Position numbers and translations under genes: made by a program
Source: Hyposmocoma kahamanoa
Lineage: Eukaryota > Arthropoda > Insecta > Lepidoptera > Cosmopterigidae
Direction of reading: 5' to 3'
NCBI RefSeq assembly: GCF_003589595.1
Contig: NW_020653993.1
Span: 6,613,321-6,677,320, forward strand
Length of the DNA stretch: 64,000 bases
Part shown: positions 1 to 64,000 of the stretch, one piece after another
Position numbering within the stretch: the first letter of the stretch is position 1
Layout of the letters: every line of letters begins with the position of its first letter
The notes under the pieces: generated by a model
Told to the model about the DNA's origin: nothing
The model's input: the letters and a program-made list of their open reading frames with translations, nothing else
The model's database searches: none

Positions 1-47
<47 letters not shown>

Positions 48-87
48 ACCATTATTTTTATTATTATTTGTTTCAAGTGGTCCGTAT
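1..87 (-). other. Possible edge of another Asn/Gly repeat coding exon
   Basis: On the plus strand this begins with a CCGTTG hexamer repeat (1 to about 48) followed by ATT-rich sequence. Read on the minus strand in one frame it is open and encodes Tyr-Gly-Pro-Leu-Glu-Thr-Asn-Asn-Lys-Asn-Asn, then alternating Gly-Asn off the window edge. That composition matches the Asn/Gly arrays of the gene family in this window. A TAA lies just upstream and a MITE starts at about 95, so if this was a gene its 5' part is cut off. A plain hexamer microsatellite is the alternative. Confidence 0.3.
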
Positions 88-94
88 TATTTTT

Positions 95-372
95 AACCGA
101 CTTGAAAAATGGAGGAGGTTCTCAATTGGACTGATTTTTGTATTTTACATGCTTACTCTGACATTTGTGATCCGATTTCGATGATTCTTCTTTTATTGGA
201 AAGGGGTACCTCCGTAGTGGTCCTATTTAAATTTGAAGAAAATATTTCCGCTAAATGTAACAAATTAGGGGAATGAATCCCATTTATTGGATTTCACCTA
301 ATTTTTGTCACGATTTAAAAAAAATTTGGCAAATAGACGTAGTTCTACAAGCTTTTAAGGTGATTTTTTTCT
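95..372 (+). repeat. ACCGACTTC-type MITE, diverged copy
   Basis: This starts TTAACCGACTTGAAAAATGG and follows the same order of blocks as six other copies in the window: GGAGGAGGTTCTCAATT, a TTGGAAAGGGG block, then TAGTGGTCC. Better copies end in TTTTGATGTCGGTTTTTTAG, so the family has inverted ends (AACCGACNTCAAAA). It has no coding capacity. Confidence 0.75.
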
Positions 373-383
373 ATAAAAATGTT

Positions 384-446
384 ATAATTATTAATAACAA
401 AGATCGAACTGCTGGATTCGAACCAGCACCCAAGCGTTTTTTTTTA
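384..446 (-). repeat. tRNA-derived SINE fragment
   Basis: The plus-strand string ATTAATAACAAAGATCGAAC followed by GGATTCGAACCAGC is the reverse complement of the B-box and tail of the SINE seen intact at 23400-23640. Only the B box and the tail remain. Confidence 0.5.
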
Positions 447-477
447 TATAATATTAAGCAACACCGAGATCTTTGCA

Positions 478-655
478 ATTTAAAGCTCTGAGTGGCAATG
501 TACCTGTTATGAACAGGGATGTAGCTTACCACCAGGCGCACGACTTGTTCACCTCGTCACTTGATGTTATAAAAAAACAGTAATGCTGACATTACTGCTT
601 GGCGGCAGAAGTAGGTAAGGTGGCAGTACGAGTAGGAGCTCTACTAAATTGTTTT
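478..655. repeat. 290-bp lepidopteran repeat (R1), rearranged copy
   Basis: Two pieces of the repeat lie head to head. 478-578 is in reverse orientation (CACCAGGCGCACGACTTGTT). 580-655 is forward (TTGGCGGCAGAAGTAGGTAA, then GGAGCTCTACTA). The middle of the element is missing, so this is a deleted and inverted copy. Confidence 0.6.
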
Positions 656-695
656 TGAAGTGATTTGTCTAGTAAACTTGATGTGTTCAACTGTT

Positions 696-1090
696 TAACC
701 GACTTCAAAAAAACGCGATAACTCCGGTATTTGTGAACCGATTTTCATGATTCTTTTTTGTTGGAAAGGGGGTACTTCCATAGTGGTCCTATTTCATTTT
801 GAAGGAAATCGTCCACCTCTAAAGGTGGCTGTTCACTCATGAAGATTCATTTTTATAAATAGCGACTAATTTTCTTGAGGAGCAATTATTTTAATGGTTG
901 ATTTTGCTATTTCTCCAATTCAAGGCGTTTTTTTTCAATATTCTTTGAGTAGTGAGAACCGACTTTTTATTATCTCCAGTGTCAAGTCCTGTACAGTGGC
1001 GAATTTAAGGATATTTCAATAAAACTTAGCAAATAGACGTAGTGCCACGTACTTTTGAGGTCGGTTTTTTTAGTACTCTGTACTGAGATT
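696..1090 (+). repeat. ACCGACTTC-type MITE
   Basis: It starts TTTAACCGACTTCAAAAAAA and ends near GAGGTCGGTTTTTTTAGTAC, TCTGTACTGAGATTAT. Internal blocks match the copy at 5738. The first part after the terminal repeat is shortened. Confidence 0.8.
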
Positions 1091-1289
1091 ATTTATTTAT
1101 CAATAAATTTAAAAATTTGTCTATTAAGAGCAAAAATTTTGTTTTAATTTGCACATTTAATGGAGTATTACGATTTATTTATATTTATAGCAATAGTCAC
1201 ATAGACCGTCGTCGTTACTTCGGTATTTTTCTTTATAAATGGTACAATTAATTTTAAAATTCTGAACTGGAGTTTATAAATGTTTTATA

Positions 1290-1473
1290 AGTACGTTTCA
1301 AAAGTTTTAGTTGAATATCATAATTCCAATCTTGTTATTTCTAATGAGGCAATTAAACCAAATATTCTATTAATGTTTGTCACAGTTTTCCAGATTAGCA
1401 GTACAAGCGTTGGTCAATTTAACATTCTTAATGTTTCTGAATTTCATTAGTTAGAACTCCAAGTTCAATAAGG
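1290..1473 (+). promoter_or_regulatory. Promoter of gene A (conserved family promoter module)
   Basis: This region is collinear with the DNA upstream of gene B exon 1 (20805-20986) and gene C exon 1 (17300-17122), while the surrounding DNA is not. Landmarks are TAATGAGGCAATTA (1342-1355), the TATA-like TATTAATG (1368-1375, 99 bp before the ATG), TTTGTCACAGTTTTC just after it, and TTCAATAAGG next to the start codon. The TAAT and ATTA cores resemble homeodomain sites, but no factor can be named. The transcription start is not mapped; about 30 bp past the TATA-like box is the natural guess. Confidence 0.65.
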
Positions 1474-1536
1474 ATGGTTTTATTTTGCATTAATTACTTT
1501 TTAATAAGTTCTATGTCAATATTGGTAACTGTATCA
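1474..1536 (+). CDS. Gene A exon 1: signal peptide
   Basis: These 21 codons start at ATG (1474) and encode a hydrophobic leader beginning Met-Val-Leu-Phe-Cys and ending Leu-Val-Thr-Val-Ser. The donor GTAAGTAAAT follows at 1537. The exon ends in phase 0, which matches the acceptor TTGTTTCAG at 4478-4486, where exon 2 starts with TGT. The same exon shape, length, phase and donor occur in genes B and C, and the upstream DNA is conserved, so this is the true start. The in-frame run immediately before exon 2 begins only with TTG and is intron. The intron is 2950 bp and carries LINE, MITE, SINE and R1 debris. Confidence 0.75.
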
Positions 1537-1734
1537 GTAAGTAAATAAAGTGTTCAGTTATTATTTAAAAAGTTACACCTAAGCTACAAGTTCGCAAAGC
1601 CGTTTTCTCATTTAAAATACATGCAGTAATAAAGATAAGAACAATAATCTTTCAAATGTAATAATAAATTCAATGGAAAATAAAATAAACGACACGAAGA
1701 TCAAGAAATAAATAGAGCTAGCAGCAGAAAACTT

Positions 1735-1815
1735 ACTTGTGAAAGAGTCCGTCCAGGGAAGTACTGCCACCGTCACTATTTCTCCTGTCAAGCAGTAATG
1801 TAAGCATTGCTGCGT
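1735..1815 (-). repeat. R1 repeat fragment
   Basis: This is the reverse complement of the R1 3' half, read as GAAAGAGTCCGTCCAGGGAA, then GTACTGCCACC, CAAGCAGTAATG and GCATTGCTGCGTTC. It lies inside the intron of gene A. Confidence 0.65.
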
Positions 1816-2244
1816 TCTTGTTTAGAGATTTACTACATTATTGCAGAGGACGGGAAGTAAGGGAAAACTGGACGAGTATGAGTTACAAGTTACAAGGCCG
1901 AGCGCCAGGGAGGTCGTGTATTAATACGAGTTCCCGCCGAGGCTTATATAGTGCTTTTCTCAAACAATGTGAAGAAATAATAAAAGACTAAAGAGAGGAA
2001 GATGTAATAGAAAAAGTTAATTAATAACAAAAGTAACATTTAATGAGGACAATTTCGCTAAAAGAAAATGTTATTGTTTTTCCAGGCACATTAATAGAGT
2101 CTGCTGAACTTCTGATAATGTGGTTCGTGTAGTTCTCCAGTGCGTGAAAGTTTCATAAGTTTTCATGTATCTTACTTTGCTCATAGCCTGCAACCACTTT
2201 TTCATGGCTATTATTGTCCCTTGTTTTAAATTAGGCAGAGTACT

Positions 2245-2960
2245 ATCCATTACTGATATTATGATATGTTAATCTCAGGTACCTTTGCGTATGCTGATGA
2301 CAGCACAGTTGTGGATAGGTACTTGACCAATGCGAGGGTCAGTGGAGAGGAAATCCAGTCTTGTCGAGAGTCCATGGTTAGCCGTTTAGATTTGACACTC
2401 CAGGCAGTCTCCGATTGGGGCAATGCCAATCTTGTCAAATGTAACACTACCAAAACTACACAAAATGGAGCCACTTTGCGTTGACTCCGACTTTTCGTGA
2501 TATATCCATACCGATAGCCGACTGTCTCCAGCTACTTGGAATGGACCTGTCGTCCAATTTGAACTTCGGCAGACACATTGAATCCATGGCCAAAAATGCA
2601 GCAAGGATGTTTAGGATCCTTTCCAGGGTGAGGCGTAACTTTACACCGGGACAGTTTCTTCAGCTGTACCAAGCACAAGTCCAGTCGTGCATGGAGTACT
2701 GCTGCCACCTTTGGGATGGCTCTGCTACGTATCAACTTGCCACTTTGGATTCAATTGACAACCGTGCCAAGAAGCTTATAGGTGACTCGGAATTAGTGGA
2801 GGCGAAGCTGTAGAGCCTTGAGCACCGCCGTAAAGTTGCCTGCTTATCGGTATTTTACATGATATATCACGGAGAGTGTGCAATGGAATTACACGATTTA
2901 ATTCCGCCTTTCCCTTTCCATCACCGGGGACCTAGGCGTAGGCTTGGGTTCCACCCCTAT
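2245..2960 (+). pseudogene. Non-LTR retrotransposon reverse transcriptase fragment
   Basis: Two overlapping frames (2266-2484 and 2481-2813) encode the C-terminal part of a LINE reverse transcriptase. The first has the palm motif YADDST and a WGNANLVKCN segment. The second has LQLLGMDLSSNL, then QAQVQSCMEYCCHLWDGSA and an ending like LDSIDNRAKKLIGD. A frameshift near 2480 separates them. A further degraded stretch, GLGFHPYVVDI-like, runs to about 2960. The element is 5'-truncated, sits in the intron of gene A in the same direction, and cannot be active. The same LINE family occurs at 20075-20390 and 63440-63650. Confidence 0.85.
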
Positions 2961-3344
2961 GTTGTGGATATTACAAAGATTACTATATTTTGCCTTATCG
3001 CTCTTCTCTATAGAACTAATTTTCACTACGAATACTAAAACACTTTAGTTTATTTTACCGCCTTTTTCTGTAAAAATACCTACCTTTACTTTTTTACCTT
3101 TTCTTTACTTTTACTTTTAATAATAAGTGGTAAAGGTAGGTATTTTTAATTCTCGCGATTACGAACACTGAGCATTTAGCTATATAAGTTTTTCTTTTGC
3201 CTGTTTAAATAGTTCATTGTTAGTAGATAAATTTAAAAGTCAGAGCAGTGCCAGTGGACTGTAATGGATTTTCATACTTACCTTGCACGTAACAAAGTTT
3301 CCGTAATGCAAACATTTCCGAGCATGTTTGAGAAAAATAAATTA

Positions 3345-3490
3345 AGGGTGCTGGTGAAAATGCAGGCACGTGGTACTTGTCCACATTATGTCTCAGGGTG
3401 ACGGGTGCTGTTGCAGTACCTCTCAGATCTTACAATTTAAACTCCAGGGCACTGAAACTGTTCGCCGCGTGACTTAATAACATTAAAAAA
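3345..3490 (-). repeat. R1 repeat, 5' half
   Basis: This is the reverse complement of R1: GTGCTGGTGAAAATGCAGGC, then TTATGTCTCAGGGTGACGGG and CGTGACTTAATAACATT. It lies inside the gene A intron. Confidence 0.7.
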
Positions 3491-3885
3491 AAATCTCGCT
3501 AAACAGTTCATTAAACAAATTTTGAGATAATGAGTCCGATAACTACACATTATACACGATAGAACACATTCGACAAACATGACATGATGTATCTCCGACA
3601 ACAAAATATCTAAATCGGTTTAGTAATTCACAGTGAGCATGTAATTCAGATGCTTTTGGGGAATAGAGTGAATGAGTATCTAAATGCGATGTTCTGATTT
3701 CTAATATTTCTATATAATTTTTTATTATATAAAATATAAAAATGTGATGTAAACTATATAGTAAACACAAAAATGTTTGTAGCATTTGCATTTAAATTAT
3801 TTAAATTACCCCTTTCAGATACCATATCACTTTAAAATATTGTTTAAGCAAAAGGCCTATAAGTTTCATTTAAAAAAATATAATT

Positions 3886-4190
3886 TTTAACCGACTTCAA
3901 AAAGGAGAAGGTTCTCAATTCGACTGTATTTTTTTAATGTATGTTACGCGATAAATAAGTTAAAATTGTAAACCGATTTTGATGATGCTTCTTTTGTTAG
4001 AAAGAGGGTAACCTCAGTAGTGGTCCCATTTCAATTTGAAGAAAATATTCCACCTTTAAGGGTGACAAGCTAGGGGATGAATACGGTTTCGCGCACTTTC
4101 CGGTAACCGATTTCAATAAAACTTGGTAAATAGATGTGATTCCACGAACTTTTGAGATCGGTTTTTTTAGCAGGTACTCTGATTATGAAC
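3886..4190 (+). repeat. ACCGACTTC-type MITE
   Basis: It starts TTTTAACCGACTTCAAAAAG and ends TTTTGAGATCGGTTTTTTTA. It is shorter inside than the copies at 696 and 5738. It lies in the gene A intron. Confidence 0.8.
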
Positions 4191-4279
4191 ATTAATCTTA
4201 TATGCGTAAATTTTTGATTGTGTCCTGTTTTCGTTAAATTGTTCTAAGTTCAAACTTCAAATAACGCACAAACTCATAG

Positions 4280-4400
4280 GCCCGCACTGGGAAAACTCTG
4301 TTTCGCGGGTGTCATAGACACACATATAAGCAACCACAAATTACACCCAAACTCACGAGAGAAATAAATGTAGACCATACAAATATTTCTCCCGGTCCGG
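4280..4400 (-). repeat. tRNA-derived SINE body (family S2), fragment
   Basis: The reverse complement reads through GAGAAATATTTGTATGGTCT, CTCTCGTGAGTTTGGGTGTA and TGTCTATGACACCCGCGAAA, matching the SINE bodies at 16815, 55990 and 59940. The tRNA head is lost. It ends about 85 bp before exon 2 of gene A. Confidence 0.7.
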
Positions 4401-4486
4401 GAAAGAATAAAGAGTTGTTTTTCAAAATGACTCTACTTCAATTTACTCATTCGATGACACGAGCTTATTTTTCAATATTGTTTCAG

Positions 4487-5341
4487 TGTTTAGAAGATCG
4501 CAAAGCATCTACTAATGGTGGAAATAGGCAATATTATCCTAATAGCGAAGAAGACTGCGCCGCTTGTGGCTGCTACTACCCTTATTATCCCAATGATATG
4601 TGTCGAGTCATAGAAAAGTGTACGAAAGCCTGCGAAGCAGTTTACGACATATTGTGCATAGATCCCAGAATTCAGAAAGCTATTAAATGTTGGTTTTCAA
4701 AAACATGTCAATCCGACTGTTACAGCACGTTTATGTATACTCTTAAGGCTAAAACACTCAGTTATGTAATTAATAACAACAACAGGAGCGGTCCCGGTAG
4801 CATTAATAATGATAACAACATTGGGGGCGGTAGATACATAAATAATGATAATAACATTGGCGGTGGGAGAAACATTAATAATAACAACAACGTTGATGGT
4901 GGGACGATCGTTAACAATAACAACAATGGCGGTGATACGAGCTTTGGTTATGCCAACAACATTGGCGGTGGGAGTATCAATAATAACAACAACAACGACG
5001 GGAGCAACTATAATAATAATTACAACTATGGCGGTGGGGGTAACAATAATAACAACAACAACAATGGCGGTGGGGGTATCAATATTAATAACAACAACAA
5101 TGGTGGTTGGAGCAACTATAATAACAACAACAACGGCGGTAGGGGTGACCATAATATTAATTATAACGTTGGCGGTGTAGGTGCAAATAATGACAACAAC
5201 AATGGCGGTAGAGATAAATATAATTATAACCACAAATTTAAGGGTGGGGGTAACTATAATAGACACCAACACGGTGGCGGTTGGCAAAGTTACAAAAACA
5301 AGCGGTTTACGAAAAAATCTAGGAATCATAAAAAAAAATAA
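4487..5341 (+). CDS. Gene A exon 2: Cys-rich module plus Asn/Gly repeats
   Basis: This exon encodes 284 residues and a stop; with exon 1 the protein is 305 aa. The first codon is Cys22. A module with 11 Cys spans residues 22-99; its core is C60-x5-C66-x3-C70-x7-C78-x10-C89-x5-C95-x3-C99. Residues from about 116 to 280 are Asn runs (mixed AAT and AAC) broken by Gly-Gly-Gly, Ile and Tyr. The tail is basic (RFTKKSRNHKKK). The stop overlaps a polyadenylation signal AATAAA (5337-5342). Gene B is the closest paralogue in protein sequence. I do not recognise the domain. A secreted, largely disordered extracellular protein is inferred from the signal peptide, disulfide-rich head and repeats. Confidence 0.8.
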   Translation, partial: CLEDRKASTNGGNRQYYPNSEEDCAACGCYYPYYPNDMCRVIEKCTKACEAVYDILCIDPRIQKAIKCWFSKTCQSDCYSTFMYTLKAKTLSYVINNNNRSGPGSINNDNNIGGGRYINNDNNIGGGRNINNNNNVDGGTIVNNNNNGGDTSFGYANNIGGGSINNNNNNDGSNYNNNYNYGGGGNNNNNNNNGGGGININNNNNGGWSNYNNNNNGGRGDHNINYNVGGVGANNDNNNGGRDKYNYNHKFKGGGNYNRHQHGGGWQSYKNKRFTKKSRNHKKK

Positions 5342-5737
5342 AATACTACTGTAATAGAAATGCTTAAACATGGTTTTAACTATAAAATTATTCCTAATTT
5401 AGTATTGCGAACATTATTGTATGTCCTAACAATCTGCTGATATATTGACCGAAATATGTTAGCAAATATGCAAAAAGATTGATATGCGGCGATTGTAATA
5501 CGCCTAGATGCACTAGGGCACTCCAAATCATCCTTCGAATTAAAAACATAATAGGTATTCTAATAATCTAATGCTAAGTGTAATGACAATGTTATACATA
5601 ATTTTAATGAGTGTGAGGTGAAGCAATTGAGTTTGTGTTGTCAAATCATACACCACAATTCGCTACACACGTACGTATCTTCTCCAAACACGTATCTAAA
5701 AAGAATGATTATTTAGGAGGCGGATAAACTTCTATTT
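5342..5737. other. 3' flank of gene A, no further feature seen
   Basis: AT-rich sequence after the gene A polyadenylation signal. I see no open frame, SINE or inverted repeat here. Confidence 0.6.
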
Positions 5738-6195
5738 TTTAACCGACTCCAAAAAAGGAGGAGGTTCTCAATTCGACTGTATGTTTTTTGTTTTTTTTTT
5801 TTTTGTTTTTTTTTTGTATGTATGTTACGCGATAACTCCGGTATTTGTGAACCGATTTTCATGATTCTTTTTTGTTGGAAAGGGGATACTATTGTAGTGG
5901 TCCCATTTCATTTTGAAGGAAATCATTCACCTGTAAGGGTGGCTGTTCACGCATGAAGATTCATTTTTATGAATAGCGCCTAAATTTTCTTAATGAGCAA
6001 TTATTTTAATGGTTGATTTTGCTATTTCTCCAATTCAAGGCGTTTTTGCTCTCAATATTCTTTGAGTATTTTATTATCTCCAGTGTCAAGTCCTGTACAG
6101 TGGCGAATTTAAGGATATTTCAATAAAACTTAGCAAATAGACGTAACGCCAAGTACTTTTGATGTCGGTTTTTTAGTACTCTGTACTGAGATTAT
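5738..6195 (+). repeat. ACCGACTTC-type MITE, most complete copy
   Basis: The left end is AACCGACTCCAAAAAAGG, followed by GAGGTTCTCAATTCGACTG and a T-rich tract. The right end is TTTTGATGTCGGTTTTTTAG. The reverse complement of the right end, AAAACCGACATCAAAA, matches the left end over about 14 bp, so this is a TIR element of about 450 bp with no coding capacity. Confidence 0.85.
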
Positions 6196-6299
6196 TTTGT
6201 TCATTTTCTTATCATATTTGTTAATTTGCATGCATGACTTCAAGAATCGGTAAAAGCCAAATGTGTGTAAATATGAAGGAGATAATAATGTGATGTGAA

Positions 6300-7170
6300 A
6301 TCAGCCTGTAAAGAACAATGGCAAAATCATAGCTTAAAGAATTCGTTAGCGTCTTCAAATGTCTTAATTACAAGTTTGAATAAAATAAATTAATTAGGTT
6401 TTTCAAATTATAACAGCGGCCTATCTAAGTCGGAAATAAAATATTAATTAAAAGAAACTCTAATGACTAATCGACGAAGCGACATCTAGCCGCCAAAAAA
6501 TGAATTTCAACCTACATATGAATATGGTCCACATTTCGTTCACGTAATTTATTATTATTATTTATTAAGGCTTTGGCAAAGCCATCAGCCTAAACATGGA
6601 GTTTAAATATGTTTCCGTAAATATGGCCGCCACAAAGAGGATAGGCAATTTGAGGCGGCGTGCTTGGATTGATTCAGGATTCCTTAAAACGGGCCGATAC
6701 GGGTGTTTTAGTTCGAGATTCGTATAATTTCGCGTTTTAATCTTCGATTAAGGCACACTAGCCCTATCCTATTCCACTTTAAACTAGATTTCACAAAATA
6801 ATTGAAAGTCAAAATAAAAACGACACTTTTCCCTCCAAAAGGTCCAGAGCGAATCTCGTTCACGTAATATCAAATGTAGTGATGCGATCGATTTGTAAAA
6901 AGCTAATAATAGATTAAGTACTACTTAAAGTCGATAATTTCTTCTCTAAAATGGTAACACTGACAAAAAGTTATCAAAACCAGGAATAGATGGCATGTTT
7001 CACAAATAAAAATAAGTTGTGTCAGAGTTACCAGTCAATACTCTGTGGTATATTATTAATTAACTCAGTTTTTTTGTTACGGCTTAAATTCATGCCTTTT
7101 GACCATACCAGTATACAAAATAATTTCCTCTGAACTTTCATCACGTCACAAAGCCATGCCTGGTGCAATT
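6300..7170 (+). repeat. Left arm of a large inverted duplication
   Basis: Stretches here recur in reverse orientation at 12340-12960, in the same order. Examples are GAACAATGGCAAAATCATAG, AAAGAATTCGTTAGC, TTTTTCAAATTATAACAGCG, GCGACATCTAGCCGCCAA, and ATAGATGGCATGTTTCACAA. A 307-bp insertion (6549-6855) interrupts only this arm. The two arms enclose about 5 kb and lie between the 3' ends of genes A and C. Confidence 0.8.
6536..6868 (-). mobile_element. Retroposon insertion with 13-bp target duplication
   Basis: The 13-mer TCGTTCACGTAAT is present at 6536-6548 and again at 6856-6868. The other duplication arm has a single, slightly diverged version of this site joined directly to ATATCAAATGTA, which is the empty site. 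Read on the minus strand, the 307-bp insert ends in GGCTTTGCCAAAGCC followed by an ATAATAATAA tail, as expected of a SINE-type retroposon. No protein is encoded and the family is not recognised. Confidence 0.75.
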
Positions 7171-7477
7171 CAGCTTCTATTAAGATATAAGATATAATAT
7201 TAAGATATAATAAATACACCGAATATATTTTATTCCATTCAGTACGTAACACATGACCTCCAAAAGTTCAAGCTGGAATATCTTTAATTCCTGTCTTCAC
7301 AGAATAATAATCCCAAAACAAATTTCAACTACATTTTCACATATTTTTCATAAACAGACATGTATATGTCATACATAATATACATAATGGCAAGATATGC
7401 CTGTTAAGAAATTGTTAAAGCTACGGTTGCGGTTGGTACAGATGGTACTCCATAGAAAATGTATAATATAAAATCGA
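7171..7477. other. No feature seen
   Basis: AT-rich sequence with short ATAAGATATAAT direct repeats near 7185-7210. Nothing coding is seen on either strand. Confidence 0.5.
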
Positions 7478-7590
7478 ACACTAAGATAAATTCCTTGGAT
7501 CCGGCTGGATTCGAACTAATGCCTTTCCAGCAATCGGTGATAGATAGTGATAGTGTTCGATCTTTTTATGAATAACTATAACAACCCAGT
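7478..7590 (-). repeat. tRNA-derived SINE S1 fragments
   Basis: The reverse complement carries AGTTCGAATCCAGCCGGATC (B box) followed by the tail TTAGTGTTCGATTT. A second tail in forward orientation (AGTGTTCGATCTTTTTATGA) follows at about 7550, so two fragments meet here. Confidence 0.6.
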
Positions 7591-7669
7591 GGAGTAATTT
7601 CATAAAAAAATAATTGAGTATCATGGTAGCAACACTTTTGTAAACAAACATTACAATGATTAAAGCGAC

Positions 7670-7907
7670 ATCTCTAGGTAGCTGCAAAGGTACCTGGTTT
7701 GGTGAGAAATAGATTTCTTACAGATGGCGCTACGTAAGTCATTAAAAACATGTGCAACAAACTTAAAGACAAAATCGTAAGGTCTACTTTGTTCGTTCCG
7801 TAACTCAGTTGGAAGAGCGTCTAACATAGATTGTTGGAATGGCAAATCCAGCCGGATCGATGGAATTTTTCTAAGTGTTCGATCTTTGTATTAATAATCA
7901 ATGTAGT
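7670..7907 (+). repeat. tRNA-derived SINE S1
   Basis: The start GCGACATCTCTAGGTAGCTG and the block AGATGGCGCTACG match the copy at 23355-23640. The tRNA-like part CCGTAACTCAGTTGGAAGAG (A box) is kept, but the B box is decayed (GGCAAATCCAGCC). It ends GTGTTCGATCTTTGTATTAA. Confidence 0.75.
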
Positions 7908-8430
7908 GACTGTATAAAGGGGCTAGTAACTATTAAAATTATGAACTTGCATAATGTAGCAGATTGATCTTTACATGAATTGTATAATGTTATTAATTTT
8001 TGCGAAGCGACGTTCTCCTTAGCTTCAATATTTATCGAGCCAACAGATTATGTTACGAAGACTATTCAAGTTGATAAATTTTGGTACACGTCTAATAAAT
8101 TACAATGAAATGAAATAATCATAAATAAATATAATAAATTCGTATTGTTTATTATGATAAATCGTCGGATTCTTGTCCATGTGAACGAGAATCATCACTT
8201 GAATCCTCATTAACATTAATTATTAATTCTTGAGTACACAAATTGTCAAACGCAACATCAAGATCCCAATAAGACAATATATTCTTTTTTGAACCCGCTC
8301 ACATTCACGATTAAATATTCTTCATAAATAAAATCGTTAGTTATAAAAATCGAATCGGAAACGCGTTAGGACATCACTAATTATTAGAATTGGAGCTGTT
8401 AAAAGTTAAATAAATGGTTGAACGGAGTAT
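7908..8430. other. No feature seen
   Basis: AT-rich sequence with no supportable open frame or repeat signature. Confidence 0.5.
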
Positions 8431-8434
8431 AGCA

Positions 8435-8545
8435 GTAATTGCTTCGGCAGTACATAATATACTAAAATTTACACGATACAGAGAAGATTAGCATAGCCCC
8501 TGCGCAAGATTGACAAATAAAATCGTGAAGCGGTCAACATTTTTC
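8435..8545 (+). pseudogene. U6 spliceosomal snRNA pseudogene
   Basis: Nearly the whole U6 RNA is recognisable: TTGCTTCGGCAGTACATA at the 5' stem, GATACAGAGAAGATTAGCAT (ACAGAGA box and AGC triad), CCCCTGCGCAAG, and AAATCGTGAAGCG, ending in CAACATTTTT. There are several differences from the conserved animal U6, including a two-base insertion after ACATA and changes in the internal stem-loop. It continues directly into a LINE reverse-transcriptase tail in the same orientation, so it is most likely a retrocopy made by template switching. A functional U6 gene would need an upstream PSE/TATA, which I do not see. Confidence 0.85.
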
Positions 8546-8760
8546 AAACATCTGTAGGTTGAGACTGGGCTACTCTTACTCCCCTGTGTTCCTCAACAAA
8601 ATCCGTGTCAGATACAACTCTTTATGTGAATGTGGTTTGGATGAGGGTAACCTTGACCACATTTTCTTTGAATGTCCTAAATTGACTTCCTCCTTGTATG
8701 ACCTCCTTCCTTGCTTCATTCCTCGTCCAATTAATACCTTGCTGTTATAAATATTAATAA
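8546..8760 (+). pseudogene. LINE ORF2 C-terminal fragment joined to U6
   Basis: The frame 8559-8750 encodes a GYSYSPVFLNKIR segment and then YNSLCECGLDEGNLDHIFFE CP. This is the zinc-knuckle-like C-x-C-x8-H-x4-C motif at the end of many Jockey/R1-group LINE proteins. It is 5'-truncated right after the U6 sequence. The following AT-rich bases (to about 8960) may be the LINE 3' untranslated region. Confidence 0.75.
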
Positions 8761-8960
8761 CTTAAAAATTGGCGTTTTTGATCAATATTAACTGACAACA
8801 TTCATCGGAACCTCGGACCAACTAGGTAGGACGGTAGTTGGTCCGAGATCGAAACTGACACTGACCCAAGCCTAGTGGCCGCCATTATGGAAATAATAAT
8901 CTACCCCCACCCCGCTCGTACGTTTTAAACCGGACTGGATGTTTACGTTAGCTCTTTCTT

Positions 8961-9210
8961 CTGTTAACATAGAATTGTCACCGTTTACCCTGCGAGGTTG
9001 TTAGCATTTTAAAAATTATCCTGTAAGTATACATGTACCATCCTTACCTACGGTGCGCAGCCATAGTTCTTGACCGAAAGACAAAAATCCAAGACCAAGG
9101 TTTGCCAAAGAGCTATGCAACGCAACATATTATGTGTAAAGAGGATGGATAGAATCCAGAATACAAATAATTGGTAACCACAACCAGAAAATATCTCATT
9201 CTCATAATCT
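8961..9210. other. No feature seen
   Basis: Unassigned DNA between the U6-LINE chimera and an R1 repeat. Confidence 0.4.
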
Positions 9211-9214
9211 CAAT

Positions 9215-9530
9215 ACAAATACTTTTTATAATACCATGCGAAGGGACAAACAAGTCGTGCGCCTGGTGGTAAGCTACACGCCTGTCCATAGCAGCTACAT
9301 TGCTACTCAGAGCTTCAAATTGCAAATCTGAGGGACACTCTCAATGCGCCTGTCACTCTGAGACATAAGTTGACAAGTCTTATGTGCGTGTGATTTTACC
9401 AGCACTCTTAACCCTTCAGAATCGAAACTCCGTAATGCTCACACTATTGCTTGGCGGCAGAAATAGTAAGATAGTTAGTACTTCTCTGGACGAACACTTT
9501 CACAAGATGCTACTGCCACCAAAAAAAAAT
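9215..9530 (+). repeat. 290-bp lepidopteran repeat (R1), full copy
   Basis: Blocks in order are GACAAACAAGTCGTGCGCCT, GTAAGCTACACGCCTGTCCA, CTGAGACATAAGTTGACAAG, TTGGCGGCAGAAATAG and GAACACTTTCACAAG. It has no coding capacity, and no obvious terminal inverted repeat or tRNA head, so the class is unassigned. Confidence 0.8.
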
Positions 9531-9654
9531 CTTAAGAATAACATTGATTTTCTCCGAACTTAGTAGAAAAATCATAAAGAATATTCTTTACTTTTCAAAT
9601 TTGATTTACTTTTATTTTTGAAACTCACCTATTAAAAAGAAGTTATTGTAATTG

Positions 9655-10130
9655 AACTACATAATAAGAGCATAGTTCCGTCGAGTTGCCGTCAAAAATT
9701 GAGATGAAATGTCATTCCGATTGGCCAACCCGAATTCGAAACAATTGACGGGTGTCAATTGTTTCACTTCAAACGTCCAGTTTAACTTGAGCTTTACTAA
9801 ACGGATTTACATATTTATTATTTAATTATCAATGAAATGAGATCCCTTTGTTTTTTAATTAGACGTTTTGCTGTGTTTCCCACACCACCGAATGCAACAG
9901 CCTCCGATTGTTGAAGATATTATTTTTATTACAATAAATACAGAATATTTTTCTAATATATCCGAGACGTATACACAGGTCAGTTATTGGCGCTGTACTA
10001 TTTCAGTTTTCTCATTTGTGTAATCAGCGCAAATGAGAGTTGATATTTAAAAGTGATATAAGACCCATTTGCCTGATGAGATTTGCCCTTATTTTGTCTC
10101 TATTTCTGGTTATACATACACTCGATGTCG
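9655..10130 (+). repeat. TIR MITE R3 (CCAGAAA ends, central palindrome)
   Basis: This is one of three copies (also 24893-25378 and 27483-28005). The right end is TCTCTATTTCTGGTTATACA followed by CACTCGAT; the left end is decayed. An internal perfect palindrome has arms GAAACAATTGAC and its complement around GGGT. The body contains CCCACACCACCGAATG and GGCGCTGTACTATTTCAGTT. Confidence 0.8.
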
Positions 10131-11340
10131 TCCAAACACGAAATTAGCCCCGCCGCAGTCCCGCGCCCGACTCGCTCCCGCTCTCTGTGTGTTTCGCACT
10201 TTATGGTAAAAGAAATAGCATATATAGCGTACAAAATCTTTAATTATCAAAATATTAAACTACGTTACGAAGTAACCTATTTTTATGAAAGAATCAAGAA
10301 TTCAACTTAATAAATATCGATTATGACTTTTTTTATGGTAGAAAATTTGATTACACTACACTCGCACAACAAATTTTCAAAAAGTTTCTTTTTTTGGTTT
10401 GACAATTCCAACAATTATTGAAATAGAATTTCATCAAAAGTTAGGTAGGCCTTTATCGTTACGGTGGCATTATTCGCATTAATAATCTTATAATCAAGAA
10501 AGATTGTTAGATTTTTTTGGTTATTAGTTATTATATTACTATATTACATTTACATTTTACTTTTTAATAATGCATACCTGTCTATTATAAAAATGAATGT
10601 ATACTTGTTTGTTAGTCCAATATGCATTGCATTATTAATCTGATTGCGACGGTGATTTTGCGAGTTATTGTATGGACACAATAACTCACAGAAGTTTTGT
10701 CGCTTTAAAAATGATAGATTGATGAGAGCCCACTATTGGGCATGAGTTCCTTGAAGGCATAGGTTCCCAAATTTTTTGGCTCACCGCCCATTCAGGCAAG
10801 ACAAAACAATTTCAACGCCAACCACCACATAAAATATTGGAAACGCATATTTTTTTGATTAACTTAACACAAAAAATCACAAGGAAAGAAATTATATGTT
10901 TGTAGTTTAGTTTATATCGGGATTTTTTTCGAATGCGGTAGCACCCCCTGGACAGCGCCCTAGAACTCTTCAGCGCCCGCTGGGGGGTAGTAAGGACCAC
11001 TTTAGGAAACTATGCTCTAAGGAAAGGGCTAAGGCCCTTCATCACATTAGCCCAAACTGAGTTGTATTTGACACGTTTTCAGTGGCATTGGAATGGATGC
11101 CAGGTACAGCTAGTTTGTTTATACAATACCACACCTTTGGTGTAACAAGGCCACATCAGCAAAATGACAATATTTTTAAAAATATAAAGCTTCTACGAAG
11201 GAAATTAGTCGACAACTTTTTCGCACTTATAATATATCTATTTACATCATTATTTTGACATATTTATACTTGATGCGTACAACGTAACATTTTTACTAAC
11301 CACATAAATACTAATATATGTAATAGTAAGTAGTAAATGT
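10131..11340. other. No gene seen; decayed repeat-like DNA
   Basis: 1.2 kb of AT-rich DNA. The part near 10560-10760 (TATACTTGTTTGTTAGTCC, GAGAGCCCACTATTGGGCAT) looks like old dispersed repeat sequence. No coding region is supported. Confidence 0.4.
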
Positions 11341-11469
11341 AATAGACTGGTTAGTGGGCGGGGTCCACGTTACCTAGCTTATGACCAGACGGTCATATGA
11401 ATGTCAACAGCGCGTCAGTCGTCGTTCAAACGTGATACATGAATATTTTGTGGAAAAAAATAGAAATAT

Positions 11470-11547
11470 GCCGAAGTGTGCCGTTATCATGTCGCGTAAG
11501 AAGCCAAAGTTTAAAAAATATGTCGGGAGTGATTTCATTTCATCGGT
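11470..11547 (+). other. Possible coding exon with a strong splice donor
   Basis: An ATG-started frame encodes MPKCAVIMSRKKPKFKK and continues to FISS, directly before TCGGTAAGTAC, a good donor. The start resembles the first residues of a THAP zinc finger (Met, then Cys at position 4), but the second Cys and the rest of that fold are not visible. It may be a decayed transposase or gene exon. Evidence is weak. Confidence 0.2.
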
Positions 11548-11581
11548 AAGTACTAAAAGTCTGTATCTTTTAATATTTTGA

Positions 11582-12339
11582 ACAACACAATACTATAATT
11601 TCGAAGCAAAACTATTTTCTTACAACCCGGTAATAACAATATACATTGGTTGCTAACCATCGCCGCCGTCAAAAGAACAATTCGAATGACGCTCAATGAA
11701 TTGCTTGCACTAGTGTCGTATTTACACTTGGTACTGGATACGCGTGTTGTAATCAAATTATCGATATGTAGAAACTCTGTATTTAGAAACCCGGTTTTGG
11801 TTTAGTTCAACATTTTTTTTATTATAGCGGTACCAATGTGTAAACATAAATTGTTTACAAATATTTAAAAGCTAATAATTTTGATTACTTAAATGTTTGG
11901 TGCCAATACTCGCAATAGTTTTTAAATTTTTAATTTAAGTAAAAATGATATATTTAAGGATAAAAAGGAAATATAGATGTATCGATAATTTTACAATGCT
12001 CGTAAGCTCGTGGAGTATCAAATGAAGACTTTATGAGATTGAAGATTTTCTTTCCCTTATCTACATGATTCCTATCTCCCTACGTGCTTATTATACGTCA
12101 CCTTCGTCCGCTTGAGTTCTTAGTTTTATCACAGGCATGATTTATTTTTGCAGTTTTTGTATTGATTTTTTTTTAGTTTCTTGCCGGATTCTTTTTAAAG
12201 GAGAAATGGGCTGAAAAAGCTGGATACCTACTAAATGTAGCACCATTTGCTATAGGCATTTTATGACATCACATTAAATTATATATGAATAACAACCGAA
12301 AAATTCTTTATTATATCAAAATAAACTACAGAAGCCTTA
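11582..12339. other. No feature seen
   Basis: AT-rich DNA between the possible exon and the inverted duplication. No open frame or repeat is supported. Confidence 0.45.
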
Positions 12340-12960
12340 AACAGAGTTAATAGAAACTGAATGGTGCCGTGGGTTTGCGACGTAACGAAACTTCAGAGGA
12401 AATTGTTTTGTGTACTGGTATGGTCAAGAGGCATGAAGTTAAGCCATAACAAAAAAAACCTGAGTTAATTAATACAGTACCACAAACTATTGCACTGGTA
12501 ACTCGGACACAAATTATATTTTTGTGAAACGTGCCATCTATCCCTGGTTTTGAGAACTTTTTTGTCGGTATTACCATTTCGCGTGGCATTTTGGGGAAGA
12601 AATTATGGACTTATTTTTTGTAATAAAGTAGTTAATCTTTTATTAGCTTATTACAAATCGGTCGAATCAGTACATTTGATATTAAGAGAACTAAATGTGG
12701 ACCATATCCATACGTAGGTACTGAAATTCTTTTATTGGCGGCTAGATGTCGCTCAATGTTAAGAAACTGATAGTCATAGATATCAGTCCGGTTACGTACT
12801 AATTAGTTGTTAGAGTTTCTTTTAAATATGATTTTATTTCTAGACTTAGCGCTGTTATTATAATTTGAAAAACCTAATTTATTTATTTTATTGAAACATA
12901 ATTAAGTCATTTGAAGAAGCTAACGAATTCTTTTAACTATGGTTTTGTCATTGTTCTTTA
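12340..12960 (-). repeat. Right arm of the large inverted duplication
   Basis: The reverse complement matches 6300-7170 in order but lacks the retroposon there. Landmarks are TACTGGTATGGTCAAGAGGC, TTAATTAATACAGTACCACA, TGGCGGCTAGATGTCGC and GAAGCTAACGAATTC. Divergence is moderate with small indels, so the duplication is not recent. Confidence 0.8.
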
Positions 12961-12971
12961 GTATTATTATA

Positions 12972-13220
12972 TCGTGTCGTGTGGTGTCGTGTCGTGTCGT
13001 GTCGCGCCGTGTCGCGTCGCGTCGTGTCGTGCTATGTTATGCTATGCTATACTATGCTACGCTACGCTATGGTACGCTATGCTACGATAAGCTATACTAA
13101 GCTATGCTAAACTAAACTGCACTAAACGGTACTAAACTGTACTAAACTGTACTAGACTGTACTGTGCTGCACTGCACTACACTACACTATACTATACTAT
13201 ACTATACTATACTATATTAT
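12972..13220 (+). repeat. Pentanucleotide array with drifting unit
   Basis: About 50 five-base units follow each other with little loss of register while the unit changes along the array: GTGTC and GTCGC, then GCTAT and GCTAC, then GCTAA and CTAAA, then CTGTA and CTGCA, then ACTAT, ending in ATATT. Confidence 0.9.
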
Positions 13221-13243
13221 ATTATGACTATTAATTATGAGAC

Positions 13244-13394
13244 ATAAAGGCTCAACTCGTCATGAGGAGTCATGATGACGCGTCATGTTTTTCGCCTATA
13301 GTATATAGTAGTATATCCATCTCTATTTTCGCGTTGTAGTTGTAAAACAGGACGCGACACGACGCTTCGACTCTGCGCCAGTGCGAGTTGAGCC
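13244..13394. repeat. TIR MITE R5, short copy
   Basis: The ends are GGCTCAACTCG and CGAGTTGAGCC. Interior blocks GACGCGTCATGTTTTTCGCC and GACGCTTCGACTCTGCGCCA are shared with the 299-bp copy at 51478-51776. The left terminal repeat is shortened. Confidence 0.8.
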
Positions 13395-13646
13395 TAAGAA
13401 TAATCATTTTATGTTAATATTTTTCAGTGTTATGATTTGCATAAATGCAACAATATTGATTTTGTTAATACAATTATGGGAGTTTATTATTATCATATTT
13501 AGGTAAACATTCAAATGCTTCATTTTATTATAGTAACGAGATCTCGTTTGTTTTTTTGTAATGCTATTTTTTAATTGATAAACAACAGAACATGAGGCTA
13601 AATTGTTTATTTTATGTTTCAGCATATATATTTCATGTTAAATAAT
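13395..13646. other. No feature seen before the assembly gap
   Basis: AT-rich DNA. Open frames running into the gap are artefacts of the N run. Confidence 0.6.
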
Positions 13647-14046
13647 NNNNNNNNNNNNNNNNNNNNNNNNNNNNNNNNNNNNNNNNNNNNNNNNNNNNNN
13701 NNNNNNNNNNNNNNNNNNNNNNNNNNNNNNNNNNNNNNNNNNNNNNNNNNNNNNNNNNNNNNNNNNNNNNNNNNNNNNNNNNNNNNNNNNNNNNNNNNNN
13801 NNNNNNNNNNNNNNNNNNNNNNNNNNNNNNNNNNNNNNNNNNNNNNNNNNNNNNNNNNNNNNNNNNNNNNNNNNNNNNNNNNNNNNNNNNNNNNNNNNNN
13901 NNNNNNNNNNNNNNNNNNNNNNNNNNNNNNNNNNNNNNNNNNNNNNNNNNNNNNNNNNNNNNNNNNNNNNNNNNNNNNNNNNNNNNNNNNNNNNNNNNNN
14001 NNNNNNNNNNNNNNNNNNNNNNNNNNNNNNNNNNNNNNNNNNNNNN
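13647..14046. other. Assembly gap
   Basis: 400 consecutive N. Content unknown. Confidence 1.
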
Positions 14047-14603
14047 CTTCATTCATATTAAAGTCATACGCAGTCATGGCTTTGGCGCGCAGTTTCCGTC
14101 AAGTCACCGTCAGTGATTCACATGATTAAGATGAAGAAAGTCGAGCAAGAATTCGACTTAAATATGTACGTAAGTTATTCGACTTTGGTTAATATTTACA
14201 TAGTTTGTTTCGTAAAGTTCCTATTCGTTTTATGATTTGCATGTAATAATCTTTCGTAGTGTGGTCACATGTGACTTACACAAGGGCAAAGTTTACTATG
14301 AACAAGGACACAGACAAATGATCAATTAATTGGATATCTTTAAGACAATATAGTAGATTATAGTCTAAATTATGAGTGATGCTATGTGATTCCCTTATAT
14401 TAGATGTGCCTGTTTACAAACAACATACAAATGTAAATATAAATAATCCTACATTTATATTGAAAGTTTTGTAATATTATTATAACTAACAACTTTAGGA
14501 CTAAGCCTATGTGTATTTGAGCCGCTATTCTAAGAAGCCAAAATTATGCCGTCGCAACCTATCAATATGGATACAATTATAATTCGCTCTGATGTTGTAA
14601 CCA
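14047..14603. other. 3' flank of gene C, no gene seen
   Basis: AT-rich DNA downstream of the gene C stop. No strong AATAAA stands out next to the stop. Confidence 0.5.
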
Positions 14604-15896
14604 TTAAAAGATGCAGTTATAATAGTCATCAGTATTGTATAACACATATTTTGACCTCGTTTTCTGTCTAAGCTTATTAATATTGTTATCAGGACCGCCA
14701 CCGTTATTATTATTGTTATTATTTTTACGTCTACTACCATTATTGTTGTTGTTGTTGTTATTATTATAACCTCCACCGCCATTATTGTTGTTGTTATTGT
14801 TATTATTACCTCCAACACCATTATTATTATTGTTGTTATTATTATGTCCTCTACCGCCATTATTGTACTTATTACTATAACCTTTACCGCCATTATTATT
14901 ATAACCTCCATCACCAATATTGTTGTTGTTATTATTATTGTTTCCGCCATCACCGTTATTGTTGTTGTTATTATTATTGTTTCCTCCACCACCATTATTG
15001 TTGTTGTTGTTGTTATTATTATAACCTCGGTCGCCATTATTGTTATTGTTGTTATTATTATTACCTCTACCGCCATTATTGTTGTTGTTATTATTGTTAT
15101 TTCCTCTACCGCCATTATTGTTGTTGTTATTATTGTTGTTTCCTCTACCGCCATTGTTGTTGTTGTTATTATTGTTGTTTCCTCTACCGCTATTATTGTT
15201 GTTGTTGTTGTTGTTGTTGTTGTTACCTCGTCCGCCATTATTGTTATTATTATTGTTGTTACCTCGTCCGCCATTATTGTTATTATTATTGTTGTTACCT
15301 CGTCCGCCATTATTGTTGTTATTATTGTTGTTACCTCGTCCGCCATTGTTATTGTTGTTATTATTATTATTATTATAGTAACCACCGCCATTATCAACAT
15401 ACTCATAATAATAGTCATTTCCAATGTCATAATCGTTGAAGTAGTAATTATTGTAATTCCAACCTCGATTGCGGTTGTGTTTATTCTTATTACATGGGTT
15501 GCCGCAATCCATCTTGCACGAATAATAGTTAATTTTGTTATTATAATACTTAATTTTAGGTTTATGCCTTCTAAGTTGATTGTAAGTGTAATTATTGTTA
15601 CCTCTAATGCCCTTTTTATTGCTAATAATATTGTGACCCTTGCCGATTATGTTGTTATTAATATAGTTACCCTTACCGTCCATGTTGTTGTTGTTATTAT
15701 AACTAATACCCAGACCGCCAATGTTGTTGTTATTATTAGTGGAAAACCCACCGCCAATGTTGTTGTTGTTATTAGTGGTAACTCCACCGCCAATGTTGTT
15801 TTTATTATTAGTGGTAACTGCACCATCAATATTATGATTATTTTTAATGTTTCCTCCACCGCCAATTTTGTGTTTCTTATTACTGTTACCCCCACA
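14604..15896 (-). CDS. Gene C Asn/Gly repeat exon (alternative acceptor model)
   Basis: The minus-strand frame is open from 15908 to the stop at 14604. A good acceptor, TTTCTTACAG, ends at 15897, and the next codon is TGT, just as in genes A, B and D. Joined to exon 1 (17121-17059, phase 0) it would give an intact protein of about 451 aa: signal peptide, Cys, about ten Gly-Gly-Gly/Asn blocks, a middle segment with CKMDCGNPC and Tyr-rich sequence, then some 20 blocks of NNNNNNNNNGGRG type, ending in DYYNCIF. Asn codons mix AAT and AAC throughout. This model skips the ruined Cys module at 15897-16110. Without RNA data I cannot say whether it is made. Confidence 0.6.
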   Translation of the reverse strand, partial: CGGNSNKKHKIGGGGNIKNNHNIDGAVTTNNKNNIGGGVTTNNNNNIGGGFSTNNNNNIGGLGISYNNNNNMDGKGNYINNNIIGKGHNIISNKKGIRGNNNYTYNQLRRHKPKIKYYNNKINYYSCKMDCGNPCNKNKHNRNRGWNYNNYYFNDYDIGNDYYYEYVDNGGGYYNNNNNNNNNNGGRGNNNNNNNNGGRGNNNNNNNNGGRGNNNNNNNNGGRGNNNNNNNNNNNSGRGNNNNNNNNNGGRGNNNNNNNNNGGRGNNNNNNNNNGGRGNNNNNNNNNGDRGYNNNNNNNNNGGGGNNNNNNNNNGDGGNNNNNNNNIGDGGYNNNGGKGYSNKYNNGGRGHNNNNNNNNGVGGNNNNNNNNNGGGGYNNNNNNNNNGSRRKNNNNNNNGGGPDNNINKLRQKTRSKYVLYNTDDYYNCIF

Positions 15897-16110
15897 CTGT
15901 AAGAAATGTTATTGTATGATTGTGAGAATCAGCGCATTTGACAACGACACACACGATGTCATAAACTGCTTTGCAGGTTTTCATGCATTTTACTGGGACT
16001 TTACATATATAGAATACAAGGGTAATTACAATAAGACAAGCAGTCTTCTTCGCTGTTATGATAATCCAACGATAAACCGTTTTTTATGACTTTTTGTCGT
16101 TTTCTATACA
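15897..16110 (-). pseudogene. Gene C: degenerate Cys-rich module
   Basis: The ancestral exon start is at 16110 (acceptor TTATTAG, then TGTATAGAAAACGAC, aligned with Cys-Leu-Glu-Lys-Asp of gene B). A TAA follows at codon 9, and a one-base deletion relative to gene B precedes the segment NSEEDCLSYCNYPC. Another frame carries FYICKVPVKCMKTCKAVYDI VC, matching the C-x5-C-x3-C-x7-C core of genes A and B, and a further shift separates this from the Asn/Gly frame. So the module needs at least three repairs and cannot be translated as one exon. Assembly error is possible but would have to hit several sites within 200 bp. Confidence 0.75.
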
Positions 16111-16130
16111 CTAATAAGTGTAAACGAATT

Positions 16131-16810
16131 TTTTAATTTCTTTAAATCGAAATTCATAAGCTCTCATCAGAGTACATGGAAATTAAAGTCTGTAGAATTG
16201 TATTCCTAACACGGTACATTAAAAGGCCGTACAATACAATTATTTGTGACATGGCCACTATGCATTGAAACACTATGCATTGAAACATTATGCATACATA
16301 TACAAAAAAGAAGCCATCAATCCAATTCGAGAAATTAACCATTGGGTTCTAATATTATCTGTTCCTTAAAATATTTATACAGAAATACATGTATAACGAC
16401 GAACTTACGTCTGGGTCGTGGTGGGTTCGTCCCCTAAGTTTTGTGTTGTGCTTTAAGTTAATCAGCTTTGTATGCTTGTAGTGCTGTGGTATAAGGTGTA
16501 CAGATTAATGAAACAAAGTATAGCAAAGATTTCAAGGCTAGATGTGAATTAGATTCGCACGGGAAGGTTTCGTACAAAATCAGAAAGAAAAGTTTAGGTT
16601 TTTTTCGGTTACGGTGAAGCGAGTGAGAGTTTTTTATTTGTAATCTATAAACTAACATCTTCTGCTTAACGTATACTATAATGCATGCCATCGTGGTGAA
16701 AGGATGCCAGCCGATTGTTGCCTAGGATACGTCGGACTTACAGGAAAATAATGGTACGTCGTGCGGGAAGGCTTCTTTCGTGCACACCGCTTTATAACAA
16801 CTTTAAACAT
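16131..16810. other. Intron of gene C, no further feature
   Basis: AT-rich intron sequence. A short phrase near 16750 (GGTACGTCGTGCGGGAAGG) recurs diverged near 47870, which hints at an old dispersed repeat. Confidence 0.4.
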
Positions 16811-16814
16811 AGAT

Positions 16815-17035
16815 AGAACTGCCTCCGTAGCCGAAAGGTTACCACGCCGGATCCCCACGCAGAGGTCCCAGGTTCGATTCTCGGGTCGGGAGAAATATTT
16901 GAAAGGTCTACATTTATTTCTCTCGTGAGTTTGGGTGTAATTTGTAGTGTAGTGTCTACATGTGTGTCCATGGCACCCGCGACATAGTGTTTCCCTAGTG
17001 AGTGTGTGCGTTATTATTGTTACTATTAAAAAATG
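16815..17035 (+). repeat. tRNA-derived SINE (family S2)
   Basis: The tRNA-like head has CCGTAGCCGAAAGGTTACC (A box) and CAGGTTCGATTCTCGGG (B box). The body is CTACATTTATTTCTCTCGTG, AGTTTGGGTGTAATTTG, CCATGGCACCCGCGACATAG. It sits in the intron of gene C in antisense orientation. It is not a functional tRNA, because the head has no complete acceptor stem and the SINE body follows. Confidence 0.85.
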
Positions 17036-17058
17036 GTTGGATATATTTTTTTACTTAC

Positions 17059-17121
17059 CGATGCCGTTATAAGTATTGAAATAGAACTTATTAAAAAGAG
17101 ATTCATCCAAAATAAACCCAT
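17059..17121 (-). CDS. Gene C exon 1: signal peptide
   Basis: The 21 codons from ATG (17121) begin Met-Gly-Leu-Phe-Trp and end Leu-Ile-Thr-Ala-Ser. A GTAAGTAAAA donor follows at 17058, phase 0. Length, phase, donor and hydrophobic profile equal those of genes A and B. The exon is intact although the next Cys-rich module is broken, which suggests the gene is still under some constraint or decayed only recently. Confidence 0.7.
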
Positions 17122-17300
17122 CCTTATTGAACTTGGTGTTACAACTAATGAAATTCAGAAACGTTAAGAATGTTAAATTAAACAACGCTTGTACTGCTAA
17201 TCTGGAAAACTGTGACAACCATTAATACGACATTTGGTTTAATTGCCTCATTAGAAATAACAAGACTGAGTTTATTACCTATATTCAGATACGTTATTAA
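17122..17300 (-). promoter_or_regulatory. Promoter of gene C (conserved family promoter module)
   Basis: On the minus strand: TAATGAGGCAATTA (17253-17240), TATTAATG (17227-17220, 99 bp before the ATG), GTTGTCACAGTTTTCC, then GATTAGCAGTACAAGCGTTG. It is very close to the gene A promoter and less close to that of B, fitting a more recent common origin of A and C. Confidence 0.65.
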
Positions 17301-17339
17301 GGAATGTTTTACTATTCTGAGGAGATTTTCTTTGTAGAA

Positions 17340-20070
17340 AAGTTATTTATCACCCGTCTCGATGCCCGCGACTTTGACCATGTAGAATAAGTAAAGAAGT
17401 TAAGTAAGAAAGCTAAGCCACTGGAAAATAGCTTACAGGGGGCGTACTATGAGCTCTTAGAGCAATTCTATTTAGGTCTGTAAGTTGGATTGCCTGTCAA
17501 ATTCATAAACCTCACAAAAACAATTCACTGTCCATGCAGTTTACGTTCCCCATTCGAAATCCGTTCACCTTTTCTCTCATAGCAAAATCGTATATATATA
17601 ACGTGCCATTTGCCATGCAAATGGCGGTCTCATCTGTAAAAATAAGCAATTCAAAAAAGTTACTCCGTGACAAACTTTTATTAGATTAAGTCACATGTTT
17701 AAGAAATTTCGTTTAAGTTTTATTATATTTTCAGTTTCATAATTATTTGTTATCTATAAAGGCTTTAATAGCCAATTTTATTTGTAAGTCAATGGCCAAT
17801 TGTCAATAAATAAATACTATTAACTATTACGCGTTTTTTGGAAATTTTAGTTCGAGATCGCAATCTTTAAAGTAGTGTTGATAAATTATTGGCATGAAAG
17901 TTATTGCAATTTTTAAATGGAATTTTAATCATTTTGATAATTTTATTACCCGGAAATCGTAAAATAACTTTTAAATAATGCCAAATTTGACTTCAATGCT
18001 ATCAATGAAAATGTACGAATACTAGATACGTTCCAATTATGTTATCAAATTACAAACTCACTCAATTCAAAAAACTCATTCAATGATAATGACTAGAGAC
18101 ATGGCATGTAATTTTGTCGTACGACAAATTGTAAAGTATGATTGCAAAGTTGTTCGATATTACAAAACAACGTAGTAAGTATAATCAACAATAAAATTAA
18201 TAAAAAAATGTAACTTTTCTCATTTTGAACACAATCGGTTAATAGTGCTTGAACGCTCCCAGGATAGTATATCTGTCTATTTCTTTCATGTGATTTAGTA
18301 TGTAGTTCCATCTCGCTCTTGTTAGATATCAGCTAGCCAGCCAGAGACAATAATTAACGTTTCAAAAGTAAAACTCATCATCCTGTCATGCCATTCCCGT
18401 TCAACTTTGTGTAAGGTCATGATACGAAATTAAGCAATTCAGTTTCACCACGTCAAGTGAATTGCATGAAACTTGGCTGGCCGCATATATCCTCATACTA
18501 GTAGTATCCCCTGTACTAGTTACTTGAGAAATGATTGGTTCTCCATACAAACTTTCATTTATTTCTATTATTCTATATTTCATTTTATTTCCCCATTGAG
18601 ATTTATTTTTGTGACAAGAAATAGCCTCCTCCTAGGTCCCATCTAATTCTATTTCCAAATTTGGTTCGGCGGTTAGGGCGTGAAAATGATGCATATAGTT
18701 ACTTTCGCATTTATAATATTTGTTTGTATTAAAAGAAATCCAAAGTATAATACGTATGATAAGATACGACAATCCATGTATCATCTGAGTGACTTTAGAG
18801 TGGGACCCGTGCTCGGCAAAGGGGCTTAATAAGGGGAACACTTTTCATACAAAATTAACAAAATTCTATTAAATTTGACCAACTTCTGCTGTTCCGATTT
18901 CTTTCGTCCCATATAGAAAGAAAGAAAGACACCACAAAAGAAAAAAGAAAACGGACAAAAACATAATCAAAACATTCAACGTAAAACATAAATAAATAAT
19001 TACGAATCAAAATAAAACGTGCTTACATAAGAAAAATTAATTAAATTAAAACACGAACTATTCACACAAATAATAAAAATAACACTAGACATAGAAATAC
19101 TTTATGCGGTGCCAGCCGCGGTAACAAAACGGTCACAAACTCAGTATTTGCTTGAAAACGTAATCCGTTCCGAGCACTGATTTTCAGTTAGTCAAACAAT
19201 GACATGATCCTTTCATGAAACTGAGTCGATCAGAAGTAAAAAAAAATTGATCAATTTTATTAATTTTTACAGACAACTTTCGCTTGACTAAAATATTGAC
19301 TATGCCAAAATTGTTGACACCAAAAAAACTTAATGGTTTCTAAGACAGTTTCCTTGTATCTTCTATGGTTTCGGATTTCCCCATACCCCATTTGAAAAAA
19401 CACTGTCGCCTTCCTTTCTCAAACTCGTATCTCAAAAGCACAAAGCAACTCAAGTGCAAAAAACGCTTTGTTTATACAAATTTTCACGCTGATTTCACAT
19501 CACATTTCCTTCGTATTCACACACTGGCTTCTACCTATTCTTAAAGTAATGCATCCAAATCAACCCTCTTGATAATAAATTTAAAATAAATAGAAATATT
19601 TGCCATCTCCTGAATAATAATCACTCTTCATAAGACACGTGTTTGCGAAAGTAAGGCATTATATTTCGGAGGGAACGAGGATTGCTTTACCCGTAACTTC
19701 AGTTCACTGTAACTTACGCTCGTCCAGCAATTCCTTACTTCCTTATAGCATACGTACATGGCCTAACTTGGTCGCTATTTTATAAAAAAGACTACCCATG
19801 TTACAAAACGTATGAGTTTATGCATTTTGCGGTATCATAATTTTAATGTTCACGTAGCGAACGAAAGACTACTGTTGTGGACTTGTTTCAAAACCTTTTT
19901 TCAGATAATATTTTGTTGTCATACCAACACAAAGCAATACATGTGAACCAAATTCGGCTTTTCACAAAAACCGAAATTTGTCATAAAATTAACGTGGTAA
20001 GTGATTGTAATTTGCGACATTGCGAGCGCATCTGTATCAAAAATAAGTGCGCATTTGACCTTCATCTCAC
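17340..20070. other. Long stretch with no supportable gene
   Basis: About 2.7 kb of AT-rich DNA upstream of gene C and of the LINE fragment at 20075. Open frames are short and atypical. A phrase GTGCCAGCCGCGGTAA at about 19105 resembles a small-subunit rRNA motif but its context does not support rRNA. Confidence 0.4.
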
Positions 20071-20074
20071 CAAA

Positions 20075-20390
20075 TAGAAAGTGACGGTGAGGCCGACGAT
20101 GTAGCATGCACACCTAAATAAAACCTATTCACTCTCGCCTTGAAAAGGTCCAAGTTATGGCTTTCGGGGAACAAGTTCGCAGGCAGGGAATTCCACTCTC
20201 TAGCCGTTCGCCATATAAATGTGGGAGCAAAACGCTTCGTGCAAATCCTGGGAATATCCACAACATAGTGGTGGAATCCCAGTCCACATCTAGTCCCTGA
20301 TGAGGGAAAGAGGTAGGTTTGGGGAATTTATCGCTCCCCTAACGAATAATAAAACGGCCTCGTGAACTTCATTAATTACATTATTTCGTA
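20075..20390 (-). pseudogene. LINE reverse transcriptase C-terminal fragment
   Basis: The minus-strand frame encodes MDIPRICTKRFAPTFIW, RTAREWNSLPANLFPE and FKARVNRFYLG, the usual tail after the RT domain of a Jockey/CR1-group LINE. The same family lies at 2245-2960 and 63440-63650. It is 5'-truncated. Confidence 0.75.
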
Positions 20391-20494
20391 GTTTTACAAA
20401 ATAACTGACTCGTCCAAAGAGACTGCCACAGCCAGCCAGTAATAATAGGCGGTGTCTAAAGCCGCCACAAAGGAATTATTTTTCTTATGATACC

Positions 20495-20695
20495 AAGGAA
20501 CATGATGAACAAGTCGAGCGCCTGCATTGCGGTTGGAGTGCTACTTTGAGCTTTAAATTTACCCTTCAAAACGCAGTAATTTCCACCGCACCTATTTCTA
20601 CTTGACGACAGAAATAGGTAAAGTAACAGCAGTCCTCCCCTGGAGGAACTCTTTCACAAGGAGCTCTAGCGCTACTAAGGTTCTAGCACTGAAAT
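20495..20695 (+). repeat. R1 repeat, internally deleted
   Basis: It starts AACAAGTCGAGCGCCTG, loses the middle, and continues ACTTGACGACAGAAATAGGT to TCACAAGGAGCTCTAG. Confidence 0.7.
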
Positions 20696-20804
20696 TAATT
20701 CTATATTCACTGATCGTTAGTACCCGTTTAGCACATTCTTACATCTCGCTACACTTCTGTTTTAGAATTTTATCTATAAAGAAAATGTCACCGGAGTAAC
20801 ACGT

Positions 20805-20986
20805 ACGTTAATCATGTAATTGAATATCTTAACTCCAGTCTTGTTCTTTCTAATGAGGCAATTAGTCCACAGTGTTGTATATATGTTTGTCACAGTTTTC
20901 TAGATTAGCCGGACAAGAGTTGTTTAATTTAACAATCTTAATATTTTCGAATTTTTTTAGTTATTACAATTTTACGTCAAACAGTG
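20805..20986 (+). promoter_or_regulatory. Promoter of gene B (conserved family promoter module)
   Basis: TAATGAGGCAATTA at 20851-20864, TATATATG at 20878-20885 (102 bp before the ATG), then TTTGTCACAGTTTTC. Collinear with the promoters of A and C but more diverged. Confidence 0.65.
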
Positions 20987-21049
20987 ATGGATTTATTTTG
21001 GTTTTATTTATTTTTAATAATTAAAATAGCAATAATGATACCAGTGTCT
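20987..21049 (+). CDS. Gene B exon 1: signal peptide
   Basis: The 21 codons from ATG (20987) start Met-Asp-Leu-Phe-Trp and end Met-Ile-Pro-Val-Ser. A GTAAGTAAAT donor follows at 21050, phase 0. The exon joins the TGT at 22395 across an intron of 1345 bp. The open frame directly upstream of exon 2 begins with TTG inside an R1 repeat and is not coding. Confidence 0.75.
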
Positions 21050-21154
21050 GTAAGTAAATAAAATGTTGGTATAGTTCGTAAATACTTTTATCTATACTTA
21101 AAATGTTACACAGAAGCTCAGATTGCGCTCCAAAAATTCGTCATTCGTCATCAA

Positions 21155-21390
21155 CCCATTTATACATCGCACTGCAGAGTACTGGTCTCCTCTCAGGCGA
21201 GGGTATTATAGGTCATAGTCCGCCACTCTGACCCAATACGGATTGGGGGCTTCACACGTTTTCCAAGGGTTGTGAACCTTCTTCGATGTACATATGTGTT
21301 CCTTCACCGTAAAGCTCATGGTAAATTACAAATTAAATTTCGCATACAAATTCCGAAATACTCAGAGGTGCAAGTCCTAATTCTAGTTAC
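21155..21390 (+). repeat. Old dispersed lepidopteran repeat
   Basis: The phrases CATCAACCCATTTATACATC, CCAATACGGATTGGGGGCTT and TTCCTTCACCGTAAAGCTCA, then GAGGTGCAAGTCC, resemble a common moth repeat. It lies in the intron of gene B. Class not assigned. Confidence 0.55.
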
Positions 21391-21431
21391 GGCCATAGCC
21401 TAATGACCGTAATTGGAATTAGGGCTTGCAC
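21368..21431. repeat. 64-nt hairpin
   Basis: GTGCAAGTCCTAATTCTAG pairs with TGGAATTAGGGCTTGCAC, with nearly continuous pairing inwards and a small AGCCTA loop. Confidence 0.7.
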
Positions 21432-21439
21432 TACGGCTT

Positions 21440-21800
21440 GTTTAGTAGAATAGCCAGGGCTCCGCCACACGCTCAAGGTTACGCGATAAGTACCTACCGC
21501 TGAGTGTGCCGATGTCGGTACAAGCGCTCATACAGTCAAGGACACGTCAAGCTTAACACTTTATACTTTGGACCGTTGTTATCGTAAGCGGCATAGAATC
21601 GGATTTAAATCTTAAGTGTCAAGGTTGACGTGACCTTGTACAAATCTTTCTTTAATGAGCATTCGACTCCGCACAACTGCACACGATGGGCAACGTTATT
21701 TTCACGTCTCTGTGCACGTGCTTAGGTTTTTTTACCCTTGTAGTGAGCACCTGGTTTCATTAGCCAGATTTAGTATTATAGCGCAGGTATTTTCGATTTT
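21440..21800 (+). repeat. Dispersed repeat R4
   Basis: Blocks CAGGGCTCCGCCACACGC, GATGTCGGTACAAGCGCTCA, CACAACTGCACACGATGGGC and AGTGAGCACCTGGTTTCATT recur in reverse order at 59330-59560. No coding capacity is seen. Confidence 0.6.
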
Positions 21801-21939
21801 GTATGTGAGTAATGTATCTATTATGTATTAACTGTTAAAATATGCGATATAGCAGTATAGCATGTATATAAATCTGTAAGAAACGCTTTAATACTTAAAA
21901 TTACGAATATTCAGGGTTTTCCGAGAGTGGTATTTTATT

Positions 21940-21964
21940 TTATATATATATATATATATATATA
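21940..21964. repeat. (TA)n microsatellite
   Basis: An uninterrupted TA run of about 12 units in the gene B intron. Confidence 0.9.
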
Positions 21965-22089
21965 CTAGTTTTATGAAGTTTAGGTAAATTTACTCTAACA
22001 ACCATTACAAAAAAAGTTTTTTCAATTTTCATTTAATCAACTTTTTTTCGACGTTTTAAGTTGTCAAGATATTTTTTTTTTTCATAATA

Positions 22090-22355
22090 TCAAATGACGG
22101 GATGCGCGCCTGATGGTAAGCAACACGTCTGTCCATGACAATTGCAGTGCTACTCAGAGCTTTGAATCGCAAAGTTGTGAAGGGCACTGTCACTGCACAT
22201 GTCACCCTGAGACATAAGTTGACAAGTCCCATGTGCCTGTAATTTCACCAGCACTCTTACCATTCAAAACTGGAACGCAGTAATGCTGACATTACTGCTT
22301 GGCGGCAGAAATAGGCAAGGTGGCAGTAAGTACTGCCCTGGACGAACTGTTTACT
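22090..22355 (+). repeat. R1 repeat in gene B intron
   Basis: Nearly full copy: GATGCGCGCCTGATGGTAAG, CCCTGAGACATAAGTTGACA, CTTGGCGGCAGAAATAGGCA and CCCTGGACGAACTG. It ends about 40 bp before exon 2 and supplies the spurious in-frame extension of that exon. Confidence 0.8.
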
Positions 22356-22394
22356 TATACATTGATACAAACTTATGTTTTAACATTTTTTCAG

Positions 22395-23204
22395 TGTTTA
22401 GAAAAGGACAAACTATCTACAAAAGGTGTAAATAGCCAGTATTATCCTAACAGCGAAGAAGACTGCGCCGCTTGTGGTTGCTACTACCCTTTTTATCCCA
22501 GTGATATGTGCCGAGTCGTAGAAAAATGCACGAAAGCCTGCGAAGCAGTTTACGACATCTTGTGCATAGATCCCCGAATTCAGAAAGCTATTAGGTGCTG
22601 GTTCTCAAAAACGTGTCAAACCAATTGTTACGCCACATTTATCTACACTACTAAGAGTAAAAAACTCAGTTATTCAAATCACAAGAACATTAATTATGGG
22701 GGTGACATTGATGACGACTACACAGAGAGTGGAAGTAATGTTAATTATAACTACAATTATGCCGGTGGGGGTAATGTTAATATCAACAACAATAATAACT
22801 ATGGCGGTGGAATTAACGTTAATAATAATTACAACGTTGGCGGTGGGACTAACAATAATAATAACAACAACGGTGGTAGTAACTATAACTATAATTACAA
22901 CAATGGCGGTGGGACTAACAATAATGATAACAACAACGGTGGTAGTAGCTATAACTATAATTACAACAGTGGCGGTGGAAGTAACAATAATAATGACAAT
23001 GGTAGTAGGGGTAGCTATAATATTAATTACAACATTGGCGGTGGAGATAACATTAATAACAACAATGACCGTGCTGTCTATAATTATAACTACAAAGTTG
23101 GCGGTGGGCATCCCTATAACAAGAGGTACAGTCACCGTAACTATAATTACAATCGGCTTAGTAAAAAACGTAAGAATCACAAAAAAAATAAACTACTACT
23201 GTAA
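22395..23204 (+). CDS. Gene B exon 2: Cys-rich module plus Asn/Gly repeats
   Basis: This exon encodes 269 residues and a stop; with exon 1 the protein is 290 aa. The acceptor is ATTTTTTCAG at 22385-22394. The Cys-rich module has the same 11 Cys and spacing as gene A, with identical stretches such as SEEDCAACGCYYP and KCTKACEAVYDILCIDPR. The following region alternates Asn/Tyr runs (YNYNYN) with GGGTN and GGSN blocks, more Tyr-rich than in A. The tail is basic (RLSKKRKNHKKN). AATAAA occurs at the very end of the frame (23187-23192). This is the best-preserved member together with A. Function unknown; secretion is inferred from the leader. Confidence 0.8.
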   Translation, partial: CLEKDKLSTKGVNSQYYPNSEEDCAACGCYYPFYPSDMCRVVEKCTKACEAVYDILCIDPRIQKAIRCWFSKTCQTNCYATFIYTTKSKKLSYSNHKNINYGGDIDDDYTESGSNVNYNYNYAGGGNVNINNNNNYGGGINVNNNYNVGGGTNNNNNNNGGSNYNYNYNNGGGTNNNDNNNGGSSYNYNYNSGGGSNNNNDNGSRGSYNINYNIGGGDNINNNNDRAVYNYNYKVGGGHPYNKRYSHRNYNYNRLSKKRKNHKKNKLLL

Positions 23205-23354
23205 TAGAAAATAGAAACCGAGGTGGATATATATCCACCTCTATATAACACAGTATATACTGTGTTTTAAGTATAAAATAAATTAAAAAATTTAATTAAT
23301 TATTATTATTATTAATATTAATTATATAAATTAATATTTAAAAAAAAATTATTA

Positions 23355-23642
23355 ATACAGTGAATAGCGACATCTCTCGCCAGGTCTGGTAACGGTAAAG
23401 GTACTAACTGGGTGATAAATCTGCAATAGATTTCTCATAGATGGCGCTACGACTAAAAAGTCGTTAAAAGACCAAGTACAAAGACACGACGCAAGCACAT
23501 AGAAAAATTCGTGAGGTCCGTTGGTTCGTTCCGTAGCTTAGTTGGTATAGCGTCTGGCACGGTATGCAAGAAGACGACGATTCGAATCCGACCGGATCGA
23601 AGGATTTTTTTCTGAGTGTTCGATCTTTGTATTAATAATTAT
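23355..23642 (+). repeat. tRNA-derived SINE S1, best copy
   Basis: It starts GCGACATCTCTCGCCAGG and contains AGATGGCGCTACGAC. The tRNA-like part is CCGTAGCTTAGTTGGTATAG (A box) and GACGATTCGAATCCGACC (B box). The tail is GTGTTCGATCTTTGTATTAA. Fragments lie at 384, 7478, 7670 and 37500. Confidence 0.85.
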
Positions 23643-23674
23643 AAAATAAATCCAAATTTAGTGTTACATAATCT

Positions 23675-24312
23675 CAGTACAGACTACTAAAAAAACCCGA
23701 CCGCAAAAGTTCATGGAATTACATCTATTTGCCAAGTTTTATTGAAATAGGTTACGGGAAAGTGGGCGAAACCGGCTACATCCCCTAGTGCGCCACTATA
23801 CATACGCTCCTGTATTACAGAAGATAATAGAAATCGATGCTCTTTAAAATAATTGCTCCTTATAAAATTGAGACGCTATTAATAAAAATAAGTCTTCATG
23901 CGTGAACAGCCACCCTTAGAGGTGGAATATTTACTTCAAAATTAAATGGGGCCACTACTGAGGTACTCTCTCTTTCCAACAAAAAAAAATCTTCAAAAAC
24001 GGTTCACAATCGTGTAACATACATACTAAAAAAACGACTGTATGCATTGACTTACAAATAAATGGACGACGGGTCTAATACAAAAACCACGAAAAAAATG
24101 TCCCAAGTCAACCTATTCGAAATTTAAATTATAATGTCATCGCAGTATCGCGCTGTCAGTAGAACAAATGAAGACTAAAGCGGAGTGTCGCGCTCTCTAT
24201 ACGATTTTAGCGCCTTACAAGTGCGGACACTTTTTAGCTCGGACCCGACGTCCATATAATTGTAAGTCAATGACTGTATGTTACTAATTGAGAACCTCCT
24301 TCTTTTTTTGAA
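23675..24312 (-). repeat. ACCGACTTC-type MITE with insertion
   Basis: In reverse orientation it starts at the right end (TACTAAAAAAACCCGACCGC) and finishes at AATTGAGAACCTCCTTCTTT. About 220 bp of unrelated DNA (near 24050-24270) sits before the left end, so this copy carries an insertion. Confidence 0.75.
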
Positions 24313-24424
24313 AATTATGAAAATACTTCGCAGTTGAACTAACAAATCGTATTTTTAATACAGAAACGAATCAAAATTTTTAAAAATATATTATAACAAT
24401 CTTCATGATATGTTGTCTGATGTA

Positions 24425-24640
24425 TAGATTTAAATCGCAGAGATCTGAAGGACACTGCCACTGCGCCCGTCACCCTGATACATAAGTTGACAAGTCCCAT
24501 GTGCCTGTAATTTTACCAGCACCCTTACCCTTCAAAACCGGAACACAGTAATGCTGACATTATTACTTGGCGGCAGAAATAGGTAAGGTGGCAATACTTC
24601 CTTGGGCTAATTCTTTCACAAGGAGCTCTACTGCATTTAA
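24425..24640 (+). repeat. R1 repeat, 5'-truncated
   Basis: TCTGAAGGACACTGCCACTG, ACTTGGCGGCAGAAATAGG, then TTCTTTCACAAGGAGCTCTA. Confidence 0.8.
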
Positions 24641-24892
24641 AAATTCTATGAAATAACAAATCAGAAATTATATAATAATTGATAATTGGTAGTCGGTTTC
24701 TTGAGATGCATATAGCGAAATACCTCGTACTATCGGTAATATAAGAATATTTAATATTACGGTAAACGCAGCTACTGTCATGAACGGGTTATTTTATATA
24801 CACAAGGATTGACTCGAAGAGATCGCCATTACGGGTATAGCTAAGGGAGTTCATTTTGTGGATAGTTGTATTTTATTGTATGTGTTCATGTC

Positions 24893-25378
24893 ATCGAGTA
24901 TTTATCCAGAAATAGAAACGAAATGTCGTTATTTGTTTGAAAACTATTCTGCCAAATCATTACGGTGACAACTGCGCTCCGATTGACCAGCCAGAATTCG
25001 AAACAATTGGCGGGTGTTGTCAATTGTTTCACTTCGAACGACCAGTTTAACTTGAGCTCTGCTATAATGAGCGAAATTTGAAAAATTACATATTTAATAT
25101 TTAATTACCGATAAAACGTGATTAAGTTTGTTTTGGAATTAGTTGTTTTGCTGTTTTTCCCACACCACCGAATGGAACAGCCCTCATTGTTAGTGGGATA
25201 TACGGAGACGTACACACAGGTCAGTTGTTGGCGCTGTACTATTTCAGTTTTCTAATTTGTGATTTCAGCGCAAACAAGAGTTGATATTTAAAAGTGATAC
25301 AAGACCCATATACGTGATGAATTGCCATGGATTGATGGCCCTTATTTCATCTCCGTTTCTGGTTATATACTCGATGGT
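24893..25378 (+). repeat. TIR MITE R3, complete copy
   Basis: The left end CATCGAGTATTTATCCAGAA and the right end TTTCTGGTTATATACTCGAT are inverted repeats of about 30 bp with a few mismatches. The internal palindrome with arms ACAATTGNC is partly decayed here. The open frame 25281-25520 overlaps the right end and is not a gene. Confidence 0.85.
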
Positions 25379-25739
25379 TTGTATTAATCCAACTGACGCG
25401 CCGAAACTCATAGCGAAACTAAAACCCCGCCACCCAAAATATTTTAATGAATCAGCACGAGAAAGGCATTGCTACAGATGTAAAAAGTGCGAGATAGTAG
25501 TAACTACAAGAAAAACTTAAAAGTTGATTATTGTTTTTATTATGTTTTGTGAAAAGTCATTTAACAAAAGCTCTTGTTTGTGATGTGTGTAATATAGTCC
25601 TTATTACCGAACATGGCGGTAATGAGAAAAAAAGGCTCAAAAGTTTTATTTGGGGTATTATAGTCAATGCATACAATCATAATATTTACATGCAAGTGTG
25701 ATGAAAAACATTGTATGTTCACGGGCGGGACGGAAATTA

Positions 25740-25860
25740 CGAACCTCGTCTCCGAAAGCTTTCTTTCAAGGGGATTGTTCGTAGTTCCGTGAGTTTGGGT
25801 GAATTTGTGGTTGTGTGAGACTACGAGTGTGTGCTTTATTATTATTAGTGTATTATTAGT
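25740..25860 (+). repeat. SINE S2 body fragment
   Basis: CGTGAGTTTGGGTGAATTTG and GTGTGTGCTTTATTATTATT match the body of the SINE at 16815. The head is degraded (CTCCGAAAGCTTTC). Confidence 0.5.
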
Positions 25861-27480
25861 GGCAGTGCAAAGTATGTTTACACATAATTTAAAACAAAAA
25901 TTGCGTAAAGGTTGTGTTAGAAGAAATAAAATCAGATTGTACAAATAATTGACACACTCCAGCGAATTTTGAAGAATGAATATTATTAAAACTGAACGGT
26001 AGTTTTTTAAAAAAAAGAATACTAACTAATGAACATCAATGGAAGCTTACCTTACTTAGAAAAATATCCCAGCATATAGTCGGGAATCTTAAAAACTCTT
26101 ACACATAGGTACATACACCAACAGAATTTAATTTAAAAATAAGGAGATTGTTATGAGAAGTTCGAATGTAACAAGTCACCATCACAGAAATATTGACCGT
26201 AAACAGCGAGTTATTGTCACAGCGAAAACAGTACTATGTTTGAACTATCTGAAATAAAAACTCTTCACTAAATAATGAACAGCACTGCTTTAGGTGAATC
26301 ATTTACAAGAAAATGTAATAAGAAAGAAATAAATTCTTAATTCGCGTCAAAACGCAATAATGACTTCTACTATATCTTTCTCTTTTTTTTCATCACAACC
26401 TCTTTCTGCTGATGCCGAATTACTGATTATTACTCAGGTTAATAATGACGGACCTCATCAAGGCGCGTTAAATCCGTTCGTTTTAGAGTCAGTTCAATTA
26501 CCTAAAATGGTACACTTAAATTATGCTTTGTATCAATGTTACATTAATGTAATTAAACATTTATATTTAATTTAATAATCATAAAAAACACAACTTATAA
26601 TAGAATTAAGTATTCATAAAAGTGAGTGCATGAATATGATAGTTGTTAGACATCTTTTTACATATCATATAGTTAATATTGTTTAATATTTTTGGTATAT
26701 GCTTTAAATATGCATTAATAACAATGCTAATTGGATATAGTTAAGCAAAAAGGATCCAATCCCCAAAATTATCATAAAATTAGTCAAAAACTATAGTCGC
26801 ATGTGTAATAATAATATATAATGGTGGTGTTTTATATCGTCGTTAAGTCTTGTTTTATTTAATTTTTATAAATTTTTAGTTTTTGTTTGACATAATAATT
26901 TTTTGTAACAAGAAACGAAAGTAAGCTTCATATTATTGCAATATTTTTGAGAACTAAGTCAACATCTCGATTTCGTCTTCGTTCAGCTATTGACCGCAAG
27001 GTGGCAGCACATTGATTGAAATTTCAACACGAAATCAAAACGTCGTAACTTGCAATAATTTGAACTTTGAACTATCAAAGTTTAAATTATATACGTGTAT
27101 TTCTTTTTAAATTAGAAACTACGACTATAGTGCTTCAAATTATGAACGTGAGGTTGGCGACAGCGGCGGTTCTGATAGTACTCAAGACTTAAGGACTTCC
27201 ATTTTTTTTTTTCAGTGGTAATGGAACTAAGTTTATACCAAAAGAAATAAGTAACTAAAATGGCAAATTACAATTACCTATGTACGCCAGTAATTTCTGT
27301 ATGTAAAGAAGTGATGACCAAAACGAAATGAGATAATGATGTACGATTAGTACGCGTTTCGTTCCCCGGTTCTAAATATTGAATCCCTGGTCCCGGCCGC
27401 TTTTGCCATTGCCAGGGAGCATGCTTCTCCTATCTGAAATTTCGAAATTATTAGTAATTACCTATATGATATCAAGTGAT
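25861..27480. other. No gene seen
   Basis: 1.6 kb of AT-rich DNA. The frame 26360-26575 has no recognisable domain and is not supported as a gene. Confidence 0.45.
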
Positions 27481-27482
27481 AG

Positions 27483-28005
27483 GACTGGACCAGTATATAA
27501 CCAGAAATACAGAAGAAATATGGGCCATATATTCCTGGTAACTCATCAGTGATACATCACATATAAATTAATATCAACTCTCGTTTGCACTGAAATTAAA
27601 AATTAGAAAGCTGACATAGTACAGCGCCAACTACTGACCTGTGTGTACGTCCCCGTGTATTCCAAAAATATTCTGTATTTATTGTAATAAAGATAATATC
27701 TCTAACAATGGCGTGCTGTTCCATTCGGTGGTGTGGGAAAAAACAGCAAAACATCTAATTACAAAACAAACGGAATCGAATTTCATTGGTAATTAAATAT
27801 TAAATATGTAATTTTGCAATTTTCGTCCATTATAGCAAAGCTCAAGTTAAACTGGGCGTTTTGAAGTGAAACAATTGACGACACCCGTCAATTGTTTCGA
27901 ATTCAGGCTGGCCAATTGGAGCGCAGTTGTCATAATGATTTGGCAGAATAGTTTTTAACCAAATTAAATGACATTTCGTCTCTATTTCTGGTTATATACT
28001 CGATA
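27483..28005 (-). repeat. TIR MITE R3, reverse copy
   Basis: The ends are CCAGTATATAACCAGAAATA and TATTTCTGGTTATATACTCG. The central palindrome is present with a slightly longer loop (arms GAAACAATTGACG, loop ACACC). Confidence 0.8.
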
Positions 28006-28020
28006 AATTGGACGTCGCAC

Positions 28021-29079
28021 ACCTGCAGGCTTAGCGTGAGGGAAAATAGACAAAACTTAAGCGCATAGAGATATCTCTCTCTTCTCTACCGATCATGTCT
28101 CTCCTCCGAGCACGACGTCAGGAAGAGAAAATCTCTACCGTAGATAAAGTTTTCTCTACATAGCGATAAATAAATTGCCGCGACTGAAATTGCCTTTCAT
28201 TTTCATAGCGGTCACACTAAACCGGTAATCGGTTTTAAAGGCACAGCTCTATTCCCCTTATTCATTTTCACCGTGACGTATTTTTTTCAATGAAAATAAA
28301 AAGTAACACTAATTTTGGTATATAACTATCTCAGTTACGCAAATCATATCGATATTTTTGTTGAGTCGAAAGTGCATTTTGACGGAAAAGAAAATAACAA
28401 AAAAACTGTTGTGTTTCGTTTACTGTTTATCTGTTGTTTTTTCAAATGTTCCCAAAGTTTATCACCGAAATTTACGGGTCAAATTCTGGATAGATACGCG
28501 TTTATACGCGTGTCTTCCTTTCTTTCACTTACTTTGAACCTCACAGATGTACATGTGGACGTTTGAGGATCTCTAGTTCCTAGCACAAATAATCTATTAA
28601 TTCACAGGATATCTTGATATTACGGTCTCAAAGAAATGAAACGGTTCGCAAAATTCGAGTAAAGCAAGTAAGAACGACGGGTTCTTTATCTTTTTCGTGC
28701 CAATTTTTCCTCGTGAAAATTTAATAAATAATTACGATTGGCACGAGATATTTTTATGGCATAAAACTACTATTAAATTGAAAATATGAATTAGAAATAT
28801 ACAGCATTTAAATTAAAAGCATGGCTTGTCGTCTGCCGCAAGACTAGTAGAGATATTTAACTAGGATTATCTGTCAAAAATATACAAACTTGGCTGTCGC
28901 GCTATTTCTCTATAACAATAGAGAAATTTGTCTTCATTTAACATTTGTATGCGCGGCAACTTAAACCGCGATTATGCTCGCGTCTGTAGAAACAGTTAGA
29001 GATAATTCGCAGTGACGTCCTTTTCGCGAGAAAATTGACAGATAACTTTTGTTTTCGGGCTCATGCTAAGCCTGCTGGT
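28021..29079. mobile_element. Non-autonomous DNA transposon, about 1.06 kb
   Basis: The left end ACCTGCAGGCTTAGCGTGAG and the right end, read inwards as ACCAGCAGGCTTAGCATGAG, are inverted repeats. Inside are several small palindromes made of TCTCTA/TAGAGA words (near 28130-28165 and 28900-28930). No transposase is visible; the frame 28315-28566 has no recognisable domain. Confidence 0.65.
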
Positions 29080-30765
29080 AGTAACTAATACGCAAAGAGG
29101 TCTACTGCTACTAAAATCATCCTTTATTTGTTATATTTTCTTCCGGGACTGGCTTCCTTCGTCCAGCAAAACAATGTTTTCCGATTCAACCCATGGTAAG
29201 CATGGAATATTCATTATAATTAACTAAACTATTTTTAACCATGTTAGTATAGGTGTACCAGATGGCACTTATACAAATTGAAATTTGTAGTGGGCAACAT
29301 TAATATAGTAAGGAAAATGTACTAGATACTTCATATATTTTATTTGACCAGAATTGATCTATCCTCGTACACGTTTTAAGAACTGTATGAATTTGTATGT
29401 AACAGAGGTAAGTAATTTCTGATACATTTTAAAATTAAACAAAAATACATCAATTAGATTGTGGGTAATAGATTTATTCACGTTTGCAGTTTGAAGTAAC
29501 TCGCATTTACCTCATTTGCCTTTTTTTATCAATCACTGTCCACACACTGTAGTCGCGCAGACCAGTAGGTACCAACAAAAATTACGTACCACATATATTG
29601 ATTTGGCTTCGTAAAAAATTCAAAGATTAAGTTTATTTACTCCTACTAATCGGCAAGACTTGAGACCCGGTTCTAAATCGTGAATTGTGACTTAAGATGT
29701 ACCTAATTCGTCGTTGATTTTGGACATTATTACAATGTTTTGCTTGAGATTGAAGCGGATTCTTAGTAATTATTGCTACAAAATCGTTATTTTATAGTGA
29801 AAAAAGTTTAGCAGGCAGCCATTTGACACAAGTAATATTTTGGATGGACATGTGACAAGTTAACATTGCCAGGTGAAAATTGTTCGATTTTTCTAATATT
29901 TAATGCCATGAGATTTTGATACACCTTTAATTACAAATAAGTATTTAAAAACTTTATGGATCTTGTAAGTTTCTTCGTCGGAGTTATGTCGAGATCGTGA
30001 TCACAGGTGAGTCGCGGAACGGTAAGAACGTATTTAGTCTGTCAAATACGATGCTCTGTTACGCAAAATGATTATAATCTTCTGCCACTGCAACCCTCGT
30101 AGCACGTCTTCTTTTGGCATAAAGAATACATCGAGTAGACACTGGAAATAAAACTACCTTTTCGATATAAATCGCATGTGTATTTGTTGTTTCCAATAAA
30201 CCATTATTTCAGTACAACAGCTGAACAGTACAGATAATGCGGTAAAAAATGTATACACAGAAAAGATAATGGCGCGCCAAAGTATTAAAAACCATACCCA
30301 CGGCATACAGAAATGATAATTAAAATATAAATGATACTATTGTAAAGTACACATTTTGCTATAAAGTGTACTTTACAACGGTATGTGACACTCGACAGTG
30401 GCCACTGGGAATTGAAAAAAGTATTTTTAAATAAAAAAATGTATGTTAGCGCAAAATATTTGTGTATTTATTATTTATCACCCAGAGAACAATTTCGGTA
30501 CCACAGCTGACCGCGCAGGTTCGTGCATGAGTGTGACGAATAGTGACGACATTAATTTTGGCAGAAAGTCTGACAATGACCTAATTAGGATTTTCACACA
30601 ATTAGAAATATGTTTAATATCAAATCTTTATTACTCTGTTACATGGTAGCCCCGTAGATTTTAAATATTTTTACATAAAATAAAAAGTGGTTTATAACTG
30701 CATAATTTAAAACTAACATGATTTTTCTGAAAACATCCATTAACATTTTTTGTTTGTTAGTATAT
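29080..30765. other. No gene seen
   Basis: 1.7 kb of AT-rich DNA. A short inverted pair near 30340-30380 (CTATTGTAAAGTACAC and TGTACTTTACAACGG) is the only structure noticed. Confidence 0.45.
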
Positions 30766-30769
30766 TATG

Positions 30770-31037
30770 GGCCATGATCTTTGAATATATTTACTGTATA
30801 TAAATAAATATACAAATAAATATTAGATAACGTCACATACGTTGCTCTGATCCCAAAGTAAGTAGCTAAAGCACTTGTGTTATGGAAATCGGAAACAACG
30901 ACGGTACCACAAACACAGACCCGAGACAATATAGAAAAGTTACTTTCTACACTGACCCGGCCGGGGATCGAACCCGGGATCTCAGAGATGGCGACACCAT
31001 GCAAACCGGTGTGCAAACCACTCGACCACGGAGACCA
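30770..31037 (-). repeat. tRNA-derived SINE (family S3), full length
   Basis: On the minus strand the head is TGGTCTCCGTGGTCGAGTGG (A box) and GATCCCGGGTTCGATCCCCG (B box). The body contains GTCTCGGGTCTGTGTTTGTG, GTACCGTCGTTGTTTCCGAT and ATAACACAAGTGCTTTAGCT, and the tail is TATTTATTTGTATATTTATT. This is a widespread lepidopteran SINE type. The head would score as a tRNA but is part of the SINE. Confidence 0.9.
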
Positions 31038-31039
31038 TT

Positions 31040-32635
31040 AAGTCTACTGTACTTTGCCATCTCATATACATAACTTACGCTGTAAATATTTTAAGTCTAT
31101 GAACGTGACATTACCTGTGATTAACTGTGTAATAATACATTCTGATTTCAAATGTAATGATAAAGCCAAACACATATTTTTAAAACCTAGAAAGCAGTCG
31201 ATTGATCAAACGTTTTGGCTAAACATATTGTGTCAGTGGACATGCTTGGTCAAGCGATTACCTTCAAGGTTGTTGACAGAAAATGTACAAGTCGTAAAAC
31301 ATTTTGTAATCTGCATAAGCAAGATTTCTCTCATGGATACCCATTATCATAACATCAATTGATATTTCTTTGATTGAATTATTTACATGTGGAATCTAGA
31401 GGTGTAGCAAATTACGGGGTCTGTTGACAGGTTAGGCCAAGCACAAAAAAATGTTACACAAACATAATAATCACTGAGAACATCCGCGTGGGCATGGAAA
31501 AATCACTTACCTTAACTCCTAAATCTCAGGTTTCCGACGTCAGAAATCCTAGTTTGAACACAATCAGTAACCTGGAGCATATTTATGATCGACGGAAACC
31601 GCATATTATTGAGATTAGCTAGTTGAGATTATTTGTCACTGATGATTGAGACTTAAGAATTTTGCTTCTTAAGACAAAAATTACTCAGCACAGATCTTCA
31701 GCATCGGGAGGATTTATTGGACTTGTTCATCCAGCTTAGTTTGCCCGACACAAATGACATTATTTATTTCAATAATATCATTAATACCGGCAAATCATAA
31801 TTTATGTCGGTCGATATTAGGTGTGGTTGTAGTAAGAGTAAATCCTTTTGAACAAAATGGTCCAGCAATCAATATAAGTTTAGGAGGGTCTCAAACCAAA
31901 CGAGCAAGCAAATGCATTTTTTTTAAATGGTATCATTAGAATTACTTTAAAATCGAACTTCGACTTCCTAGGTCAGTAGTTTGTCCTACGAAGCTTAAAA
32001 GCATTTCCGGAAATTCGGAATTCGATAAAGTAATTAATTAATATTTGGTAGTTTTTACAACTCAATGGTTCTCCTTGTAGATATGTCTGTAAGTGTATCT
32101 ATACATGTGGCACACCTCCTTCCGAAAGCCAAATAATGGCCAAGTTGATTTTACTTTAATAAGGCACAAGAATACGTAAAACTCATATATTTGTTACTAA
32201 ACATTACCAGTCATTATGATTTTTATGACATTTTTAAAATTTAAATCCTATGCAATTAATTCACAATTTGTAGACCTCCTTGTCATCGTTTACAGCTAAA
32301 TAATTATCATTAGTAGGTAGTAATAATATTTTTTTTAATTACATTATTAGAAAGGTAAATTAAACTCTGTTTTTTTTTATGGACGGAGTAAAGTGATATT
32401 TGCAGGGTTACCAGTTTAATAGAATTTTAAATAATCATGTAGTTGTTGTCGAAGAAATTATAATTAAGAAGTTATAATTATGCCAAAAATGTCAGAAATG
32501 TGAATGTTACGACGTTCTAATGACTGCTAATTACGTTCTTGTCTTTCTTTATTCTTATTGTTATAATCGGCAGTTTGCAATCGGAATAAGTTTTTATTCA
32601 TATACATTTTAATAAAAACAGGCGGACTTTTTTCT
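31040..32635. other. No gene seen
   Basis: 1.6 kb of AT-rich DNA with short open frames only. The longest (31054-31362) shows no domain, and its codon use is like the surrounding AT-rich DNA. Confidence 0.45.
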
Positions 32636-32639
32636 TTAT

Positions 32640-32950
32640 TTTTTATAACATCAAGGGATGGGACGAACAAGTTTTGGACCTGATAGTAAGCTACACGCCT
32701 GTCCATAACAGTTACAGTGCCAGTCAGAGCTTTAAATTGCAAAGATCTAAGGGGCACTACCACTGCGCCCGTCACCCTGAGACATAAGTTGACAAGTCCC
32801 ATGTACCTGTAATTTAACCAGCACCTTTAACCCTTCGTAACCGGAACACAGTAATGCTGACATTAGCGCTTGGCAGCAGAAATAGGTAAGGTGGCAGTAC
32901 TAACCTGGACGAACTCTTTCACAAGGAGCTCTACTGCTACTAAACTCATT
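32640..32950 (+). repeat. R1 repeat, full copy, followed by (TA)n
   Basis: It runs from TTATAACATCAAGGGATGGG to TTTCACAAGGAGCTCTACTG CTACTAAA. A (TA)n run follows at 32955-32980. Confidence 0.8.
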
Positions 32951-33349
32951 ATACTATATATATATATATATATATATATAGTATTTTTTGCAGACTATGT
33001 ATGTATGTATGAACTTACAAAAAAAATGACAATTAAAATGAACCTATACCGAGCAGTTGGACGAATAATGGGCCGTTGATGATTCAAATGAAACAAATTT
33101 ATTGCATAAGCGTGACCAACACTCAGTCGATATTCGAATGCAGCTTGCGAGCGGGCAACCCTTTCGCGCAACGATCTATCATTTTACTCCATCGTCAAAA
33201 AAGACTCATAAATATACATATTGTATTCCCTGCGAACTCTTCTAATAATAGTACTGATATTGTGTATATATGTTAACGGCAATGTGTATAACTCAGGGAT
33301 TCTATAAAATACCTAGTCATTCATTACCATGCCTGGCGTCTTTAGGCAA

Positions 33350-33392
33350 TGTATATAATAGTTAATAATTTTTAACTATTATACACATTTCC
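33350..33392. repeat. AT-rich hairpin
   Basis: AATGTATATAATAGTTAA pairs with TTAACTATTATACACATT. Nearby copies of the phrase AGGCATTGTATAGAATAC (33400-33430 and 34790-34830) suggest a small tandem family. Confidence 0.6.
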
Positions 33393-33779
33393 TAGGCATT
33401 ATATAGAATACCTAGGTATTGTATAGAAAGCTGGCCGTAGATTTGGCAAGTATTAAATGAAAAATTTAGAATAGTATCGAGGTGGTTCAAACCCTGCTAC
33501 GGTTTTTTTAGCAAAAACTTAATCTTCAATGCTTTACTTTAAGCGAACAAAGGAAAACTAATGTTCCTAAAAGTTTAATGCGTGCTTTGTTCCAAATTTT
33601 TATAATAAGTCAAAGAATTATTGGATTTACAGTCAAATATCAGATAATCACTTAATATAACAGTTTTGCTTAATGCAATAAACAGTCTGTTAAGTTAGAT
33701 TTGTGTAGCGTGCATATTTAGTGTATCAGTTTTTGTTGTTACTATAATGTAATTATATATATAATTCCACTTATACGCA

Positions 33780-34545
33780 GATGAATTGCAAATTTATAGA
33801 TATTTTTATGGAGCCAATATCCAATCTGCCATTGAAACTATTAAGGCACTTTTCCTATCATTTTCTCAAGCGGCTTCAATCCTTCTTACCGTTCAACAAC
33901 AAGGTAATGCTTGCTCAGTCCTTAGTACTCCCTCTTATCGACTATGCCGATGTTTGTTATTTGGACGCTACTGAGGAGCTGCTTAACAAACTGGAGCGCC
34001 TACAAATGTTCATATTCGGTTTACGTACACATGACCATATCTCTGAATTTCGAACTGAGGTGAAATGCCTCCCAATCCGAACTTCGCCGAAATATGCACG
34101 TTCTTTGTCTTCTTTATAAAATTCTAAATTACCCCCTGCTTCTCGAGTTCTTAGGTTTTCGCGATTGTTACACATAGGAAATGAAACTGTGTCCCCGTAT
34201 TCCTCCCTTATCCCCCAATTCCCTCTCAAAACGTACCTGTGACACTATTATATCCCCAATCCAAATCCAAGTTCTTCCACAATTTTTTTTACGGTAAGTG
34301 CAGCTCGTATGTGGAATAAACTACCTGCTGACATTCGTAACAGTCATCCGGTGGCATTTTTCAAACACAAATTAAAAGAGCACTTCCTGTCGAACGCGTT
34401 AGATAGTTAATCAGTAACATATTTTTGTAAGTTGGCTGGAAGAGATCTCTTATGGAGATAAGCTCAGCTTTATATATGTCCGTTGTAACGTGTTTTTTAT
34501 GTGTCTTTTCTTTGTACAATTAAGAATATATATAAAAATGTTGAA
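33780..34545 (+). pseudogene. LINE reverse transcriptase 3' fragment
   Basis: Frames encode AQSLVLPLIDYADVCYLDAT, EELLNKLERLQMFIFGLR and, further on, ARMWNKLPADIRNSHPVAFF with KHKLKEHFLS, the C-terminal tail of a Jockey/CR1-group RT. Frameshifts separate the pieces. A 3' untranslated region follows (AGTTGGCTGGAAGAGATCTC to about 34545). It is related to the fragment at 57760-58720. Confidence 0.8.
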
Positions 34546-35088
34546 AAAAAAAAGTAATTTTCTTAAACAATTATCACTTTTAGTAATTTAATTATCAATC
34601 TACTAATTAGTTACTTATTCTTACAAGCTGAACACTTGGCCGTCCATGAAATATTATATCACATTGCTTTGTGGACCCTCATTAAACAAATGTTATAGAT
34701 TACCTAATCCACATTCGGCATTAGAATTCGGAATTAGAATATCTAGTCGAAGTGCATAATTGAGTTTATTTCATACATTGCCTGACTGTTTTAGGCATTG
34801 TATAGAATACTTAGGTATTGTACAGAATACCGGATTACATACATTGCCGATAATATACAATATATAATGATGATATTAATAATGATATTACCTTCATTAT
34901 GAATTATTTTTTAACAAAGCGGTAAGGAACTGTTACTTATACACCATAGTTTTCATTATGTATTTGTGTACATATGATAATTTAGGTTATTTTTCACTTG
35001 GACCATTATTGTAGGTAAAGACATTAAAAATGGACACTATTAATTTTTAAGCCTAAGTTACCCATGCATTTTTCTTATAATTTAATTT
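34546..35088. other. 3' flank of gene D, nothing further
   Basis: AT-rich DNA. The second block of the ATTGTATAGAATAC phrase is here. Gene D reads into it from the right; ATTAAA about 10 bp after the stop may serve as its polyadenylation signal. Confidence 0.45.
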
Positions 35089-37278
35089 TTATGCCATTAG
35101 TTTCGAAATAAATTTACCAACATTATTGTAATTCGTATTTCGCACCAATTTACTAACATCTTTGATTCGCTTAAAACTTTGAGAAACGAGTTTTGTTTTG
35201 TCGTTATTATAGTCGTCATAACTATCATAATTGTCATTGTAGTGGCAGTCCCAATTTCCTCTTTTACGTGAACATCGTTTTATATTTATAGGATTTAAAT
35301 TAGAATTCTTTCTAAAATCGACGTTGTCTGAATTTGTATATTTATGTGACAACGTATTATTATTGTAATTATTACCATAATTATTACCATAATTATTACC
35401 ATAATTATTACCATTATTTACTTTTCCATGGTTTAAATTATTTTCAATCTTGCTTTCGTTGTGTTTTTTATTAACAAATTTCAAACTATTTTTGTAATTA
35501 TTGTTCGATCGGAATGACCTGTCCCTAAGACGAAGTTTAGCGCCAAAGTTATTATTATTTTGTAAGTAAATAGAATTTTGTGAAAATGCATTATTATGGT
35601 TTGTAATTTTTGTGTCATCTTTTGTGTTCAAATTATTTTGAATGTTGCCATTTTGTACATCAATTTCAATACCGTTTCGCTGTTGAAGATAATTGTTCAT
35701 GTTGTCATTATGATTGTTGTTGTAATTATTAAAATTTTCCGTTAAGCTCCGTCTCATTGCAATGTTAACATCGCCATTCTTAATAGAATTAACGTGTATT
35801 TGTTTTGAATTATCGTTACTAGTATCTTGACTAGAATTTGTTTGTGCATTTTTTGAATTAAGAAACTCATTATTTGTACCATTATTTACATTGTATTCAT
35901 CAATATTTTTCAAAAAACTCATTCTTTGTTTCCTGTTTTTAGATTTTTTTTTGTTTTTACCTTTCCTAACATGCTTTATTTTCTTACGAATTTTCACATT
36001 ATTATTATTAATAATACTTTGTCCGGCATTCGCATTGTTATCATTGTTTACATAAATGCCGGAGCCATGGTTGTAGTTATTATTCACAAAACGTCCGTTT
36101 CCTCGGTTGTTATTATTATTTACAGTACGACTTTTACCATAATTGTTGTTATTGTTTATTGTTATAGAACCGCCTTGACCTCTATTTTTACTCAATAATT
36201 TAAAATTGTTGTTATTAGTAATAATACTACTCCCATAACCTTTATTCATTAATTTAAAATTGTTATTGTTAGTAATAACACTACCGCCAAATCCCATTTG
36301 GTTATTGTTGTTAGTTACAATTTTCACCTTACCGTTATGGTTATTATTATTCGTAATTGTAAGAACTTGCCGTCCGTTTCCCATTTGATTATTCTTGTAA
36401 TTAAGTTTTGTATTCCCAAAAATATAACGGTTGTTATTATTGTTGCGCGAATTAACTCTATATCCATTGTAATTGTTATTGTTAGTAATTGTTGTTACTA
36501 ATGCTTCAGGTCTATAATCATTATTATTACCATGATAATTTAGTTTGGTATTGCCACGATAATTATCTTTGGTGCCATAATTAACTTTGTTGACATAATT
36601 ACCTAAATTACCATTATTGCCTTTAATACCGTAACTCAGAATTGAAGGTTTATTAATGCCAGTGAATCCTATGTCGTTATTATTATTGATAGTTTCATAG
36701 GAGTCATAATCGAATGTATTTCCAAAGTTGTTGTTATTAGTTATGCCTCCATTTACATCTACATAGCTATAACTATACCCATTATTATTCTTAATAAATA
36801 CATTATTATTATTATTGTTATTGTTATAAATACTTCGTTTTGCTGAAGGGACGTTTAAGGCTTTTAGATCATTTACGTTGCTACTTCCTTTAATCTCAGA
36901 TAGTTTTGAATTTACGTTGTCGCGTATATAAGCACGATTTTTTTTACTATGTCTTCTTTTTTTTTTAGATCTTAAGTCCTTTCTATCTTGAATCAAATTA
37001 TAGATATCTATTTCGTTGTAATTATCTGATGATCTGAATGAAGGAATATTTTTAATTAATTGGTCATCACAAATTTGTTTGCAGTCACGTATATAAGTGC
37101 ACCGTGGGACTTTGCAGTTGAAATCTAGACATAAAGTATCGTATATTGATTTGCAGTCATTTGTACACAGATGAAATTTTTGACACAGGGCATCGTCGAT
37201 TTTCCCTTCGCAGTCGTATAGATTCTCACTGAAATCTTCATGAGATGAACTCTTCGCTTCGTCCAGATCTTCTGTGCA
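35089..37278 (-). CDS. Gene D exon 2: Cys-rich module plus long Asn-rich region
   Basis: This exon encodes 729 residues and a stop; with exon 1 the protein is 752 aa, the largest of the family. The acceptor is ATTATCTTCAG and the first codon is TGC (Cys-Thr-Glu-Asp). The module has the core C-x5-C-x3-C-x7-C, then C-x5-C-x3-C, with one extra Cys, and the motif CTNDCKSIYDTLC matches CTKACEAVYDILC of A and B. The rest is rich in Asn with little Gly: ITNNNNFK-type and NNNNYG blocks, a basic segment in the middle (RKGKNKKKSKNRKQR), four NNYG repeats, and a Cys-containing C-terminal part (CSRKRGNWDCHYND). The in-frame residues before Cys are intron read-through. A secreted, mostly disordered protein is inferred. 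Confidence 0.8.
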   Translation of the reverse strand, partial: CTEDLDEAKSSSHEDFSENLYDCEGKIDDALCQKFHLCTNDCKSIYDTLCLDFNCKVPRCTYIRDCKQICDDQLIKNIPSFRSSDNYNEIDIYNLIQDRKDLRSKKKRRHSKKNRAYIRDNVNSKLSEIKGSSNVNDLKALNVPSAKRSIYNNNNNNNNVFIKNNNGYSYSYVDVNGGITNNNNFGNTFDYDSYETINNNNDIGFTGINKPSILSYGIKGNNGNLGNYVNKVNYGTKDNYRGNTKLNYHGNNNDYRPEALVTTITNNNNYNGYRVNSRNNNNNRYIFGNTKLNYKNNQMGNGRQVLTITNNNNHNGKVKIVTNNNNQMGFGGSVITNNNNFKLMNKGYGSSIITNNNNFKLLSKNRGQGGSITINNNNNYGKSRTVNNNNNRGNGRFVNNNYNHGSGIYVNNDNNANAGQSIINNNNVKIRKKIKHVRKGKNKKKSKNRKQRMSFLKNIDEYNVNNGTNNEFLNSKNAQTNSSQDTSNDNSKQIHVNSIKNGDVNIAMRRSLTENFNNYNNNHNDNMNNYLQQRNGIEIDVQNGNIQNNLNTKDDTKITNHNNAFSQNSIYLQNNNNFGAKLRLRDRSFRSNNNYKNSLKFVNKKHNESKIENNLNHGKVNNGNNYGNNYGNNYGNNYNNNTLSHKYTNSDNVDFRKNSNLNPINIKRCSRKRGNWDCHYNDNYDSYDDYNNDKTKLVSQSFKRIKDVSKLVRNTNYNNVGKFISKLMA

Positions 37279-37394
37279 CTGAAGATAATTAATGAGTTGC
37301 TTAAAAGTATACCCAAAATTACACATTGCCTACATTAAAACGACGTCAATGACAACAATAAATATCAAATAGATCGCACCTGTACGTGTCATGA

Positions 37395-37570
37395 ACTACG
37401 TATTCACCGAATTTCATTAAAATCCATTCAGCCGTTTTGGTTTAATTAAATAAGAAACTTTCTTGTAATTTTTGAGTTTATTAAATGGCACGATGCTTAA
37501 CCACTCTGATATTCATATTCATCGAAGGATTTTTTCTAAATGTTCTATCTTTGTATTAATAATTATAACA
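37395..37570. repeat. Repeat fragments in gene D intron
   Basis: 37400-37445 (GAATTTCATTAAAATCCATT, CAGCCGTTTTGG) is a common moth repeat phrase. 37500-37570 (TCGAAGGATTTTTTCTAAAT, ATCTTTGTATTAATAATTA) is the tail of SINE S1. Confidence 0.6.
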
Positions 37571-37751
37571 AACTTTCTTGTTGAATTAGGAAGATTATCG
37601 AGAAATATTCTTTCGGTTGTTCTGGAACGCATTCACCGTTATGTAAATGATGTTATGACCAATGGTCGGAAAAAGGTGTTCCACGTTTATAAATACATGT
37701 ATATACGTAACTACATAGAGTTGTTAAAACCACCAAATATTAATTAATTAA

Positions 37752-37908
37752 ATGATTATCACTAGTATCAGGTTTCTTACCACGGTATGACTTCTTTTTA
37801 TTTTCCCGATATTTCGGAACGGTTGCACGCTCCATGGTCACGGGTTGAGTTGAGTCAACCCGTGACCATACATACCGTGGTAAGAAACCTGATACTAGTG
37901 ATAATCAT
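37752..37908. repeat. Foldback element with nested hairpins
   Basis: Perfect 38-bp arms at 37752-37789 and 37871-37908 begin ATGATTATCACTAGTATCAG. Between them lies a second perfect hairpin with 15-bp arms (ATGGTCACGGGTTGA at 37834-37848 and its complement at 37855-37869) and a 6-base loop. Confidence 0.9.
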
Positions 37909-38449
37909 ATAGTGAATAACCACGAAAGTCTTAAAATCTATATTAATTAATTACCTTTTCGAATTCTGGATTTCCGGAAACAGTTTTACTGCATCGTGAC
38001 CATTCTCTTTACTTTTTATTTTCTGCTTGGGTAAAAGGTTAGTAATCTGTTGTATTTTTTTTACATGGCACCATTAGAAATTACTTTAAAAACCAACTTC
38101 GCCTTCCTAGGTCAGTAGTTTTGTCTTACCTACTATGCAATAAAACCATTTCCGGAAATCCGGAATCCGAAAACGTAATTTATTAATATTTGGTGGTTAT
38201 AATAATTCTATGTCGCTCCTTGTGGCTATATCCATACATGTTTTTCCAACCATTGGTTATGCTTTTAAACATAGCATTCTGACAGGTTGGATTAGATTGG
38301 AATTCCACGAAACCCACGGCCCGCTGTACTGCCTTGTCATAACTAACGCGAACGCATTTCGGTAACTTTCGAGATATTGGCACCTAAAGTTTCTTTGAAA
38401 AATGTAAATTGCGCTGATTTTGCTTAACAACAAAGGAAGTATTTTTTTA

Positions 38450-38750
38450 TAATATCTAGTAACGGGCCGAACAAGTTGTGTGCCGTCCATAACAGTTCTC
38501 TGCTTTAAATACAAGGATCTGACGGGCACTTCTACTGCGCCGGTCACCCTGAGACAATGTCGGAGTAGCTATAGACTAATGAGTTGACAAGTCTCATGTG
38601 CCTGTAATTTCACCAGCACCCTTACCCTTCCAAACCGGAAGGCCGTAATGCTTACATTATTGCTTGGCGGCAGAAATAGGTAAGGTTAGGTACTCCAGTA
38701 TTTCTCTGGGCGAATTATTTCACAAGGAGTTCTAATGCTGCTAAAATAAT
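38450..38750 (+). repeat. R1 repeat in gene D intron
   Basis: GCCGAACAAGTTGTGTGCC, CGGTCACCCTGAGACA, then an insertion of about 35 bp, then AGTTGACAAGTCTCATGTGC and on to GGAGTTCTAATGCTGCTAAA. Confidence 0.75.
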
Positions 38751-39244
38751 ATTTTGCAGAATGTTGATAACTCCATACCGCTAAAAATGTCGATTGCGTT
38801 AGTTATTAGGAGGACAGTATAAATCACGCGAACAAAGGCCCAGCATATCGTTTTCGATAAGGTGTTTTATTCATACCTAGGGAGAAAGATAAACTGTCTC
38901 AATGTGAATTAGACTTACCTACCTTCCACACCTACTTTCCATTAAGTCAGATTTTTGATAAAACTGAAATTATATTTAAAATTATTCAAAAATAACTTAC
39001 GTCAGGCTCTGGTGTGTCCTATGGTAAAAAAAGAAAGAATTAGTTTATTTCTTACTAATCAATGCATCCCAAACAAAGTGGCTTCATAATTTCATTATTG
39101 TTGTACCCTACTATGGGGAATTCCACTGTTTAAGATCCGTCCCCTAACCATCTCACTTAAAAGTATTATGTAGTTCAACCGTATACATTTTCGAAATTCA
39201 ATCCTGTATTTCACTCTGAATTTCAGACTGACTTTGATATTAAA

Positions 39245-39457
39245 CGGTTAGTGTCCAGGTAGTCGGTGCCTGGCGACGACCTGGTTGGCTTTACCGTTTG
39301 CATTGTGGGCATTGAACGTGAAGAAGGCAGAACCAATTTGGGAGATGAACTTTCTGAATTGGTTCTGGTCTGAGTGTTCTGGATTCAGAGTGAATTCCAA
39401 TGTTCTGGTACTCATTGTATAGGGATTTCCCTGGTATGAGACCTTAGTGCGATTCAC
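39245..39457 (-). other. Unassigned coding-like fragment in gene D intron
   Basis: A minus-strand open frame with balanced composition encodes NPYTMSTRTLEFTLNPEHSD, QNQFRKFISQIGSAFFTFNA and ends VVARHRLPGH. It is less AT-rich than its neighbours and looks like protein-coding sequence, but I recognise no family. It has no ATG at the open-frame start and no clear splice sites, so a captured or transposon-borne fragment is more likely than a host gene. Confidence 0.3.
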
Positions 39458-39989
39458 GATATCAAAATATCGTTGAAGTTACGTACTCGTTCGATCGAAG
39501 TCCTATCCAAAATGGGTATTTACGTATCACTTGAACAAACGTTGATATGAGTAGAATCGAAACGTAACGACTAATGAATGACATCTTGGATTGTGAAATT
39601 TTACATTTAGTCATCGAAAGTCTATTGAAAGAACTGTCATATTTTTGCAGAATACGCATTGACCTACCAAAAGGTCGATGAGAATACGTAGGACTTGTCG
39701 TTTAGAGTCAATTTAAGTTCGATTCATATACCTACCAGGATATACGCTTTAATGACATTTGGATCGAACGACTTTAAAATTGGACTTGTTGACGTTAGCT
39801 GTCACACGTGAATACGGATCGCTATCGTAACGGTTTGATTACGTGAATCACCCCCCAGGCAATTGCTGTGGTTGTTTAGCACATTATTATTTTGGATGTC
39901 AATTTTAGACTCTCGCATCTCCCATAGCCTAAAAAATTAATTTTAAGCTTTGAAATGAGAGTAGTAAATGGAGAGCCGGTATTCCCCGG

Positions 39990-40240
39990 CAATGGCACAG
40001 TCGGCCGGAGTCAGGGATTCTGGTTCAGGAACCGGCAAACAATGTGTGCCGTATCGAGCAAGACGGCCTTCTGTATTTGTGCTGGAAGCTCAAGCTGTTC
40101 GCGAGGTTGACTCTAACTAACCCGTTTGTGGTCAAAACAATTGGGATTATTTCAGTGGAAATCACATCCCACATGTCGATGATCTCGTCCACCTGATTCA
40201 CGAGACCCTCGTCATGCGGGATGGCAACGTTCACAAGAAA
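39990..40240 (-). pseudogene. LINE C-terminal fragment
   Basis: The minus strand encodes VAIPHDEGLVNQVDEIIDMW, then STEIIPIVLTTNGLVRVNL and CSIRHTLFAGS. This matches the conserved 3' end of an insect LINE polyprotein (DIAIPHD...EIVDMW...VPIV...G). It is a fragment and lies antisense to nothing; it is within the gene D intron. Confidence 0.65.
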
Positions 40241-40488
40241 TACCCTGATTAATATTATTATACGTGACCTCCGCCTATACCAACGAGAGACAGACGTATT
40301 AGTAATTGCACTTCATCATCATCATGTACGTCAAATTGCTGGCCACGGGTCTCCTCTGTGGAAGTCTTTCGGAGTACACCACATTGCCCCAATCTTGGTT
40401 GAGGACAACACAAGTTACGAACTTAAGTGAACCGGAGATACAGGTTTCATAAGCCGCATTATGAACCGTTATCATTACTTCCTTCGTC

Positions 40489-40565
40489 CGTTTGCCAATG
40501 ACTTCCTTCATTTAATAAAATCTTTGTAAAATGTACGAAATCATAAAGGAAGTCATTGGCAAACG
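40489..40565. repeat. Inverted repeat
   Basis: Perfect 20-bp arms: CGTTTGCCAATGACTTCCTT (40489-40508) and its complement (40546-40565), with a 37-base spacer. Next to exon 1 of gene D. Confidence 0.85.
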
Positions 40566-40651
40566 TACTTTCATTAGGCTACACTGGTCGTGTTCTGGTA
40601 TGAGTCCGGTGGCCAACAAAGAACGTACTTGGTATATGGTAGAAAACTTAC

Positions 40652-40720
40652 CAAACTCACTACGAGAATCGGTATCCAACCCAATACAATGAGATTAAGA
40701 AAAATATTATCCATATTCAT
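40652..40720 (-). CDS. Gene D exon 1: signal peptide
   Basis: The 23 codons from ATG (40720; a second in-frame ATG is at 40714) encode MNMDNIFLNLIVLGWIPILV plus three residues, a typical hydrophobic leader. The donor GTAAGTTTTC follows at 40651, phase 0, and fits the phase-0 exon at 37278. The intron is 3373 bp and holds R1, LINE, foldback and SINE pieces. The upstream DNA contains the family promoter motif, which supports this exon. Confidence 0.65.
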
Positions 40721-40870
40721 TACACATGTAGGAATAAATTTCAGTACAAAGTACTACTACTACCGTAGCTTATTAAACGTAGGTAGAATACATATAATTC
40801 AATAATTGAATATGTTGAAAGCGTTGTTTATGTGAGAACAACATATAAATACTAATTGCCTTATTATAAG
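40721..40870 (-). promoter_or_regulatory. Promoter of gene D (diverged family promoter module)
   Basis: On the minus strand: TAATAAGGCAATTA (40866-40853), then TATTTATATG (40851-40842), then TTGTTCTCACATAAAC. The order is as in A, B and C, but the spacer between the first two elements is about 11 bp shorter and the flanks are not alignable by eye. Confidence 0.5.
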
Positions 40871-41204
40871 TTACATTTATTGTCAAAACTTCAGTTGTAG
40901 CGACGTGAGCACGAACGCCACTTGACTGGCGGTTGAATGAAAATAATTTTAAACTTTACGCGACTTCAATAAAGGCTTTTGTTTTTGGCCATAATGTGTC
41001 CATATCGAAATAACACACTGGTGAACTAAAATAAACGGTCGGTTTCACATTAATTGCATTATCTTTTAAACTACACAGGATAGCTTCTTGAAATACTGAA
41101 AAGAATATCAAACAGAAGGCATATTTTAATAATAGCTCCTATGGCTTGATTTACAATGCATCAGAACGGAATGGCAGCAAATTTTTGTAACGAAATTGTA
41201 CTTT

Positions 41205-41490
41205 TTTTTATAATCCCAAGCGACGAGACGAACAAGTCGTGTGCCTGGTGGTAAGCGACACGCCTATCCATAACAGTTGCAGTGCCACTCAGAGCTTGCA
41301 AAGATCTTAGGGGCACTACCACTGCGCCCGTCACCCTGAGACATAAGTTGACAAGTCCCATGTGCCTGTAATTTCACCAGCACGCTTACCCTTCGAAACT
41401 GGAACGCAGTAATGCTCATATTACTGTTTGGCGGCTGAAACACGGAAATATGGACGAACTGTTTCACAAGGAGCTCTACTGCTACTAAAC
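41205..41490 (+). repeat. R1 repeat
   Basis: GACGAACAAGTCGTGTGCCT through CTGTTTGGCGGCTGAAACAC to TCACAAGGAGCTCTACTGCT. A foldback element follows directly. Confidence 0.8.
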
Positions 41491-41494
41491 TTTC

Positions 41495-41607
41495 GTAACG
41501 TACAAACTAGATACGATACGCTGGCTGAGGGAACACCCGAAACTGCACAGGTATTATCCGGAAGATACACGACCTGTTTTTTGGCTCGTATCTAGTTTGT
41601 ACGTTAC
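41495..41607. repeat. Foldback element R6, copy 1
   Basis: Perfect 22-bp arms; the left starts GTAACGTACAAACTAGATAC (41495) and the right arm ends at 41607. A diverged second copy is at 56975-57065. Confidence 0.85.
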
Positions 41608-41914
41608 ACAATGTCATAAAACACATTATGCTATTATTACAAAAATATGCTCCCAATGCGTTCCGCGGCAATGAAAATTGAGCCTAAGTCTGACGTAATA
41701 ATAAATAATTAGTTACCAACTCTTTGCCTTCTGACTTGGTACCTACCTCCTGCTTGAAACGAGACGATCTGTTATTGGCCATACTAACAAACACAATTTA
41801 TTTCTGTTACATCTCAAGGAAAATACTGTTCATCGTCTGAAATAAATAAATATATTGACAGCGTATCAGCTGACATTTCGCTCAGATTCCAAGTTGTAAT
41901 CCCTAGCTCTCCTG

Positions 41915-42090
41915 CATTAATAGAGACACTGCCACTGCGCCCGTCACCGTGGGACTTAAAGTTGATAAATCCCGTGTGCCCTTGCCCTTCAAAATCGGAA
42001 CGCAGTGAAGCTCAAATTACTACTTCGCAGCAAAAATATATTATACTTCCCTAGACGGACTTTTCAATAAGGAGCTCTACTGCTACTAAA
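41915..42090 (+). repeat. R1 repeat, diverged partial copy
   Basis: ACACTGCCACTGCGCCCGTC, then ACTTCGCAGCAAAAATA and AAGGAGCTCTACTGCTACTA. Confidence 0.7.
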
Positions 42091-42099
42091 ATATTGCCA

Positions 42100-43600
42100 A
42101 TACGAACATCAATACCAAAAATCAATGCTAGGAACACCATTTCATAATTAATGGACTAAAATAATCGGCATTTTGGATGAAACCATCTCATATGATCAAG
42201 ACTATGAAGATTAGAACTTACCCAACCCAGACGAGTCGAAGAACGACCCACAGCCTTGACTTATGTGTTGAGTGACGCTTATTACTGAGTGATAACTTTG
42301 ACAGCTCTCAAATTATGCGTAATGAATAGGTAATCGTTAATGCAATTTAACTCAAGTCATTAAAGACGGTTGACTTCAGATTTATTAATGCGGGTGATAA
42401 AAAGGTGGGATGACGATAAAAAAGGTCGCATCGTCATAGTTCCAAGAACTATAAAGTGACTTACGGTTCATCGACAAGATCTGTAGACTCCAAAAGATGA
42501 CATGATTGTTGGATATTGAGATCAACCTTGCAGAGGCAAAGCTAAAGACTCATAGGCCACCAATAGCCCCAATGTCACTATCATGATATACCCGTGAGCG
42601 CATAGAATGGAGTGAAGAAGAATATATTAGAGTGATATTTTGATAATAAGGGGAAAATATACAGACAACAGAAATAACTTTGTGCGCAAGTGTAGTTTGA
42701 GGAAGAGGTTGCGTACAGTAAGAAACATACATATAGGTATGTATGGGCCAGTACCTACTACTTCAGAAGAACGCATGGAATCAGAGGTTACAGAAAACAA
42801 ATCTAGACTGCTAAAAAAAATGTAAATGAGATCTTGAACGAACATTCTGAATCTTTTTTGTTGGAATTAAGTGACAATCCACAATCAATGCACGACAGCT
42901 TTTGGCTCTACACCCTCAAATTGTGAATGAGTACCTGTAGCACATGAGCATCCATCTAAAAGAGAAGCTTCAACCTGAATCTCACAGAGCAAGCTGGGGA
43001 CGAGCTTGACCGACTTGTTGGAAGCCGAAATCCCTCATCACTTGCTTCATGGCTTGAAACAAACACGTATCGAAGAATGGAATGGAAAAATAATCCACAG
43101 TACCATCTTCGGAATCCGGTATTCAGCACGCACTATCTCACGGTGGCAACGCGTAATATTGAATATTTTATAACATACCTACTTTTTTCAAGAAGAAATT
43201 ATCTTGCGTGTTAATATTATGATATTTGTAATATTTGTAACCGACCGTTTATTTTTTCTCGCCAAGTATGTTTATACGTGCGTAGGATTAACATCCATAA
43301 CTATACTAAATCGATTTCAATTCGCAGAAAGGCTAACAATACTTTTCCATTTTATGTTTGTATTATTTTTTGTCTTGTACGTTTTTGTTTATGTGTAACT
43401 ACAATAAGTAAGCGATTAAAGTTTGTTTAAAAATGTACGTACTGGGTTCAAAGTTTTTCCAAATATTTTGCAGGCGTTGTACAATTCTATTCACGCAAAT
43501 AATTCCTTTTTACATTCGTGGCTGAGGTAATTTTACAATGGTTTGGAAGTGAAAAAAGACCAAGGATAAGCAACAGAATTATGCAGCTTATCTAACATTG
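42100..43600. other. No gene seen
   Basis: 1.5 kb between R1 copies. Short overlapping frames on both strands (42550-42845) show no domain and are not supported. Confidence 0.45.
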
Positions 43601-43604
43601 GTCT

Positions 43605-43920
43605 TTCATTTATGATGCCAAGTGGAGGGATGAACAAAGTCGTGCACCTGGTGGTAAGCTGGTAAGCGACACGCCAGTCCATAGCAGTTCCAGTGCCACT
43701 CAGAGCTTTAAATCGCAAATATCTGAGAGGCACTGCCACTGTGCCCGTCACCTTTAAACATAGATTGATAAGTCTCAAGTGCCTCTACTTTTACCAGCAC
43801 CCTTACTCTTCAAATCCGAAAAGCAATAATTAAAGCTCACACTGATTGGCGGAATAAATAAGTAAGATGGCAGTACCTCCCTGGACGAATTTCTTTCACA
43901 AAGAGCTCTACTGCTCCAAA
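43605..43920 (+). repeat. R1 repeat, full diverged copy
   Basis: ATGCCAAGTGGAGGGATGAA through CACTCAGAGCTTTAAATCGC to CTTTCACAAAGAGCTCTACT. Confidence 0.8.
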
Positions 43921-44039
43921 AATTTACTGCTCTATTCCTAATTCATTTATTCATGAAAACACAGGTCTTATAGAGTTACCATACTATTTTTAGAATTTGG
44001 GGCCGTACTTGTGTTTTATGCAACAAAAGTCGGTGACCT

Positions 44040-44700
44040 GGTGAGAAATATTACTTCGCTCTAATGAGCACTCCGAATTTTTTGGAAGCCAGTTTGGCTT
44101 TGCTCTTCAAATGACCCCGGAACTGGACTTCGTTCGGATGTCAAGTCCACGTATCCCAATATTCTTAGAGATGGTAAGGAGAAAAGGGTAAAGGTGTTCT
44201 GGAACTTAGGCGCTATTACAAACGGGTATTTTTTAGCGGTGAACGCGTGTCTTTGCGGGGTTCAATTTGACAAGATTCTGTCGGCCCCATTCTGAGACCT
44301 GCTCCAAAGAAGCCTCGAGTTTGGACACAAGTTGCAATCTATTTTGTTCCACTTATATTTATATATTTGTGCGGCCTGTGTAATAGGCATCACTGGTACT
44401 GTCATCCGTATAGCAATGAATGTTACTAGCTAATAACATATAATTGATATGCAGGATGAACAAGGTTGGCGATAGCACAGATCCTTGCGGAACGTCGGCA
44501 TTAATGAACATGGTTTCCGAGCACAATCCGTCCACAGCGACTTTTAAACTCCGCTCAGTCGGAAAGCCAGCGATCCAAGTGCACAAGCCCTTTTAGAAGC
44601 CCGTAAGATGGTAGCTTCGTTAGAAGTGCCTTGTGCCAGACCCAATCCTTAGCGATATCTAAGCTCACGGCCATTGCTACCTCCTTGCTCTCGATGGTAG
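44040..44700 (-). pseudogene. LINE reverse transcriptase domain fragment
   Basis: Minus-strand frames encode AVSLDIAKDWVWHKALLTKL, then after a frameshift MCTWIAGFPTERSLKVAVDG, VPQGSVLSPTLFILHINYML and CYTDDSTSDAY (the YADD motif changed to YTDD), then LEASLEQVSEWGRQNLVKLN. These are RT motifs in the right order. Frameshifts, stops and the altered catalytic motif make it dead. The family is close to the fragment at 2245-2960. Confidence 0.8.
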
Positions 44701-44829
44701 TTGCTCATTGCTGCGTCTATGTATATATGCAAATAGGTAGATAGATACACGAGAAGATCATCAGCACTACGACCGCGGCTATATTAATAAGAGATGGTTA
44801 GTGGGATGATATTGAACGGAAAATAATAG

Positions 44830-44998
44830 TCGAAATCATGTAAATGGAGCTCTGTATGCCTTTATGGGTAGCCAAAACGTGTCAAGAAAGTGCGGATTCC
44901 AACCCTGATGTACGGTAGCGAGTATTGGGTATGACAGAAGAAGCATGAAATTAGGGTAAATGCTATTAGTATAAGAGCTTTGAGTAGTATGTACAGGC
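44830..44998 (+). pseudogene. RTE-type LINE fragment
   Basis: The plus strand reads LMYGSEYWV, a stop, then QKKHEIRVNAISIRALSSM in one frame. This matches the segment after the RT domain of RTE-clade elements (LYGSETW...EMRALR). Short and degraded. Confidence 0.6.
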
Positions 44999-44999
44999 T

Positions 45000-47655
45000 G
45001 TAATATGTGGAGACAGGTAGTAATATGTGGAGATTTCAATGTAAACCTGTTGGAAAACTGTTCTACTTCTGTAAGACTCATTAATTTATTTCAAAGTTTT
45101 AACTTGATTAATCTTTTTTTAGAACCAACTCGCATTACTGCCTCCTCTTCTACTTGTATTGATAACATCTTTTGTAACACAGACGCAGTGTCTAAATCAA
45201 TAATAAATTGCTTAAGATCCGACCATAGTGGCCAATTGGCTTCTTTTAATTATAAAATGAGCAAGAAGGCAGACCAATTTCTCTGCAGACCGATTACCAC
45301 AGAACGAATAATTAGATTTCAAAATAATATCGGCAATAGTTTAAATTCCCTATCCCACATACCGGAGGATCCAAATACTTTATATAACACGACATTTGGT
45401 TTAATTAAAAATGAATTTGACAATATATTTAAATCGAAAACATTAACTTTCCATAGAGAGACTAAATTCAACGACTGGGCAACAGTAGGTATTCATAAGA
45501 GTAGGTCTCGTTTGTATGAGCTATATGCTATGAAAACTTATAATAATAATTCCAATTTCATGGAATATGTTAGAATTTATTCGAAAATATTTAAAAAAGT
45601 TTGTGTAGCTGCTAAGGTTAAGTTTCACAGCGACAAAATTAGACAATCGATAAATAAATCTAAAACTACTTGGAGCATAATAAATATAGAGTCAGGCAGG
45701 GTTAAACCAAAGGATAGAGATATAGTTTTAGAATTAGACAGCAAACTTATAAAATGTAAAGATAAAGTAGCCCAAGCTTTTGAATCGTTCTTTTCGGAAA
45801 TTGCTGTGAACACTACAAAATCATTAAATTCCTCCCCTTCACTTGCTATTGATCTCTTAAAGGAAAATGTTAACGTTTGTGGCAGTTTATTTAATTTTCG
45901 TCATGTTAATCCACAAGACATCATAAAAGCTTTTAAGTCAATACATGTTAAAAAAACTGAAGATCTCTGGGGCATATCAACTAAAGTTATAGACTCAGTT
46001 ATTAATCTCATTTCCCCACATTTAGCTGTAGCTTTCAATAGGTGCGTTGACGAAGGTGTTTTTCCCGATTTAATGAAATACAGCAAGGTTATTCCCTTAT
46101 TCAAAAGCGGTGGGAAAGTTGATCCTAGCAACTATAGGCCCATTTCAATTTTACCAGCTTTAAGTAAAATATTCGAAAAGGTTATGCTAACTCAATTACT
46201 GTCCTATTTCGGTAGGAATCATATTTTTCATAGTGAACAATACGGGTTTACTAGTGGTAGATCGACTAGCGATGCGGGGGTAGCGTTACTAAAACACATC
46301 TTTGATGCTGGGAAAGGTCCCAGAACGCTATTGGTGTTTTCTGTGACCTCTCAAAGGCATTTGATTGCGTTGATCATAATACTCTTATTAGGAAGCTGGA
46401 ACATTACGGTGTAAATGGCAAGGCGTCGAAACTTGTCTCGTCATATCTCAACGGTAGAATTCAGAAAGTAGACATAAATGGAGTGACTTCTTTGGGTTCT
46501 CCAGTAAAAATGGGTGTTCCGCAGGGCTCAATACTTGGACCTTTCTTATTTCTGATTTATATTAATGATCTGCCATTCTTTGTTAAGGACCATTGCGAAA
46601 TAGTGTTGTTTGCTGATGACACATCCTTGATTTTTAAAACAGACAGACATGACAATAACTATGACCGTATTAATGATACCCTCTCTAAGGTAGTTTATTG
46701 GTTTAATGCTAACAATTTATTGCTTAATGCCAAGAAGACAAAATGTGTTAAATTTGAATTACCTAACGTAAAATCGACTAGTCCAACCATAGAAATAAAC
46801 GGAGAAAAGTTAGACCTTGTTAATAAAGCAGTCTTCTTGGGAGTGACCTTAGATAGTAAACTTCAGTGGTTTCCACATATATCGTGCCTGGCCAGCAGAT
46901 TAAGCTCCGCTGCATACGCAGTCCGCAGAATACGTGAGCTTACCGATGTTAGTACTGCTAGACTAGTTTACTTTAGTTACTTCCATAGTATAATGTCCTA
47001 CGGGATTCTCATGTGGGGTAAAGCGGCGGATATTCAAACCATATTTGTATTGCAAAAACGAGCGATTCGTTCTGTGTACCGTCTAGGCTCTCGGGTATCT
47101 CTCAGAGAAAAGTTTAAGGAGACTGGTATCATGACTGTGGCATCACAGTACATTTACTCAAATATTTTATATGCCCGTAAAAATATACATAATTTCAATA
47201 AGAAAGAAGATATCCATAATATTAACCTTAGAGCTAAGTCCAAACTCATGGTACCACGATTTCGTTTAACCAAGGTAAACAACTCTTTTATGGGGAACTG
47301 TATACGTTTTTACAATAAGATTCCGGAGCATATATTAAGTTTATCATTTCCTAAGTTTAGAAACTACATTAAAAATATTTTGATCGAAAAATCATATTAC
47401 AAAATTGAAGACTACGTGTTAGATAAAGACGTATGGAAAGACGACATGGCTCCAGAATCCACACAAATTTGATTCAAAGTGTATTCCATAGCATTTAAGT
47501 TTATTTGAAAAGAGCAATCCCTAGAGTTTCTTGCTCGTTCTTCTCAGGGAGGTCAGCGTAGTGAACGAGCAGTAGCTTAAATGTGACGTTTTCAAGTGTA
47601 AATTTATTTTACCTATGGAATAAATAATCTTTGACTTTGACTTTGACTTTGGCTC
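45000..47655 (+). mobile_element. Non-LTR retrotransposon, 5'-truncated, one frameshift
   Basis: The first frame (45005-46414) holds the C-terminal end of an apurinic-type endonuclease (CGDFNVNLL, later LRSDHSG), a linker, and the start of the RT (VIPLFKSGGKVDPSNYRPIS). A one-base deletion near 46330 moves the reading to the second frame, which continues KAFDCVDH, GVPQGSILGPFLFLIYINDL, FADDTSLIF (46609 onwards) and the C-terminal region to the stop at 47472. The 3' end has an AATAAA and then TTTGACTTTGACTTTGAC, a short tandem repeat typical of some Jockey/CR1-group LINEs. The endonuclease start and any ORF1 are missing. Recent but inactive. Confidence 0.9.
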
Positions 47656-48520
47656 TGTTAGTGCGTCTTCAAATTTGGCGTTTATAGAACCGTTACAGTG
47701 CACAACTGTGGCGCTACAGTCGCGCCATTACGAAAAAGTAATAATAGAGCGTCGTGTAGTGAAAGATTATGTGGTCAAGTAGAAAGGATGCATGTTAGTA
47801 GATTTAAACGTGGAAAGAGGTGGAACCTCGACGCACATGTCTCGATCAAATCTCGTAAAAGTAAGGAATGTTACGTCGTGCGGGGAGACCTTTTGTGCAC
47901 CCCCGATTGTTACAGGTCAAACAAGAAGAACAAGGCTATTGAATATTGAAAACAAAACACGTTAACTGACAAAAATAAAACTACTGTTACTTGGTTTAAT
48001 ACATGATCACTATGAAAATGTGATTCTTCAGTGTTTGCAAGGATTAACTGACACTTTATACGTACTTTTCCGTATTTAGTAAAAATATGTTAACCACACT
48101 TGACACATAAAGTAATAATTATGCATAAACCATTTTCATTTAATTACTGATCATAAATTTGTTAACTTAAAAAAAGAATAAACTAATCGTAATCTTCATT
48201 ACAAATCTTTTGATATGTAATTGCTGTAAACTTCATTAATTAAATGAGTAATGACAAATAGTTGCCAAAAATCTTTTCATGCTCAATATCTCGAAACTGT
48301 CAGTTTGTGAGTTAACTCATTTATACAGAACAGGGCCCAAATATACTCGGGTTGTATGTGATCGGAAACACAGTCGGTTGGGAATTCCACTCCTGGGCAT
48401 AATGAAAGATGACGAAAAGCGCTTGCCTGCCGCCTGAAGGGAATATCGACCAAGTAAGAATAGTAACCTGCCGTACGTCGGGATGGCCGTTGGAAAAAGG
48501 GATGCTTTACTTTCTCAAAC
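47656..48520. other. No gene seen
   Basis: The frame 47698-47949 has no domain. The phrase TTACGTCGTGCGGGGAG near 47870 recurs at 16750, so part is old repeat. Confidence 0.45.
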
Positions 48521-49075
48521 TCGTTTCTTATAAAAAGTGATTATTCAGGAGATGGCAAATCTTTCTATCTATTATAAGTTTCTTGAAAAGAAAAAAAAAA
48601 CAAAAGAAGTCCGTTATCTGCCCAGGATGCTGCGAGAGGCCATTGAAATTAAAAAACATCCCAATTTCAACAGGGAAGATGGTTTCTCCGTACCACCAGT
48701 TTGGGATCCAGTATTTCCTCTAATGAAAAATCCCAAACAGACATAAGACTGCAGCACTAATTAATATGTTTTAGTTTATTCTAATTTCTATTAATAATTA
48801 ATTACTCTTAATAAAAATTCATTCAATAAAATAATTTGTAAAACTTAATGTAGCGTAAATTGGAATGTTTTCTTTGTAAAATTAAAAATAAAGTATTATA
48901 TAATAACTATTGTAACTATAGTGAAAAATAGGGTGGTTTGCATTAATATTAGACATAACTGGTTGAAGACTGTACCACCTCAGTCAACCGTGACCATGGG
49001 ACCTGTAAAGGGCCCGAAACGTCGGTTTGTTTGAAAAAACAAATATACGCGATTTAAATCCGGAAAAATAGTTTC
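48521..49075 (+). pseudogene. Penelope-like element 3' fragment
   Basis: The frame 48537-48746 ends RMLREAIEIKKHPNFNREDG and VPPVWDPVFPLMKN, which matches the tail of GIY-YIG/Penelope-like proteins (REAIEI...NxNRDDG...W.P). About 250 bp later come GACCATGGGACCTGTAAAGG and CCGAAACGTCGG, a phrase often found at the 3' end of such elements. 5' parts are missing. Confidence 0.55.
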
Positions 49076-49935
49076 ATTTCCTATATAAATTTCTTATCAA
49101 AGGTGTTAATTTGGATGCCATAACTTTAAGAATAAGTATAAGCCAGTGTGTAATTACGAAGGAAATGTGATATAAAATCAGTCTGCAAAATTTGTATATA
49201 CAATCCATTTTTTTGCATTTCAGTAACTTTATGCTTTAAGATATGAGTTTGAGAGAGTAAGGCGACGTGATGAAGCTGATGGGCACACTCACCGAAAGAA
49301 AGAAAAAGAACTCACGAGAAATTCTAAATAATTAGGTTACAAATAATCCACCGTTCCATGCTGATGTGGAACCGAAAGAAAAACATAGAATGTATTAGCT
49401 GCTTATCATCCCCCACAAGCAGAGGGATTGGGTTTAATAGTATTATAAGTTACACAAAATTATGCAATTTTAACGCAAACATTTGCCAAATGTGGCTTTG
49501 ATTGCACTGTGTCACTTAAAGCTCTGCCTACCCCTATATGGGAACCCAAAGGCGTGAGTGTATGTATGTGTGTAAATAATCCATAAAATTCACTAATACA
49601 TAATTAAAATTACTATAGCTAAGTAAGTTATCTAAAACATCGAACTATTTAATATTTAAATATTCTGATTTGAATACCTACTCTCGCAAGTAGAAATTAC
49701 CTACTGTTTAAGAACAGTCAGTTTTAAACAAACGTTGCAGAAAAATCTTAGTACCTATAAATCGATGGGCCCATCCTTAAAAAAGTGAAGTAAGTATATT
49801 GAAACTAAATTATTTGGATCATTTTTAGATCATTGTAAAGCAACAACACAACTTGTATGAGAACGAGGTTCTACAAAGGAAAATATCCCACACATTTACA
49901 GGGTAGACGAAGGCTTGTGAAGCTGTCTCGAGATT
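49076..49935. other. No gene seen
   Basis: AT-rich DNA with no supportable frame or repeat. Confidence 0.45.
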
Positions 49936-49939
49936 GTAT

Positions 49940-50200
49940 CTTTTTAACCGACTTCAAAAAAAAAGGAAGAGGTTATATGGTCGGCTGTATGTAGGTTTTA
50001 TGTATACTTTCAGATATCTTCGTCAATTGTGCACCGATTTTGAAAATTACTTTTTGTTTAAAAAGGGTTGAAACGAAGTATAGTAGACCATCTCACTCTT
50101 GTCTGGTTTTAATACTTGAAAATTCTCTGCCTGGATGGGGATATAGGGTTATTTGTAAGATTGATACAACCTCGCAGAACATTTAGAAGGCGAATTTTTG
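49940..50200 (+). repeat. Diverged ACCGACTTC-type element
   Basis: It starts TTTTTAACCGACTTCAAAAA and continues GGAAGAGGTTATATGGTCGG. The interior differs from the other copies, so it is a related subfamily. Confidence 0.55.
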
Positions 50201-50855
50201 TAACAGACCGACAAAGTCGCGGGCGCAGCTATTACAAAAGTCGAATATCGTAAACAATATCGGAATTACATAACAGAATTAGGTACCTGTATGTAGTATG
50301 ATTGATTATTTTACGGTAGAGTACCAATAGAAATAATAATGTAAAATCTAATTTGAAAACTACGAGAATCAAGTCAGCTCTCTATTAATAGCTTTTTGTA
50401 CGGACAACGGCATGCCAGACTACACATTTTTGTTCGAAAATCGCCTCCAGTGCAACGGAACAAGATACGTAAATGCGTAGCTTGATGTGCTGGCGTGTGT
50501 ACATTATACTCTGATACAGTCTAACTCAAGGATGGGAAAATATATTTAAGGAAGGTGTAACGCTACTGGGTTTAGGACCCAGAGGATTCAAAAAAAGAAC
50601 AACAAGTGTTAACTTATCCAATCGATCCAATATGTTAATATACCGAACTAACATATTACTTTAATTTTAATAACACGAACCTGTCAATGGCTTTAGCCGT
50701 CACACCCAGTGTTGTCATTTTCATTTCTTAAATTCCCCACACTAACGAAATCGACAACTAATTTTCCAAATTTAGTAATTATTGTAAGTAGTGATATGCA
50801 TTTTAAAGTAAATAATAAATAAAACAATAGTATCGCTCAGTAATAAGGATTTTCC
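50201..50855. other. No gene seen
   Basis: AT-rich DNA with no supportable frame or repeat. Confidence 0.4.
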
Positions 50856-51190
50856 ATTATGTCGCGACGACAGATAGTCGTGCAATTTAAAGTGTTGTGG
50901 CTTGTATATTTAAATGAAGTTGTTCACATGTAGTAAAACACGATTAACTGTCGTTCACGACTTTTTTGACGTTACGACAACAGACTGTCTTGACAATGAG
51001 AAGAACAAGAACGACAGTCGTCCGACGATAAATAAAACGTCACGACAAAAATGTGACGGCAGATAATCGCAGCGGCAAGGCAACGGCCCTGAACCGATAA
51101 ATGGTCGTCACGTTCTAGTGGGAACAGCTAGCCACGACAGTGTGTTAAACGATACACTAAATAAAACGTTCCGACATAATAATAGGAACG
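50856..51190. repeat. CpG-rich block with repeated ACGACAG and AAAACGT words
   Basis: Words CGACAG, CACGAC and AATAAAACGT recur many times in both orientations, unlike the flanking AT-rich DNA. No frame or terminal repeat is clear. Confidence 0.4.
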
Positions 51191-51477
51191 CGCCCTAAAG
51201 CGTAATTACGACGCTTGGCTTCCTATTCAGCGCACTTTCGTATGACGTCACCGAACGGCATTGGGCCGCCGTATAAAATAATTGAAATATTTAGGCGGGC
51301 TGAATAGAATTATTTTTTGATGTATTCTTTTTGAGTGTTCTAGTAAATTCTCGAAATGAGATCATTTCGAGATGTTTCTCAAATAATAATGTATAAAAGC
51401 AGTGGTAACGCTTATTACTTTGTGAAAGAAGCAACGCTCCGCTGAATAATGACTATACCCAACGACTTCAATCTATA

Positions 51478-51776
51478 GGCTCAACTCACACTGGCGCAGA
51501 GTCGAAGCGTCGCGTCGCGTCGCGTCCTGTGTTTCAACTACAACGCCTGGCGCTCGATGCGACGGGACGACGCGCGCATTAGTGCGCCCGGATCACAGTG
51601 TGGTCGGCGTCTGACGCCTCACTGCGGCCTAGTACCAACCAAGTGTCGACGCGTGTTTCCATATTTGCATAACACAAATTTGTACCTTAATATTGAGAAA
51701 ATAGAGATGAATATGCTATAGGCGAAAAACATGACGCGTCGCGACGCTTCGACTCTGCGCCAGTGTGAGTTGAACC
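51478..51776. repeat. TIR MITE R5, 299 bp
   Basis: Inverted ends of about 37 bp with one mismatch: GGCTCAACTCACACTGGCGC and its complement ending GTTGAACC. Each continues AGAGTCGAAGCGTCGCG, and the left end extends into (GTCGC)n. The overlapping frames are antisense shadows. Confidence 0.9.
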
Positions 51777-52197
51777 AAAGACAAGAACATTCACAGCAAC
51801 TACATCTTCCAAACAAAACACTATCACTATTGATAGTGTTTTGTTCTATTGTTGAATTTTGTCAAAGAGTTGCCAGTACCGTGGTATCGTGGACAGATGT
51901 GACAGTCTATACCTATATTAAATGAGCTAGACAGGCAGATAATACGCGTGTTTACCAATTACATTTATTCATAGTTGAGGAATTAACGTAAAGCCCCTGG
52001 CATAGGTGCTATTTGTTGCACAATATATTCTATTTTGGGCCTTCCGCTCATTATTTATAATTAATTATATTACTAAAAAGAAAAACAGATTAAGTAAAGA
52101 AAAAAATACAGTCGAGTTGTTGCAATTACAATTATTGATGTTGTGTAACTTTTCCTTCCGAAAAGGCAAAGAACTTTAGACCTGCTTAGCCTAGTCA

Positions 52198-53314
52198 AGT
52201 ACATAGATATCGTTGAGCCTAATCCTTTTTATTTTTTAAATTTGTATGGAGGCCATAGTGCCAGTTATAATCATATATACATACTGTTATTGTGTAGTCA
52301 GAGCACAACACTCTGTTGCTTATTAATCTATGATTTATGATTTTATTTTAACACGCGTCATTACATGCTTGCAAAACGAGATGGATAGTGTGATTTTTTT
52401 ATACCATTTCGCGATTATCAAATATTATAATGCACACATTAATCAAAAACCACAGTGTTACTTACTAAATCAATGTGAATAATTAAAAACCTCAAATTTA
52501 TGTTCACATAGTTAATCAATCCTGACAACCGACTAAATGATGTGCAGCGTCTTCACCGCACATCATTGAAACACAGCGCGTGTATGGAACGACGCATCTA
52601 GTACTCTAGTTAAATTCAAATTCAATATTCAAATTCAAAATAATCTTAATTTCATAGGTAAGCATTATTACACTTGAAATCGTCACAATATTAAACTCTA
52701 CCGCTCATTCGTAAGGCAGATTCCCCTGAGAAGAATGAGCAAGAAACTCTAGGGGTTGCTCTTTGTAAATAACATTTACAATTTTTTTTTTTTATTATTT
52801 GAAACATCAGAGATCGAGACTACCTCCATGAGCTAAACGGGTTACTACCACGGATTTTTGTCATCCAAGTACGCAGAAGTTGTATAATAACCTTTAGTAT
52901 AAAGTTTTTGTTTCACTATAGTTTTAAACCTCGTGTAAGGCAAATTTTGTATATCAACCGGAATCTTGTTATAGAAGCGTATACATTGCCCCTTAAATGA
53001 TTTTTTGACTTTGTGAAGACGACTATCAAGAAAAGCTAGTTTATTTCTATTCCTCGTATTAATGTTATGTCTGTCACTATTTTTCATAAATAAATTACTA
53101 TTCCTTTTAACATAAATTACATTCTCATAAATGTACTGTGAGGCTAGTGTAAGAATGTTAATTTCCTTAAACTTATCTCTCAAAGATACTTTGGGGCCCA
53201 GATTGTAAATTGCCCTAACTGCACGTTTCTGCAGGACAAAGATTCTGTTGATATCGGCGGCATTACCCCAAAGCAAAATGCCGTATGTCACCAGTTAGTA
53301 CATAGATATCGTTG
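52198..53314 (-). mobile_element. LINE 3' end with 18-bp flanking repeats
   Basis: The minus-strand frame 53291-52845 encodes YGILLWGNAADINRIFVLQK, RAVRAIYNLGPKVSLRDKF and GQCIRFYNKIPVDIQNL, the C-terminal part of the same LINE family as 45000-47655. The coding match starts at about 53294. AGTACATAGATATCGTTG occurs at 53297-53314 and again at 52198-52215. The family 3' end (AAATTCAAATTCAA repeats) is at about 52612, so some 395 bp between it and the left repeat are extra; they end in AAATAAAAAGG on the minus strand. Confidence 0.7.
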
Positions 53315-53369
53315 TCTATACCCACCGAAATTGTTTATCGGAGCCTTATTTACAAAAGTAGATGTTTTT

Positions 53370-53665
53370 GTAGCAGTAAAGCTCCTTCTGAAAGAGTTCG
53401 TCCAGGGAAGTACTGCCACCTTACCTGTTTCTGCTGCTAAGCAGTAATATGAACATTACAGCGAGCGTTCCGGTTTTGAAGAATAAGAGTGCTGATGAAA
53501 TAAGGCACAGCGGCAATGTCCCTCAGATCTTTGCTATTTAAAACTCTGGTTGACACTGCAACTGCTATGGACAGGCGTCTAGCTGTCCAGCTTAGGTACC
53601 ACAATCTATATCTATGGGTACCACCAGGCGCACAACTGTTCGTTCCGCCACATGGCTTCATAAAA
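53370..53665 (-). repeat. R1 repeat, reverse full copy
   Basis: AGTAAAGCTCCTTCTGAAAG through TTCTGCTGCTAAGCAGTAAT and CCTCAGATCTTTGC to CCACCAGGCGCACAACTGTT. A short insertion near 53600 interrupts it. Confidence 0.8.
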
Positions 53666-53970
53666 GAAAGAGCAATTTTAGATAAGCTACTTATGTCTGT
53701 TGCTTATCCTCGGTCTTTTCCTATTTCCAAATCATTGTAAAATTACCTTAGCCAATGTAAAAAGGAATTTTTTATCGGAATAGAAATAAGCAACGCCCGC
53801 AAAATGCATGGGAGCGTTTAAAGTTAAAATTACAGATATTTCTAGTTTTATTTTTAAAAAGTTATTGATGTCGTTATACTCATTAGATGACGTACTTTCG
53901 ATGTCAGTATAAAAGCTTATGATATATGGATATCTCTTATATTTACGGATTAATCGCCTGGGTACAATTA

Positions 53971-54140
53971 GGCGCCCGCAAACGTGTGTCTTGTGTTGGA
54001 TACAAACAACCGGCAACTAGAAACGAATTTTATTTTCATACAATTGATATGAAATCAACACAGTCGCCGGATGCCGCAACCGAAAATAAAATTGTTGCCG
54101 GTTGCTTGTATCCGACACAAGACACACATTTGCGCGGCGC
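53971..54140. repeat. TIR element with about 55-bp arms
   Basis: The left arm (GTGTGTCTTGTGTTGGATAC, then AACAACCGGCAAC) and the right arm (its complement with few changes) end in GCGCC-like and GGCGC sequence. Spacer about 60 bp. No coding sequence. Confidence 0.8.
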
Positions 54141-54189
54141 TTTGAGGCGCGGTATTTTTAAACTAGCAATGAAACGAGTTGTAGGTACT

Positions 54190-54670
54190 TTCTTAAACTC
54201 GAGTTGACGTGTTTACTGACTCGAGTTGCAACTCGAGTTGACTTGACTCGGTGTCTGACAGAACAATCACAAGTCGCGAGTAGTGAGAGCGGCGTATATG
54301 CACTCGACCCGAACGATTTTTCGAGTTGGGCATGATCGGCCAACAACAGCGACTCGAGCGTGTTTCGAAGGTCGAGTGAGATCGAGTACCCGACGCGCTG
54401 TACGAACGAAGTAGATATTAGGCTTGGCGCAGCGGGCACCGAACCGAGTTCATAAAAAAGTCAAAGATAGCTCGAGTTCACAAAAAAGTAACTCGAGTTG
54501 ACACGTTGTGGGAGTAACTCGAAAAACACTTGACTCGGCCATCACTCGCGATTCGACTGTGCTCCGAAGGTCACCGAACCGACCGAGTCGGCTCTAAGGG
54601 GCGGGTACCGAGCCGAGTTAGCTCGAGTTCTTAAAAAAGTAACTCGTTGTGGGAGTAACTCGGGTTAATC
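54190..54670. repeat. AACTCGAGTT-motif-rich repeat
   Basis: The palindromic word ACTCGAGTT or part of it (CTCGAGTT, GTAACTCG) occurs more than a dozen times in 480 bp, often as CTCGAGTTCANAAAAAAGT. The base composition is far more GC-rich than the neighbours. Open frames across it are side effects. Confidence 0.75.
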
Positions 54671-55029
54671 GAATTAAATAATGCATCTCGCCCATCGCTA
54701 ATTTCAACGCGTGCCTAAAGAGGTTGTTGTTTAAGAGGTTTCGCTACCGGTAGGGACCGTCCCGCAATCCGGACGCTGTATATATAAATTAATAAAATAA
54801 GAACAGGCGGAGAAAATTTGACACATATCCAAGCAACGTCGACAAGCGTCCAATGGCGACTTGCAAATTTTGGGATAAATATGGGGCTTAATAACTATAA
54901 GGCTTCAGTTGAAAACCAAAATTTAGCAGATTCTTTGTAGTATTTAAAGAGAAATATCTCCATACAAGAATTATGTGCAAAGTTTTCATGATTTTATATG
55001 ATCGGATAAAGTACGTGTCTTCCGTTATT

Positions 55030-55145
55030 GAAGAGTATAGGTGCTGGTGAAATTGCAGACACGTGGGACTTGTCAACCTGCGTATCTCAGGGTGACATCA
55101 GGCGTACGACTTGTTCGTCCCGTCACTTGATATTATAAAAAAAAT
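55030..55145 (-). repeat. R1 repeat fragment
   Basis: GTGCTGGTGAAATTGCAGAC, CAGGGTGACATCAGGCGTAC, GTCACTTGATATTATAAAAA. The middle is deleted. Confidence 0.75.
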
Positions 55146-55335
55146 CCTATCGTGTAACGCATTAGCACATTCTTAAGACAATATACTTAGGTGTATCGTA
55201 ACTACTTATATCGTAACTACTTGTAAGACCGTTATTTAATAGTAAATAACCATTTGATCTAGGAAAACAGTTTCTCCCGCTTCTCCTCCGGTAACTCGAC
55301 TTAACGATTACACTTTGTATATAAAACAATTTTAT

Positions 55336-55689
55336 TCAGGAAAACTCACTAACACAAAACAATTTACATAATTTCCTTGTCTTTTTCGTTAATTTTCTGT
55401 AACATTTCTTTTTTGTACACGCAGTTTGGTATGCGTCTTCACATGCATCTCTACACTTCTGAACATGCTCTCTCCTTTTCTTTCCACTGCAATTAGCTCT
55501 TAAAACTTCTGTATCACTGCCATAGTAATAAGAATTACCGAATGCAGTGTCTCTATTCTTCAGTTCATTATCCAATTCTGAGGAACTTCCAGATAGTTGT
55601 GATTCTGTGGTTACATTGAGAACTGATATGCCAGTAATGGTTGAAATTAAATCGATGGCAGGAGGTGCTTTAGTTACCGCTATTGTTTG
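55336..55689 (-). CDS. Gene E last exon: short Cys-rich secreted protein
   Basis: The acceptor TTAATCTTTCAG ends at 55690 and the exon encodes 117 residues in phase 0: QTIAVTKAPPAIDL, a Ser/Thr-rich stretch, then YYYGSDTEV and a basic Cys module C-x11-C-x3-C-x7-C-x4-C-x11-C-x3-C. The core KCRDACEDAYQTAC matches KCTKACEAVYDILC of A and B, and the Cys layout matches gene F. The protein ends LCKLFCVSEFS. TGA overlaps AATAAA (55331-55336). There is no Asn/Gly repeat, so this may be the ancestral layout or a member that lost its repeats. Confidence 0.65.
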   Translation of the reverse strand, partial: QTIAVTKAPPAIDLISTITGISVLNVTTESQLSGSSSELDNELKNRDTAFGNSYYYGSDTEVLRANCSGKKRREHVQKCRDACEDAYQTACTKKKCYRKLTKKTRKLCKLFCVSEFS

Positions 55690-55712
55690 CTGAAAGATTA
55701 AATTATTTATGT

Positions 55713-55763
55713 TAACCGCATAATGGTTATATTAATGGTACTATATTAACCATTATGCGGTCA
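55713..55763. repeat. Inverted repeat in gene E intron
   Basis: ACCGCATAATGGTTA and its complement with a 17-base spacer, about 25 bp upstream of the last-exon acceptor. Confidence 0.75.
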
Positions 55764-55987
55764 CTATGTTAATTTTATTAAGCTCTTTTTATTAATACAA
55801 TCAGTACCCTAGTACGTTAAAACCACAAGTGACCATATGTTAAAAATTCTTTGAAAGTCTATTAATTTTTGACTACATAGAACAAATTATGTATTTATTA
55901 TGTTAAATTTTATATCTCCCATATATAAACAAAAACATAAAAATCATTTCTTGCAGACAATTTACAGTCCATTTTTTTAGTAGACTT

Positions 55988-56200
55988 ACAAAGTGCCTCT
56001 GTGGCCGAACGGTTACCATGCTATATGTGTGTGGTTATATGTATCGCCTACATTTATTTCTCTCATGAGTTTGGGTGTAATTTGTGGTTGTCTATGTGTG
56101 TGTTCATGGCACCCGCTACACAGGGTTTCCCTAATGCGGGGCTTCAAAAAAAAACTATCTATTCTACTATTAGTACAAAAGTTACAAATAAAAACAAAGA
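55988..56200 (+). repeat. SINE S2, B box lost
   Basis: CTCTGTGGCCGAACGGTTAC (A box) is followed by a degraded head, then CCTACATTTATTTCTCTCAT and GGCACCCGCTACACAGGG. It is in the intron of gene E. Confidence 0.7.
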
Positions 56201-56974
56201 AAATAAAATTAATGAACGAAATGAATGAAATGACTACATGGTACCTGCTAAGTTCACCTAGGTCCCTGAACGTGAAGTTCGGTGAACATAGCAAGCAGAT
56301 CGGAGTCCCACCTATCATTTGAAGATATGATATCTATGTAAGCTTAAAAAATGTCGTATAATTTCCATCGAAGCATCTCTAAAGAGAGGCTTAAAGATTA
56401 TACGAATGAAATTAGTCGGTTTTTGTAATTAGCCTTCAAATAATAAAAACATAAAAACACAGACTAAGGCTCAATTTACATTACCGCGGAAGGAAATGAA
56501 AGCTAATTCTCAAACATGCTCGAGAGTGTTTGCATTACTTTCAAAAAACGAACACGGAAAGTTTGTCATTTATGGACCGTGCGATTTCTTCCCGGCCAAG
56601 GCCTGCAAAGTACCTATGTATGAAAATCCATTACTATCCACTCTCTCTTTTCTCTAAAATTTTTACATCTACCTACTAATAATGAACTATGTAAACAGGC
56701 AAAAGAGAAACTCACACAGCCAACTGCCAAGTGTTTTCTATTTGGCCTTTTTTCTATTGTTGTCTCGAAAACAAGTTCTAGTGAGAAGAGCAATAACGAA
56801 AATGCCTGCAAGTACTATGTCAAATATTCCTTTTTAAGTTTTTGTATTATATATCTTCTCTATAATCTTCTATTATTTCCTCACATTGCTTAAGAAAATC
56901 ACTACACATGGTCGTCCAGCAATCCCTTACTGGGAAGTAAGGGACCTCTGCAATAATGTAGGTACTATAAGTCA

Positions 56975-57065
56975 ATTGTGCAACGTACAAACTAGATACG
57001 AGTCAGAAAATAGTTCGCGCGTCTTTCGTCGGAAACACCCGCAACTAGTTTGTAAGTTACGCAAT
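56975..57065. repeat. Foldback element R6, copy 2
   Basis: ATTGTGCAACGTACAAACTA G pairs with CTAGTTTGTAAGTTACGCAA T (two mismatches). It is in the second intron of gene E. Confidence 0.75.
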
Positions 57066-57194
57066 AGCCGTAAATGAGAGTTCTTAGCCTTAGAACGTAG
57101 ATTCTTTTCAAATCACTTAAAACGCAACTCCCATTTTACTAGTGTATACTTGAAATGGAGTACTGAACATCATCGTATAAACTAGCGAGTTTAC

Positions 57195-57287
57195 CTGTTT
57201 GGTAATATTTTCCGCCACCATCGCATCTCCAATTTTGTATCTTGGATTGTAGAGGGAAAGTACACTCGCAACAAAACTCACATTCGG
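57195..57287 (-). CDS. Gene E putative exon 2
   Basis: It lies between an acceptor ATACATTTCAG and a donor CAG/GTAAAC, is 93 bp, and is open in the phase set by exon 1 and exon 3. It encodes PNVSFVASVLSLYNPRYKIG followed by DAMVAENITKQ, with no Cys. There is no counterpart in A to D. An open shifted frame with several Cys also exists but breaks the phase. Confidence is limited without transcripts. Confidence 0.4.
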
Positions 57288-57365
57288 CTGAAATGTATAG
57301 TTGTTAAAAATTAACACACAAATTAAGGGGAAACCAGTGCCTTTAACAACAAAATACTTACTTAC

Positions 57366-57416
57366 CAAATTCATAAATATTAGGAATGTGCCCGAAACCC
57401 AAGCCACAAGTATCAT
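57366..57416 (-). CDS. Gene E putative exon 1: signal peptide
   Basis: The 17 codons from ATG (57416) encode MILVAWVSGTFLIFMNL, a hydrophobic leader, followed by a strong donor GTAAGTAAG at 57365 in phase 0. The next exon is 78 bp away, a minimal insect intron without in-frame stops, so retention is possible. The full model gives a secreted protein of about 165 aa. The family promoter motif is not visible upstream. Confidence 0.45.
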
Positions 57417-57759
57417 TAAAAAATAATTTATACAAATGGAAAACGCATGAAAATTAAAAACAGTCAAATAGAACGCTTAATCTCAAACGCAATTATTAAT
57501 TTTTGTAAGTGTGAAATTTGCTAATGAATTGTTAGTTTTTCATTAAAATTTCATTAATTAAATGAGTGTGCAAGAAAAAAGGTGCAAACATTAAAAAACA
57601 CCAGCTAAATCAAATAGGTGTAGTCGCTTTAGTCGAAGATTTGTATCTGTTGTGCGCTGCAGTGACGCGACCGCTTCAACTAACTAAGTTCAAGTAACTT
57701 TTAATTCATTAATCGTGACTGCAAAAGTATCACGACAGTGAGTAGAGAGGTCAGGGTAG

Positions 57760-58720
57760 ACTACGGGCTTCCCGGTAAGACCCGGGTACGGCGGGCTTCT
57801 CTGATGGACCCGGACTTGGGTATGGACTCGCTGGGGTTATATATATCGTCGCTTTGATTACGGGAGAGAGTTCCACAATCTGATCGCAGAAACGGTAAAA
57901 GAGTTAGAATAAAAGTTAGAGGTATGATCAGAGGAGCGAAGGGGACGGCAAAGTGTAGAAAAGTGGCAAGTAAAGCGATCTTTAAGATAAGAAGGCGTAA
58001 AGGAACAGAATAGAATCGAGTAAAAAAGGGAAAGGATATAAAGATCTCTACGCCGGTGGATGGGCAGCCATTTAAGTTGTACGCGAAATTGAGAGACATG
58101 ATAAAATTTACGAAGTCCGAAGATATACCTAACGCACATATTTTGGAGCCGTTCCAATTTATTGAGCACAGTAACTAACAAATTCAAATAGCAAACATCT
58201 GCATAGTCGAGTTTCGGATGGAGAAGGCTCTGGGCCAGAATAATTTTAAATTTAGTCGGAAAAAAGTTTTTAAGCCTTCTCAGAGAAAAATGCGCGCCAA
58301 ACACCTTCTTGCTAACCTCAGCAGCGCGCGGCTTCCAAGTCAGGCATTTATCATAAATTACCCCCAAATTCCTGACTGTGTCCAAATCAAGAATATCGAC
58401 ACCACCGAAAACCACAGCGGGAAAGAAGTCTAGATTTTTAGACTGAACTAAATGCTACCTATAATAATGGATTGTGTTTTGGATGGGTTAACTTAAAGGC
58501 CAAAAGACTGACTCCATTGACGAATGGATTCAAGGTTCACATTGGTAATATTAATGGCACATGGTACGTCTTGAATGGACGACTGGGTGTAAAACTGGAT
58601 GTCATCAGCTTACAGATGATAGGAAGTAGTGAGGGATTGTGTGATAGAGTTAATAAACAAAGGAAGTAAGAGAGGGGAAAGGAGGCCACTCTGCGGAACT
58701 CCGGCGGCAATATCATACCA
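57760..58720 (-). pseudogene. LINE reverse transcriptase 3' fragment
   Basis: The minus strand carries ADDIQFYTQSSIQDVPCAIN, LESIRQWSQSFGLKVNPSK, then VFGGVDILDLDTVRNLGVIY, HPKLDYADVCYLNLL and VSAIRLWNSLP. This is the RT palm end, thumb and C-terminal tail of a Jockey/CR1-group LINE. A frameshift near 58440 and missing ends make it inactive. It is related to 33780-34545. Confidence 0.8.
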
Positions 58721-58806
58721 AAATGTCGAATTTGACTACCTATTCATGTTACACCATGGAATGCGTAATACAGATAATCAGAAATTCGATTCATTATACT
58801 AAATCA

Positions 58807-58852
58807 CTTTTGTTTAACGGTTACCTCCATGGATGTAACCGTTAAACAAAAG
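58807..58852. repeat. Perfect 18-bp hairpin
   Basis: CTTTTGTTTAACGGTTAC (58807-58824) and its complement (58835-58852) around a 10-base loop. Confidence 0.85.
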
Positions 58853-59329
58853 TAGTAGTAATGTAGTGTTTACATGGATGTTATGAAAGCACGAAATGAA
58901 TACCGATCGAATTTTATTATATTAAATACGTCATAAGTGCTGAGTACTCAAGCCTATAATGCAAAATCACCAAAACGAATTGTCAGCAGAAGTCGACACT
59001 CCTAGTTTAAGCTCCCCTCTAAGGGAATGGTTCCGCTGGAGTACAACCTCGTCCTTTAGAGCGGCAGCCTCTAAAGGATTACCATGACGTTGTCCAACCT
59101 CCGATGGAAGCAAACCCCAAAAAGAAGTTTATACAAAATTACATGCAACTGTAAAAACGAGACTAATAATAACAGCTGATATTTACACAATAACTACAAT
59201 TTGTAAAGTATTCAAAATATATTACCGCAAATGCAAATTGAAAAAAGTGACAGACAATTTTGAACTTCTACATATTGCTTACTTAATACTTACAGAATAC
59301 ATAATGGTTACTACGTAACCGATCACTCT

Positions 59330-59560
59330 CCTACAAATTCGAAAATACTTACGCTATAATAGCCTACCAAATCTGGCTAATGACACCAGGCGCTCACTAC
59401 GAAGAAAAAGGAACCTAAGCACACACGCAGGAAAATAACGTTGCCCGCCGTGTGCAGTTGTGAGGAGCCGAATGTTCATAAATGAAAGGTTTGTGTGAGC
59501 GCTTGCGTCGACATCGGCACTCACGAGTAACGGAGCCCTGATATTGCGAGGAAGACTTAG
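59330..59560 (-). repeat. Dispersed repeat R4, reverse copy
   Basis: AATCTGGCTAATGACACCAG, GAACCTAAGCACACACG, CCGTGTGCAGTTGTGAGGA and GAGCGCTTGCGTCGACATCG match 21440-21800 in reverse. Confidence 0.6.
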
Positions 59561-59629
59561 GCTCTTTGGCTATAACACAAATAATTTATATTATGAAACC
59601 TAAAATATTGCCATAAATAGTAAAATATG

Positions 59630-59866
59630 TCGCACCCCTCATGAAAGAATGGCATAAGTGAAGTTACGTCAAACATATTTATTGCTCCATTAGACACAGA
59701 AAGATATAACCCACATCCTCTCCAATTCTTGTAACTCTATCTACAATATTAGTCGATAAAGTTACAAGATTTGGAGATGATGTAGATTATATTTTTCTGT
59801 ATCTAATGATCCAATAAATGTTTTTCACGTAACTCCACTTATGCCATTCTATAATAAGGGGTGCGA
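59630..59866. repeat. Long palindromic MITE
   Basis: Two arms of about 112 bp, well matched throughout: TCGCACCCCTCATGAAAGAA, TGGCATAAGTGAAGTTACGT and CTTGTAACTCTATC on the left, and the complement on the right ending GGGGTGCGA. The arms meet almost without spacer. Confidence 0.9.
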
Positions 59867-59937
59867 TGAATTGAATAATTAAAACTTCTACCCACACAGA
59901 TTTCAAAAATGTATTAGCAGCTTTTCAAAGGCATTGA

Positions 59938-60165
59938 ATTGCCTACGACCGATCTATCTCACAGACCATGCTGGTCTACCACGCAAAGGGTCCCGGGTTT
60001 GATTCCCGGGCCAGGGGAAATATTTGTATGGCCTACATTTATTTCTCTAGTGAGTTTAGGTGTAATTTGTGGTGTTCTATGTGTGTATCCATGGCACCCG
60101 CGACTAAGTGTTTACATAGTGCGGGGCTATGAGTATGTGCGTTATTTATTTATTATTTGTTATAG
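59938..60165 (+). repeat. SINE S2 with intact B box
   Basis: The head has GGGTTTGATTCCCGGGCC (B box) and the body is CCTACATTTATTTCTCTAGT, GAGTTTAGGTGTAATTTGTG and GGCACCCGCGACTAAGTG. The A-box region is altered. Confidence 0.8.
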
Positions 60166-60184
60166 AAGCGCTACATAACTACAG

Positions 60185-60680
60185 TTTTAATAATCTCAGT
60201 ACAGAGTACTAAAAAAACCGACCTCAAAAGTACGTAGAATCACATCTATTTGCCAAGTTTTATTGAAATCGGTTACCGGAAAGTGCGCAAACGCGGATTC
60301 ATCCCGTCGTTCGCCACTATACGGAACTTGATACAGGAGATAATTAAAATCGGTTCTCACTACTCAAAGTATATTGAGAGAAAAACGCCTTGAATTGGAG
60401 AATAGCAAAGTCAACCATTAAAATAATTACTCCTTATAATAAAATTTAGGCTCTATTTATAGAAATGAATCTTCATGCGTGAACAGCCACCCTTGGAGGT
60501 GAATTATTTTCTTTAAAATTAAACGGGACCACTATGAAGGTACCCTCTTTCCAACAAAAAAAAAGAATCATCAAAATCGGTTCACAAATGGCGAAGTTAT
60601 CGCGTAACATACATACATAAAAAAGACATACAGTCGAATTAAGCACCTTCTCCTTTTTTTGAAGTCGGTTAAAAATAAAG
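60185..60680 (-). repeat. ACCGACTTC-type MITE, reverse copy
   Basis: It starts ATAATCTCAGTACAGAGTAC and AAAAAAACCGACCTCAAAAG and ends CCTTCTCCTTTTTTTGAAGT, CGGTTAAAA. Both inverted ends are present. Confidence 0.85.
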
Positions 60681-60714
60681 TACTATCAATAAATTACTAC
60701 CGTTCGATTAGAAC

Positions 60715-60890
60715 TCGGGCTGTAATGGTGGAAGGCGTATTATCTGATATTAGAAAAATAGCTAAAGGTGTTCCTCCAGGATCAGTAATAGAACCTTTCT
60801 TACTCCTATAACGCTTTGCCACATTACTATAAGGTTATACGTAAATCTCTTTGTAGATGATACTCATATAGGGTTATCAGCCACATGTGA
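60715..60890 (+). pseudogene. LINE reverse transcriptase remnant
   Basis: One frame reads VEGVLSDIRKIAKGVPPGSV, IEPFLLL and then a stop, matching the GVPQGSVLGPxLFL block of RTs. A decayed FVDDT-like phrase (TTTGTAGATGATACT) follows in another frame. Confidence 0.6.
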
Positions 60891-61349
60891 AGTACATATG
60901 CTAAAACGACAAAAGATTATAGTTACTTCTAAAACATAATCATTAATACAATAAAAATCGTACCCACATAACACTAAACAAAGTTGCGAAAAGAAGAATG
61001 ACACTAAATCTTTATTTCATTCCATATTTATTCAAAATGAAATTATTATCAACAGACAATATTCTAATGGATGTGTATTATGCTCATATCTAATTTGAAC
61101 TAAACCTAAGTTTATTTTGTGCCATCAATATTCTTATTTTTTTCTACAGCTCCTAATGTAAGGCTTTAGTGAAAAATACATTTCTCTTATTTGTCTTCTC
61201 TGCCTAATTTGTGTTCATATTCTACTCATGATTTATGGGCTATGAATACGCCATCTACCCATGTCATAGTCTCTTTATTTACTTATTACGTTGTCTTCCT
61301 ACTTGTCTTCTTCTTAATCTATTTCTCTTCAATTTTATCTTCGTCTTTA

Positions 61350-61560
61350 CCTTCTTCGTGATATTCTTCTTGTTCGTTCTCTTTTTTTATAATCTACTTT
61401 ATCTTCGTTTTTGCCTTCTACTTTATCTTCGTCGTTATCTTCTTCTTTACCTTCGTCTTTATCTTTTTCTTTATTTTCATCTTTGTCATCTTCGTTGTTG
61501 TATTCGTTGTCCTCTAAATTGTATTTTTATTTGCCCTCTTCATTGTCTTCCTCTTTATGC
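61350..61560 (-). other. Acidic and Lys-rich coding-like run downstream of gene F
   Basis: The minus strand encodes KYNLEDNEYNNEDDKDENKE, then KDKDEGKEEDNDEDKVEGKN and EDKVDYKKRERTRR before a stop. A TAA precedes it, and before that comes EHKEEDNEEGK. It is purine-rich simple sequence (GAA/GAT/AAA) and may be a lost C-terminal tail of gene F or a chance product of the repeat. Confidence 0.3.
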
Positions 61561-61612
61561 TCTTGCTTTTTGATCTTATTTTATTCTAATAATGGACTTT
61601 AATTTGCGCCAG

Positions 61613-62700
61613 TTATATTTCATCATTGTCTTTTTCAACTCGAAACCTGAGCTTTCGTTTATGCCATTTAACTATTTGATTTTCAACTTTTTTGTGATCT
61701 TCTTTATTGTTTTCTTCTTCTTCTGCCCTAAACCTGAGTATTTGACGTTTCCACCATCTATCTTCTGCGTACTCTTTTAATTTTGCCCTGGGGATTAGAG
61801 TAGGTAGAGCTGTAGTTATCCTTTTAAAAAAATCCTTATCATTAGGCTTATGAAAACTAATACTGCATCTAGCTTCACATAAGCTCATATACTTGTCGTA
61901 ACTTTCTGGGGTACATTTTGTGACTTCAGAACAAATGTTTCTAAAAAATGCATAACACGTAGTTTTACAACGTTTGTAGCCTAAGTATTTACAGAACCTG
62001 CCATAGCGGTTGGCATAAAACACATTTCGGTTTTTGGCATAAAACTCATGTCTGTTTCTAGTTCTCGTAGAAGTTGTGTCATAAATATATATATATGTGT
62101 TTTTCCGATGTCGATGCCTTCTAGCGTCCACGATTGTTTGTTGTATTTCTGGTTCTATTGTATTTTTATCCAGGAATAAATTTGATTTCATACCTTTTTT
62201 ATAGTTTGGATAACTTTCAACGTACATTGGTTCGGTTATTTTAAGATTGGTTATTGGGGACATTTTTGTTTCAATCTCTGGAAAATAATAATAATCTGAG
62301 GACTTATTAAAACGTGTTTGTTCTATCGTTTCAATATTGGTTGTCTGGGACATTTCTGTTTCAAGTTCTGGAAAATGATAATAATCTACGTCATTATTAA
62401 CATGCATTCGTTGTGTAGTTGTAATATTGGTTATCTGTGATAATTTTATTTCAGGTTCTGGATAAAAATAATAATAACTTGAAGAATTCTTAACAAGCAT
62501 TCGTTGTGTTGGTTTAATGTTGGCTGTCTGGGACATTTCTGTTGCAATTTCTGGATAATGATAGTAATCCGAAGAATTATTAAAATTTATTCCTTCTGTT
62601 ACTTTAACATTGGTTACTTGTGAAACCTTTGTGTCAGGTTCTGCATAATAATAGTAACCTGACGAATAATTAATATGCATTTGTTCCGTTATTTTAATAT
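61613..62700 (-). CDS. Gene F last exon: Tyr/Asn repeats then Cys-rich module
   Basis: The acceptor TATATATTTCAG ends at 62701. The exon enters with two bases of a split codon and then reads IKITEQMHINYSSGYYYYAE. Five tandem repeats of about 30 residues follow (pattern IKxTQRMxVNNSSDYYYFPE then xETEMSQTTN) plus a partial sixth. Next come a basic segment (RRHRHRKN) and the module C-x7-C-x3-C-x7-C-x5-C-x11-C-x3-C with RCKTTCYAFFRNIC as core. The end is charged (RAEEEENNKEDHKK). AATAAA lies at 61585-61580, 28 bp after the stop. The domain order is the reverse of A to D. Exon 1 and the leader were not found between 62701 and 64000, so the 5' end is missing. Confidence 0.7.
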
Positions 62701-63435
62701 CTGAAATATATAAAATATTAATTTATTAAATCACAATCAATTATTTAAAGAAAATTACTTTTAAACAATGATATCTATGTACTAGCGATAGCGTTCGTAG
62801 CGTACTAGATGCGGCGTTCCGTACAAACGCTGTGTTTCACTGATATGCGGTGAAGACGGTGCACAACTGTACATCCTTCTTGAACCGTACAGTACTTCGG
62901 TACCATTACTTTTCTGTATGTACGTCTGGCGCACACTCAGCACCAATCGGCGGGTGTCTTACGCCGATGGGCAAATCTTTGACCACGATGGCAAGCATAA
63001 CTGTAGCGAATCGCAGCAGTCGCTACAAATCTCTTTTGTATATAAATATTTTATAATCTCTTTAAGTTTTAGTTTTATATTTAAATTCTAAATTTAAATG
63101 TGATTGTTTTTGGCGCCTTTTCTTGTCCGTTTTTGTTTGCTGTTTTGCTTTTACAGCTACATACGTGTTTTATAACACAAATTAATAAAATGCAAGTACG
63201 TGTGCTTGGCTTTTCTCACTCGTTTAGCACCCACCCTGTAACCCATTGGATACAGTCGGCTACAATAATAGTATTTGCAATCGATACGATAAGAAGAAGT
63301 GGTCGGATAGTCGAATGCGTGTTTCCGTATCATTCAGTTACTTGTTAAAATGGAATGCGCTTTTACATTTGCATCGAAAAAATCCCGCGACGTCAGTTAA
63401 CGCAAGTTAACGAAATTGTATACTTATAAAATCAA
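62701..63435. other. Upstream of gene F, exon 1 not identified
   Basis: GC-richer DNA at 62800-63010 (GCGTACTAGATGCGGCG, CACCAATCGGCGGGTG). A possible TATA (TATTTATATAC on the minus strand near 63045) and a GTAAGAC donor near 62960 exist, but the peptide between them is not a convincing leader. Confidence 0.3.
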
Positions 63436-63439
63436 GCAT

Positions 63440-63650
63440 GCATTCATTGCGCGCATTTGACCACCATCTCACCTGATGGAAAGTGACGATGATGGACCAT
63501 GCACACCCAAATAATGCCTATTCATTCTCGCTTTGAAAATGCCCAAGTTATAACGTTTAGGGAACCAGTCTGCGGACAGGGAATTCCAATCAATAGCGGT
63601 TGGCTATATAAATGTAATGCGTAATGCTTCGTGCGAATCTTTGGACCCCT
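63440..63650 (-). pseudogene. LINE 3' fragment
   Basis: The reverse complement matches 20075-20260: ACGCATTACATTTATA, GGAATTCCCTGTCCGCAGA and CGAGAATGAATAGGCATTAT, encoding a degraded WNSLSADWFP-like tail. Short and dead. Confidence 0.6.
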
Positions 63651-63769
63651 TCTCAGCACTTATCATATACTGGTAGACTAGATAATGAATTTACATCGCA
63701 GACTTTTGTGTAGGACTTTTTAAAACCTACAATTTTCTAGAGCATTGATTTTATATATCTGTTAGTTTA

Positions 63770-63960
63770 CGGGGCGCACGCCAGTAAAGCGCCCAGCCGG
63801 CATGATTTTTGCCGACATCTTCAACATTTACCGTCATATTTCAGCCAACTTACACAAAACCTAAATAAATTATAAACCTAAACCTTTCTCATGAATCACT
63901 CTTTCGATTGGTGGAAACCGCATGAATATCCGTTCAGTAGTTTCAGCGATTAGACAGGCA
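63770..63960 (+). repeat. Common moth repeat phrase
   Basis: GTGGAAACCGCATGAATATC, CGTTCAGTAGTTTCAGCGAT and TAGACAGGCAGACAGGCA. This is typical dispersed repeat sequence; the class is not determinable here. Confidence 0.5.
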
Positions 63961-64000
63961 GACAGGCACGGTAGTGATCCCAACTAGCAAATTAATCTTA

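What the first reader, a model, noticed from the sequence alone, without database searches (positions are those of the whole stretch)
1290..62700. Six-member cluster of unrecognised secreted Cys-rich proteins with Asn/Gly or Tyr/Asn repeats
Seen: genes A, B, C, D, E and F all have (or had) the core C-x3-C-x7-C ... C-x3-C. A, B, C and D have a separate signal-peptide exon joined in phase 0 to an exon starting with Cys. The array type differs: Asn/Gly in A, B and C, Asn-rich in D, Tyr/Asn 30-mers in F, none in E. Known: such domain plans occur in silk, glue and seminal-fluid proteins, but this module is not one I can name. Inference: an expanding family of extracellular structural or adhesive proteins whose disordered arrays evolve fast while the disulfide head is kept.
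Basis: partly seen in the sequence, partly recalled or inferred. Interest (0 to 1): 0.9.

Follow-up and report, generated by a model that had tools for sequence, protein, structure and literature searches.

The report
Case-moth silk-like head-and-tail gene cluster
A Hawaiian case-building moth carries one 238-kb cluster of about twenty related gene copies, some of them broken, whose predicted secreted proteins mostly share one cysteine-rich head but carry very different repetitive arms, and which are likely parts of the larva's silk or case glue.

Summary
The window is Hyposmocoma kahamanoa, an aquatic silk-case moth: NCBI model P0001 is gene C, and the contig lengths agree. The six genes are one end of a cluster of 20 head loci (17 open, 3 broken) in 238 kb; six whole-genome queries found no convincing copy elsewhere. 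Nine A-like heads show dN/dS 0.04-0.40. Seven relatives on unnamed contigs keep the core cysteines that they cover. Arms differ: Asn/Gly, Cys/Pro with poly-Pro, Gly/Lys with poly-Gly, acidic, Tyr/Asn. Pfam and PDB searches named no relative. AlphaFold predicts a two-helix hairpin of moderate confidence. The element TAATNAGGCAATTA precedes members of three subfamilies and contains CAATTA, a silk-gland factor-2 site of Bombyx fibroin genes. Best reading: a sericin-like silk-coat or case-glue family. The family is firm; the function is inferred, without expression data. F is the weakest member (leave-one-out E = 0.033).

The parts
1342..1355 (+). Shared promoter element TAATGAGGCAATTA of gene A (132 bp before ATG)
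1474..1536 (+). Gene A predicted signal-peptide exon (21 aa), GTAAGT donor, phase 0
4487..5341 (+). Gene A exon 2: Cys head (4487-4768), Asn/Gly array, basic C-terminus
17240..17253 (-). Shared promoter element of gene B (132 bp before ATG)
17059..17121 (-). Gene B signal-peptide exon
15905..16060 (-). Gene B broken Cys head (in-frame stop and frame shift); ends approximate
14604..15896 (-). Gene B open Asn/Gly array, starting with Cys behind an alternative AG acceptor; 47% Asn; predicted only
20851..20864 (+). Shared promoter element of gene C (136 bp before ATG)
20987..21049 (+). Gene C signal-peptide exon; junction identical to the NCBI model P0001
22395..23204 (+). Gene C exon 2: Cys head, Asn/Tyr/Gly array, basic C-terminus (the NCBI model ends differently)
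40853..40866 (-). Shared promoter element TAATAAGGCAATTA of gene D (146 bp before ATG)
40652..40720 (-). Gene D predicted signal-peptide exon (23 aa)
35089..37278 (-). Gene D exon 2: Cys head, Asn-rich array, conserved C-terminal Cys pair; relatives P0003, P0004
57366..57416 (-). Gene E candidate signal-peptide exon
57195..57287 (-). Gene E candidate middle exon
   Evidence: three-exon plan as in P0005
55336..55689 (-). Gene E Cys exon, no array
61613..62700 (-). Gene F exon: Tyr/Asn 30-residue repeats (62240-62700) first, then Cys core (about 61850-62010); weak family member, no signal exon found
1..80 (-). Edge of a possible further Asn-Gly array ((CAACGG)n read on the - strand), cut by the 22.4-kb assembly gap left of the window

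Best explanation
The six genes belong to a 238-kb cluster of about twenty copies, some broken, that encode predicted secreted proteins with one conserved cysteine head and, in most, very different low-complexity arms, and they likely form a silk-gland family that coats or glues the larva's silk and case. Shown here: homology of the heads (weak for F), purifying selection on the A-like heads, the clustering, the diversity of arms and a shared promoter element. The arm follows the head in A, C, D, g6461 and g6518, precedes it in F and g6437, and is missing in the E type. Predicted: the exon plan, secretion, and a head that folds as a two-helix hairpin with C-x3-C on each helix, which disulfides would staple. 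Inferred mechanism: signal peptide and rigid head let very different disordered arms be secreted from one cell type; a free thiol in members with an odd number of Cys (11 of 18 predicted proteins, no more than chance would give) could link chains; the arms (Asn/Gly, Cys/Pro with poly-Pro, poly-Gly, acidic, Tyr/Asn) would set hydration and stickiness. New arm chemistries would arise by tandem duplication of a head-bearing gene and repeat expansion. Some copies have lost the head (B, g6506, g6476).
For: Single cluster: in six queries of the 728-Mb genome every match below E = 0.1 lies on contig C768 between 6,437,018 and 6,675,415 (one search reported only E up to 0.001). Head dN/dS 0.04-0.40 in all 36 pairs of 9 A-like heads, pooled pN 0.062 and pS 0.269. 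Six Cys columns are invariant in 13 rows. The C junction in P0001 and the signal exon and three-exon plan of P0005 agree with the exons found by script. Promoter: the 12 copies of AATNAGGCAAT found in 264 kb, both strands, all lie 93-145 bp before a family signal exon and in its orientation; 4 in the window against 0.23 expected. CAATTA occurs on either strand in 13 of 16 upstream regions of 250 bp against 20.8% of background windows; counted by my six subfamilies 5 of 6, P = 0.0019. CAATTA is in the SGF-2 elements listed for Bombyx fibH and fibL and in a presumed one of fhx (PMC5831788 Table 2, section 14 read). The predicted proteins without signal are hydrophilic (GRAVY -0.45 to -2.06, 18 proteins); Yponomeuta Ser4 is 28.9% Asn with GRAVY -2.13 (PMC9684489, passages). 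Sericin genes also form duplicating clusters (PMC9745057, section 20). The larva builds a silk-and-sand case and holds on with silk under water (PMC11373647, passages).
Against: No expression or proteome data; silk-gland expression is inferred from a short AT-rich motif that was compared with known sites only after the element had been seen. The A-like promoters are alike by recent duplication. g6437 lacks CAATTA, o6502 and g6563 have variants, and E and g6484 carry it only on the other strand and lack the long element. NCBI's models of g6541, g6580 and g6437 (P0002, P0011, P0008) start without a signal peptide. Serine does not lead in the array members, and most members are basic while Yponomeuta Ser4 is acidic. 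No silk paper passage that I saw names such a head. Model confidence is modest (mean pLDDT 56.2 and 51.6). The requests for fibroin genes and for genome-wide copies of the element did not complete.
Confidence: 0.5

Rival explanations
1. Silk-borne or haemolymph defence proteins: the Cys head is an antimicrobial or protease-inhibiting module (like Kazal inhibitors or plant alpha-hairpinins) and the arms are carriers.
Against: No Kazal family among the Pfam matches of 9 members at E up to 10. Both models are all-helical. An arm of about 590 residues (D) is hard to explain for an inhibitor.
Confidence: 0.15
2. Reproductive structural proteins: egg glue, eggshell or spermatophore proteins made in accessory glands or follicle.
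For: A signal exon plus one large exon, Gly-rich and Cys/Gly arms and lineage-specific clusters are known for chorion (recalled).
Against: No Pfam match to a chorion model in the six window exons (E up to 1) or in g6461 and g6518 (E up to 0.1). The one divergent pair that I measured, B and C, has its signal exons 3.9 kb apart. The promoter element fits silk-gland sites.
Confidence: 0.15
3. Cuticle, peritrophic or other epidermal matrix proteins.
For: Gly-rich, Tyr-rich and Asn-rich low-complexity secreted proteins occur in cuticle (recalled).
Against: No chitin-binding or cuticle family among the Pfam matches.
Confidence: 0.1
4. Non-functional, repeat-driven relics: slippage arrays whose reading frames stay open by chance.
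For: Three of 20 heads are broken; B's array is open though its head is dead; arrays are simple-sequence DNA; in A, C and D third codon positions show no clear excess of differences between repeats.
Against: Head dN/dS well below 1; D is kept open over about 660 residues in two unnamed contigs at 66 and 65% identity. In the B array third codon positions differ about twice as often as first and second (0.417 against 0.239 and 0.211).
Confidence: 0.05

Closest known systems
Lepidopteran sericins (Ser1 to Ser4, P150; Galleria and Ephestia sericin clusters)
   Same: Predicted secreted, hydrophilic, repetitive, large repeat exon, fast divergence, tandem clusters (PMC9745057, PMC9684489; passages and one section); Yponomeuta Ser4 is Asn-rich (28.9%).
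   Different: A head of 7 to 11 Cys instead of the C-terminal CXCX/CVCY motif of Ser1; Asn or Gly, not Ser, leads in the array members; most members basic; silk-gland expression untested.
Plant alpha-hairpinins / vicilin-buried peptides (walnut Jug r 2 fragment 9q1l_F)
   Same: Two predicted helices with C-x3-C ... C-x3-C; structural overlay 2.1 A over 39 residues.
   Different: 23-25 residues between the Cys pairs, extra Cys, insect origin, no sequence relation shown; that 9q1l_F is a hairpinin and the hairpinin spacing are recalled.
Kazal-type inhibitors (insect silk SPI, SPI-1 of 3qtl)
   Same: Spacing C-x5-C-x3-C-x7-C-x9/10-C-x5-C and a YDxxC stretch.
   Different: E = 1.6 only; no CGxDGxTY motif (motif recalled); predicted all-helical; no Pfam match.
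Lepidopteran chorion genes
   Same: Clustered, signal exon plus main exon, Cys/Gly-rich arms (recalled).
   Different: No Pfam chorion match; other head; the one divergent pair measured (B and C) is 3.9 kb apart.

Membership tests
Sericin (silk coat) proteins | Secretion signal | tested here: met
   By composition only (hydrophobic first exons before A, B, C, D, E and others) and by the exon join in P0001 and P0005. No signal-peptide predictor was run; three NCBI models (P0002, P0008, P0011) lack it; none found for F.
Sericin (silk coat) proteins | Hydrophilic repetitive protein in one large exon, gene cluster | tested here: met
   not for the E type, which has no array
Sericin (silk coat) proteins | Serine-rich | tested here: not met
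   Asn or Gly lead in A, B, C, D; Ser is 6-7% in A, C, D; in E Ser leads at 10%
Sericin (silk coat) proteins | C-terminal CXCX motif of Ser1 | tested here: not met
   Absent from the C-termini of A to F (read from the sequences)
Sericin (silk coat) proteins | Silk-gland expression and presence in silk | not testable with these tools
   No RNA-seq or proteome; indirect promoter evidence only
Kazal inhibitors | Profile match | tested here: not met
   No Kazal family in 9 members at E up to 10; PDB profile E = 1.6
Kazal inhibitors | Small beta sheet plus one helix | tested here: inconclusive
   Models all-helical, but core pLDDT only about 57-85
Alpha-hairpinins | Helix-loop-helix stapled by two C-x3-C motifs | tested here: inconclusive
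Chorion | Chorion central domain | tested here: not met
   No Pfam chorion match
Head family described here | C-x3-C-x7-C ... C-x3-C head with profile support | tested here: met
   Six Cys invariant in 13 rows; leave-one-out E for E, D, g6437, g6484, g6530 from 4.3e-4 to 1.4e-9; F only 0.033

The most novel reading that the evidence does not exclude
An unnamed silk-protein family works as a head-and-arm kit: one disulfide-stapled helical hairpin head, driven by one silk-gland promoter element, carries Asn/Gly, Cys/Pro plus poly-Pro, Gly/Lys plus poly-Gly, acidic or Tyr/Asn arms, so that a case-making moth that lives in and out of water can swap the chemistry of its silk additives by gene duplication alone.
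Probability: 0.35. Interest if true: 0.75.

Novelty: new variant of a known kind. Interest (0 to 1): 0.6.

Why it matters
Silk coat proteins diverge so fast that they are rarely found by homology. Here a conserved head and a promoter element give handles for finding a whole cluster, and 20 sibling loci show how a low-complexity arm of one chemistry gives way to another beside the same head. If the proteins are silk additives, Hyposmocoma offers a natural series of underwater-capable glue and coat chemistries on one scaffold.

Tried and rejected

Papers: PMC11373647 abstract, outline and passages; PMC9745057 passages and section 20; PMC9684489 passages; PMC5831788 passages and section 14; PMC12661448 passages (one, a reference, nothing relevant). 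Others only as search listings.
Full report
What the window is. A protein search with gene A's head returned two proteins (E up to 1; 7 candidates passed the word and length filters of a 5.8-billion database), both from Hyposmocoma kahamanoa. The window is G000:C768:6613321-6677320, and C768 has the same length (11,822,153) as the contig of P0001. Larvae of this moth make silk-and-sand cases and hold on with silk under water (PMC11373647, passages).

Check of the six genes. A, C and D have a 21-23-residue hydrophobic first exon, a GTAAGT donor, a CAG acceptor and phase 0, and their second exon starts with Cys. B keeps its signal exon but its head has an in-frame stop and a frame shift. A second AG acceptor just before its array would again give a Cys start, so B is either dead or a head-less Asn/Gly protein. 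E fits a three-exon plan, the plan of NCBI's model for a paralog (P0005). F has about five 90-bp Tyr/Asn repeats before its Cys core, but no convincing signal exon was found.

The cluster is larger than the window. Searching the 728-Mb genome with the heads of A, D, E, F, g6518 and g6530, and scanning a 264-kb stretch plus further loci, gives 20 head loci on C768 between 6,437,018 and 6,675,415. Names give the genome position in kb. Open heads (17): g6437, g6461, g6484, g6518, g6530, g6541, g6548 (its exon start is lost in a gap), g6552, g6563, g6573, g6580, g6588, A, C, D, E, F. Broken heads (3): g6476, g6506, B. A scan for signal exons adds three that have no known head (o6502, o6583, o6587). 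Outside C768 the searches gave 0 of 10 matches for A (limit E 0.001), 0 of 3 for E, 5 of 6 for F (all E at least 1.6), 1 of 15 for g6518 (E 0.14, with a stop), 1 of 4 for g6530 (E 8.6, with two stops) and 0 of 4 for D (limit E 10 for these five). Only the best candidates are scored, and gaps of 22.4 kb, 5.0 kb, 1 kb and twice 0.4 kb lie in the cluster, so 20 is a lower bound.

Are the heads homologous? E's only other genome hits, though weak (E 0.018 and 0.078), were two loci inside this same cluster. Leave-one-out profiles over 4,283 ORFs recover g6437 at 1.4e-9, g6530 at 9.1e-8, E at 2.7e-5, g6484 at 3.5e-5 and D at 4.3e-4. F comes only at 0.033, against 0.057 for the next unrelated ORF; in that run the B relic has 6.8e-6. 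F rests on spacing and position.

Selection. For nine A-like heads (71 codons, B left out as broken) all 36 pairs have dN/dS from 0.04 to 0.40; pooled pN is 0.062 and pS 0.269. dS runs from 0.05 to 0.66, so duplications are of different ages.

Orthologs. The other two protein searches found D relatives P0003 and P0004, 66 and 65% identical over the alignment, and relatives of g6530 (P0006, 95%), g6484 (P0007, 95%; P0009, 58%) and g6437 (P0010, 57%; P0012, 50%) on short contigs of unnamed origin. Several begin inside what would be intron in H. kahamanoa, so these contigs look genomic, not transcripts. The six core Cys are invariant in the 13 rows of A6. P0009 lacks one further, non-core Cys. 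In D the 39-residue Cys core is 82 and 74% identical, the array 68% in both, the C-terminal part 59 and 56%, and the C-terminal Cys pair is kept. No A-like relative turned up outside H. kahamanoa, but both searches have length limits and multicopy genes may be missing from short contigs.

Arms. Beside Asn/Gly (A, C, B) and Asn-rich (D), g6518 has a Cys/Pro array, poly-Pro and poly-Asn; g6461 has Gly/Lys and poly-Gly (47% Gly); g6437 is acidic (pI 4.5), mostly before the head; short A-like genes carry poly-Asn with Lys runs or end in a CLLFICG-like motif; E, g6484 and g6530 have no array. GRAVY is -0.45 to -2.06 in the 18 predicted proteins (signal exons left out).

Promoter. Upstream regions of 16 signal exons were compared. 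TAATNAGGCAATTA occurs 11 times and the shorter AATNAGGCAAT 12 times on both strands of 264 kb; all 12 lie 93-145 bp before a family ATG and in its orientation, in the A-like, g6518-like and D subfamilies (two of the 12 belong to orphan signal exons and two to broken copies). In the window it occurs four times, once each for A, B, C and D, against 0.23 expected. Its CAATTA is in the SGF-2 (Arrowhead) elements listed for Bombyx fibH and fibL, presumed in fhx, and Ser1 has TAATGC-AATTAATATC for the Antennapedia complex (PMC5831788, section 14). CAATTA on either strand is in 13 of 16 upstream regions against 20.8% of background windows. By my six subfamilies it is 5 of 6 (missing in g6437; other strand in E and g6484), P = 0.0019. 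The comparison was made after the element had been seen.

Reading. Firm: a real, duplicating family of predicted secreted proteins whose A-like heads are under selection, unnamed in Pfam and PDB. Likely, not shown: silk gland. Inferred: the head as secretion and cross-linking module, the arms as hydration and adhesion chemistry. It works like sericins (predicted secreted, hydrophilic, repetitive, clustered) but is not filed as one, since Ser-richness and the C-terminal CXCX motif were tested and not met.

Noticed in passing
1-80 (-): (CCGTTG)n at the window edge reads as Asn-Gly codons on the - strand beside a 22.4-kb gap (C768:6590873-6613320): perhaps another array gene in the gap.
   Followed up: partly
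14604-15908 (-): B's 430-codon Asn/Gly frame stays open although its head is broken; third codon positions vary about twice as much as first and second between its repeats.
   Followed up: partly
C768:6505131-6505796 (-), in L012: A 222-codon open Gly/Trp-rich frame lies next to the broken head g6506: a second case of an open array with a dead head.
   Followed up: no
61300-61560 (-): Past F's stop codon the DNA reads as an acidic Lys/Glu/Asp repeat broken by stops, perhaps a lost arm of F.
   Followed up: no
8435-8544 (+): U6 snRNA-like sequence (82.9 bits).
   Followed up: no
23527-23600 (+): tRNA-like match, 36.4 bits, just after gene C.
   Followed up: no
44984-47472 (+), 52845-53294 (-), 57858-58454 (-): Broken frames that look like non-LTR retrotransposon reverse transcriptase, between D, E and F (by eye; no family search run on them).
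   Followed up: no
P0002 and P0011: NCBI models of g6541 and g6580 start with a similar non-signal stretch (MNQLRV.TQDLD) before the head: an alternative first exon or a shared mis-annotation.
   Followed up: no
g6541, g6548, g6563, g6588 C-termini: A hydrophobic C-terminal motif (CFLFICG, CLLFICW, CLLFVCG, CLLFICG) recurs at the end of four short A-like proteins; role unknown.
   Followed up: no
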